Positions 1-64,000 of a stretch of DNA of 64,000 nucleotides are shown piece after piece (position 1 is the first letter of the stretch; the number at the start of each line of letters is the position of its first letter). The stretch comes from Paramacrobiotus metropolitanus (Eukaryota; Tardigrada; Eutardigrada; Parachela; Macrobiotidae), in the NCBI RefSeq assembly GCF_019649055.1, contig NW_026570355.1:248001-312000 (forward strand), written 5' to 3'. The notes beneath the pieces were generated by a model. The model saw only the letters and a program-made list of their open reading frames with translations. It did not search any database and was not told the DNA's origin. The position numbers and the translations under genes were made by a program.

Positions 1-284
1 GTTTATAGCAAACTCTTGACAGCAATGCCGTGGCCTCGTGCGTCAGCGTATTTAACAGGAGACAAAAAGCTGCTTCAAACAATTTTAAAAAAGCGCGTTG
101 AATCCCCAATACCCCGGTCTCTTTCATCAACGAATCCATGCCGACCATAACGGCCATACCTTAAAATTTTTTTTTGGAGATATCGTATTTTTTCAAGTCA
201 GCCTACGGCATCTACAGTTTTAAAGTTAAGTTCCAAACAATTCTGTGGGAAATAAACGAGTTTTAGGAAAAATCACGAACACAT
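1..284 (+). repeat. Partial L monomer at the left edge
   Basis: The window opens inside an L unit. The first base corresponds to about base 31 of the L that starts at anchor 1592, so the missing 5' part is about 30 bp. It has the GAACACATCGATG right-end variant and the CGAATCCATGCCGACC middle seen also near 1.76, 4.28, 5.90 and 11.51 kb. Confidence 0.9.
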
Positions 285-759
285 CGATGTTTTCGCTTTC
301 TGTAAAAACAAGCGGTTTATAGCAATTCCACGACAGCAATGCTGTGGCCTCGTGAGTCAGCGTATGTATTACGATACAAAAATAGGTATCGTCAAGTGGC
401 CTTACGTTATCTACAGTTTCAAAGTAAAGCTACAACTGATTCTCTGGGAAATCTTTGACTTTTAGAAAAAATCTCGAAAACATCGATGTTTTCGCCTTCT
501 GCAGAAAAAAATGGTTTATAGCAAATCCACGACAGCAATGCTGTGGCTTCGCGAGTCAGCCTATGTTTCAGGAGACAAAAATAGGATTCTTCAAGTGGCC
601 TTACGTTATCTACAGTTTCAAAGTAAAGCAACAACTGATTCTCTGGGAATTCATTGATTTTTAAAAAAATCTCGAAAACAACGATGTTTTCGCCTTCTGT
701 AGAAAGGAGCAGTTTGTACTAAATGCAAGACAGCTATGCCGTGGCATCGTGCGTCAGCG

Positions 760-770
760 TATATAAAAGG
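760..770 (+). promoter_or_regulatory. TATA-box-like motif in some L monomers (representative)
   Basis: TATATAAAAGG matches the RNA polymerase II TATA consensus TATAWAWR. It lies about 78 bp after the palindrome centre. The same motif appears at 18252-18262 and 63901-63911, and in most L units that carry the CCGTCAGTG or CCGTCAGCG 5' end. L units with GCGTATTTAACAGG lack it. A weakened form GTGTATAAAAGG occurs near 32.85, 33.56, 34.27 and 34.98 kb. Nothing else here supports a promoter, so transcription is speculation. Confidence 0.3.
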
Positions 771-789
771 AGACAAAAAGCTGCTTCAA

Positions 790-908
790 ACAATTTTAAA
801 AAAGCGCGTTGAATCCCCAATACCCCGGTCTATTTCATCAACGAATCCATACCGACCATAACGGCCATACCTTAAAACTTTTTTTTGGAGATATCGTATT
901 TTTTTCAA
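790..908 (+). repeat. L-specific internal segment (representative copy)
   Basis: This 119 bp block is what separates L from S. It is bounded by TTCAA at 785-789 and TTCAA at 904-908. More broadly it is bounded by a direct repeat of the form GGAGA-(11-12 nt)-TTCAA at 769-789 and 887-908. Equivalent blocks occur in all 109 complete L units. I see no convincing terminal inverted repeats. The direct repeat could be a target-site-like duplication from an old insertion, or a remnant of internal duplication by unequal exchange. S could also be a deletion product of L between the two TTCAA copies. The sequence alone does not decide. Confidence 0.8.
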
Positions 909-1185
909 GTCAGCCTACGGCATATTCAGTTTTAAAGTTAAGTTCCAAACAATTCTCTGGCAAATAAACGAGTTTTAGGAAAAATCACGAAAACATCGAT
1001 GTTTTCGCTTTCTGTAAAAAAAGCGGTTTATAGCAATTTCACGACAGCAATGCTGTGGCCTCGTGAGTCAGCGTATGTATGAGGAGACAGAAAAAAGATT
1101 CTTCAAGTGGCCATACGTTATCTACAGTTTCAAAGGAAAGCTACAACTGATTCTCTGGGAAATCTTTGATTTTTAGAAAGAATCT

Positions 1186-1205
1186 CGAAAACATCGATGT
1201 TTTCG
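1186..1205. other. 20 bp perfect palindrome at the monomer junction (representative)
   Basis: CGAAAACATCGATGTTTTCG equals its own reverse complement and contains a ClaI site (ATCGAT). It, or a 1-2 base variant, occurs at all 258 anchors. Variants by anchor. AACGATG: 682, 3210, 4830, 36129, 42186, 50904, 51416, 52241, 54324, 55264, 57229, 58369, 60016, 61671, 63314 (43925 is AACGAGG). TAGATG: about 24 S junctions between 18885 and 41673. CTTCGATG: 2304, 6450, 7356, 7871, 8584, 12057, 12967, 13479, 14189. TCCATG: 45575, 46401, 47224, 48551, 49377, 52554. TCAATG: 11146, 16751, 20814. ACACATCGATG: 285, 1907, 2615, 4436, 6056, 6762, 8186, 11659, 12372, 13792. Confidence 0.95.
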
Positions 1206-1242
1206 CCTTCTGCAGAAAAAAGTGGTTTATAGCAAATCCACG

Positions 1243-1255
1243 ACAGCAATGCTGT
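1243..1255. other. Short dyad ACAGCAATGCTGT (representative)
   Basis: Six-base arms, ACAGCA and TGCTGT, flank a single central base. It lies about 48 bp after the palindrome centre in most S monomers. L monomers usually carry GCAATGCCG or GCGATGCCG here, which breaks the inner dyad. In the CCACGACAGCGATGCCGTGG form L keeps an outer CCACG/CGTGG pairing instead. The position is thus a symmetric site in both monomers, with a different pairing in each. Confidence 0.75.
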
Positions 1256-1280
1256 GGCCTCGTGTGTCAGCGTATGTATT

Positions 1281-1302
1281 ACGATACAAAAATAGGTATC
1301 GT
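1281..1302 (+). other. 7 bp stem / 8 nt loop inverted repeat in S-alpha (representative)
   Basis: ACGATAC, loop AAAAATAG, GTATCGT. The arms are perfectly complementary. The element is common in S monomers from 1 to about 43.6 kb and once more near 50.16-50.19 kb. It is absent from S-beta, S-gamma and all L units. In 18.97-18.99, 23.03-23.05, 25.16-25.18, 26.57-26.59, 29.62-29.64 and 31.04-31.06 kb the left arm has lost bases (ACGATA followed by AAAATAGG), so the dyad is weakened there. Confidence 0.85.
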
Positions 1303-1906
1303 CAAGTGGCCTTACGTTATCTACAGTTTCAAAGTAAAGCTACAACTGATTCTCTGGGAAATCTTTGATTTTTAGAAAGAATCTCGAAAACATCGATGTT
1401 TCCGCCTTCTGCAGAAAAAAGTGGTTTATAGCAAATCCACGACAGCAATGCTGTGGCCTCGTGAGTCAGCGTATGTATTAGGAGACAAAACTAAGATTCT
1501 TCAAGCGGCCTTACGTTATTTACAGTTTCAAAGTGAAGCTACAACAGATTCTCTGGGAAATCTTTGATATTTAGCAAGATCTCGAAAACATCGATGTTTT
1601 CGCCTTGTGTAGAAAAAAGTGGTTTATAGCAAACTCTTGACAGCAATGCCGTGGCCTCGTGCGTCAGCGTATTTAACAGGAGACAAAAAGCTGCTTCAAA
1701 CAATTTTAAAAAAGCGCGTTGAATCCCCAATACCCCGGTCTCTTTCATCAACGAATCCATGCCGACCATAACGGCCATACCTTAAAATTTTTTTTTGGAG
1801 ATATCGTATTTTTTTCAAGTCAGCCTACGGCATCTACAGTTTTAAAGTTAAGTTCCAAACAATTCTGTGGGAAATAAACGAGTTTTAGGAAAAATCACGA
1901 ACACAT

Positions 1907-3209
1907 CGATGTTTTCGCTTTCTGTAAAAACAAGCGGTTTATAGCAATTCCACGACAGCAATGCTGTGGCCTCGTGAGTCAGCGTATGTATTACGATACA
2001 AAAATAGGTATCGTCAAGTGGCCTTACGTTATCTACAGTTTCAAAGTAAAGCTACAACTGATTCTCTGGGAAATCTTTGACTTTTAGAAAAAATCTCGAA
2101 AACATCGATGTTTTCGCCTTCTGAAGCAAAGAGTGGTTCAAAGCAAATCCACGACAGCAATGCTGTGGCCTCGTGAGTCAGCGTATGTATTACGATACAA
2201 AAATAGGTATCGTCAAGTGGCCTCACGTTATTTACAGTTTCAAAGTTATGCTACAACTGATTCTCTGGGAAATCTTCGATATTTAGAAAAATCTCGAAAA
2301 CTTCGATGTTATCGCCTTGTGTTGAAAAAGTGGTTTATAGCAAATCCTTGACAGCAATGCCGTGGCCTCGTGCGTCAGCGTATTTAACAGGAGACAAAAA
2401 GCTGCTTCAAACAATTTTAAAAAGCGCGTTGAATCCCCAATACCCCGGTCTCTTTCATCAACGAATCCATACCGACCATAACGGCCATACCTTAAAACTT
2501 TTTTTGGAGATATCGTATTTTTTCAAGTCAGCCTACGGCATCTACAGTTTTAAAGTTAAGTTCCAAACAATTCTCTGGGAAATAAACGAGTTTTAGGAAA
2601 AATCACGAACACATCGATGTTTTCGCTTTCTGTAAAACAAGCGGTTTATAGCAATTCCACGACAGCAATGCTGTGGCCTCGTGAGTCAGCGTATGTATTA
2701 CGATACAAAAATAGGTATCGTCAAGTGGCCTTACGTTATCTACAGTTTCAAAGTAAAGCTACAACTGATTCTCTGGGAAATCTTTGACTTTTAGAAAAAA
2801 TCTCGAAAACATCGATGTTTTTGCCTTCTGAAGCAAAGAGTGGTTCAAAGCAAATCCAAGACAGCAATGCTGTGGCCTCGTGAGTCAGCGTATGTATTAC
2901 GATACAAAAATAGGTATCGTCAAGTGGCCTTACGTTATCTACAGTTTCAAAGTAAAGCTACAACTGATTCTCTGGGAAATCTTTGACTTTTAGAAAAAAT
3001 CTCGAAAACATCGATGTTTTCGCCTTCTGAAGCAAAGAGTGGTTCAAAGCAAATCCACGACAGCAATGCTGTGGCCTCGTGAGTCAGCGTATGTATTACG
3101 ATACAAAAATAGGTATCGTCAAGTGGCCTCACGTTATTTACAGTTTCAAAGTAAAGCAACAACTGATTCTCTGGGAATTCATTGATTTTTAAAAAAATCT
3201 CGAAAACAA
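1907..3209 (+). repeat. 1.3 kb block related to the start of the 5.6 kb HOR
   Basis: Anchors 1907, 2106, 2304, 2615, 2813, 3012, end 3210 (S S L S S S). Monomer order and subtypes match 6056-7355 and 11659-12966, including the CTTCGATGTTATCG palindrome variant at the second S to L junction and the CTGAAGCAAAGAGTGGTTCAAAGC 5' ends of three S units. The last unit is chimeric (see 3012-3209). This is a displaced copy of the HOR's left end. Confidence 0.87.
3012..3209 (+). repeat. Chimeric S monomer at a duplication join
   Basis: The 5' part matches the S at 7159-7355 (CTGAAGCAAAGAG start, CCTCACGTTATTTACAG). From 3153 on it matches the S at 484-681 (AAAGCAACAACTG, GGGAATTCATTG, TTTTTAAAAAAATCTCG). 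The switch lies inside the shared stretch 3139-3152, an internal-homology crossover point. Confidence 0.8.
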
Positions 3210-4435
3210 CGATGTTTTCGCCTTCTGTAGAAAGGAGCAGTTTGTACTAAATGCAAGACAGCTATGCCGTGGCATCGTGCGTCAGCGTATATAAAAGGAG
3301 ACAAAAAGCTGCTTCAAACAATTTTAAAAAAGCGCGTTGAATCCCCAATACCCCGGTCTATTTCATCAACGAATCCATACCGACCATAACGGCCATACCT
3401 TAAAACTTTTTTTTGGAGATATCGTATTTTTTTCAAGTCAGCCTACGGCATATTCAGTTTTAAAGTTAAGTTCCAAACAATTCTCTGGGAAATAAACGAG
3501 TTTTAGGAAAAATCACGAAAACATCGATGTTTTCGCTTTCTGTAAAAAAAAGCGGTTTATAGCAATTTCACGACAGCAATGCTGTGGCCTCGTGAGTCAG
3601 CGTATGTATGAGGAGACAGAAAAAAGATTCTTCAAGTGGCCATACGTTATCTACAGTTTCAAAGGAAAGCTACAACTGATTCTCTGGGAAATCTTTGATT
3701 TTTAGAAAGAATCTCGAAAACATCGATGTTTTCGCCTTCTGCAGAAAAAAGTGGTTTATAGCAAATCCACGACAGCAATGCTGTGGCCTCGTGTGTCAGC
3801 GTATGTATTACGATACAAAAATAGGTATCGTCAAGTGGCCTTACGTTATCTACAGTTTCAAAGTAAAGCTACAACTGATTCTCTGGGAAATCTTTGATTT
3901 TTAGAAAGAATCTCGAAAACATCGATGTTTCCGCCTTCTGCAGAAAAAAGTGGTTTATAGCAAATCCACGACAGCAATGCTGTGGCCTCGTGAGTCAGCG
4001 TATGTATTAGGAGACAAAACTAAGATTCTTCAAGCGGCCTTACGTTATTTACAGTTTCAAAGTGAAGCTGCAACAGATTCTCTGGGAAATCTTTGATATT
4101 TAGCAAGATCTCGAAAACATCGATGTTTTCGCCTTGTGTAGAAAAAAGTGGTTTATAGCAAACTCTTGACAGCAATGCCGTGGCCTCGTGCGTCAGCGTA
4201 TTTAACAGGAGACAAAAAGCTGCTTCAAACAATTTTAAAAAAGCGCGTTGAATCCCCAATACCCCGGTCTCTTTCATCAACGAATCCATGCCGACCATAA
4301 CGGCCATACCTTAAAATTTTTTTTTGGAGATATCGTATTTTTTTCAAGTCAGCCTACGGCATCTACAGTTTTAAAGTTAAGTTCCAAACAATTCTGTGGG
4401 AAATAAACGAGTTTTAGGAAAAATCACGAACACAT
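3210..4435 (+). repeat. 1.23 kb block duplicated from 682-1906 (L S S S L)
   Basis: Anchors 3210, 3525, 3724, 3923, 4121, end 4436. Unit by unit it matches 682-1906: the rare L 5' end, an S-beta with TATGAGGAGACAG, an S-alpha, an S-gamma with GTATTAGGAGACAAAACTAAG, then an L with AAACTCTTGACAGC. Only scattered differences are visible, such as AGCTGCAACAG against AGCTACAACAG. Confidence 0.88.
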
Positions 4436-6055
4436 CGATGTTTTCGCTTTCTGTAAAAACAAGCGGTTTATAGCAATTCCACGACAGCAATGCTGTGGCC
4501 TCGTGAGTCAGCGTATGTATTACGATACAAAAATAGGTATCGTCAAGTGGCCTTACGTTATCTACAGTTTCAAAGTAAAGCTACAACTGATTCTCTGGGA
4601 AATCTTTGACTTTTAGAAAAATCTCGAAAACATCGATGTTTTCGCCTTCTGCAGAAAAAATGGTTTATAGCAAATCCACGACAGCAATGCTGTGGCTTCA
4701 TGAGTCAGCCTATGTTTCAGGAGACAAAAATAGGATTCTTCAAGTGGCCTTACGTTATCTACAGTTTCAAAGTAAAGCAACAACTGATTCTCTGGGAATT
4801 CATTGATTTTTAAAAAATCTCGAAAACAACGATGTTTTCGCCTTCTGTAGAAAGGAGCAGTTTGTACTAAATGCAAGACAGCTATGCCGTGGCATCGTGC
4901 GTCAGCGTATATAAAAGGAGACAAAAAGCTGCTTCAAACAATTTTAAAAAAGCGCGTTGAATCCCCAATACCCCGGTCTATTTCATCAACGAATCCATAC
5001 CGACCATAACGGCCATACCTTAAAACTTTTTTTTGGAGATATCGTATTTTTTTCAAGTCAGCCTACGGCATATTCAGTTTTAAAGTTAAGTTCCAAACAA
5101 TTCTCTGGCAAATAAACGAGTTTTAGGAAAAATCACGAAAACATCGATGTTTTCGCTTTCTGTAAAAAAAAGCGGTTTATAGCAATTTCACGACAGCAAT
5201 GCTGTGGCCTCGTGAGTCAGCGTATGTATGAGGAGACAGAAAAAAGATTCTTCAAGTGGCCATACGTTATCTACAGTTTCAAAGGAAAGCTACAACTGAT
5301 TCTCTGGGAAATCTTTGATTTTTAGAAAGAATCTCGAAAACATCGATGTTTTCGCCTTCTGCAGAAAAAAGTGGTTTATAGCAAATCCACGACAGCAATG
5401 CTGTGGCCTCGTGTGTCAGCGTATGTATTACGATACAAAAATAGGTATCGTCAAGTGGCCTTACGTTATCTACAGTTTCAAAGTAAAGCTACAACTGATT
5501 CTCTGGGAAATCTTTGATTTTTAGAAAGAATCTCGAAAACATCGATGTTTCCGCCTTCTGCAGAAAAAAGTGGTTTATAGCAAATCCACGACAGCAATGC
5601 TGTGGCCTCGTGAGTCAGCGTATGTATTAGGAGACAAAACTAAGATTCTTCAAGCGGCCTTACGTTATTTACAGTTTCAAAGTGAAGCTACAACAGATTC
5701 TCTGGGAAATCTTTGATATTTAGTAAGATCTCGAAAACATCGATGTTTTCGCCTTGTGTAGAAAAAAGTGGTTTATAGCAAACTCTTGACAGCAATGCCG
5801 TGGCCTCGTGCGTCAGCGTATTTAACAGGAGACAAAAAGCTGCTTCAAACAATTTTAAAAAAGCGCGTTGAATCCCCAATACCCCGGTCTCTTTCATCAA
5901 CGAATCCATGCCGACCATAACGGCCATACCTTAAAATTTGTTTTTTGGAGATATCGTATTTTTTCAAGTCAGCCTACGGCATCTACAGTTTTAAAGTTAA
6001 GTTCCAAACAATTCTGTGGGAAATAAACGAGTTTTAGGAAAAATCACGAACACAT
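4436..6055 (+). repeat. 1.62 kb HOR, copy 2 (S S L S S S L)
   Basis: Anchors 4436, 4634, 4830, 5145, 5344, 5543, 5741, end 6056. Same order as 285-1906. The last L carries AAAATTTG followed by T's at about 5934-5946, shared with the L near 11.54 kb. That places the left join of the next HOR inside this L. Confidence 0.88.
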
Positions 6056-9000
6056 CGATGTTTTCGCTTTCTGTAAAAACAAGCGGTTTATAGCAATTCC
6101 ACGACAGCAATGCTGTGGCCTCGTGAGTCAGCGTATGTATTACGATACAAAAATAGGTATCGTCAAGTGGCCTTACGTTATCTACAGTTTCAAAGTAAAG
6201 CTACAACTGATTCTCTGGGAAATCTTTGACTTTTAGAAAAATCTCGAAAACATCGATGTTTTCGCCTTCTGAAGCAAAAGTGGTTCAAAGCAAATCCACG
6301 ACAGCAATGCTGTGGCCTCGTGAGTCAGCGTATGTATTACGATACAAAAATAGGTATCGTCAAGTGGCCTCACGTTATTTACAGTTTCAAAGTTATGCTA
6401 CAACTGATTCTCTGGGAAATCTTGATATTTAGAAAAATCTCGAAAACTTCGATGTTATCGCCTTGTGTTGAAAAAAAGTGGTTTATAGCAAATCCTTGAC
6501 AGCAATGCCGTGGCCTCGTGCGTCAGCGTATTTAACAGGAGACAAAAGCTGCTTCAAACAATTTTAAAAAAGCGTTGAATCCCCAATACCCCGGTCTCTT
6601 TCATCAACGAATCCATACCGACCATAACGGCCATACCTTAAAACTTTTTTTGGAGATATCGTATTTTTTTCAAGTCAGCCTACGGCATCTACAGTTTTAA
6701 AGTTAAGTTCCAAACAATTCTCTGGGAAATAAACGAGTTTTAGGAAAAATCACGAACACATCGATGTTTTCGCTTTCTGTAAAAACAAGCGGTTTATAGC
6801 AATTCCACGACAGCAATGCTGTGGCCTCGTGAGTCAGCGTATGTATTACGATACAAAAATAGGTATCGTCAAGTGGCCTTACGTTATCTACAGTTTCAAA
6901 GTAAAGCTACAACTGATTCTCTGGGAAATCTTTGACTTTTAGAAAAAATCTCGAAAACATCGATGGTTTTGCTTTCTGAAGCAAAGAGTGGTTCAAAGCA
7001 AATCCAAGACAGCAATGCTGTGGCCTCGTGAGTCAGCGTATGTATTACGATACAAAAATAGGTATCGTCAAGTGGCCTTACGTTATCTACAGTTTCAAAG
7101 TAAAGCTACAACTGATTCTCTGGGAAATCTTTGACTTTTAGAAAAATCTCGAAAACATCGATGTTTTCGCCTTCTGAAGCAAAGAGTGGTTCAAAGCAAA
7201 TCCACGACAGCAATGCTGTGGCCTCGTGAGTCAGCGTATGTATTACGATACAAAAATAGGTATCGTCAAGTGGCCTCACGTTATTTACAGTTTCAAAGTT
7301 ATGCTACAACTGATTCTCTGGGAAATCTTGATATTTAGAAAAATCTCGAAAACTTCGATGTTATCGCCTTGTGTTGAAAAAAGTGGTTTATAGCAAATCC
7401 TTGACAGCAATGCCGTGGCCTCTTGCGTCAGCTTATTTAACAGGAGACAAAAAGCTGCTTCAAACAATTTTAAAAAAGCGCGTTGAATCCCCAATACCCC
7501 GGTCTATTTCATCAACGAATCCATACCGACCATAACGGCCATACCTTAAAACTTTTTTTTGGAGACATTGTATTTTTTTCAAGTCAGCCTACGGCATCTA
7601 CAGTTTTAAAGTTAAGTTCCAAACAATTCTCTAGGAAATAAACGAGTTTTAGGAAGAATCACGAAAACATCGATGTTTTTGCTTTCTGTAAAAAACAGCG
7701 GTTTATAGCAATTCCACGACAGCAATGCTGTGGCCTCGTGAGTCAGCGTATGGATGAGGAGACAGAAAAAAGATTCTTCAAGTGGCCATACGTTATTTAC
7801 AGTTTCAAAGCAGAGTTTACAACTGATTCTCTGGAAAATCTTCGATATTTAGAAAAAATCTCGAAAACTTCGATGTTATCGCCTTGTGTTGAAAAAAGTG
7901 GTTTATAGCAAATCCTTGACAGCAATGCCGTGGCCTCGTGCGTCAGCGTATTTAACAGGAGACAAAAAGCTGCTTCAAACAATATTAAAAAAGCGCGTTG
8001 AATCCCCAATACCCCGGTCTCTTTCATCAACGAATCCATACCGACCATAACGGCCATACCTTAAAACTTTTTTTTGGAGATATCGTATTTTTTTCAAGTC
8101 AGCCTACGGCATCTACAGTTTTAAAGTTAAGTTCCAAACAATTCTCTGGGAAATAAACGAGTTTTAGGAAAAATCACGAACACATCGATGTTTTCGCTTT
8201 CTGTAAAAACAAGTGGTTTATAGCAATTCCACGACAGCAATGCTGTGGCCTCGTGAGTCAGCGTATGTATTACGATACAAAAATAGGTATCGTCAAGTGG
8301 CCTTACGTTATCTACAGTTTCAAAGTAAAGCTACAACTGATTCTCTGGGAAATCTTTGACTTTTAGAAAAAATCTCGAAAACATCGATGTTTTTGCCTTC
8401 TGAAGCAAAGAGTGGTTCAAAGCAAATCCAAGACAGCAATGCTGTGGCCTCGTGAGTCAGCGTATGTATTACGATACAAAAATAGGTATCGTCAAGTGGC
8501 CTTACGTTATTTACAGTTTCAAAGTGAAGCTACAACTGATTCTCTGGGAAATCTTCGATATTTAGAAAAAATCTCGAAAACTTCGATGTTATCGCCTTGT
8601 GTTGAAAAAAGTGGTTTATAGCAAATCCTTGACAGCAATGCCGTGGCCTCTTGCGTCAGCTTATTTACCAGGAGACAAAAGCTGCTTCAAACAATTTTAA
8701 AAAAGCGCGTTGAATCCCCAATACCCCGGTCTCTTTCATCAACGAATCCATACCGACCATAACGGCCATACCTTAAAACTTTTTTTGGAGACATTGTATT
8801 TTTTTTCAAGTCAGCCTACGGCATCTACAGTTTTAAAGTTAAGTTCCAAACAATTCTCTAGGAAATAAACGAGTTTTAGGAAAAATCACGAAAACATCGA
8901 TGTTTTCGCTTTCTGTAAAAAACAGCGGTTCATAGCAATTCCACGACAGCAATGCTGTGGCCTCGTGAGTCAGCGTATGGATGAGGAGACAGAAAAAAGA

Positions 9001-11658
9001 TTCTTCAAGTGGCCATACGTTATTTACAGTTTCAAAGCAGAGCTACAACTGATTCTGTGGGAAATCTTCGATATTTAGAAAAATCTCGAAAACATCGATG
9101 TTATCGCCTTGTGTTGAAAAAAGTGGTTTATAGCAAATCCTTGACAGCAATGCCGTGGCCTCTTGCGTCAGCTTATTTAACAGGAGACAAAAGCTGCTTC
9201 AAACAATTTTAAAAAAGCGCGTTGAATCCCCAATACCCCGGTCTCTTTCATCAACGAATCCATACCGACCATAACGGCCATACCTTAAAACTTTTTTTGG
9301 AGACATTGTATTTTTTCAAGTCAGCCTACGGCATCTACAGTTTTAAAGTTAAGTTCCAAACAATTCTCTAGGAAATAAACGAGTTTTAGGAAAAATCACG
9401 AAAACATCGATGTTTTCGCTTTCTGTAAAAAACAGCGGTTCATAGCAATTCCACGACAGCAATGCTGTGGCCTCGTGAGTCAGCGTATGGATGAGGAGAC
9501 AGAAAAAAGATTCTTCAAGTGGCCATACGTTATTTACAGTTTCAAAGCAGAGCTACAACTGATTCTGTGGGAAATCTTCGATATTTAGAAAAATCTCGAA
9601 AACATCGATGTTATCGCCTTGTGTTGAAAAAAAGTGGTTTATAGCAAATCCTTGACAGCAATGCCGTGGCCTCTTGCGTCAGCTTATTTAACAGGAGACA
9701 AAAGCTGCTTCAAACAATTTTAAAAAAGCGCGTTGAATCCCCAATACCCCGGTCTCTTTCATCAACGAATCCATACCGACCATAACGGCCATACCTTAAA
9801 ACTTTTTTTTGGAGACATTGTATTTTTTCAAGTCAGCCTACGGCATCTACAGTTTTAAAGTTAAGTTCCAACCAATTCTCTAGGAAATAAACGAGTTTTA
9901 GGAAAAATCACGAAAACATCGATGTTTTCGCTTTCTGTAAAAAACAGCGGTTTATAGCAATTCCACGACAGCAATGCTGTGGCCTCGTGAGTCAGCGTAT
10001 GGATGAGGAGACAGAAAAAAGATTCTTCAAGTGGCCATACGTTATTTACAGTTTCAAAGCAGAGCTACAACTGATTCTCTTGGAAATCTTCGATATTTAG
10101 AAAAATCTCGAAAATATCGATGTTATCGCCTTGTGTTGAAAAAAGTGGTTTATAGCAAATCCTTGTCAGCAATGCCGTGGCCTCTTGCGTCAGCTTATTT
10201 ACCAGGAGACAAAAAGCTGCTTCAAACAATTTTAAAAAAGCGCGTTGAATCCCCAATACCCCGGTCTCTTTCATCAACGAATCCATACCGACCATAACGG
10301 CCATACCTTAAAACTTTTTTTTGGAGACATTGTATTTTTTTCAAGTCAGCCTACGGCATCTACAGTTTTAAAGTTAAGTTGCAAACAATTCTCTAGGAAA
10401 TAAACGAGTTTTAGGAAAAATCACGAAAACATCGATGTTTTCGCTTTTTGTAAAAAACAGCGGTTTATAGCAATTCCACGACAGCAATGCTGTGGCCTCG
10501 TGAGTCAGCGTATGGATGAGGAGACAGAAAAAAGATTCTTCAAGTGGCCTTATGTTATTTACAGTTTCAAAGTGAAGCTACAACTGATTCTCTGGGAAAT
10601 CTTCGATATTTAGAAAAAATCTCGAAAACATCGATGTTATCGCCTTGTGTTGAAAAAAGTGGTTTATAGCAAATCCTTGACAGCAATGCCGTGGCCTCTT
10701 GCGTCAGCTTATTTAACAGGAGACAAAAAGCTGCTTCAAACAATTTTAAAAAAGCGCGTTGAATCCCCAATACCCCGGTCTCTTTCATCAACGAATCCAT
10801 ACCGACCATAACGGCCATACCTTAAAACTTTTTTTTGGAGACATTGTATTTTTTTCAAGTCAGCCTACGGCATCTACAGTTTTAAAGTTAAGTTCCAAAC
10901 AATTCTCTAGGAAATAAACGAGTTTTAGGAAAAATCACGAAAACATCGATGTTTTCGCTTTCTGTAAAACACAGCGGTTTATAGCAATTCCACGACAGCA
11001 ATGCTGTGGCCTCGTGAGTCAGCGTATGGATGAGGAGACAGAAAAAAGATTCTTCAAGTGGCCATACGTTATTTACAGTTTCAAAGCAGAGCTACAACTG
11101 ATTCTCTGGAAAATCATTGATTTTTAGAAAAAATCTCGAAAACATCAATGTTTCCGCCTTCTGCAGAAAAAAGTGGTTTATAGCAAATCCACGACAGCAA
11201 TGCTGTGGCCTCGTGAGTCAGCGTATGTATTAGGAGACGAAAATAAGATTCTTCAAGCGGCCTTACGTTATTTACAGTTTCAAAGTGAAGCTATAACTGA
11301 TTCTCTGGGAAATCTTTGATATTTAGAAAAAATCTCGAAAACATCGATGTTTTCGCCTTGTGTAGAAAAAAGTGGTTTATAGCAAATCCTTGACAGCAAT
11401 GCCGTGGCCTCTTGCGTCAGCGTATTTAACAGGAGACAAAAAGCTGCTTCAAACAATTTTAAAAAGCGCGTTGAATCCCCAATACCCCGGTCTCTTTCAT
11501 CAACGAATCCATGCCGACCATAACGGCCATACCTTAAAATTTGTTTTTGGAGATATCGTATTTTTTTCAAGTCAGCCTACGGCATCTACAGTTTTAAAGT
11601 TAAGTTCCAAACAATTCTGTGGGAAATAAACGAGTTTTAGGAAAAATCACGAACACAT
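6056..11658 (+). repeat. 5.6 kb HOR, copy 1 (23 monomers)
   Basis: Order: S S L, S S S L, S L, S S L, S L, S L, S L, S L, S S L. Anchors: 6056, 6254, 6450, 6762, 6961, 7159, 7356, 7671, 7871, 8186, 8385, 8584, 8898, 9096, 9408, 9606, 9920, 10118, 10433, 10632, 10947, 11146, 11345, end 11659. The stretch 8584-11145 alternates S and L strictly, a 513 bp dimer. The following copy has the same 23-unit order. One palindrome variant (ATCGATGG at 6961) is private to this copy. Confidence 0.9.
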
Positions 11659-14600
11659 CGATGTTTTCGCTTTCTGTAAAAACAAGCGGTTTATAGCAAT
11701 TCCACGACAGCAATGCTGTGGCCTCGTGAGTCAGCGTATGTATTACGATACAAAAATAGGTATCGTCAAGTGGCCTTACGTTATCTACAGTTTCAAAGTA
11801 AAGCTACAACTGATTCTCTGGGAAATCTTTGACTTTTAGAAAAAATCTCGAAAACATCGATGTTTTCGCCTTCTGAAGCAAAGAGTGGTTCAAAGCAAAT
11901 CCACGACAGCAATGCTGTGGCCTCGTGAGTCAGCGTATGTATTACGATACAAAAATAGGTATCGTCAAGTGGCCTCACGTTATTTACAGTTTCAAAGTTA
12001 TGCTACAACTGATTCTCTGGGAAATCTTCGATATTTAGAAAAAATCTCGAAAACTTCGATGTTATCGCCTTGTGTTGAAAAAAGTGGTTTATAGCAAATC
12101 CTTGACAGCAATGCCGTGGCCTCGTGCGTCAGCGTATTTAACAGGAGACAAAAAGCTGCTTCAAACAATTTTAAAAAAGCGCGTTGAATCCCCAATACCC
12201 CGGTCTCTTTCATCAACGAATCCATACCGACCATAACGGCCATACCTTAAAACTTTTTTTTGGAGATATCGTATTTTTTTCAAGTCAGCCTACGGCATCT
12301 ACAGTTTTAAAGTTAAGTTCCAAACAATTCTCTGGGAAATAAACGAGTTTTAGGAAAAATCACGAACACATCGATGTTTTCGCTTTCTGTAAAAACAAGC
12401 GGTTTATAGCAATTCCACGACAGCAATGCTGTGGCCTCGTGAGTCAGCGTATGTATTACGATACAAAAATAGGTATCGTCAAGTGGCCTTACGTTATCTA
12501 CAGTTTCAAAGTAAAGCTACAACTGATTCTCTGGGAAATCTTTGACTTTTAGAAAAAATCTCGAAAACATCGATGTTTTTGCCTTCTGAAGCAAAGAGTG
12601 GTTCAAAGCAAATCCAAGACAGCAATGCTGTGGCCTCGTGAGTCAGCGTATGTATTACGATACAAAAATAGGTATCGTCAAGTGGCCTTACGTTATCTAC
12701 AGTTTCAAAGTAAAGCTACAACTGATTCTCTGGGAAATCTTTGACTTTTAGAAAAAATCTCGAAAACATCGATGTTTTCGCCTTCTGAAGCAAAGAGTGG
12801 TTCAAAGCAAATCCACGACAGCAATGCTGTGGCCTCGTGAGTCAGCGTATGTATTACGATACAAAATAGGTATCGTCAAGTGGCCTCACGTTATTTACAG
12901 TTTCAAAGTTATGCTACAACTGATTCTCTGGGAAATCTTCGATATTTAGAAAAATCTCGAAAACTTCGATGTTATCGCCTTGTGTTGAAAAAGTGGTTTA
13001 TAGCAAATCCTTGACAGCAATGCCGTGGCCTCTTGCGTCAGCTTATTTAACAGGAGACAAAAAGCTGCTTCAAACAATTTTAAAAAAGCGCGTTGAATCC
13101 CCAATACCCCGGTCTATTTCATCAACGAATCCATACCGACCATAACGGCCATACCTTAAAACTTTTTTTTGGAGACATTGTATTTTTTTCAAGTCAGCCT
13201 ACGGCATCTACAGTTTTAAAGTTAAGTTCCAAACAATTCTCTAGGAAATAAACGAGTTTTAGGAAGAATCACGAAAACATCGATGTTTTTGCTTTCTGTA
13301 AAAAACAGCGGTTTATAGCAATTCCACGACAGCAATGCTGTGGCCTCGTGAGTCAGCGTATGGATGAGGAGACAGAAAAAGATTCTTCAAGTGGCCATAC
13401 GTTATTTACAGTTTCAAAGCAGAGTTTACAACTGATTCTCTGGAAAATCTTCGATATTTAGAAAAATCTCGAAAACTTCGATGTTATCGCCTTGTGTTGA
13501 AAAAAGTGGTTTATAGCAAATCCTTGACAGCAATGCCGTGGCCTCGTGCGTCAGCGTATTTAACAGGAGACAAAAGCTGCTTCAAACAATATTAAAAAAG
13601 CGCGTTGAATCCCCAATACCCCGGTCTCTTTCATCAACGAATCCATACCGACCATAACGGCCATACCTTAAAACTTTTTTTTGGAGATATCGTATTTTTT
13701 CAAGTCAGCCTACGGCATCTACAGTTTTAAAGTTAAGTTCCAAACAATTCTCTGGGAAATAAACGAGTTTTAGGAAAAATCACGAACACATCGATGTTTT
13801 CGCTTTCTGTAAAAACAAGTGGTTTATAGCAATTCCACGACAGCAATGCTGTGGCCTCGTGAGTCAGCGTATGTATTACGATACAAAAATAGGTATCGTC
13901 AAGTGGCCTTACGTTATCTACAGTTTCAAAGTAAAGCTACAACTGATTCTCTGGGAAATCTTTGACTTTTAGAAAAATCTCGAAAACATCGATGTTTTTG
14001 CCTTCTGAAGCAAAGAGTGGTTCAAAGCAAATCCAAGACAGCAATGCTGTGGCCTCGTGAGTCAGCGTATGTATTACGATACAAAAATAGGTATCGTCAA
14101 GTGGCCTTACGTTATTTACAGTTTCAAAGTGAAGCTACAACTGATTCTCTGGGAAATCTTCGATATTTAGAAAAAATCTCGAAAACTTCGATGTTATCGC
14201 CTTGTGTTGAAAAAAGTGGTTTATAGCAAATCCTTGACAGCAATGCCGTGGCCTCTTGCGTCAGCTTATTTACCAGGAGACAAAAAGCTGCTTCAAACAA
14301 TTTTAAAAAAGCGCGTTGAATCCCCAATACCCCGGTCTCTTTCATCAACGAATCCATACCGACCATAACGGCCATACCTTAAAACTTTTTTTGGAGACAT
14401 TGTATTTTTTTCAAGTCAGCCTACGGCATCTACAGTTTTAAAGTTAAGTTCCAAACAATTCTCTAGGAAATAAACGAGTTTTAGGAAAAATCACGAAAAC
14501 ATCGATGTTTTCGCTTTCTGTAAAAAACAGCGGTTCATAGCAATTCCACGACAGCAATGCTGTGGCCTCGTGAGTCAGCGTATGGATGAGGAGACAGAAA

Positions 14601-17263
14601 AAAGATTCTTCAAGTGGCCATACGTTATTTACAGTTTCAAAGCAGAGCTACAACTGATTCTGTGGGAAATCTTCGATATTTAGAAAAAATCTCGAAAACA
14701 TCGATGTTATCGCCTTGTGTTGAAAAAAGTGGTTTATAGCAAATCCTTGACAGCAATGCCGTGGCCTCTTGCGTCAGCTTATTTAACAGGAGACAAAAAG
14801 CTGCTTCAAACAATTTTAAAAAAGCGCGTTGAATCCCCAATACCCCGGTCTCTTTCATCAACGAATCCATACCGACCATAACGGCCATACCTTAAAACTT
14901 TTTTTGGAGACATTGTATTTTTTCAAGTCAGCCTACGGCATCTACAGTTTTAAAGTTAAGTTCCAAACAATTCTCTAGGAAATAAACGAGTTTTAGGAAA
15001 AATCACGAAAACATCGATGTTTTCGCTTTCTGTAAAAAACAGCGGTTCATAGCAATTCCACGACAGCAATGCTGTGGCCTCGTGAGTCAGCGTATGGATG
15101 AGGAGACAGAAAAAAGATTCTTCAAGTGGCCATACGTTATTTACAGTTTCAAAGCAGAGCTACAACTGATTCTGTGGGAAATCTTCGATATTTAGAAAAA
15201 ATCTCGAAAACATCGATGTTATCGCCTTGTGTTGAAAAAAGTGGTTTATAGCAAATCCTTGACAGCAATGCCGTGGCCTCTTGCGTCAGCTTATTTAACA
15301 GGAGACAAAAAGCTGCTTCAAACAATTTTAAAAAAGCGCGTTGAATCCCCAATACCCCGGTCTCTTTCATCAACGAATCCATACCGACCATAACGGCCAT
15401 ACCTTAAAACTTTTTTTTGGAGACATTGTATTTTTTTCAAGTCAGCCTACGGCATCTACAGTTTTAAAGTTAAGTTCCAACCAATTCTCTAGGAAATAAA
15501 CGAGTTTTAGGAAAAATCACGAAAACATCGATGTTTTCGCTTTCTGTAAAAAACAGCGGTTTATAGCAATTCCACGACAGCAATGCTGTGGCCTCGTGAG
15601 TCAGCGTATGGATGAGGAGACAGAAAAAAGATTCTTCAAGTGGCCATACGTTATTTACAGTTTCAAAGCAGAGCTACAACTGATTCTCTTGGAAATCTTC
15701 GATATTTAGAAAAATCTCGAAAATATCGATGTTATCGCCTTGTGTTGAAAAAAGTGGTTTATAGCAAATCCTTGTCAGCAATGCCGTGGCCTCTTGCGTC
15801 AGCTTATTTACCAGGAGACAAAAGCTGCTTCAAACAATTTTAAAAAAGCGCGTTGAATCCCCAATACCCCGGTCTCTTTCATCAACGAATCCATACCGAC
15901 CATAACGGCCATACCTTAAAACTTTTTTTTGGAGACATTGTATTTTTTTCAAGTCAGCCTACGGCATCTACAGTTTTAAAGTTAAGTTGCAAACAATTCT
16001 CTAGGAAATAAACGAGTTTTAGGAAAAATCACGAAAACATCGATGTTTTCGCTTTTTGTAAAAAACAGCGGTTTATAGCAATTCCACGACAGCAATGCTG
16101 TGGCCTCGTGAGTCAGCGTATGGATGAGGAGACAGAAAAAAGATTCTTCAAGTGGCCTTATGTTATTTACAGTTTCAAAGTGAAGCTACAACTGATTCTC
16201 TGGGAAATCTTCGATATTTAGAAAAAATCTCGAAAACATCGATGTTATCGCCTTGTGTTGAAAAAAGTGGTTTATAGCAAATCCTTGACAGCAATGCCGT
16301 GGCCTCTTGCGTCAGCTTATTTAACAGGAGACAAAAAGCTGCTTCAAACAATTTTAAAAAAGCGCGTTGAATCCCCAATACCCCGGTCTCTTTCATCAAC
16401 GAATCCATACCGACCATAACGGCCATACCTTAAAACTTTTTTTGGAGACATTGTATTTTTTTCAAGTCAGCCTACGGCATCTACAGTTTTAAAGTTAAGT
16501 TCCAAACAATTCTCTAGGAAATAAACGAGTTTTAGGAAAAATCACGAAAACATCGATGTTTTCGCTTTCTGTAAAACACAGCGGTTTATAGCAATTCCAC
16601 GACAGCAATGCTGTGGCCTCGTGAGTCAGCGTATGGATGAGGAGACAGAAAAAGATTCTTCAAGTGGCCATACGTTATTTACAGTTTCAAAGCAGAGCTA
16701 CAACTGATTCTCTGGAAAATCATTGATTTTTAGAAAAATCTCGAAAACATCAATGTTTCCGCCTTCTGCAGAAAAAAGTGGTTTATAGCAAATCCACGAC
16801 AGCAATGCTGTGGCCTCGTGAGTCAGCGTATGTATTAGGAGACGAAAATAAGATTCTTCAAGCGGCCTTACGTTATTTACAGTTTCAAAGTGAAGCTATA
16901 ACTGATTCTCTGGGAAATCTTTGATATTTAGAAAAAATCTCGAAAACATCGATGTTTTCGCCTTGTGTAGAAAAAAGTGGTTTATAGCAAATCCTTGACA
17001 GCAATGCCGTGGCCTCTTGCGTCAGCGTATTTAACAGGAGACAAAAAGCTGCTTCAAACAATTTTAAAAAGCGCGTTGAATCCCCAATACCCCGGTCTCT
17101 TTCATCAACAAATCCATACCGACCATAACGGCCATACCTTAAAACTTTTTTTTGGAGATATCGTATTTTTTTCAAGTCAACTTACGGCATCTACAGTTTT
17201 AAAGTTAAGTTCCAAACAATTCTCTAGGAAATAAACGAGTTTTTGGAAAAATCACGAAAACAT
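11659..17263 (+). repeat. 5.6 kb HOR, copy 2 (23 monomers)
   Basis: Anchors: 11659, 11858, 12057, 12372, 12571, 12770, 12967, 13281, 13479, 13792, 13990, 14189, 14503, 14702, 15015, 15214, 15529, 15727, 16041, 16240, 16554, 16751, 16950, end 17264. Unit order is identical to 6056-11658 and length differs by only 2 bp. Shared private markers: GCAGAGTTTACAACTG (7812 and 13419), AAAATATCGATG (10118 and 15727), GTTGCAAACAATTC (10378 and 15986), GTAAAACACAGCGG (10970 and 16575). Many differences between the copies are one-base changes in A or T runs. The final L switches to CAACAAATCC / CAACTTACGG, which marks the right join. Confidence 0.9.
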
Positions 17264-20200
17264 CGATGTTTTCGCTTTCTGTATAAAACAGCGGTTTATA
17301 GCAATTCCACGACAGCAATGCTGTGGCCTCGTGAGTCAGCGTATGGATGGGGAGACAGAAAAAAGATTCTTCAAGTGGCCTTATGTTATTTACAGTTTCA
17401 AAGTGAAGCTACAACTGATTCTCTGGGAAATCTTCGATATTTAGAAAAAATCTCGAAAACATCGATGTTATCGCCTTGTGTTGAAAAAAGTGGTTTATAG
17501 CAAATCCTTGACAGCAATGCCGTGGCCTCTTGCGTCAGCTTATTTACCAGGAGACAAAAAGCTGCTTCAAACAATTTTAAAAAAGCGCGTTGAATCCCCA
17601 ATACCCCGGTCTCTTTCATCAACGAATCCATACCGACCATAACGGCCATACCTTAAAACTTTTTTTTGGAGACATTGTATTTTTTTCAAGTCAGCCTACG
17701 GCATCTACAGTTTTAAAGTTAAGTTCCAAACAATTCTCTAGGAAATAAACGAGTTTTAGGAAAAATCACGAAAACATTGATGTTTTCACTTTCTGTAAAA
17801 AAAAGCGGTCTATAGCAATTCCACGACAGCATTGCTGTGGCCTCGTGAGTCAGCGTATGGATGAGGAGACAGAAAAAAGATTCTTCAAGTGGCCATACGT
17901 TATCTACAGTTTCAAAGCAAAGCTACAACTGATTCTCTGGGAAATCATTGATTTTTAGAAAGAATCTCGAAAACATCGATGTTTTCGCCTTCTGCAGAAA
18001 CAAGTGGTTTATAGCAAATCCACGACAGCAATGCTGTGGCCTCGTGAGTCAGCGTACGTATTACGATACAAAAATAGGTATCGTCAAGTAGCCTTACGTT
18101 ATCTACAGTTTCAAAGTAAAGCTACAACTGACTCTCTGGGAAATCATTGATTTTAGAAAAATCTCGAAAACATCGATGTTTTCGCCTTCTGTAGAATAAG
18201 ACAGTACAAAAAAAAACCAAGACAGCGATGCCGTGCCCTCGTCCGTCAGTGTATATAAAAGGAGACAAAAAGCTGCTTCAAACAATTTTAAAAAGCGCAT
18301 TGAATCCCCAATACCCCGGTCTCTTTCATCAACGAATCCATACCGACCATAACGGCCATACCTTAACACTTTTTTTTGGAGATATCGTATTTTTTTCAAG
18401 TCAGCTTACGGCATCTACAGTTTTAAAGTTAAGTTCCAAACAATTCTCTGGGAAATAAACGAGTTTTAGGAAAAATCACGAAAACATCGATGTTTTCGAG
18501 TTCTGTAAAAAAAGCGGTTTATAGCAATTCCACGACAGCTATGCTGTGGCCTCGTGAGTCAGCGTATGGATGAGGAGAGAGAAAAAAGATTTTTCAAGTG
18601 GCCATACGTTATCTACAGTTTCAAAGCAAAGCTACAACTGATTCTCTGGGAAATCGTTGATTTTTAGAAAGAATCTCGAAAACATCGATGTTTTCGCCTC
18701 CTGCAGAAACAAGTGGTTTATAGCAAATCCACGACAGCAATGCTGTGGCCTCGTGAGTCAGCGTACGTATTACGATACAAAAATAGGTATCGTCAAGTGG
18801 CCTTACGTTATCTACAGTTTCAAAGTAAAGCTACAACTGATTCTCTGGGAAATCATTGATTTTTAGAAAGAATCTCGAAAACATAGATGTTTTCGCCTTC
18901 TGCAGAAAAAAGTGATTTATAGCAAATCCACGACAGCAATGCTGTGGCCTCGTGAGTCAGCGTACGTATTACGATAAAAATAGGTATCGTCAAGGGGCCT
19001 TACGTTATCTACAGTTTCAAAGTAAAACTACAACTGACTCTCTGGGAAATCATTGATTTTTAGAAAAAGTCTCGAAAACATCGATGTTTTCGCCTTCTGT
19101 AGAATAAGACAGTACAAAAAAAAACCAAGTCAGCGATGCCGTGCCCTCGTCCGTCAGTGTATATAAAAGGAGACAAAAAGCTGCTTCAAACAATTTTAAA
19201 AAGCGCATTGAATCCCCAATACCCCGGTCTCTTTCATCAACGAATCCATACCGACCATAACGGCCATACCTTAACACTTTTTTTTGGAGATATCGTATTT
19301 TTTTCAAGTCAGCTTACGGCATCTACAGTTTTAAAGTTAAGTTCCAAACAATTCTCTGGGAAATAAACGAGTTTTAGGAAAAATCACGAAAACATCGATG
19401 TTTTCGAGTTCTGTAAAAAAAGCGGTTTATAGCAATTCCACGACAGCTATGCTGTGGCCTCGTGAGTCAGCGTATGGATGAGGAGAGAAAAAAGATTTTC
19501 AAGTGGCCATACGTTATCTACAGTTTCAAAGCAAAGCTACAACTGATTCTCTGGGAAATCGTTGATTTTAGAAAGAATCTCGAAAACATCGATGTTTTCG
19601 CCTCCTGCAGAAACAAGTGGTTTATAGCAAATCCACGACAGCAATGCTGTGGCCTCGTAAGTCAGCGTACGTATTACGATACAAAAATAGGTATCGTCAA
19701 GTGGCCTTACGTTATCTACAGTTTCAAAGTAAAGCTACAACTGATTCTCTGGGAAATCATTGATTTTTAGAAAAAGTCTCGAAAACATCGATGTTTTCGC
19801 CTTCTGTAGACTGAGACAGTGCAAAATAAATCCACGACAGCGATGCCGTGGCCTCGTCCGTCAGTGTATATAAAAGGTGACAAAAAGCTGCTTAAAACAA
19901 TTTTAAAAAAGCGCGTTTAATTCCAAATACCCCGGTCTCACTCATCAACGAATCCATACCGACCATAACGGCCATACCTTAAAACTTTTTTTTGGAGATA
20001 TCGTATTTTTTTCAAGTCAGCTTACGGCATCTACAGTTTTAAAGTTAAGTTCCAAACAATTCTCTGGGAAATAAACGAGTTTTAGGAAAAATCACGAAAA
20101 CATCGATGTTTTCGCCTTCTGTCGAAACAAGTGGTTTATAGCAAATCCACGACAGCAATGCTGTGGCCTCGTCAGTCAGCGTACGTCTTACGATACAAAA

Positions 20201-20614
20201 ATAGGTATCGTCAAGTGGCCTTACGTTATCTACAGTTTCAAAGTGAAGCTACAACTGATTCTCTGGGAAATCATTGATTTTAGAAAAATCTCGAGAACAT
20301 AGATGTTTTCGCCTTCTGTAGAATAAGACAGTACAAAATAAATCCACGACAGCGATGCCGTGGCCACGTCCGTCAGTGTATATAAAAGGAGACAAAAAGC
20401 TGCTTCAAACAATTTTAAAAAGCGCATTGAATCCCCAATACCCCGGTCTCTTTCATCAACGAATCCATACCGACCATAACGGCCATACCTTAACACTTTT
20501 TTTTGGAGACATTGTATTTTTTTCAAGTCAGCCTACGGCATCTACAGTTTTAAAGTTAAGTTCCAAACAATTCTCTAGGAAATAAACGAGTTTTAGGAAA
20601 AATCACGAAAACAT
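16554..20614 (+). repeat. 4.06 kb HOR, copy 1 (17 monomers)
   Basis: Order: S S L, S L, S S L, S S S L, S S L, S L. Anchors: 16554, 16751, 16950, 17264, 17463, 17778, 17977, 18174, 18488, 18686, 18885, 19082, 19396, 19590, 19789, 20104, 20301, end 20615. Its first three units are also the last three of the 5.6 kb HOR, so the two duplications overlap. Markers: GTATAAAACAGCGG, AACATTGATGTTTTCAC with GGTCTATAGC, CGAGTTCTGTAAAA. The final L is chimeric. Confidence 0.9.
20301..20614 (+). repeat. Chimeric L monomer at the 4.06 kb HOR join
   Basis: The left two thirds are of the TTAACACTTTTTTTTGG type found at 18.2-32 kb. After about 20510 the sequence changes to GACATTGTATTTTT, CAGCCTACGG, CTCTAGGAAATAAACG and, past the anchor, GTAAAACACAGCGG. 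That combination belongs to the 10.9 and 16.5 kb L units. The join therefore sits near 20505-20515, inside the GGAGA/poly-T part of the L-specific segment. Confidence 0.8.
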
Positions 20615-23600
20615 CGATGTTTTCGCTTTCTGTAAAACACAGCGGTTTATAGCAATTCCACGACAGCAATGCTGTGGCCTCGTGAGTCAGCGTATGGATG
20701 AGGAGACAGAAAAAAGATTCTTCAAGTGGCCATACGTTATTTACAGTTTCAAAGCAGAGCTACAACTGATTCTCTGGAAAATCATTGATTTTTAGAAAAA
20801 ATCTCGAAAACATCAATGTTTCCGCCTTCTGCAGAAAAAAGTGGTTTATAGCAAATCCACGACAGCAATGCTGTGGCCTCGTGAGTCAGCGTATGTATTA
20901 GGAGACGAAAATAAGATTCTTCAAGCGGCCTTACGTTATTTACAGTTTCAAAGTGAAGCTATAACTGATTCTCTGGGAAATCTTTGATATTTAGAAAAAA
21001 TCTCGAAAACATCGATGTTTTCGCCTTGTGTAGAAAAAAGTGGTTTATAGCAAATCCTTGACAGCAATGCCGTGGCCTCTTGCGTCAGCGTATTTAACAG
21101 GAGACAAAAAGCTGCTTCAAACAATTTTAAAAAGCGCGTTGAATCCCCAATACCCCGGTCTCTTTCATCAACAAATCCATACCGACCATAACGGCCATAC
21201 CTTAAAACTTTTTTTTGGAGATATCGTATTTTTTTCAAGTCAACTTACGGCATCTACAGTTTTAAAGTTAAGTTCCAAACAATTCTCTAGGAAATAAACG
21301 AGTTTTTGGAAAAATCACGAAAACATCGATGTTTTCGCTTTCTGTATAAAACAGCGGTTTATAGCAATTCCACGACAGCAATGCTGTGGCCTCGTGAGTC
21401 AGCGTATGGATGGGGAGACAGAAAAAGATTCTTCAAGTGGCCTTATGTTATTTACAGTTTCAAAGTGAAGCTACAACTGATTCTCTGGGAAATCTTCGAT
21501 ATTTAGAAAAATCTCGAAAACATCGATGTTATCGCCTTGTGTTGAAAAAAGTGGTTTATAGCAAATCCTTGACAGCAATGCCGTGGCCTCTTGCGTCAGC
21601 TTATTTACCAGGAGACAAAAAGCTGCTTCAAACAATTTTAAAAAAGCGCGTTGAATCCCCAATACCCCGGTCTCTTTCATCAACGAATCCATACCGACCA
21701 TAACGGCCATACCTTAAAACTTTTTTTTGGAGACATTGTATTTTTTTCAAGTCAGCCTACGGCATCTACAGTTTTAAAGTTAAGTTCCAAACAATTCTCT
21801 AGGAAATAAACGAGTTTTAGGAAAAATCACGAAAACATTGATGTTTTCACTTTCTGTAAAAAAAAGCGGTCTATAGCAATTCCACGACAGCATTGCTGTG
21901 GCCTCGTGAGTCAGCGTATGGATGAGGAGACAGAAAGAAAGATTCTTCAAGTGGCCATACGTTATCTACAGTTTCAAAGCAAAGCTACAACTGATTCTCT
22001 GGGAAATCATTGATTTTTAGAAAGAATCTCGAAAACATCGATGTTTTCGCCTTCTGCAGAAACAAGTGGTTTATAGCAAATCCACGACAGCAATGCTGTG
22101 GCCTCGTGAGTCAGCGTACGTATTACGATACAAAAATAGGTATCGTCAAGTAGCCTTACGTTATCTACAGTTTCAAAGTAAAGCTACAACTGACTCTCTG
22201 GGAAATCATTGATTTTTAGAAAAAATCTCGAAAACATCGATGTTTTCGCCTTCTGTAGAATAAGACAGTACAAAAAAAAACCAAGACAGCGATGCCGTGC
22301 CCTCGTCCGTCAGTGTATATAAAAGGAGACAAAAAGCTGCTTCAAACAATTTTAAAAAGCGCATTGAATCCCCAATACCCCGGTCTCTTTCATCAACGAA
22401 TCCATACCGACCATAACGGCCATACCTTAACACTTTTTTTTGGAGATATCGTATTTTTTTCAAGTCAGCTTACGGCATCTACAGTTTTAAAGTTAAGTTC
22501 CAAACAATTCTCTGGGAAATAAACGAGTTTTAGGAAAAATCACGAAAACATCGATGTTTTCGAGTTCTGTAAAAAAAGCGGTTTATAGCAATTCCACGAC
22601 AGCTATGCTGTGGCCTCGTGAGTCAGCGTATGGATGAGGAGAGAAAAAAGATTTTCAAGTGGCCATACGTTATCTACAGTTTCAAAGCAAAGCTACAACT
22701 GATTCTCTGGGAAATCGTTGATTTTTAGAAAGAATCTCGAAAACATCGATGTTTTCGCCTCCTGCAGAAACAAGTGGTTTATAGCAAATCCACGACAGCA
22801 ATGCTGTGGCCTCGTGAGTCAGCGTACGTATTACGATACAAAAATAGGTATCGTCAAGTGGCCTTACGTTATCTACAGTTTCAAAGTAAAGCTACAACTG
22901 ATTCTCTGGGAAATCATTGATTTTTAGAAAGAATCTCGAAAACATAGATGTTTTCGCCTTCTGCAGAAAAAAGTGATTTATAGCAAATCCACGACAGCAA
23001 TGCTGTGGCCTCGTGAGTCAGCGTACGTATTACGATAAAAATAGGTATCGTCAAGGGGCCTTACGTTATCTACAGTTTCAAAGTAAAACTACAACTGACT
23101 CTCTGGGAAATCATTGATTTTTAGAAAAGTCTCGAAAACATCGATGTTTTCGCCTTCTGTAGAATAAGACAGTACAAAAAAAAACCAAGACAGCGATGCC
23201 GTGCCCTCGTCCGTCAGTGTATATAAAAGGAGACAAAAAGCTGCTTCAAACAATTTTAAAAAGCGCATTGAATCCCCAATACCCCGGTCTCTTTCATCAA
23301 CGAATCCATACCGACCATAACGGCCATACCTTAACACTTTTTTTTGGAGATATCGTATTTTTTTCAAGTCAGCTTACGGCATCTACAGTTTTAAAGTTAA
23401 GTTCCAAACAATTCTCTGGGAAATAAACGAGTTTTAGGAAAAATCACGAAAACATCGATGTTTTCGAGTTCTGTAAAAAAAAGCGGTTTATAGCAATTCC
23501 ACGACAGCTATGCTGTGGCCTCGTGAGTCAGCGTATGGATGAGGAGAGAGAAAAAAGATTTTCAAGTGGCCATACGTTATCTACAGTTTCAAAGCAAAGC

Positions 23601-24677
23601 TACAACTGATTCTCTGGGAAATCGTTGATTTTTAGAAAGAATCTCGAAAACATCGATGTTTTCGCCTCCTGCAGAAACAAGTGGTTTATAGCAAATCCAC
23701 GACAGCAATGCTGTGGCCTCGTAAGTCAGCGTACGTATTACGATACAAAAATAGGTATCGTCAAGTGGCCTTACGTTATCTACAGTTTCAAAGTAAAGCT
23801 ACAACTGATTCTCTGGGAAATCATTGATTTTTAGAAAAAGTCTCGAAAACATCGATGTTTTCGCCTTCTGTAGACTGAGACAGTGCAAATAAATCCACGA
23901 CAGCGATGCCGTGGCCTCGTCCGTCAGTGTATATAAAAGGTGACAAAAAGCTGCTTAAAACAATTTTAAAAAGCGCGTTTAATTCCAAATACCCCGGTCT
24001 CACTCATCAACGAATCCATACCGACCATAACGGCCATACCTTAAAACTTTTTTTGGAGATATCGTATTTTTTTCAAGTCAGCTTACGGCATCTACAGTTT
24101 TAAAGTTAAGTTCCAAACAATTCTCTGGGAAATAAACGAGTTTTAGGAAAAATCACGAAAACATCGATGTTTTCGCCTTCTGTCGAAACAAGTGGTTTAT
24201 AGCAAATCCACGACAGCAATGCTGTGGCCTCGTCAGTCAGCGTACGTCTTACGATACAAAAATAGGTATCGTCAAGTGGCCTTACGTTATCTACAGTTTC
24301 AAAGTGAAGCTACAACTGATTCTCTGGGAAATCATTGATTTTTAGAAAGAATCTCGAGAACATAGATGTTTTCGCCTTCTGTAGAATAAGACAGTACAAA
24401 ATAAATCCACGACAGCGATGCCGTGGCCACGTCCGTCAGTGTATATAAAAGGAGACAAAAAGCTGCTTCAAACAATTTTAAAAAGCGCATTGAATCCCCA
24501 ATACCCCGGTCTCTTTCATCAACGAATCCATACCGACCATAACGGCCATACCTTAACACTTTTTTTTGGAGATATCGTATTTTTTTCAAGTCAGCTTACG
24601 GCATCTACAGTTTTAAAGTTAAGTTCCAAACAATTCTCTGGGAAATAAACGAGTTTTAGGAAAAATCACGAAAACAT
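20615..24677 (+). repeat. 4.06 kb HOR, copy 2 (17 monomers)
   Basis: Anchors: 20615, 20814, 21013, 21327, 21524, 21839, 22039, 22238, 22552, 22747, 22946, 23142, 23456, 23654, 23853, 24165, 24364, end 24678. Same order as 16554-20614; lengths differ by about 2 bp. All listed markers of copy 1 recur at the expected offsets. The last L is not chimeric here: it keeps GGAGATATCG and CAGCTTACGG to its end. Confidence 0.9.
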
Positions 24678-27600
24678 CGATGTTTTCGAGTTCTGTAAAA
24701 AAAAGCGGTTTATAGCAATTCCACGACAGCTATGCTGTGGCCTCGTGAGTCAGCGTATGGATGAGGAGAGAGAAAAAAGATTTTTCAAGTGGCCATACGT
24801 TATCTACAGTTTCAAAGCAAAGCTACAACTGATTCTCTGGGAAATCGTTGATTTTTAGAAAGAATCTCGAAAACATCGATGTTTTCGCCTCCTGCAGAAA
24901 CAAGTGGTTTATAGCAAATCCACGACAGCAATGCTGTGGCCTCGTGAGTCAGCGTACGTATTACGATACAAAAATAGGTATTGTCAAGTGGCCTTACGTT
25001 ATCTACAGTTTCAAAGTAAAGCTACAACTGATTCTCTGGGAAATCATTGATTTTTAGAAAGAATCTCGAAAACATAGATGTTTTAGCCTTCTGCAGAAAA
25101 AAGTGGTTTATAGCAAATCCACGACAGCAATGCTGTGGCCTCGTGAGTCAGCGTACGTATTACGATAAAAATAGGTATCGTCAAGGGCCTTACGTTATCT
25201 ACAGTTTCAAAGTAAAGCTACAACTGACTCTCTGGTAAATCATTGATTTTTAGAAAAATCTCGAAAACATCGATGTTTTCGCCTTCTGTAGAATGAGACA
25301 GTACAAAATAAATCCACGACAGCGATGCCGTGGCCTCGTCTGTCAGTGTATATAAAAGGTGAAAAAGCTGCTTCAAACAATTTTAAAAAAGCGCGTTTAA
25401 TTCCAACTACCCCGGTCTCACTCATCAACGGATCCATACCGACCATAACGGCCATACCTTAAAACTTTTTTTTGGAGATATCGAATTTTTTAAAGTCAGC
25501 CTACGGCATCTACAGTTTTAAGTTAAGTTCCAAACAATTCTCTGGGAAATAAACGAGTTTTAGGAAAAATCACGAAAACATCGATGTTTTCGCCTTCTGT
25601 CGAAACAAGTGGTTTATAGCAAATCCACGACAGCAATGCTGTGGCCTCGTCAGTCAGCGTATGTCTTACGATACAAAAATAGGTATCGTCAAGTGGCCTT
25701 ACGTTATCTACAGTTTCAAAGTGAAGCTACAACTGATTCTCTGGGAAATCATTGATTTTTAGAAAGAATCTCGAAAACATAGATGTTTTCGCCTTCTGTA
25801 GAATAAGACAGTACAAAATAAATCCACGACAGCGATGCCGTGGCCACGTCCGTCAGTGTATATAAAAGGAGACAAAAAGCTGCTTCAAACAATTTTAAAA
25901 AGCGCATTGAATCCCCAATACCCCGGTCTCTTTCATCAACGAATCCATACCGACCATAACGGCCATACCTTAACACTTTTTTTTGGAGATATCGTATTTT
26001 TTTCAAGTCAGCTTACGGCATCTACAGTTTTAAAGTTAAGTTCCAAACAATTCTCTGGGAAATAAACGAGTTTTAGGAAAAATCACGAAAACATCGATGT
26101 TTTCGCTTTCTGTAAAAAAAGCGGTTTATAGCAATTCCACGACAGCTATGCTGTGGCCTCGTGAGTCAGCGTATGGATGAGGAGAGAGAAAAAAGATTTT
26201 TCAAGTGGCCATACGTTATCTACAGTTTCAAAGCAAAGCTACAACTGATTCTCTGGGAAATCGTTGATTTTTAGAAAGAATCTCGAAAACATCGATGTTT
26301 TCGCCTCCTGCAGAAACAAGTGGTTTATAGCAAATCCACGACAGCAATGCTGTGGCCTCGTGAGTCAGCGTACGTATTACGATACAAAAATAGGTATTGT
26401 CAAGTGGCCTTACGTTATCTACAGTTTCAAAGTAAAGCTACAACTGATTCTCTGGGAAATCATTGATTTTTAGAAAGAATCTCGAAAACATAGATGTTTT
26501 AGCCTTCTGCAGAAAAAAAGTGGTTTATAGCAAATCCACGACAGCAATGCTGTGGCCTCGTGAGTCAGCGTACGTATTACGATAAAAATAGGTATCGTCA
26601 AGGGCCTTACGTTATCTACAGTTTCAAAGTAAAGCTACAACTGACTCTCTGGTAAATCATTGATTTTTAGAAAAATCTCGAAAACATCGATGTTTTCGCC
26701 TTCTGTAGAATGAGACAGTACAAAATAAATCCACGACAGCGATGCCGTGGCCTCGTCTGTCAGTGTATATAAAAGGTGAAAAAAGCTGCTTCAAACAATT
26801 TTAAAAAAGCGCGTTTAATTCCAACTACCCCGGTCTCACTCATCAACGGATCCATACCGACCATAACGGCCATACCTTAAAACTTTTTTTTGGAGATATC
26901 GAATTTTTTTAAAGTCAGCCTACGGCATCTACAGTTTTTAAGTTAAGTTCCAAACGATTCTCTGGAAAATAAACGAGTTTTAGGAAAAATCACGAAAACA
27001 TCGATGTTTTTGCCTTCTGCAGAAACAAGTGGTTCATAGCAAATCCACGACAGCAATGCTGTGGCCTCGTGAGTCAGCGTACGTATCACGATACAAAAAT
27101 AGGTATCGTCAAGTGGCCTTACGTTATCTACAGTTTCAAAGTAAAGCTACAACTGATTCTCTGGGAAATCATTGATTTTTAGAAAGAATCTCGAGAACAT
27201 AGATGTTTTCGCCTTCTGCAGAAAAACGTGGTTTATAGCAAATCCACGACAGCAATGCTGTGGCCTCGTGAGTCAGCGTACGTATTACGATACAAAAATA
27301 GGTATCGTCAAGTGGCCTTACGTTATCTACAGTTTCAAAGTAAGGCTACAACTGATTCTCTGGGAAATCATTGATTTTTAGAAAGAATCTCGAGAACATA
27401 GATGTTTTCGCCTTCTGCAGAAAAACGTGGTTTATAGCAAATCCACGACAGCAATGCTGTGGCCTCTTGAGTCAGCGTATGTATTACGATACAAAAATAG
27501 GTATCGTCAAGTGGCCTTACGTTATCTACAGTTTCAAAGTAAAACTACAACTGACTCTCTGGGAAATCATTGATTTTTAGAAAAAATCTCGAAAACATCG

Positions 27601-27913
27601 ATGTTTTCGCCTTCTGTAGAATGAGACAGTACAAAATAAATCCACGACAGCGATGCCGTGGCCTCGTCCGTCAGTGTATATAAAAGGTGACAAAAAGCTG
27701 CTTCAAACAATTTTAAAAAAGCGCGTTGAATCCCCAATACCCAGGTCTCACTCATCAACGAATCCACACCGACCATAACGGCCATACCTTAAAGCTTTTT
27801 TCTGGAGATATCGTATTTTTTTCAAGTCAGCTTACGGCATCTACAGTTTTAAAGTTAAGTTCCAAACAATTCTCTGGGAAATAAACGAGTTTTAGGAAAA
27901 ATCACGAAAACAT
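23456..27913 (+). repeat. 4.46 kb HOR, copy 1 (19 monomers)
   Basis: Order: S S L, S L, S S S L, S L, S S S L, S S S L. Anchors: 23456, 23654, 23853, 24165, 24364, 24678, 24877, 25076, 25271, 25582, 25781, 26095, 26293, 26492, 26688, 27002, 27201, 27400, 27599, end 27914. Its first five units are also the last five of the 4.06 kb HOR copy 2. Markers: TGTAGACTGAGACAGTGC, AGGTATTGTCAAG, TAGATGTTTTAGCC, GGTGAAAAAGC in two L units, ACGTATCACGATAC, and an L ending with TAAAGCTTTTTTCTGG. Confidence 0.89.
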
Positions 27914-30900
27914 CGATGTTTTCGAGTTCTGTAAAAAAAAGCGGTTTATAGCAATTCCACGACAGCTATGCTGTGGCCTCGTGAGTCAGCGTATGGATGA
28001 GGAGAGAGAAAAAAGATTTTTCAAGTGGCCATACGTTATCTACAGTTTCAAAGCAAAGCTACAACTGATTCTCTGGGAAATCGTTGATTTTTAGAAAGAA
28101 TCTCGAAAACATCGATGTTTTCGCCTCCTGCAGAAACAAGTGGTTTATAGCAAATCCACGACAGCAATGCTGTGGCCTCGTAAGTCAGCGTACGTATTAC
28201 GATACAAAAATAGGTATCGTCAAGTGGCCTTACGTTATCTACAGTTTCAAAGTAAAGCTACAACTGATTCTCTGGGAAATCATTGATTTTTAGAAAAAGT
28301 CTCGAAAACATCGATGTTTTCGCCTTCTGTAGACTGAGACAGTGCAAAATAAATCCACGACAGCGATGCCGTGGCCTCGTCCGTCAGTGTATATAAAAGG
28401 TGACAAAAAGCTGCTTAAAACAATTTTAAAAAAGCGCGTTTAATTCCAAATACCCCGGTCTCACTCATCAACGAATCCATACCGACCATAACGGCCATAC
28501 CTTAAAACTTTTTTTTGGAGATATCGTATTTTTTTCAAGTCAGCTTACGGCATCTACAGTTTTAAAGTTAAGTTCCAAACAATTCTCTGGGAAATAAACG
28601 AGTTTTAGGAAAAATCACGAAAACATCGATGTTTTCGCCTTCTGTCGAAACAAGTGGTTTATAGCAAATCCACGACAGCAATGCTGTGGCCTCGTCAGTC
28701 AGCGTACGTCTTACGATACAAAAATAGGTATCGTCAAGTGGCCTTACGTTATCTACAGTTTCAAAGTGAAGCTACAACTGATTCTCTGGGAAATCATTGA
28801 TTTTTAGAAAGAATCTCGAGAACATAGATGTTTTCGCCTTCTGTAGAATAAGACAGTACAAAATAAATCCACGACAGCGATGCCGTGGCCACGTCCGTCA
28901 GTGTATATAAAAGGAGACAAAAAGCTGCTTCAAACAATTTTAAAAAGCGCATTGAATCCCCAATACCCCGGTCTCTTTCATCAACGAATCCATACCGACC
29001 ATAACGGCCATACCTTAACACTTTTTTTGGAGATATCGTATTTTTTTCCAAGTCAGCTTACGGCATCTACAGTTTTAAAGTTAAGTTCCAAACAATTCTC
29101 TGGGAAATAAACGAGTTTTAGGAAAAATCACGAAAACATCGATGTTTTCGAGTTCTGTAAAAAAAGCGGTTTATAGCAATTCCACGACAGCTATGCTGTG
29201 GCCTCGTGAGTCAGCGTATGGATGAGGAGAGAGAAAAAAGATTTTCAAGTGGCCATACGTTATCTACAGTTTCAAAGCAAAGCTACAACTGATTCTCTGG
29301 GAAATCGTTGATTTTAGAAAGAATCTCGAAAACATCGATGTTTTCGCCTCCTGCAGAAACAAGTGGTTTATAGCAAATCCACGACAGCAATGCTGTGGCC
29401 TCGTGAGTCAGCGTACGTATTACGATACAAAAATAGGTATTGTCAAGTGGCCTTACGTTATCTACAGTTTCAAAGTAAAGCTACAACTGATTCTCTGGGA
29501 AATCATTGATTTTTAGAAAGAATCTCGAAAACATAGATGTTTTAGCCTTCTGCAGAAAAAAGTGGTTTATAGCAAATCCACGACAGCAATGCTGTGGCCT
29601 CGTGAGTCAGCGTACGTATTACGATAAAAATAGGTATCGTCAAGGGGCCTTACGTTATCTACAGTTTCAAAGTAAAGCTACAACTGACTCTCTGGTAAAT
29701 CATTGATTTTTAGAAAAATCTCGAAAACATCGATGTTTTCGCCTTCTGTAGAATGAGACAGTACAAAATAAATCCACGACAGCGATGCCGTGGCCTCGTC
29801 TGTCAGTGTATATAAAAGGTGAAAAAAGCTGCTTCAAACAATTTTAAAAAAGCGCGTTTAATTCCAACTACCCCGGTCTCACTCATCAACGGATCCATAC
29901 CGACCATAACGGCCATACCTTAAAACTTTTTTTTGGAGATATCGAATTTTTTTAAAGTCAGCCTACGGCATCTACAGTTTTTAAGTTAAGTTCCAAACAA
30001 TTCTCTGGGAAATAAACGAGTTTTAGGAAAAATCACGAAAACATCGATGTTTTCGCCTTCTGTCGAAACAAGTGGTTTATAGCAAATCCACGACAGCAAT
30101 GCTGTGGCCTCGTCAGTCAGCGTACGTCTTACGATACAAAAATAGGTATCGTCAAGTGGCCTTACGTTATCTACAGTTTCAAAGTGAAGCTACAACTGAT
30201 TCTCTGGGAAATCATTGATTTTTAGAAAGAATCTCGAGAACATAGATGTTTTCGCCTTCTGTAGAATAAGACAGTACAAAATAAATCCACGACAGCGATG
30301 CCGTGGCCACGTCCGTCAGTGTATATAAAGGAGACAAAAAGCTGCTTCAAACAATTTTAAAAGCGCATTGAATCCCCAATACCCCGGTCTCTTTCATCAA
30401 CGAATCCATACCGACCATAACGGCCATACCTTAACACTTTTTTTGGAGATATCGTATTTTTTTCAAGTCAGCTTACGGCATCTACAGTTTTAAAGTTAAG
30501 TTCCAAACAATTCTCTGGGAAATAAACGAGTTTTAGGAAAAATCACGAAAACATCGATGTTTTCGAGTTCTGTAAAAAAAAGCGGTTTATAGCAATTCCA
30601 CGACAGCTATGCTGTGGCCTCGTGAGTCAGCGTATGGATGAGGAGAGAGAAAAAAGATTTTTCAAGTGGCCATACGTTATCTACAGTTTCAAAGCAAAGC
30701 TACAACTGATTCTCTGGGAAATCGTTGATTTTTAGAAAGAATCTCGAAAACATCGATGTTTTCGCCTCCTGCAGAAACAAGTGGTTTATAGCAAATCCAC
30801 GACAGCAATGCTGTGGCCTCGTGAGTCAGCGTACGTATTACGATACAAAAATAGGTATTGTCAAGTGGCCTTACGTTATCTACAGTTTCAAAGTAAAGCT

Positions 30901-32373
30901 ACAACTGATTCTCTGGGAAATCATTGATTTTTAGAAAGAATCTCGAAAACATAGATGTTTTAGCCTTCTGCAGAAAAAAGTGGTTTATAGCAAATCCACG
31001 ACAGCAATGCTGTGGCCTCGTGAGTCAGCGTACGTATTACGATAAAAATAGGTATCGTCAAGGGGCCTTACGTTATCTACAGTTTCAAAGTAAAGCTACA
31101 ACTGACTCTCTGGTAAATCATTGATTTTTAGAAAAAATCTCGAAAACATCGATGTTTTCGCCTTCTGTAGAATGAGACAGTACAAAATAAATCCACGACA
31201 GCGATGCCGTGGCCTCGTCTGTCAGTGTATATAAAAGGTGAAAAAAGCTGCTTCAAACAATTTTAAAAAAGCGCGTTTAATTCCAACTACCCCGGTCTCA
31301 CTCATCAACGGATCCATACCGACCATAACGGCCATACCTTAAAACTTTTTTTTGGAGATATCGAATTTTTTTAAAGTCAGCCTACGGCATCTACAGTTTT
31401 TAAGTTAAGTTCCAAACGATTCTCTGGAAAATAAACGAGTTTTAGGAAAAATCACGAAAACATCGATGTTTTTGCCTTCTGCAGAAACAAGTGGTTCATA
31501 GCAAATCCACGACAGCAATGCTGTGGCCTCGTGAGTCAGCGTACGTATCACGATACAAAAATAGGTATCGTCAAGTGGCCTTACGTTATCTACAGTTTCA
31601 AAGTAAAGCTACAACTGATTCTCTGGGAAATCATTGATTTTAGAAAGAATCTCGAGAACATAGATGTTTTCGCCTTCTGCAGAAAAACGTGGTTTATAGC
31701 AAATCCACGACAGCAATGCTGTGGCCTCGTGAGTCAGCGTACGTATCACGATACAAAAATAGGTATCGTCAAGTGGCCTTACGTTATCTACAGTTTCAAA
31801 GTAAAGCTACAACTGATTCTCTGGGAAATCATTGATTTTTAGAAAGAATCTCGAGAACATAGATGTTTTCGCCTTCTGCAGAAAAACGTGGTTTATAGCA
31901 AATCCACGACAGCAATGCTGTGGCCTCTTGAGTCAGCGTATGTATTACGATACAAAAATAGGTATCGTCAAGTGGCCTTACGTTATCTACAGTTTCAAAG
32001 TAAAACTACAACTGACTCTCTGGGAAATCATTGATTTTTAGAAAAAATCTCGAAAACATCGATGTTTTCGCCTTCTGTAGAATGAGACAGTACAAAATAA
32101 ATCCATGACAGCGATGCCGTGGCCTCGTCCGTCAGTGTATATAAAAGGTGACAAAAAGCTGCTTCAAACAATTTTAAAAAAGCGCGTTGAATCCCCAATA
32201 CCCAGGTCTCACTCATCAACGAATCCACACCGACCATAACGGCCATACCTTAAAGCTTTTTTCTGGAGATATCGTATTTTTTTCAAGTCAGCTTACGGCA
32301 TCTACAGTTTTAAAGTTAAGTTCCAAACAATTCTCTGGGAAATAAACGAGTTTAGGAAAAATCACGAAAACAT
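27914..32373 (+). repeat. 4.46 kb HOR, copy 2 (19 monomers)
   Basis: Anchors: 27914, 28113, 28312, 28627, 28826, 29140, 29336, 29535, 29731, 30045, 30244, 30555, 30754, 30953, 31150, 31464, 31662, 31861, 32060, end 32374. Order matches 23456-27913 exactly. One block differs: the palindrome at 26095 continues CGCTTTCTG while its partner at 30555 continues CGAGTTCTG. A small conversion event or a subtype mix would explain that. The last L returns to CGCTTTCTG after the anchor, marking the right join. Confidence 0.89.
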
Positions 32374-33793
32374 CGATGTTTTCGCTTTCTGTAAAAAAAG
32401 CGGTTTATAGCAATTCCACGACAGCAATGCTGTGGCCTCGTGAGTCAGCGTATGGATGAGGAGACAGAAAAAAGATTCTTCAAGTAGCCATACGTTATCT
32501 ACAGTTTCAAAGCAAAGCTACAACTGATTCTCTGGGAAATCTTTGATTTTTAGAAAGAATCTCGAAAACATCGATGTTTTCGCCTTCTGCAGAAAAACGT
32601 TGTTTATAGCAAATACACGACAGCAATGCTGTGGCCTCGTGAGTCAGCGTATGTATTACGATACAAAAATAGGTATCGTCAAGTGGCCTTACGATATCTA
32701 CAGTTTCAAAGTAAAACTACAACTGACTCTCTGGGAAATCATTGATTTTTAGAAAAATCTCGAAAACATCGATGTTTTCGCCTTCTGTAGAATGAGACAG
32801 TACAAAATAAATCCACGACAGCGATGCCGTGGCCTCGTCCGTCAGTGTGTATAAAAGGTGACAAAAGCTGCTTCAAAAAATTTTAAAAAAGCGCGTTTAA
32901 TTCCAACTACCCAGGTCTCACTCATCAACGAATCCATACCGACCATAACGGCCATACCTTAAAGCTTTTTTTTGGAGATATCGTATTTTTTCAAGTCAGC
33001 CTACGGCACCTACAGTTTTAAAGTTGAGTTCCAAACAATTCTCTGGAAAATGAACGAGTTTTAGGAAAAATCACGAAAACATCGATGTTTTCGCTTTCTG
33101 TAAAAAAAAGCGGTTTATAGCAATTCCACGACAGCAATGCTGTGGCCTCGTGAGTCAGCGTATGGATGAGGAGACAGAAAAAAGATTCTTCAAGTGGCCA
33201 TACGTTATCTACAGTTTCAAAGCAAAGCTACAACTGATTCTCTGGGAAATCATTGATTTTTAGAAAGAATCTCGAAAACATAGATGTTTTCGCCTTCGGG
33301 TGAAAAAACGTGGTTTATAGCAAATCCACGACAGCAATGCTGTGGCCTTGTGAGTCAGCGTATGTATTACGATACAAAAATAGGTATCATCAAGTGGCCT
33401 TACGTTATCTACAGTTTCAAAGTAAAACTACAACTGACTCTCTGGGAAATCATTGACTTTAGAAAACATCTCGAAAACATCGATGTTTTCGCCTTCTGTA
33501 GAATGAGACAGTACAAAATAAATCCACGACAGCGATGCCGTGGCCTCGTCCGTCAGTGTGTATAAAAGGTGACAAAAGCTGCTTCAAAAATTTTAAAAAA
33601 GCGCGTTTAATTCCAACTACCCAGGTCTCACTCATCAACGAATCCATACCGACCATAACGGCCATACCTTAAAGCTTTTTTTTGGAGATATCGTATTTTT
33701 TTCAAGTCAGCCTACGGCACCTACAGTTTTAAAGTTGAGTTCCAAACAATTCTCTGGAAAATGAACGAGTTTTAGGAAAAATCACGAAAACAT
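32374..33793 (+). repeat. 1.42 kb HOR, copy 1 (S S L S S L)
   Basis: Anchors 32374, 32572, 32770, 33083, 33282, 33481, end 33794. Markers: AAAACGTTGTTTATAGCAAA with TACACGACAGC, CTTACGATATCTAC, GTGTATAAAAGG in both L units, and CGGCACCTACAG with GTTGAGTTCC. The S at 33282 has CCTTCGGGTGAAAAAACG where copy 2 has CCTTCGGCAGAAAAACG. Confidence 0.88.
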
Positions 33794-35218
33794 CGATGTT
33801 TTCGCTTTCTGTAAAAAAAAGCGGTTTATAGCAATTCCACGACAGCAATGCTGTGGCCTCGTGAGTCAGCGTATGGATGAGGAGACAGAAAAAAGATTCT
33901 TCAAGTGGCCATACGTTATCTACAGTTTCAAAGCAAAGCTACAACTGATTCTCTGGGAAATCTTTGATTTTTAGAAAGAATCTCGAAAACATCGATGTTT
34001 TCGCCTTCTGCAGAAAAACGTTGTTTATAGCAAATACACGACAGCAATGCTGTGGCCTCGTGAGTCAGCGTATGTATTACGATACAAAAATAGGTATCGT
34101 CAAGTGGCCTTACGATATCTACAGTTTCAAAGTAAAACTACAACTGACTCTCTGGGAAATCATTGATTTTTAGAAAAAATCTCGAAAACATCGATGTTTT
34201 CGCCTTCTGTAGAATGAGACAGTACAAAATAAATCCACGACAGCGATGCCGTGGCCTCGTCCGTCAGTGTGTATAAAAGGTGACAAAAAGCTGCTTCAAA
34301 AAATTTTAAAAAAGCGCGTTTAATTCCAACTACCCAGGTCTCACTCATCAACGAATCCATACCGACCATAACGGCCATACCTTAAAGCTTTTTTTTGGAG
34401 ATATCGTATTTTTTTCAAGTCAGCCTACGGCACCTACAGTTTTAAAGTTGAGTTCCAAACAATTCTCTGGAAAATGAACGAGTTTTAGGAAAAATCACGA
34501 AAACATCGATGTTTTCGCTTTCTGTAAAAAAAAGCGGTTTATAGCAATTCCACGACAGCAATGCTGTGGCCTCGTGAGTCAGCGTATGGATGAGGAGACA
34601 GAAAAAAGATTCTTCAAGTGGCCATACGTTATCTACAGTTTCAAAGCAAAGCTACAACTGATTCTCTGGGAAATCATTGATTTTTAGAAAGAATCTCGAA
34701 AACATAGATGTTTTCGCCTTCGGCAGAAAAACGTGGTTTATAGCAAATCCACGACAGCAATGCTGTGGCCTTGTGAGTCAGCGTATGTATTACGATACAA
34801 AAATAGGTATCATCAAGTGGCCTTACGTTATCTACAGTTTCAAAGTAAAACTACAACTGACTCTCTGGGAAATCATTGACTTTAGAAAACATCTCGAAAA
34901 CATCGATGTTTTCGCCTTCTGTAGAATGAGACAGTACAAAATAAATCCACGACAGCGATGCCGTGGCCTCGTCCGTCAGTGTGTATAAAAGGTGACAAAA
35001 AGCTGCTTCAAAAAATTTTAAAAAAGCGCGTTTAATTCCAACTACCCAGGTCTCACTCATCAACGAATCCATACCGACCATAACGGCCATACCTTAAAGC
35101 TTTTTTTTGGAGATATCGTATTTTTTTCAAGTCAGCCTACGGCACCTACAGTTTTAAAGTTGAGTTCCAAACAATTCTCTGGAAAATGAACGAGTTTTAG
35201 GAAAAATCACGAAAACAT
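33794..35218 (+). repeat. 1.42 kb HOR, copy 2 (S S L S S L)
   Basis: Anchors 33794, 33993, 34192, 34507, 34706, 34904, end 35219. Same order and markers as 32374-33793; 5 bp longer, mostly from A-run differences. Confidence 0.88.
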
Positions 35219-37039
35219 CGATGTTTTCGCTTTCTGTAAAAAAAAGCGGTTTATAGCAATTCCACGACAGCAATGCTGTGGCCTCGTGAGTCAGCGTATG
35301 GATGAGGAGACAGAAAAAAGATTCTTCAAGTGGCCATACGTTATCTACAGTTTCAAAGCAAAGCTACAACTGATTCTCTGGGAAATCATTGATTTTTAGA
35401 AAGAATCTCGAAAACATCGATGTTTTCGCCTTCTGCAGAAACAAGTGGTTTATAGCAAATCCACGACAGCAATGCTGCGGCCTCGTGAGTCAGCGTACGT
35501 GTTACGATACAAAAATAGGTATCGTCAAGTGGCCTTACGTTATCTACAGTTTCAAAGTAAAGCTACAACTGATTCTCTGGGAAATCATTGATTTTTAGAA
35601 AGAATCTCGAAAACATAGATGTTTTCGCCTTCGGCAGAAAAACGTGGTTTATAGCAAATCCACGACAGCAATGCTGTGGCCTCGTGAGTCAGCGTATGTA
35701 TTACGATACAAAAATAGGTATCGTCAAGTGGCCTTACGTTATCTACAGTTTCAAAGTAAAACTACAACTGACTCTCTGGGAAATCATTGACTTTAGAAAA
35801 AATCTCGAAAACATCGATGTTTTCGCCTTCTGTAGAATGAGACAGTACAAAATAAATCCACGACAGCGATGCCGTGGCCTAGTCCGTCAGTGTATATAAA
35901 AGGTGACAAAAGCTGCTTCAAACAATTTTAAAAAAGCGCGTTTAATTCCAACTACCCAGGTCTCACTCATCAACGAATCCATACCGACCATAACGGCCAT
36001 ACCTTAAAGCTTTTTTTTGGAGATATCGTATTTTTTTCAAGTCAGCCTACGGCATCTACAGTTTTAAAGTTAAGTTCCAAACAATTCTCTGGGAAATAAA
36101 CGGGTTTTAGGAAAAATCACGAAAACAACGATGTTTTCGCTTTCTGTAAAAAAAAGCGGTTTATAGCAATTCCACGACAGCAATGCTGTGGCCTCGTGAG
36201 TCAGCGTATGGATGAGGAGACAGAAAAAAGATTCTTCAAGTGGCCATACAATATCTACAGTTTCAAAGCAAAGCTACAACTGATTCTCTGGGAAATCATT
36301 GATTTTTAGAAAGAATCTCGAAAACATCGATGTTTTCGCCTTCTGCAGAAACAAGTGGTTTATAGCAAATCCACGACAGCAATGCTGCGGCCTCGTGAGT
36401 CAGCGTACGTGTTACGATACAAAAATAGGTATCGTCAAGTGGCCTTACGTTATCTACAGTTTCAAAGTAAAGCTACAACTGATTCTCTGGGAAATCATTG
36501 ATTTTTAGAAAGAATCTCGAAAACATAGATGTTTTCGCCTTCGGCAGAAAAACGTGGTTTATAGCAAATCCACGACAGCAATGCTGTGGCCTCGTGAGTC
36601 AGCGTATGTATTACGATACAAAAATAGGTATCGTCAAGTGGCCTTACGTTATCTACAGTTTCAAAGTAAAACTACAACTGACTCTCTGGGAAATCATTGA
36701 CTTTAGAAAAAATCTCGAAAACATCGATGTTTTCGCCTTCTGTAGAATGAGACAGTACAAAATAAATCCACGACAGCGATGCCGTGGCCTAGTCCGTCAG
36801 TGTATATAAAAGGTGACAAAAAGCTGCTTCAAACAATTTTAAAAAAGCGCGTTTAATTCCAACTACCCAGGTCTCACTCATCAACGAATCCATACCGACC
36901 ATAACGGCCATACCTTAAAGCTTTTTTTTGGAGATATCGTATTTTTTTCAAGTCAGCCTACGGCATCTACAGTTTTAAAGTTAAGTTCCAAACAATTCTC
37001 TGGGAAATAAACGGGTTTTAGGAAAAATCACGAAAACAT
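35219..37039 (+). repeat. 0.91 kb HOR in two copies (S S S L)
   Basis: Copy 1 anchors 35219, 35418, 35617, 35815, end 36129. Copy 2 anchors 36129, 36328, 36527, 36725, end 37040. Markers: AATGCTGCGGCCTCGTG, ACGTGTTACGATAC, CCTTCGGCAGAAAAACG, and CCTAGTCCGTCAG in the L. Copy 1 ends in AACAACGATG and copy 2 in AACATCGATG, so one change hit the palindrome after duplication. Confidence 0.88.
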
Positions 37040-40000
37040 CGATGTTTTCGCTTTCTGTAAAAAAAAGCGGTTTATAGCAATTCCACGACAGCAATGCTGT
37101 GGCCTCGTGAGTCAGCGTATGGATGAGGAGACAGAAAAAAGATTCTTCAAGTGGCCATACGTTATCTACAGTTTCAAAGCAAAGCTACAACTGACTCTCT
37201 GGGAAATCATTGATTTTTGGAAAGAATCTCGAAAACATCGATGTTTTCGCCTTCTGCAGAAACAAGTGGTTTATAGCAAATCTACGACAGCAATGCTGTG
37301 GCCTCGTGAGTCAGCGTATGGATGAGGAGACAGAAAAAAGATTCTTCAAGTGGCCATACGTTATCTACAGTTTCAAAGCAAAGCTACAACTGACTCTCTG
37401 GGAAATCATTGATTTTTGGAAAGAATCTCGAAAACATCGATGTTTTCGCCTTCTGCAGAAACAAGTGGTTTATAGCAAATCTACGACAGCAATGCTGTGG
37501 CCTCGTGAGTCAGCGTACGTATTACGATACAAAAATAGGTATCGTCAAGTGGCCTTACGTTATCTACAGTTTCAAAGTAAAGCTACAACTGATTCTCTGG
37601 GAAATCATTGATTTTTAGAAAGTATCTCGAAAACATAGATGTTTTCGCCTTCTGCAGAAAAAAGTGGTTTATAGCAAATGCACGACAGCAATGCTGTGGC
37701 CTCGTGAGTCAGCGTATGTATTACGATACAAAAATAGGTATCGTCAAGTGGCCTTACGTTATCTACAGTTTCAAAGTAAAGCTACAACTGATTCTCTGGG
37801 AAATCATTGATTTTTAGAAAGAATCTCGAAAACATAGATGTTTTCGCCTTCGGCAGAAAAACGTGGTTTATAGCAAATCCACGACAGCAATGCTGTGGCC
37901 TCGTGAGTCAGCGTATGTATTACGATACAAAAATAGGTATCGTCAAGTGGCCTTACGTTATCTACAGTTTCAAAGTAAAACTACAACTGACTCTCTGGGA
38001 AATCATTGACTTTAGAAAAAATCTCGAAAACATCGATGTTTTCGCCTTCTGTAGAATGAGACAGTACAAAATAAATCCACGACAGCGATGCCGTGGCCTA
38101 GTCCGTCAGTGTATATAAAAGGTGACAAAAAGCTGCTTCAAACAATTTTAAAAAGCGCGTTTAATTCCAACTACCCAGGTCTTACTCATCAACGAATCCA
38201 TACCGACCATAACGGCCATACCTTAAAGCTTTTTTTTGGAGATATCGTATTTTTTTCAAGTCAGCCTACGGCATCTACAGTTTTAAAGTTAAGTTCCAAA
38301 CAATTCTCTGGGAAATAAACGGGTTTTAGGAAAAATCACGAAAACATCGATGTTTTCGCTTTCTGTAAAAAAAAGCGGTTTATAGCAATTCCACGACAGC
38401 AATGCTGTGGCCTCGTGAGTCAGCGTATGGATGAGGAGACAGAAAAAAGATTCTTCAAGTGGCCATACGTTATCTACAGTTTCAAAGCAAAGCTACAACT
38501 GACTCTCTGGGAAATCATTGATTTTTGGAAAGAATCTCGAAAACATCGATGTTTTCGCCTTCTGCAGAAACAAGTGGTTTATAGCAAATCTACGACAGCA
38601 ATGCTGTGGCCTCGTGAGTCAGCGTATGGATGAGGAGACAGAAAAAAGATTCTTCAAGTGGCCATACGTTATCTACAGTTTCAAAGCAAAGCTACAACTG
38701 ACTCTCTGGGAAATCATTGATTTTTGGAAAGAATCTCGAAAACATCGATGTTTTCGCCTTCTGCAGAAACAAGTGGTTTATAGCAAATCTACGACAGCAA
38801 TGCTGTGGCCTCGTGAGTCAGCGTACGTATTACGATACAAAATAGGTATCGTCAAGTGGCCTTACGTTATCTACAGTTTCAAAGTAAAGCTACAACTGAT
38901 TCTCTGGGAAATCATTGATTTTTAGAAAGAATCTCGAAAACATAGATGTTTTCACCTTCTGCAGAAAAAAGTGGTTTATAGCAAATGCACGACAGCAATG
39001 CTGTGGCCTCGTGAGTCAGCGTATGTATTACGATACAAAAATAGGTATCGTCAAGTGGCCTGACGTTATCTACAGTTTCAAAGTAAAACTACAACTGACT
39101 CTCTGGGAAATCATTGACTTTAGAAAAAATCTCGAAAACATCGATGTTTTCGCCTTCTGTAGAATGAGACAGTACAAAATAAATCCACGACAGCGATGCC
39201 GTGGCCTAGTCCGTCAGTGTATATAAAAGGTGACAAAAAGCTGCTTTAAACAATTTTAAAAAAGCGCGTTTAATTCCAACTACCCAGGTCTCACTCATCA
39301 ACGAATCCATACCGACCATAACGGCCATACCTTAAAGCTTTTTTTTGGAGATATCGTATTTTTTCAAGTCAGCCTACGGCATCTACAGTTTTAAAGTTAA
39401 GTTCCAAACAATTCTCTGGGAAATAAACGGGTTTTAGGAAAAATCACGAAAACATCGATGTTTTCGCTTTCTGTAAAAAAAAGCGGTTTATAGCAATTCC
39501 ACGACAGCAATGCTGTGGCCTCGTGAGTCAGCGTATGGATGAGGAGACAGAAAAAAGATTCTTCAAGTGGCCATACGTTATCTACAGTTTCAAAGCAAAG
39601 CTACAACTGACTCTCTGGGAAATCATTGATTTTTGGAAAGAATCTCGAAAACATCGATGTTTTCGCCTTCTGCAGAAACAAGTGGTTTATAGCAAATCTA
39701 CGACAGCAATGCTGTGGCCTCGTGAGTCAGCGTATGGATGAGGAGACAGAAAAAGATTCTTCAAGTGGCCATACGTTATCTACAGTTTCAAAGCAAAGCT
39801 ACAACTGACTCTCTGGGAAATCATTGATTTTTGGAAAGAATCTCGAAAACATCGATGTTTTCGCCTTCTGCAGAAACAAGTGGTTTATAGCAAATCTACG
39901 ACAGCAATGCTGTGGCCTCGTGAGTCAGCGTACGTATTACGATACAAAAATAGGTATCGTCAAGTGGCCTTACGTTATCTACAGTTTCAAAGTAAAGCTA

Positions 40001-42185
40001 CAACTGATTCTCTGGGAAATCATTGATTTTTAGAAAGAATCTCGAAAACATAGATGTTTTCGCCTTCTGCAGAAAAAAGTGGTTTATAGCAAATGCACGA
40101 CAGCAATGCTGTGGCCTCGTGAGTCAGCGTATGTATTACGATACAAAAATAGGTATCGTCAAGTGGCCTTACGTTATCTACAGTTTCAAAGTAAAACTAC
40201 AACTGACTCTCTGGGAAATCATTGACTTTAGAAAAAATCTCGAAAACATCGATGTTTTCGCCTTCTGTAGAATGAGACAGTACAAAATAAATCCACGACA
40301 GCGATGCCGTGGCCTAGTCCGTCAGTGTATATAAAAGGTGACAAAAGCTGCTTCAAACAATTTTAAAAAAGCGCGTTTAATTCCAACTACCCAGGTCTCA
40401 CTCATCAACGAATCCATACCGACCATAACGGCCATACCTTAAAGCTTTTTTTTGGAGATATCGTATTTTTTCAAGTCAGCCTACGGCATCTACAGTTTTA
40501 AAGTTAAGTTCCAAACAATTCTCTGGGAAATAAACGGGTTTTAGGAAAAATCACGAAAACATCGATGTTTTCGCTTTCTGTAAAAAAAAGCGGTTTATAG
40601 CAATTCCACGACAGCAATGCTGTGGCCTCGTGAGTCAGCGTATGGATGAGGAGACAGAAAAAAGATTCTTCAAGTGGCCATACGTTATCTACAGTTTCAA
40701 AGCAAAGCTACAACTGACTCTCTGGGAAATCATTGATTTTTGGAAAGAATCTCGAAAACATCGATGTTTTCGCCTTCTGCAGAAACAAGTGGTTTATAGC
40801 AAATCTACGACAGCAATGCTGTGGCCTCGTGAGTCAGCGTATGTATTACGATACAAAAATAGGTATCGTCAAGTGGCCTTACGTTATCTACAGTTTCAAA
40901 GTAAAGCTACAACTGACTCTCTGGGAAATCATTGACTTTAGAAAAAATCTCGAAAACATCGATGTTTTCGCCTTCTGTAGAATGAGACAGTACTAAATAA
41001 ATCCACGACAGCGATGCCGTGGCCTCGTCCGTCAGTGTATAAAAAAGGTGACAAAAAGCTGCTTCAAACAATTTTAAAAAAGCGCGTTTAATTCCAACTA
41101 CCCAGGTCTCACTCATCAACGAATCCACACCGACCATAACGGCCATACCTTAAAGCTTTTTTCTGGAGATATCGTATTTTTTTCAAGTCTCCCTACGGCA
41201 TCTACAGTTTTAAAGTTAAGTTCCAAACAATTCTCTGGGAAATAAACGGGTTTTAGGAAAAATCACGAAAACATCGATGTTTTCGCTTTCTGTAAAAAAA
41301 AGCGGTTTATAGCAATTCCACGACAGCAATGCTGTGGCCTCGTGAGTCAGCGTATGGATGAGGAGACAGAAAAAAGGTTCTTCAAGTGGCCATACGTTAT
41401 CTACAGTTTCAAAGCAAAGCTACAACTAATTCTCTGGGAAATCATTGATTTTTGGAAAGAATCTCGAAAACATCGATGTTTTCGCCTTCTGCAGAAACAA
41501 GTGGTTTATAGCAAATCCACGACAGCAATGCTGTGGTCTCGTGAGTCAGCGTACGTATTACGATACAAAAATAGGTATCGTCAAGTGGCCTTACGTTATC
41601 TACAGTTTCAAAGTAAAGCTACAACTGATTCTCTGGGAAATCATTGATTTTTAGAAAGAATCTCGAAAACATAGATGTTTTCGCCTTCTGCAGAAAAAAG
41701 TGGTTTATAGCAAATGCACGACAGCAATGCTGTGGCCTCGTGAGTCAGCGTATGTATTACGATACAAAAATAGGTATCGTCAAGTGGCCTGACGTTATCT
41801 ACAGTTTCAAAGTAAAGCTACAACTGACTCTCTGGGAAATCATTGACTTTAGAAAAAATCTCGAAAACATCGATGTTTTCGCCTTCTGTAGAATGAGACA
41901 GTACTAAATAAATCCACGACAGCGATGCCGTGGCCTCGTGAGTCAGCGTATATAAAAGGAGACAAAAAGCTGCTTCAAACAATTTTAAAAAAGCGCGTTT
42001 AATTCCAACTACCTTGGTCTCACTCATCAACGAATCCATACCGACCATAACGGCCATACCTTAAAACTTTTTTTTGGAGATATCGTATTTTTTTCACGTC
42101 AGCCTACGGCATCTACAGTTTAAAAGTAAAGATCCTAACAATTCGCTGGGAAATAATCGATTTTTAGAATGAATCACGAAAACAA
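37040..42185 (+). repeat. S-rich block with variable S run length
   Basis: Five related units that differ mainly in S number: S S S S S L (37040-38347), S S S S L (38348-39455), S S S S L (39456-40562), S S L (40563-41274), S S S L (41275-42185). Anchors: 37040, 37239, 37438, 37637, 37836, 38034, 38348, 38547, 38746, 38944, 39142, 39456, 39655, 39853, 40052, 40250, 40563, 40762, 40960, 41275, 41474, 41673, 41871, end 42186. GATTTTTGGAAAGAATC instead of GATTTTTAG is private to 37.2-41.5 kb, and AAACGGGTTTTAGG is typical of its L units. Length changes by whole monomers point to slippage or unequal exchange. Confidence 0.88.
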
Positions 42186-44237
42186 CGATGTTTTCGCCTT
42201 CTGTGAGAAAAAGCGGTTTATAGCAATTCCACGACAGCAATGCTGTGGCCTCGTGAGTCAGCGTATTTAACAGGAGACAAAGAGCTGCTTCAAACAATTT
42301 TAAAAAAGCGCGTTTAATTCGAACTACCCCGGTCTCACTCATCAACGAATCCATACCGACCATAGCGGCCTTACCTGAAAACTTTTTTTTGAGATATCGT
42401 ATTTTTTTCGAATCAGCCTACGGCATCTACAGTTTTAAAGTAAAGTTTCAAACAATTCTCTGGCAAATAAACGAGTTTTAGGAAAAATCACGAAAACATC
42501 GATGTTTTCGCTTTCTGTAAAAAAAAAGCGGTTTATAGCAAATCCACGGCAGCAATGCTGTGGCCTCGTGAGTCAGCGTATGTATGAGGAGACAGAAATA
42601 GGATTCTTTAAGTGGCCACACGTTATCTACAGTTTCAAAGCGAAGCTACAACTGACTCTCTGGGAAATCATTGATTTTTAGAAAAAATCTCGAAAACATC
42701 GATGTTTTCGCCTTGTGTAGAAAAAAGTTGTTTATAGCAAATCGTTGACAGCAATGCTGTGGCCTCGTGATTCAGCGTATGTATTACGATACAAAAATAG
42801 GTATCTTCAAGTGGCCTTACGTTATTTACAGTTTCAAAGTGAAGCTACAACTGATTCTCCGGGAAATCTTCGATATTTAGAAAAAATCTCGAAAACATCG
42901 ATGTTATCGCCTTGTGTTGAAAAAAGTGGTTTATAGCAAATCCTTGACAGCAATGCCGTGGCCTCTTGCGTCAGCGTATTTAACAGGAGGCAAAAAGCTG
43001 CTTCAAACAATTTTGAAAAAGCGCTTTGAATCCCCAATACCACGGTCTCTTTCATCAACGAATCCATACCGACCATAACGGCCATACCTTAAAACTTTTT
43101 TTTGGAGATATCGTATTTTTTTCAAGTCAGCCTACGGCATCTACAGTTTTAAAGATAAGTTCCAAACAATTCTCTGGGAAATAAACGAGTTTAAGGAAAA
43201 ATCACGAAACATCGATGTTTTCGCTTTCTGTGAAAAAAAAGCGGTTTATAGCAATTCCACGACAGCAATGCTGTGGCCTCGTGAGTCAGCGTATGGATGA
43301 GGAGACAGAAAAAAGATTTTTCAAGTGGCCATACGTTATCTACAGTTTCAAAGCAAAGCTACAACTGATTCTCTGGAAAATCATTAATTTTTAGAAAAAA
43401 TCTCGAAAACATCGATGTTTCCACCTTCTGCAGAAAAATGTGGTTTATAGCAAATCCACGACAGCAATGCTGTGGCCTCGTGAGTCAGCGTATGTATTAC
43501 GATACAAAAATAGGTATCGTCAAGTGGCCTTACGTTATCTACAGTTTCAAAGTAAAGCTACAACTGACTCTCTGGGAAATCATTGATTTTTAGAAAAAAT
43601 CTCGAAAACATCGATGTTTTCGCCTTCTGTAGAATGAGACAGTACAAAATAAATCCACGACAGCAATGCCGTGGCCTCGTCCGTCAGTGTATATAAAAGG
43701 AGACAAAAAGCTGCTTCAAACAATTTTAAAAAAGCGCGTTTAATTCCAACTACCCCGGTCTCACTCATCAACGAATCCATACCGACCATAACGGCCATAC
43801 CTTAAAACTTTTTTTTGGAGATATCGTATTTTTTTCACGTCAGCCTACGGCATCTACAGTTTAAAAGTAAAGATCCTAACAATTCGCTGGGAAATAATCG
43901 ATTTTAGAAAAATCACGAAAACAACGAGGTTTTCGCCTTCTGTGAGAAAAAGCGGTTTATAGCAATTCCACGACAGCAATGCTGTGGCCTCGTGAGTCAG
44001 CGTTTTTAACAGGAGACAAAAAGCTGCTTCAAACAATTTTAAAAAAGCGCCTTTAATTCCAACTACCCCGGTCTCACTCATCAACAAACCATACCGACCA
44101 TAACGGCCTTACCTGATAACTTTTTTTGGAGATATCGTATTTTTTTCAAGTCAGCCTACGGCATCTACAGTTTTAAAGTAAAGTTCCAAACAATTCTCTA
44201 GGAAATAAACGAGTTTTAGGAAAAATCGCCAAAACAT
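42186..44237 (+). repeat. Transition block where L units become adjacent
   Basis: Order L S S L S S L L; anchors 42186, 42500, 42700, 42899, 43213, 43413, 43612, 43925, end 44238. Together with the preceding L (41871-42185) it holds the first L-L neighbours of the window. It also introduces the right-hand L 3' end (CACGTCAGCC, AAGATCCTAACAATTCGCTGG, AACAACGATG, then CTGTGAGAAAAAGCGG). Confidence 0.87.
42700..42898 (+). repeat. Chimeric S monomer with an L-like 5' end
   Basis: The first ~60 bp (CCTTGTGTAGAAAAAAG, CAAATCGTTGACAGCAATG) match the L at 44949-45262. After CCTCGTGATTCAGCG it becomes an S-alpha with the ACGATAC/GTATCGT dyad and no L-specific segment. This suggests exchange between an L and an S unit in the shared stretch around 42745-42780. 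Confidence 0.72.
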
Positions 44238-46400
44238 CGATGTTTTCGCCTTCTGTAAAAAAAAGCGGTTTATAGCAAATCCTCGACAGCAATGCTGTGG
44301 CCTCGTAAGTTAGCGTATGTATGAGGAGACAAAAATAGATTTCTTCAAGTGGCCTTACGTTATATACAGTTTCAAAGTAAAGCTACAACTGGTTCTCCGA
44401 AAATCATTGACTTTTAGAAAAAATCTCGAAAACATCGATGTTTTCGCATTCTGTAGAAAGAGACAGTACAAAATAAATCCACGACAGCGATGCAGTGGCC
44501 TCGTCCGTCAGCGTATATAAAAGGAGACAAAGAGCTGCTTCAAACAATTTTAAAAAAGCGCGTTTAATTCCAACTACCCCGGTCTCACTCATCAACGAAT
44601 CCATACCGACCATAGCGGCCTTACCTGAAAACTTTTTTTTGAGATATCGTGTTTTTTTCAAGTCAGCCTACGGCATCTACAGTTTCAAAGTAAAGTTTCA
44701 AACAATTCTCTGGGAAATAAACGAGTTTCAGGAAAAATCACGAAAACATCGATGTTTTCGCTTTCTGTAAAAAAAAGCGGTTTATAGCAAATCCACGGCA
44801 GCAATGCTGTGGCCTCGTGAGTCAGCGTATGTTTGAGGAGACAGAAATAGGATTCTTTAAGTGGCCACACGTTATCTACAGTTTTAAAGCGAAGCTACAA
44901 CTGACTCTCTGGGAAATCATTGATTTTTAGAAAAAATCTCGAAAACATCGATGTTTTCGCCTTGTGTAGAAAAAAGCTGTTTATAGCAAATCGTTGACAG
45001 CAATGCCGTGGCCTCGTGCGTCAGCGTATTTAACAGGAGAGAAAAAGCTGCTTCAAACAATTTTAAAAAAGCGCGTTTAATTCCAACTACCCCGGTCTCA
45101 CTCATCAACGAATCCATACCGACCATAGCGGCCTTACCTGAAAACTTTTTTTTGAGATATCGTGTTTTTTTCAAGTCAGCCTACGGCATCTACAGTTTCA
45201 AAGTAAAGTTTCAAACAATTCTCTGGGAAATAAACGAGTTTTAGGAAAAATCACGAAAACATCGATGTTTTCGCTTTCTGTAAAAAAAAGCGGTTTATAG
45301 CAATTCCACGACAGCAATGCTGTGGCCTCGTGAGTCAGCGTATTTAACAGGAGACAAAAAGCTGCTTCAAACAATTTTAAAAAAGCGCCTTTAATTCCAA
45401 CTACCCCGGTCTCACTCATCAACAAACCATACCGACCATAACGGCCTTACCTGAAAACGTTTTTGGAGATATCGTATTTTTTTCAAGTCAGCCTACGGCA
45501 TCTACAGTTTTAAAGTAAAGTTCCAAACAATTCTCTGGGAAATAAACGAGTTTTAGGAAAAATCGCCAAAACATCCATGTTTTCGCCTTCTGTAAAAAAA
45601 AGCGGTTTATAGCAAATCCTCGACAGCAATGCTGTGGCCTCGTAAGTTAGCGTATGTATGAGGAGACAAAAATAGATTTCTTCAAGTGGCCTTACGTTAT
45701 CTACAGTTTCAAAGTAAAGCTACAACTGGTTCTCCGAAAACCATTGACTTTTAGAAAAAATCTCGAAAACATCGATGTTTTCGCCTTCTGTAGAAAGAGA
45801 CAGTACAAAATAAATCCACGACAGCGATGCAGTGGCCTCGTCCGTCAGCGTATATAAAAGGAGGCAAAAAGCTGCTTCAAACAATTTTAAAAAAGCGCGT
45901 TTAATTCCAACTACCCCGGTCTCACTCATCAACGAATCCATACCGACCATAACGGCCTTACCTGAAAACTTTTTTTTGAGATATCGTATTTTTTTTCAAG
46001 TCAGCCTACGGTATCTACAGTTTCAAAGTTAAGATCTAAACAATTCTCTGGGAAATAATTGAGTTTTAGGAACAATTACGAAAACATCGATGTTTTCGCT
46101 TTCTGTAAAAAAAAAGCGGTTTATAGCAAATCCTCGACAGCAATGCTGTGGCCTCGTGAGTCAGCGTATTTAACAGGAGACAAAAGCTGCTTCAAACAAT
46201 TTTAAAAAAGCGCCTTTAATTCCAACTACACCGGTCTCACTCATCAACAAACCATACCGACCATAACGGCCTTACCTGAAAACGTTTTTTGGAGATATCG
46301 TATTTTTTTTCAAGTCAGCCTACGGCATCTACAGTTTTAAAGTAAAGTTCCAAACAATTCTCTGGGAAATAAACGAGTTTTAGGAAAAATCGCAAAACAT
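44238..46400 (+). repeat. 2.16 kb HOR, copy 1 (S L S L L S L L)
   Basis: Anchors 44238, 44436, 44750, 44949, 45263, 45575, 45773, 46088, end 46401. The same eight-unit order occurs at 47224-49376. Markers: CCTCGTAAGTTAGCG in the first S, AACTGGTTCTCCGAAAA, CACGGCAGCAATGC, L units ending AAAATCGCCAAAAC. The L at 45773-46087 has a private 3' end (AAGATCTAAACAATTC, AATTGAGTTTTAGGAACAATTACG). Confidence 0.85.
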
Positions 46401-47223
46401 CCATGTTTTCGCATTCTGTAAAAAAAGCGGTTTATAGCAAATCCTCGACAGCAATGCTGTGGCCTCGTAAGTTAGCGTATGTATGAGGAGACAAAATAGA
46501 TTTCTTCAAGTGGCCTTACGTTATCTACAGTTTCAAAGTAAAGCTACAACTGGTTCTCCGAAAACCATTGACTTTTAGAAAAAATCTCGAAAACATCGAT
46601 GTTTTCGCCTTCTGTAGAAAGAGACAGTACAAAATAAATCCACGACAGCGATGCAGTGGCCTCGTCCGTCAGCGTATATAAAAGGAGGCAAAGAGCTGCT
46701 TCAAACAATTTTAAAAAAGCGCGTTTAATTCCAACTACCCCGGTCTCACTCATCAACGAATCCATACCGACCATAACGGCCTTACCTTAAAACTTTTTTT
46801 TGGAGATATCGTATTTTTTTCAAGTCAGCCTACGGCATCTACAGTTTTAAAGTTAAGTTCCAAACAATTCTCTGGGAAATAAACGAGTTTTAGGAAAAAT
46901 CACGAAAACATCGATGTTTTCGCTTTCTGTAAAAAAAAGCGGTTTATAGCAATTCCACGACAGCAATGCTGTGGCCTCGTGAGTCAGCGTATTTAACAGG
47001 AGACAAAAAGCTGCTTCAAACAATTTTAAAAAAGCGCCTTTAATTCCAACTACCCCGGTCTCACTCATCAACAAACCATACCGACCATAACGGCCTTACC
47101 TGAAAACGTTTTTTGGAGATATCGTATTTTTTCAAGTCAGCCTACGGCATCTACAGTTTTAAAGTAAAGTTCCAAACAATTCTCTGGGAAATAAACGAGT
47201 TTTAGGAAAAATCGCCAAAACAT
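46401..47223 (+). repeat. 0.82 kb unit between the 2.16 kb copies (S L L)
   Basis: Anchors 46401, 46597, 46912, end 47224. It repeats the S L L tail of the neighbouring HOR copies (45575-46400 and 48551-49376), so locally the array reads S L L three or more times with S L inserted. Confidence 0.86.
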
Positions 47224-47410
47224 CCATGTTTTCGCCTTCTGTAAAAAAAAGCGGTTTATAGCAAATCCTCGACAGCAATGCTGTGGCCTCGTAAGTTAGC
47301 GTATGTATGAGGAGACAAAAATAGATTTCTTCAAGTGGCCTTACGTTATCTACAGTTTCAAAGTAAAGCTACAACTGGTTCTCCGAAAACCATTGACTTT
47401 TAGAAAACAT
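47224..47410 (+). repeat. Short S variant with 11 bp deletion, copy 1 of 2
   Basis: The usual TTTTAGAAAAAATCTCGAAAAC before the palindrome is reduced to TTTTAGAAAAC. The lost 11 bp (GAAAAAATCTC) lies between two GAAAA repeats, as expected for a short-homology deletion. The palindrome shrinks from 20 to 18 bp. An identical 187 bp S is at 49377-49563, 2153 bp away, so both descend from one event followed by HOR duplication. Confidence 0.88.
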
Positions 47411-49376
47411 CGATGTTTTCGCCTTCTGTAGAAAGAGACAGTACAAAATAAATCCACGACAGCGATGCAGTGGCCTCGTCCGTCAGCGTATATAAAAGGA
47501 GGCAAAGAGCTGCTTCAAACAATTTTAAAAAAGCGCGTTTAATTCCAACTACCCCGGTCTCACTCATCAACGAATCCATACCGACCATAACGGCCTTACC
47601 TTAAAACTTTTTTTTGAGATATCGTGTTTTTTTCAAGTCAGCCTACGGCATCTACAGTTTCAAAGTAAAGTTTCAAACAATTCTCTGGGAAATAAACGAG
47701 TTTCAGGAAAAATCACGAAAACATCGATGTTTTCGCTTTCTGTAAAAAAAAAGCGGTTTATAGCAAATCCACGGCAGCAATGCTGTGGCCTCGTGAGTCA
47801 GCGTATGTTTGAGGAGACAGAAATAGGATTCTTTAAGTGGCCACACGTTATCTACAGTTTTAAAGCGAAGCTACAACTGACTCTCTGGGAAATCATTGAT
47901 TTTAAAAAAATCTCGAAAACATCGATGTTTTCGCCTTGTGTAGAAAAAAGCTGTTTATAGCAAATCGTTGACAGCAATGCCGTGGCCTCGTGCGTCAGCG
48001 TATTTAACAGGAGAGAAAGAGCTGCTTCAAACAATTTTAAAAAAGCGCGTTTAATTCCAACTACCCCGGTCTCACTCATCAACGAATCCATACCGACCAT
48101 AGCGGCCTTACCTGAAAACTTTTTTTTGGAGATATCGTATTTTTTTCAAGTCAGCCTACGGCATCTACAGTTTTAAAGTTAAGTTCCAAACAATTCTCTG
48201 GGAAATAAACGAGTTTTAGGAAAAATCACGAAAACATCGATGTTTTCGCTTTCTGTAAAAAAAAGCGGTTTATAGCAATTCCACGACAGCAATGCTGTGG
48301 CCTCGTGAGTCAGCGTATTTAACAGGAGACAAAAAGCTGCTTCAAACAATTTTAAAAAAGCGCCTTTAATTCCAACTACACCGGTCTCACTCATCAACAA
48401 ACCATACCGACCATAACGGCCTTACCTGAAAACGTTTTTTGGAGATATCGTATTTTTTTCAAGTCAGCCTACGGCATCTACAGTTTTAAAGTAAAGTTCC
48501 AAACAATTCTCTGGGAAATAAACGAGTTTTAGGAAAAATCGCCAAAACATCCATGTTTTCGCATTCTGTAAAAAAAAGCGGTTTATAGCAAATCCTCGAC
48601 AGCAATGCTGTGGCCTCGTAAGTTAGCGTATGTATGAGGAGACAAAAATAGATTTCTTCAAGTGGCCTTACGTTATCTACAGTTTCAAAGTAAAGCTACA
48701 ACTGGTTCTCCGAAAACCATTGACTTTTAGAAAAAATCTCGAAAACATCGATGTTTTCGCCTTCTGTAGAAAGAGACAGTACAAAATAAATCCACGACAG
48801 CGATGCAGTGGCCTCGTCCGTCAGCGTATATAAAAGGAGGCAAAGAGCTGCTTCAAACAATTTTAAAAAAGCGCGTTTAATTCCAACTACCCCGGTCTCA
48901 CTCATCAACGAATCCATACCGACCATAACGGCCTTACCTGAAAACTTTTTTTTGAGATATCGTATTTTTTTTCAAGTCAGCCTACGGCATCTACAGTTTT
49001 AAAGTTAAGTTCCAAACAATTCTCTGGGAAATAAACGAGTTTTAGGAAAAATCACGAAAACATCGATGTTTTCGCTTTCTGTAAAAAAAAGCGGTTTATA
49101 GCAATTCCACGACAGCAATGCTGTGGCCTCGTGAGTCAGCGTATTTAACAGGAGACAAAAAGCTGCTTCAAACAATTTTAAAAAAGCGCCTTTAATTCCA
49201 ACTACCCCGGTCTCACTCATCAACAAACCATACCGACCATAACGGCCTTACCTGAAAACGTTTTTTGGAGATATCGTATTTTTTTCAAGTCAGCCTACGG
49301 CATCTACAGTTTTAAAGTAAAGTTCCAAACAATTCTCTGGGAAATAAACGAGTTTTAGGAAAAATCGCCAAAACAT
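47224..49376 (+). repeat. 2.15 kb HOR, copy 2 (S L S L L S L L)
   Basis: Anchors 47224, 47411, 47725, 47923, 48238, 48551, 48749, 49064, end 49377. Same order as 44238-46400. Its first S is 187 bp because of an 11 bp deletion next to the palindrome; the S starting the following block at 49377 has the same deletion. Confidence 0.86.
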
Positions 49377-50903
49377 CCATGTTTTCGCCTTCTGTAAAAA
49401 AAAGCGGTTTATAGCAAATCCTCGACAGCAATGCTGTGGCCTCGTAAGTTAGCGTATGTATGAGGAGACAAAAATAGATTTCTTCAAGTGGCCTTACGTT
49501 ATCTACAGTTTCAAAGTAAAGCTACAACTGGTTCTCCGAAAACCATTGACTTTTAGAAAACATCGATGTTTTCGCCTTCTGTAGAAAGAGACAGTACAAA
49601 ATAAATCCACGACAGCGATGCAGTGGCCTCGTCCGTCAGCGTATATAAAAGGAGGCAAAGAGCTGCTTCAAACAATTTTAAAAAAGCGCGTTTAATTCCA
49701 ACTACCCCGGTCTCACTCATCAACGAATCCATACCGACCATAACGGCCTTACCTTAAAACTTTTTTTTGGAGATATCGTATTTTTTTCAAGTCAGCCTAC
49801 GGCATCTACAGTTTTAAAGTTAAGTTCCAAACAATTCTCTGGGAAATAAACGAGTTTTAGGAAAAATCACGAAAACATCGATGTTTTCGCTTTCTGTAAA
49901 AAAAAGCGGTTTATAGCAATTCCACGACAGCAATGCTGTGGACTCGTGAGTCAGCGTATGGATGAGGAGGTAGAAAAAAGTTTCTTCAAGTGGCCATACG
50001 TTATCTACAGTTTCAAAGCAAAGCTACAACTGATTCTCTGGAAAATCATTGATTTTTAGAAAAAATCTCGAAAACATCGATGTTTCCACCTTCTGCAGAA
50101 AAAAGTGGTTTATAGCAAATCCACGACAGCAATGCTGTGGCCTCGTGAGTCAGTGAATGTATTACGATACAAAAATAGGTATCGTCAAGTGGCCTTACGT
50201 TATCTACAGTTTCAAAGTAAAGCTACAACTGACTCTCTGGGAAATCATTGATTTTTAGAAAAAATCTCGAAAACATCGACGTTCTCGCCTTCTGTAGAAT
50301 GAGACAGTACAAAATAAATCCACGACAGCGATGCCGTGGCCTCGTCCGTCAGTGTATATAAAAGGAGACAAAAAGCTGCTTCAAACAATTTTAAAAAGCG
50401 CGTTTAATTCCAACTACCCCGGTCTCACTCATAAACGAATCCATACCGACCATAATGGCCATACCTTAAAACTTTTTTTGGAGATATCGTATTTTTTTCA
50501 AGGCAGCCTTAGGCATCTACAGTTTCAAAGTTAAGTTCCAAACAATTCTCTGGGAAATAAACGAGTTTTAGGAAAAATCACGAAAACATCGATGTTTTCG
50601 CTTTCTGTAAAAAAAAGCGGTTTATAGCAGTTCTACGACAGCAATGCTGTGGCCTCGTGAGTCAGCGTATTTAACAGAAGACAAAAAGCTGCTTCAAACA
50701 ATTTTAAAAAAGCGCGTTTAATTCCAACTACCCCGGTCTCACTCATGAACGAATCCATACCGACCATAACGGCCATACCTGAAAACTGTTTTTCGAGATA
50801 TCGTATTTTTTTCACGTCAGCCTACGGCATCTACAAATTGAAAGTAAAGATCCTAACAATTCGCTGGGAAATAATCGAGTTTTAGAATAAATCACGAAAA
50901 CAA
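49377..50903 (+). repeat. Mixed block (S L S S L L)
   Basis: Anchors 49377, 49564, 49879, 50078, 50277, 50590, end 50904. It starts with the deleted 187 bp S and contains the last S-alpha with the hairpin (about 50.16-50.19 kb). The palindrome before 50277 reads ATCGACGTTCTCG, two changes that break the dyad. Confidence 0.85.
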
Positions 50904-52553
50904 CGATGTTTCGCCTTCTGTGAGAAAAAGCGGTTTATAGCAAATCGTTGACAGCAATGCCGTGGCCTCGTAAGTTAGCGTATGTATGAGGAGACAAAAA
51001 TAGATTTCTTCAAGTGGCCTTACGTTATCTACAGTTTCAAAGTAAAGCTACAACTGACTTTCTGGGAAATCATTGACTTTAAGAAAAAATCTCGAAAACA
51101 TCGATGTTTTCGCCTTCTGTAGAAAGAGACAGTACAAAATAAATCCTCGACAGCGATTCAGTGGCCTCGACCGTCAGCGTATATAAAAGGAGACGAAGAG
51201 CTGCTTCAAACAATTTTAAAAAAGCGCGTTTAATTCCAACTACCCCGGTCTCACTCATGAACGAATCCATACCGACCATAACGGCCATACCTGAAAACTG
51301 TTTTTGGAGATATCGTATTTTTTTCACGTCAGCCTACGGCATCTACAGTTTAAAAGTAAAGATCCTAACAATTCGCTGGGAAATAATCGAGTTTTAGAAT
51401 AAATCACGAAAACAACGATGTTTTCGCCTTCTGTGAGAAAAAGCGGTTTATAGCAAATCGTTGACAGCAATGCCGTGGCCTCGTGCGTCAGCGTATTTAA
51501 CAGGAGACAAAAGCTGCTTCAAACAATTTTAAAAAAGCGCCTTTAATTCCAACTACCCCGGTCTCACTCATCAACAAACCATACCGACCATAACGGCCTT
51601 ACCTGAAAACTTTTTTTGGAGATATCGTATTTTTTTCAAGTCAGCCTACGGCATCTACAGTTTTAAAGTAAAGTTCCAAACAATTCTCTGGGAAATAAAC
51701 GAGTTTTAGGAAAAATCGCCAAAACATCGATGTTTTCGCCTTCTGTGAGAAAAAGCGGTTTATAGCAAATCGTTGACAGCAATGCCGTGGCCTCGTAAGT
51801 TAGCGTATGTATGAGGAGACAAAAATAGATTTCTTCAAGTGGCCTTACGTTATCTACAGTTTCAAAGTAAAGCTACAACTGACTCTCTGGGAAATCATTG
51901 ACTTTAAGAAAAAATCTCGAAAACATCGATGTTTTCGCCTTCTGTAGAAAGAGACAGTACAAAATAAATCCTCGACAGCGAATCAGTGGCCTCGACCGTC
52001 AGCGTATATAAAAGGAGACAAAGAGCTGCTTCAAACAATTTTAAAAAAGCGCGTTTAATTCCAACTACCCCGGTCTCACTCATGAACGAATCCATACCGA
52101 CCATAACGGCCATACCTGAAAACTGTTTTTGGAGATATCGTATTTTTTTCACGTCAGCCTACGGCATCTACAGTTTAAAAGTAAAGATCCTAACAATTCG
52201 CTGGGAAATAATCGAGTTTTAGAATAAATCACGAAAACAACGATGTTTTCGCCTTCTGTGAGAAAAAGCGGTTTATAGCAAATCGTTGACAGCAATGCCG
52301 TGGCCTCGTGCGTCAGCGTATTTAACAGGAGACAAAAAGCTGCTTCAAACAATTTTAAAAAAGCGCCTTTAATTCCAACTACCCCGGTCTCACTCATCAA
52401 CAAACCATACCGACCATAACGGCCTTACCTGAAAACTTTTTTTGGAGATATCGTATTTTTTTCAAGTCAGCCTACGGCATCTACAGTTTTAAAGTAAAGT
52501 TCCAAACAATTCTCTGGGAAATAAACGAGTTTTAGGAAAAATCGCCAAAACAT
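50904..52553 (+). repeat. 0.83 kb HOR in two copies (S L L)
   Basis: Copy 1 anchors 50904, 51102, 51416, end 51728. Copy 2 anchors 51728, 51927, 52241, end 52554. Private markers: GGAAATCATTGACTTTAAG, AATCCTCGACAGCGA followed by TTCAGTGG or ATCAGTGG, and CCTCGACCGTCAGCG. Confidence 0.87.
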
Positions 52554-52752
52554 CCATGTTTTCGCCTTCTGTAAAAAAAAGCGGTTTATAGCAAATCCTC
52601 GACAGCAATGCTGTGACCTCGTAAGTTAGCGTATGTATGAGGAGACAAAAATAGATTTCTTCAAGTGGCCTTACGTTATCTACAGTTTCAAAGTGAAGCT
52701 ACAACTGACTCTCTGGGAAATCATTGATTTTTAGAAAAAATCTCGAAAACAT
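52554..52752 (+). repeat. Single S monomer before the L-only run
   Basis: A 199 bp S with CCTCGTAAGTTAGCG and GTATGAGGAGACAAAAATAG. It begins at a TCCATG palindrome variant and ends at an intact palindrome. It is the last S before nine consecutive L units. Confidence 0.88.
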
Positions 52753-55576
52753 CGATGTTTTCGCCTTCTGTAGAATGAGACAGTACAAAATAAATCCACG
52801 ACAGCGATGCCGTGGCCTCGTCCGTCAGTGTATATAAAAGGAGATAAAAAGCTGCTTCAAACAATTTTAAAAAAGCGCGATTAATTCCAACTACCCCGGT
52901 CTCACTCATCAACGAATCCATACCGACCATAACGGCCATACCTTAAAACTTTTTTTTGGAGATATCGTATTTTTTTCAAGTCAGCCTACGGCATCTACAG
53001 TTTTAAAGTTAAGTTCCAAACAATTCTCTGGGAAATAAACGAGTTTTAGGAAAAATCACGAAAACATCGATGTTTTCGCTTTCTGTAAAAAAAAGCGGTT
53101 TATAGCAGTTCCACGACAGCAATGCTGTGGCCTCGTGAGTCAGCGTATTTAACAGGAGACAAAAAGCTGCTTCAAACAATTTTCAAAAAGAGCGTTTCAT
53201 TCCAACTACCCCGGTCTCACTCATCAACGAATCCATACCGTCCATAACGGCCATACCTTAAAACTTTTTTTGGAGATATCGTATTTTTTTCAAGGCAGCC
53301 TTCGGCATCTACAGTTTCAAAGTTAAGTTCCAAACAATTCTCTGGGAAATAAACGAGTTTTAGGAAAAATCACGAAAACATCGATGTTTTCGCTTTCTGT
53401 AAAAAAAAGCGGTTTATAGCAGTTCCACGACAGCAATGCTGTGGCCTCGTGAGTCAGCGTATTTAACAGGAGACAAAAAGCTGCTTCAAACAATTTTCAA
53501 AAAGAGCGTTTCATTCCAACTACCCCGGTCTCACTCATCAACGAATCCATACCGTCCATAACGGCCATACCTTAAAACTTTTTTTGGAGATATCGTATTT
53601 TTTTCAAGGCAGCCTTCGGCATCTACAGTTTCAAAGTTAAGTTCCAAACAATTCTCTGGGAAATAAACGAGTTTTAGGAAAAATCACGAAAACATCGATG
53701 TTTTCGCTTTCTGTAAAAAAAAGCGGTTTATAGCAGTTCCACGACAGCAATGCTGTGGCCTCGTGAGTCAGCGTATTTAACAGGAGACAAAAAGCTGCTT
53801 CAAACAATTTTAAAAAAGCGCGTTTAATTCCAACTACCTCGGTCTCACTCATGAACGAATCCATACCGACCATAACGGCCATACCTGAAAACTGTTTTTT
53901 GGAGATATCGTATTTTTTTCAAGTCAGCCTACGGCATCTACAGTTTTAAAGTTAAGTTCCAAACAATTCTCTGGGAAATAAACGAGTTTTAGGAAAAATC
54001 ACGAAAACATCGATGTTTTTGCTTTCTGTAAAAAAAAGCGGTTTATAGCAGTTTCACGACAGCAATGCTGTGGCCTCGTGAGTCAGCGTATTTAACAGGA
54101 GAAAAAAGCTGCTTCAAACAATTTTAAAAAAGCGCGTTTAATTCCAACTACCCCGGTCTCACTCATGAACGAATCCATACCGACCATAACGGCCATACCT
54201 GAAAACTGTTTTTGGAGATATCGTATTTTTTTCACGTCAGCCTACGGCATCTACAGTTTAAAAGTAAAGATCCTAACAATTCGCTGGGAAGTAATCGAGT
54301 TTTAGAATAAATCACGAAAACAACGATGTTTTCGCCTTCTGTGAGAAAAAGCGGTTTATAGCAGTTCCACGACAGCAATGCTGTGGCCTCGTGAGTCAGC
54401 GTATTTAACAGGAGACAAAAAGCTGCTTCAAACAATTTTCAAAAAGAGCGTTTCATTCCAACTACCCCGGTCTCACTCATCAACGAATCCATACCGTCCA
54501 TAACGGCCATACCTTAAAACTTTTTTTGGAGATATCGTATTTTTTTCAAGGCAGCCTTCGGCATCTACAGTTTCAAAGTTAAGTTCCAAACAATTCTCTG
54601 GGAAATAAACGAGTTTTAGGAAAAATCACGAAAACATCGATGTTTTCGCTTTCTGTAAAAAAAAGCGGTTTATAGCAGTTCCACGACAGCAATGCTGTGG
54701 CCTCGTGAGTCAGCGTATTTAACAGGAGACAAAAGCTGCTTCAAACAATTTTAAAAAAAGCGTTTAATTCCAACTACCTCGGTCTCACTCATGAACGAAT
54801 CCATACCGACCATAACGGCCATACCTGAAAACTGTTTTTTGGAGATATCGTATTTTTTTCAAGTCAGCCTACGGCATCTACAGTTTTAAAGTTAAGTTCC
54901 AAACAATTCTCTGGGAAATAAACGAGTTTTAGGAAAAATCACGAAAACATCGATGTTTTTGCTTTCTGTAAAAAAAAGCGGTTTATAGCAGTTTCACGAC
55001 AGCAATGCTGTGGCCTCGTGAGTCAGCGTATTTAACAGGAGAAAAAAGCTGCTTCAAACAATTTTAAAAAAGCGCGTTTAATTCCAACTACCCCGGTCTC
55101 ACTCATGAACGAATCCATACCGACCATAACGGCCATACCTGAAAACTGTTTTTGGAGATATCGTATTTTTTTCACGTCAGCCTACGGCATCTACAGTTTA
55201 AAAGTAAAGATCCTAACAATTCGCTGGGAAATAATCGAGTTTTAGAATAAATCACGAAAACAACGATGTTTTCGCTTTCTGCAGAAAAAAGTGGTTTATA
55301 GCAAATCCGTGACAGCAATGCCGTGGCCTCGTGCGTCAGCGTATTTAACAGGAGACAAAAAGCTGCTTCAAACAATTTTAAAAAAGCGCCTTTAATTCCA
55401 ACTACCCCGGTCTCACTCATCAACAAACCATACCGACCATAACGGCCTTACCTGAAACCTTTTTTTGGAGATATCGTATTTTTTTCAAGTCAGCCTACGG
55501 CATCTACAGTTTTAAAGTAAAGTTCCAAACAATTCTCTGGGAAATAAACGAGTTTTAGGAAAAATCGCCAAAACAT
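52753..55576 (+). repeat. Run of nine consecutive L monomers
   Basis: Anchors 52753, 53068, 53382, 53696, 54011, 54324, 54638, 54951, 55264, end 55577, all spaced 313-315 bp. Inside it, a three-L unit of about 941 bp is present twice (53382-54323 and 54324-55263). Each holds one L with TTTCAAAAAGAGCGTTTCATTCC and CAAGGCAGCCTTCGG, one with CTACCTCGGTCTCACTCATG, and one with CACGTCAGCC / CAATTCGCTGG. The unit 53068-53381 is an extra copy of the first. No S separates them. Confidence 0.9.
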
Positions 55577-58500
55577 CGATGTTTTCGCCTTCTGTAAAAA
55601 AAAGCGGTTTATAGCAAATCCTCGACAGCAATGCTGTGGCCTCGTAAGTTAGCGTATGTATGAGGAGACAAAAATAGATTTCTTCAAGTGGCCTTACGTT
55701 ATCTACAGTTTCAAAGTAAAGCTACAACTGACTCTCTGGGAAATCATTGATTTTTAGAAAAATCTCGAAAACATCGATGTTTTCGCCTTCTGTAGAATGA
55801 GACAGTACAAAATAAATCCACGACAGCGATGCCGTGGCCTCGTCCGTCAGTGTATATAAAAGGAGACAAAAGCTGCTTCAAACAATTTTAAAAAAGCGCG
55901 TTTAATTCCAACTACCCAGGTCTCACTCATCAACGAATCCATACCGACCATAACGGCCATACCTTAAAGCTTTTTTTTGGAGATATCGTATTTTTTCAAG
56001 TCAGCCTACGGCATCTACAGTTTTAAAGTTAAGTTCCAAACAATTCTCTGGGAAATAAACGAGTTTTAGGAAAAATCACGAAAACATCGATGTTTCGCTT
56101 TCTGTAAAAAAAAGCGGTTTATAGCAGTTCCACGACAGCAATGCTGTGGCCTCGTGAGTCAGCGTATTTAACAGGAGACAAAAAGCTGCTTCAAACAATT
56201 TTAAAAAAGCGCGTTTAATTCCAACTACCCAGGTCTCACTCATCAACGAATCCATACCGACCATAACGGCCATACCTTAAAGCTTTTTTTTGGAGATATC
56301 GTATTTTTTTCAAGTCAGCCTACGGCATCTACAGTTTTAAAGTTAAGTTCCAAACAATTCTCTGGGAAATAAACGAGTTTTAGGAAAAATCGCCAAAACA
56401 TCGATGTTTTCGCCTTCTGTAAAAAAAAGCGGTTTATAGCAAACCGTTGACAGCAATGCCGTGTCCTCGTGCGTCAGCGTATTTAACAGGAGACAAAAAG
56501 CTGCTTCAAACAATTTTAAAAAAGCGCCTTTAATTCCAACTACCCCGGTCTCACTCATCAACAAACCATACCGACCATAACGGCCTTACCTGAAAACTTT
56601 TTTTGGAGTTATCGTATTTTTTTCAAGTCAGCCTACGGCATCTACAGTTTTAAAGTAAAGTTCCAAACAATTCTCTGGGAAATAAACGAGTTTTAGGAAA
56701 AATCGCCAAAACATCGATGTTTTCGCCTTCTGTAAAAAAAAGCGGTTTATAGCAAATCCTCGACAGCAATGCTGTGGCCTCGTAAGTTAGCGTATGTATG
56801 AGGAGACAAAAATAGATTTCTTCAAGTGGCCTTACGTTATCTACAGTTTCAAAGTAAAGCTACAACTGACTCTCTGGGAAATCATTGATTTTTAGAAAAA
56901 ATCTCGAAAACATCGATGTTTTCGCCTTCTGTAGAATGAGACAGTACAAAATAAATCCACGACAGCGATGCCGTGGCCACGTCCGTCAGTGTATATAAAA
57001 GGAGTCAAAAAGCTGCTTCAAACAATTTTAAAAAAGCGCGTTTAATTCCAACTACCCAGGTCTCACTCATCAACGAATCCATACCGAACATAACGGCCAT
57101 ACCTTAAAGCTTTTTTTTGGAGATATCGTATTTTTTTCAAGTCAGCCTACGGCATCTACAGTTTTAAAGTTAAGTTCCAAACAATTCTCTGGGAAATAAT
57201 CGAGTTTTAGAATAAATCACGAAAACAACGATGTTTTCGCCTTCTGTGAGAAAAAGCGGTTTATAGCAAATCGTTGACAGCAATGCCGTGGCCTCGTGCG
57301 TCAGCGTATTTAACAGGAGACAAAAAGCTGCTTCAAACAATTTTGAAAAAGCGCCTTTAATTCCAACTACCCCGGTCTCACTCATCAACAAACCATACCG
57401 ACCATAACGGCCTTACCTGAAAACTTTTTTTGGAGTTATCGTATTTTTTTCAAGTCAGCCTACGGCATCTACAGTTTTAAAGTAAAGTTCCAAACAATTC
57501 TCTGGGAAATAAACGAGTTTTAGGAAAAATCGCCAAAACATCGATGTTTTCGCCTTCTGTAAAAAAAAGCGGTTTATAGCAAATCCTCGACAGCAATGCT
57601 GTGGCCTCGTAAGTTAGCGTATGTATGAGGAGACAAAAATAGATTTCTTCAAGTGGCCTTACGTTATCTACAGTTTCAAAGTAAAGCTACAACTGACTCT
57701 CTGGGAAATCATTGATTTTTAGAAAAAATCTCGAAAACATCGATGTTTTCGCCTTCTGTAGAATGAGACAGTACAAAATAAATCCACGACAGCGATGCCG
57801 TGGCCTCGTCCGTCAGTGTATATAAAAGGAGACAAAAAGCTGCTTCAAACAATTTTAAAAAAGCGCGTTTAATTCCAACTACCCAGGTCTCACTCATCAA
57901 CGAATCCATAACGACCATAACGGCCATACCTTAAAGCTTTTTTTTGGAGATATCGTATTTTTTTCAAGTCAGCCTACGGCATCTACAGTTTTAAAGTTAA
58001 GTTCCAAACAATTCTCTGGGAAATAAACGAGTTTTAGGAAAAATCACGAAAACATCGATGTTTTCGCTTTCTGTAAAAAAAAGCGGTTTATAGCAGTTCC
58101 ACGACAGCAATGCTGTGGCCTCGTGAGTCAGCGTATTTAACAGGAGACAAAAAGCTGCTTCAAACAATTTTAAAAAAGCGCGTTTAATTCCAACTACCCC
58201 GGTCTCACTCATGAACGAATCCATACCGACCATAACGGCCATACCTGAAAACTGTTTTTGGAGATATCGTATTTTTTCACGTCAGCCTACGGCATCTACA
58301 GTTTAAAAGAAAAGATCCTAACAATTCGCTGGGAAATAATCGAGTTTTAGAATAAATCACGAAAACAACGATGTTTTCGCCTTCTGTGAGAAAAAGCGGT
58401 TTATAGCAAATCGTTGACAGCAATGCCGTGGCCTCGTGCGTCAGCGTATTTAACAGGAGACAAAAAGCTGCTTCAAACAATTTTAAAAAAGCGCCTTTAA

Positions 58501-58679
58501 TTCCAACTACCCCGGTCTCACTCATCAACAAACCATACCGACCATAACGGCCTTACCTGAAAACTTTTTTGGAGTTATCGTATTTTTTCAAGTCAGCCTA
58601 CGGCATCTACAGTTTTAAAGTAAAGTTCCAAACAATTCTCTGGGAAATAAACGAGTTTTAGGAAAAATCGCCAAAACAT
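55577..58679 (+). repeat. S L L L / S L L / S L L L block
   Basis: Anchors 55577, 55775, 56088, 56402, 56715, 56914, 57229, 57542, 57741, 58056, 58369, end 58680. The first and third subunits are both 1138 bp, the middle one 827 bp. The middle one lacks an L because the L at 56914-57228 is chimeric: it is an AAAGCTTTTTTTTGG type up to CTCTGGGAAATA and then switches to the ATCGAGTTTTAGAATAAATC end, near 57195. Confidence 0.86.
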
Positions 58680-60329
58680 CGATGTTTTCGCCTTCTGTAA
58701 AAAAAAAGCGGTTTATAGCAAATCCTCGACAGCATTACTGTGGCCTCGTAAGTTAGCGTATGTTTGAGGAGACAAAAATAGATTTCTTCAAGTGGCCTTA
58801 CGTTATCTACAGTTTCAAAGTAAAGCTACAACTGACTCTCTGGGAAATCATTGATTTTTAGAAAAAATCTCGAAAACATCGATGTTTTCGCCTTCTGTAG
58901 AATGAGACAGTACAAAATAAATCCACGACAGCGATGCCGTGGCCTCGTCCGTCAGTGTATATAAAAGGAGACAAAAAGCTGCTTCGAACAATTTTAAAAA
59001 AGCGCGTTTAATTCCAACTACCCCGGTCTCACTCATCAACAAACCATACCGTCCATAACGGCCATACCTTAAAACTTTTTTTGGAGTTATCGTATTTTTT
59101 TCAAGTCAGCCTACGGCATCTACAGTTTTAAAGTAAAGTTCCAAACAATTCTCTGGGAAATAAACGAGTTTTAGGAAAAATCGCCAAAACATCGATGTTT
59201 TCGCCTTCTGTAAAAAAAAGCGGTTTATAGCAAATCCTCGACAGCAATGCTGTGGCCTCGTAAGTTAGCGTATGTATGAGGAGACAAAAATAGATTTCTT
59301 CAAGTGGCCTTACGTTATCTACAGTTTCAAAGTAAAGCTACAACTGACTCTCTGGGAAATCATTGATTTTTAGAAAAAATCTCGAAAACATCGATGTTTT
59401 CGCCTTCTGTAGAATGAGACAGTACAAAATAAATCCACGACAGCGATGCCGTGGCCTCGTCCGTCAGTGTATATAAAAGGAGACAAAAAGCTGCTTCAAA
59501 CAATTTTAAAAAGCGCGTTTAATTCCAACTACCCAGGTCTCACTCATCAACGAATCCATACCGACCATAACGGCCATACCTTAAAGCTTTTTTTTGGAGA
59601 TATCGTATTTTTTTCAAGTCAGCCTACGGCATCTACAGTTTTAAAGTTAAGTTCCAAACAATTCTCTGGGAAATAAACGAGTTTTAGGAAAAATCACGAA
59701 AACATCGATGTTTTCGCTTTCTGTAAAAAAAGCGGTTTATAGCAGTTCCACGACAGCAATGCTGTGGCCTCGTGAGTCAGCGTATTTAACAGGAGACAAA
59801 AGCTGCTTCAAACAATTTTAAAAAAGCGCGTTTAATTCCAACTACCCCGGTCTCACTCATGAACGAATCCATACCGACCATAACGGCCATACCTGAAAAC
59901 TGTTTTGGAGATATCGTATTTTTTCACGTCAGCCTACGGCATCTACAGTTTAAAAGAAAAGATCCTAACAATTCGCTGGGAAATAATCGAGTTTTAGAAT
60001 AAATCACGAAAACAACGATGTTTTCGCCTTCTGTGAGAAAAAAGCGGTTTATAGCAAATCGTTGACAGCAATGCCGTGGCCTCGTGCGTCAGCGTATTTA
60101 ACAGGAGACAAAAAGCTGCTTCAAACAATTTTAAAAAAGCGCCTTTAATTCCAACTACCCCGGTCTCACTCATCAACAAACCATACCGACCATAACGGCC
60201 TTACCTGAAAACTTTTTTTGGAGTTATCGTATTTTTTTCAAGTCAGCCTACGGCATCTACAGTTTTAAAGTAAAGTTCCAAACAATTCTCTGGGAAATAA
60301 ACGAGTTTTAGGAAAAATCGCCAAAACAT
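58680..60329 (+). repeat. 1.65 kb HOR, copy 1 (S L S L L L)
   Basis: Anchors 58680, 58880, 59193, 59392, 59706, 60016, end 60330. Markers: CAGCATTACTGTGGCC with GTATGTTTGAGGAG in the first S, CTGCTTCGAACAATTTT in the first L, GGAGTTATCGTATTTTT in several L units, and CTGTTTTGGAGATATCG. The L at 58880 ends its middle part with ATCAACAAACC and CCGTCC, unlike copies 2 and 3. Confidence 0.89.
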
Positions 60330-61982
60330 CGATGTTTTCGCCTTCTGTAAAAAAAAGCGGTTTATAGCAAATCCTCGACAGCATTACTGTGGCCTCGTAA
60401 GTTAGCGTATGTTTGAGGAGACAAAAATAGATTTCTTCAAGTGGCCTTACGTTATCTACAGTTTCAAAGTAAAGCTACAACTGACTCTCTGGGAAATCAT
60501 TGATTTTTAGAAAAAATCTCGAAAACATCGATGTTTTCGCCTTCTGTAGAATGAGACAGTACAAAATAAATCCACGACAGCGATGCCGTGGCCTCGTCCG
60601 TCAGTGTATATAAAAGGAGACAAAAAGCTGCTTCGAACAATTTTAAAAAAGCGCGTTTAATTCCAACTACCCCGGTCTCACTCATCAACGAATCCATACC
60701 GACCATAACGGCCATACCTTAAAACTTTTTTTGGAGTTATCGTATTTTTTTCAAGTCAGCCTACGGCATCTACAGTTTTAAAGTAAAGTTCCAAACAATT
60801 CTCTGGGAAATAAACGAGTTTTAGGAAAAATCGCCAAAACATCGATGTTTTCGCCTTCTGTAAAAAAAAGCGGTTTATAGCAAATCCTCGACAGCAATGC
60901 TGTGGCCTCGTAAGTTAGCGTATGTATGAGGAGACAAAAATAGATTTCTTCAAGTGGCCTTACGTTATCTACAGTTTCAAAGTAAAGCTACAACTGACTC
61001 TCTGGGAAATCATTGATTTTTAGAAAAAATCTCGAAAACATCGATGTTTTCGCCTTCTGAAGAATGAGACAGTACAAAATAAATCCACGACAGCGATGCC
61101 GTGGCCTCGTCCGTCAGTGTATATAAAAGGAGACAAAAAGCTGCTTCAAACAATTTTAAAAAAGCGCGTTTAATTCCAACTACCCAGGTCTCACTCATCA
61201 ACGAATCCATACCGACCATAACGGCCATACCTTAAAGCTTTTTTTTGGAGATATCGTATTTTTTTCAAGTCAGCCTACGGCATCTACAGTTTTAAAGTTA
61301 AGTTCCAAACAATTCTCTGGGAAATAAACGAGTTTTAGGAAAAATCACGAAAACATCGATGTTTTCGCTTTCTGTAAAAAAAAGCGGTTTATAGCAGTTC
61401 CACGACAGCAATGCTGTGGCCTCGTGAGTCAGCGTATTTAACAGGAGACAAAAAGCTGCTTCAAACAATTTTAAAAAAGCGCGTTTAATTCCAACTACCC
61501 CGGTCTCACTCATGAACGAATCCATACCGACCATAACGGCCATACCTGAAAACTGTTTTTGGAGATATCGTATTTTTTTCACGTCAGCCTACGGCATCTA
61601 CAGTTTAAAAGAAAAGATCCTAACAATTCGCTGGGAAATAATCGAGTTTTAGAATAAATCACGAAAACAACGATGTTTTCGCCTTCTGTGAGAAAAAGCG
61701 GTTTATAGCAAATCGTTGACAGCAATGCCGTGGCCTCGTGCGTCAGCGTATTTAACAGGAGACAAAAAGCTGCTTCAAACAATTTTAAAAAGCGCCTTTA
61801 ATTCCAACTACCCCGGTCTCACTCATCAACAAACCATACCGACCATAACGGCCTTACCTGAAAACTTTTTTGGAGTTATCGTATTTTTTTCAAGTCAGCC
61901 TACGGCATCTACAGTTTTAAAGTAAAGTTCCAAACAATTCTCTGGGAAATAAACGAGTTTTAGGAAAAATCAGCCAAAACAT
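60330..61982 (+). repeat. 1.65 kb HOR, copy 2 (S L S L L L)
   Basis: Anchors 60330, 60529, 60843, 61042, 61357, 61671, end 61983. Same order and markers as copy 1. It introduces CCTTCTGAAGAATGAG at the second S to L junction, shared with copy 3 but not copy 1, so copies 2 and 3 are the closer pair. Confidence 0.9.
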
Positions 61983-63623
61983 CGATGTTTTCGCCTTCTG
62001 TAAAAAAAAGCGGTTTATAGCAAATCCTCGACAGCATTACTGTGGCCTCGTAAGTTAGCGTATGTTTGAGGAGACAAAATAGATTTCTTCAAGTGGCCTT
62101 ACGTTATCTACAGTTTCAAAGTAAAGCTACAACTGACTCTCTGGGAAATCATTGATTTTTAGAAAAATCTCGAAAACATCGATGTTTTCGCCTTCTGTAG
62201 AATGAGACAGTACAAAATAAATCCACGACAGCGATGCCGTGGCCTCGTCCGTCAGTGTATATAAAAGGAGACAAAAAGCTGCTTCGAACAATTTTAAAAA
62301 AGCGCGTTTAATTCAACCCCGGTCTCACTCATCAACGAATCCATACCGACCATAACGGCCATACCTTAAAACTTTTTTTGGAGTTATCGTATTTTTTCAA
62401 GTCAGCCTACGGCATCTACAGTTTTAAAGTAAAGTTCCAAACAATTCTCTGGGAAATAAACGAGTTTTAGGAAAAATCAGCCAAAACATCGATGTTTTCG
62501 CCTTCTGTAAAAAAAAGCGGTTTATAGCAAATCCTCGACAGCAATGCTGTGGCCTCGTAAGTTAGCGTATGTATGAGGAGACAAAAATAGATTTCTTCAA
62601 GTGGCCTTACGTTATCTACAGTTTCAAAGTAAAGCTACAACTGACTCTCTGGGAAATCATTGATTTTTAGAAAAATCTCGAAAACATCGATGTTTTCGCC
62701 TTCTGAAGAATGAGACAGTACAAAATAAATCCACGACAGCGATGCCGTGGCCTCGTCCGTCAGTGTATATAAAAGGAGACAAAAAGCTGCTTCAAACAAT
62801 TTTAAAAAAGCGCGTTTAATTCCAACTACCCAGGTCTCACTCATCAACGAATCCATACCGACCATAACGGCCATACCTTAAAGCTTTTTTTTGGAGATAT
62901 CGTATTTTTTTCAAGTCAGCCTACGGCATCTACAGTTTTAAAGTTAAGTTCCAAACAATTCTCTGGGAAATAAACGAGTTTTAGGAAAAATCACGAAAAC
63001 ATCGATGTTTTCGCTTTCTGTAAAAAAAAGCGGTTTATAGCAGTTCCACGACAGCAATGCTGTGGCCTCGTGAGTCAGCGTATTTAACAGGAGACAAAAG
63101 CTGCTTCAAACAATTTTAAAAAAAGCGTTTAATTCCAACTACCCCGGTCTCACTCATGAACGAATCCATACCGACCATAACGGCCATACCTGAAAACTGT
63201 TTTGGAGATATCGTATTTTTTTCACGTCAGCCTACGGCATCTACAGTTTAAAAGAAAAGATCCTAACAATTCGCTGGGAAATAATCGAGTTTTAGAATAA
63301 ATCACGAAAACAACGATGTTTTCGCCTTCTGTGAGAAAAAAGCGGTTTATAGCAAATCGTTGACAGCAATGCCGTGGCCTCGTGCGTCAGCGTATTTAAC
63401 AGGAGACAAAAAGCTGCTTCAAACAATTTTAAAAGCGCCTTTAATTCCAACTACCCCGGTCTCACTCATCAACAAACCATACCGACCATAACGGCCTTAC
63501 CTGAAAACTTTTTTGGAGTTATCGTATTTTTTCAAGTCAGCCTACGGCATCTACAGTTTTAAAGTAAAGTTCCAAACAATTCTCTGGGAAATAAACGAGT
63601 TTTAGGAAAAATCGCCAAAACAT
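61983..63623 (+). repeat. 1.65 kb HOR, copy 3 (S L S L L L)
   Basis: Anchors 61983, 62180, 62490, 62688, 63003, 63314, end 63624. Same order; about 12 bp shorter than copy 2 through A/T-run differences and a private loss near 62311-62321, where AATTCCAACTACCCC is reduced to AATTCAACCCC. AAAATCAGCCAAAAC (one extra base) at its first two L ends replaces AAAATCGCCAAAAC. Confidence 0.9.
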
Positions 63624-64000
63624 CGATGTTTTCGCCTTCTGTAAAAAAAAAGCGGTTTATAGCAAATCCTCGACAGCATTACTGTGGCCTCGTAAGTTAG
63701 CGTATGTTTGAGGAGACAAAATAGATTTCTTCAAGTGGCCTTACGTTATCTACAGTTTCAAAGTAAAGCTACAACTGACTCTCTGGGAAATCATTGATTT
63801 TTAGAAAAAATCTCGAAAACATCGATGTTTTCGCCTTCTGTAGAATGAGACAGTACAAAATAAATCCACGACAGCGATGCCGTGGCCTCGTCCGTCAGTG
63901 TATATAAAAGGAGACAAAAAGCTGCTTCGAACAATTTTAAAAAAGCGCGTTTAATTCCAACTACCCCGGTCTCACTCATCAACGAATCCATACCGTCCAT
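63624..64000 (+). repeat. 1.65 kb HOR, start of copy 4 (S and partial L)
   Basis: An S at 63624-63822 with CAGCATTACTGTGGCC, then the first ~178 bp of an L with TTCGAACAATTTT, a TATA-like motif at 63901-63911 and CATACCGTCCAT at the edge. The array clearly continues beyond the window. Confidence 0.9.

Follow-up and report, generated by a model that had tools for sequence, protein, structure and literature searches.

The window, that is, the whole stretch of DNA analysed, comprises 64,000 nt of Paramacrobiotus metropolitanus contig NW_026570355.1 (positions 248,001–312,000, forward strand). Our analysis confirmed that it is one uninterrupted complex satellite array, in which two subfamilies are interleaved and higher-order blocks are nested. 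The array and the palindrome used to delimit its units are as follows.

1–64000, + strand: satellite array, head-to-tail and uninterrupted, with 257 complete units between 276 and 63813 (148 S, 109 L) and a partial unit at either end
18677–18696, no strand assigned: exemplar of the 20-bp palindrome, CGAAAACATCGATGTTTTCG, perfect in 143 of 258 copies

A search allowing up to 6 mismatches out of 20 located 258 palindrome sites in the window, each with no more than 4 mismatches, while the same search of 20 base shuffles gave 2.4 sites on average. The resulting 257 intervals fall into two classes, S (n = 148, 187–200 bp, mode 199) and L (n = 109, 310–315 bp, mode 314), with none lying outside these ranges. 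Two further anchors gave the same tiling (148 S and 110 or 109 L intervals), and with these anchors we found neither any other spacing nor a minus-strand copy in the window. TRF, which is independent of the anchors, returned periods of 195–200, 311–315 and 395–397 bp, the last being approximately twice S. The original prediction had described a composite satellite with two interleaved monomer lengths, based on palindrome spacings of ~199 and ~314 bp over 257 units in one orientation and without interruption, and had proposed a TRF run on the window as a check; all of this is borne out, and the palindrome works well as a marker of the units. Mean identity to the respective consensus is 0.931 for S and 0.936 for L, and since even the most divergent unit of each class retains 0.864 (S) or 0.898 (L) identity, there is no foreign insert in the window. 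Both ends of the window fall within the array, which thus continues beyond it.

Units of hundreds of base pairs in a long, head-to-tail, non-coding array are one characteristic of complex satellite DNA, and this is what we observe. No tRNA genes were found in the window, and Rfam gave no match at the gathering score in the window and none up to an E-value of 5 in positions 1–2200, so that no catalogued ribozyme, the hallmark of ribozyme-bearing satellites, was detected within these searches. Pfam gave no match at the curated cut-off in the five ORFs scanned out of 13 of at least 100 aa; two of these five had sub-threshold matches to DUF960 (E = 0.013 and 0.016), which at ~16 bits against a cut-off of 25 we take as chance. 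We therefore reject a coding or RNA-gene repeat on the Rfam, tRNA and Pfam results, the last covering 5 of the 13 ORFs. Any function of the array would be a generic satellite one, in heterochromatin or at a centromere.

S and L as two subfamilies

Within the two length classes we distinguished subtypes a–e of S and three main subtypes, A–C, of L, of which the following exemplars, together with the L-only segment, are used below.

18677–18875, + strand: S unit, subtype a, 199 bp counted from the palindrome; 61 copies, of which 60 have a known predecessor (S in 44)
33074–33272, + strand: S unit, subtype b; 45 copies, preceded by L in 42 of 45
52744–53058, + strand: L unit, subtype A; 49 copies, preceded by S in 49 of 49
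49055–49367, + strand: L unit, subtype B, a b-type S core on an L body; 31 copies, preceded by L in 29 of 31
10623–10937, + strand: L unit, subtype C; 26 copies
52851–52967, + strand: L-only segment of ~116 bp in the subtype A exemplar (approximate, placed from alignment columns 107–223)

In the consensus alignment the L-only segment of ~116 bp is missing from S. On its 5′ side S and L differ at 6 of 107 columns (diagnostic sites, two of them weak), and in the shared 3′ arm at 22 of 91 (~25% divergence). The differentiation between the classes follows the same gradient, with values of 0.07 in the palindrome, 0.23 over columns 0–66, 0.51 over columns 67–106 and 0.73 in the 3′ arm. When individual units were scored on the 3′ arm, all 148 S units were at least 0.8 S-like, while 108 of the 109 L units scored below 0.2 and the remaining one between 0.2 and 0.4; accordingly, none of the 257 units joins one length class to the 3′ arm of the opposite class. 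At the few 5′ sites, 27 of the 109 L units were intermediate (0.2–0.4 S-like), which fits the chimeric S-type core of L subtype B described below. Comparison of subtype consensus sequences gave the same picture: in the 3′ arm A, B and C are 1–2% apart from one another and 23–33% from S subtypes a–e. Taken together, these results indicate that S (199 bp) and L (315 bp) are two diverged subfamilies with a common core of ~90 bp that starts at the palindrome. The original prediction of two length classes of one family was therefore half right: the classes are diverged subfamilies with a shared core rather than recent length variants of a single monomer.

It could be argued that S is simply L minus ~116 bp by a recent deletion, or L is S plus a recent insertion, so that the array consists of one monomer with an indel polymorphism. 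The first 107 columns do align with few differences, and TTCAA is present at both edges of the L-only segment (seen by eye in the consensus alignment), a trace that might stem from deletion between short direct repeats. However, a recent indel would not account for arms that are ~25% apart beyond it, when the three main L subtypes differ by only 1–2% there, nor for the complete absence of length/arm mixtures among the 257 units. We therefore reject a recent indel alone and consider this explanation improbable; the S/L indel may be the original event, but if so, it is old.

Beside the S/L indel, S units carry a second inverted repeat, ACGATAC-N8-GTATCGT (at 18772–18793 in the exemplar 18677–18875), whose 7-bp arms match perfectly in 60 of 148 S units, which belong to subtypes a and d. 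The four sites at which it varies are linked, reading GGTT in 71, CTAG in 70 and other combinations in 7 of the 148 units. In every one of the 109 L units the two sites of the left arm read GG, and so the left arm in a and d looks as if it had been templated by the right arm. This would be consistent with quasi-palindrome correction by a template switch, a single event that was then amplified.

Block duplication and the order of units

The principal duplicated blocks, and an L-only stretch discussed with them, are listed here.

5248–17560, + strand: block duplication, offset 5603 bp, 97.9% identity over 6.7 kb
21743–33380, + strand: block duplication, the largest among the pairs listed, offset 4454 bp, 96.6% identity over 7.2 kb
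57132–64000, + strand: six-unit higher-order repeat at the right end, the most similar among the pairs listed, offset 1651 bp, 98.2% identity over 5.2 kb
52656–55674, + strand: stretch of L units only (period 314 bp in TRF, with 9.6 copies and 93% matches), holding the sole run of nine L units

Self-comparison of the window revealed 23 duplicate pairs, none shorter than 1.9 kb or below 95% identity, all in the same orientation and with offsets of 512 to 9752 bp. Blocks of at least 1.9 kb at 95–98% identity cover at least 84.3% of the window, a lower bound, since the list of pairs is bounded by the search settings and incomplete: the shortest pair is 1.9 kb and shorter near-identical pieces must exist. 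As expected of higher-order repeats, multi-unit blocks are more alike (95–98.2%, in a block search restricted to at least 95%) than single units, whose mean pairwise identity within class is 0.897 for S and 0.905 for L. A second property of such repeats, one regular period over the array, was not found in the window. Instead, the best unit lag shifts along it (23, 17, 19, 6, 5, 8, 3, 29); lag 6 is best in stretches starting at 24–29 kb (0.5) and 53 kb (0.55); its value rises to 1.0 at the right end, where lags 12 and 16 do the same.

Written as a string, the succession of S and L accordingly contains 89 distinct words of eight units versus 152.9 in shuffles, and 161 runs versus 126.4 (sd 7.6), i.e. 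more alternation. This surplus of runs is pronounced over the first 128 units (89 versus 58.8) and weak thereafter (73 versus 65.6, sd 5.7), and the L share of units per 8-kb bin is 26–41% in the first 40 kb and 50–71% in the last 24 kb. We conclude that the order of S and L is largely explained by block (higher-order) duplication rather than by free mixing. The two classes had originally been described as mixed in changing order; the order does change along the window, but it mostly reflects the copying of blocks.

Apart from the run of nine L units at 52656–55674, the remaining 79 L runs consist of one to three units. Subtype B accounts for eight of these nine units, and the spread of this chimera and the loss of S units in that stretch may be linked.

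Core variants, junctions and the history of the array

Next to the palindrome, the shared core extends over a further ~70 bp. It is in this core that S and L types are seen to mix, and clustering of columns 20–66 resolved 15 core classes. These classes are closely tied to the neighbourhood in which a unit lies. The core class gave the right junction type (SS, SL, LS or LL) for 227 of 256 units (an in-sample fit with 15 classes), leaving 29 unpredicted, whereas naming the commonest junction type throughout would be right for 80. The mutual information between core class and junction is 1.49 of 1.91 bits, a value reached by none of 255 rotations (largest 1.04) and none of 1000 shuffles; because the copies within blocks are not independent, this statistic overstates the number of events and describes the pattern. 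At LL junctions the core is nearest an S subtype in 22 of 29 cases and of L type in the other 7, compared with 3 of 80 nearest an S subtype at SL junctions.

Subtype B carries an S-type core, matching S subtype b in every one of the 90 core columns; from L subtype C it differs at 13 of the same 90 columns but at none of the next 17, which lead up to the L-only segment. Subtype B is thus a chimera of a b-type S core and an L body, with the break between approximately columns 80 and 90. The simplest reading is that of one S–L exchange, either crossover or conversion, at about these columns, followed by amplification. Beyond column 106, B has 4 differences from A and 13 from C, so the L donor would not have been plain C or exactly any of the present subtypes, and the chimera is not a plain join of b and C.

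The palindrome opens the core in both subfamilies. For conservation it ranks 56th of 199 among 20-bp windows in S and 71st of 315 in L. There was no symmetric compensating pair among its 24 variant forms, and the 143 perfect copies compare with 134 expected from independently varying columns. On these ranks and the lack of compensating pairs we reject selection on the dyad. The quietest 20-bp windows are CGTTATCTACAGTTTCAAAG in S and CCATACCGACCATAACGGCC in L. Relative to column permutations the former is mildly exceptional (0.030) and the latter is not (0.149), indicating that the unevenness in L stems from a hypervariable stretch and not from a conserved box. The CENP-B box consensus, TTCGNNNNANNCGGG, has no exact match and two one-mismatch sites in the window versus 9.67 expected. 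The palindrome serves well as a ruler, but that it is a functional box is not clear, and we find no support for its having a special role.

This bears on the suggestion that the palindrome or core is a selected box, protein-binding in the manner of the CENP-B box or cruciform-forming, which keeps both unit types in the array. Such a box would fit with the palindrome being common to S and L, with a perfect 20-bp palindrome in a 199-bp consensus being improbable by chance (~3e-4, a rough estimate), with the hairpin that it forms in both exemplars folded (one S, one L), and with site variability that is non-uniform along the unit (the sd of 20-bp means was reached in 0.0006 of column permutations for S and in 0 of 5000 for L). 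Yet other parts of the unit are more conserved than the palindrome, its variants show neither compensatory changes nor a clear surplus of perfect copies, the quietest L window lies within the permutation range, and the CENP-B box consensus is absent. Folded as single-stranded DNA, the whole L exemplar does no better than its shuffles (z 0.29) and the S exemplar moderately better (z −2.58; n = 1 each). We regard a selected box as unlikely. Still less credible is that errors in genome assembly created the S/L mosaic or the block duplications: although long satellite arrays are generally difficult to assemble, identity reaches 98.2% and not 100% in the best duplicate block found, the block offsets are numerous, and random misjoins would not be expected to give junction-linked core variants.

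We consider it very likely that the array is a complex non-coding satellite that evolves through the duplication of blocks and through unequal exchange. The mechanism of exchange is drawn from the pattern alone. Blocks would arise where misaligned repeats undergo unequal exchange or replication-based duplication, and S and L would be made neighbours by exchange in the core, their most alike stretch. Each junction would then have arisen a few times and been copied along with its block. The low differentiation of the core could also represent retained ancestral similarity or constraint. Going further, the palindromic core might be a preferred recombination joint, S and L exchanging there and not in the arms, so that two diverged arms persist unblended, with junction types arising and being amplified at the core. 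We put this forward as a speculative and unlikely extension; if it were true, a short element would channel exchange and maintain two unit families. Because S and L can be told apart by length and by many fixed or near-fixed sites, junctions and exchanges are readable directly from sequence, and the array is chiefly a clean worked example of such reading. Should breakpoints prove to be core-confined in other arrays of the same genome, this would be relevant to the question of how diverged units of a satellite can persist together without homogenising each other.

Relation to known satellites

The satellite had been called unrecognised. The 20-bp palindrome had no match in viral contigs, nor did two further unit-derived patterns (0 and 0), and one 1.3-kb stretch of the window gave no match to phages and plasmids. 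In open-access PMC text we found neither any of twelve strings of 14–18 bases from the unit or its complement nor the unit lengths together with 'satellite', and its titles and abstract openings yielded nothing on interleaved unit lengths in one satellite. We recognise no described satellite with this sequence, and the label holds in that no convincing match was found in the prokaryotic, viral, phage and plasmid DNA and open-access text searched, a scope which makes it no evidence of novelty. The palindrome has a single match in prokaryotic genome contigs, in Lacticaseibacillus porcinae (L001:2955-2974), which we treat as chance, with ~0.2 expected in 257 billion bases (an estimate for equal base frequencies). 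Together with the structure of the array, the lack of matches points to a probably eukaryotic origin.

Arrays of this kind are known; what appears to be less common is that unit lengths as different as these occur in a single array, with a junction history readable in the core. Among known satellites, alpha satellite forms multi-unit blocks, the 260-bp form of the Drosophila melanogaster 1.688 family is a shortened 359-bp form, and the two halves of the Responder dimer are related. As in primate alpha satellite higher-order repeats, including Cercopithecus families C1–C4, diverged monomer types occur here within one family. Whereas C4 (171 bp) and C1/C2 (172 bp) are 1 bp apart in length, S and L are 116 bp apart; the CENP-B box, absent here, is lacking or nearly so in C1–C4 as well (PMC5109768).

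The 1.688 family likewise comprises distinct length classes (260, 353, 356, 359 and 372 bp; PMC7214746, PMC8321551). Unlike S and L, its subfamilies are described as discrete arrays, with the 260 form on 2L, 353 and 356 on 3L, and 359 on X. The 260 and 359 forms, which differ strongly, lie on separate chromosomes; the near-equal 353 and 356 forms share the 3L locus, so length mixing in one locus is not unique (PMC8321551). A 30-base 1.688 probe, which misses the 260-bp form (PMC8321551), had no match in the window at up to 3 mismatches, and the modes of 199 and 314 bp do not correspond to 1.688 unit lengths (260 or 353–372 bp). By description, the Anopheles satellites AgX367 and AgY477 are similar to S and L in being of unequal length with a common, highly similar region, but unlike S and L they lie on different chromosomes, X and Y (PMC7957348). 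Responder of Drosophila, again by description, has a dimeric unit of 120 bp + 120 bp, its halves being equal in length where S and L are unequal (PMC7214746).

The observed/expected ratio of CpG in the window is 1.24, i.e. CpG is not depleted; this is in keeping with many invertebrates and would argue against heavy CpG methylation of the genome.
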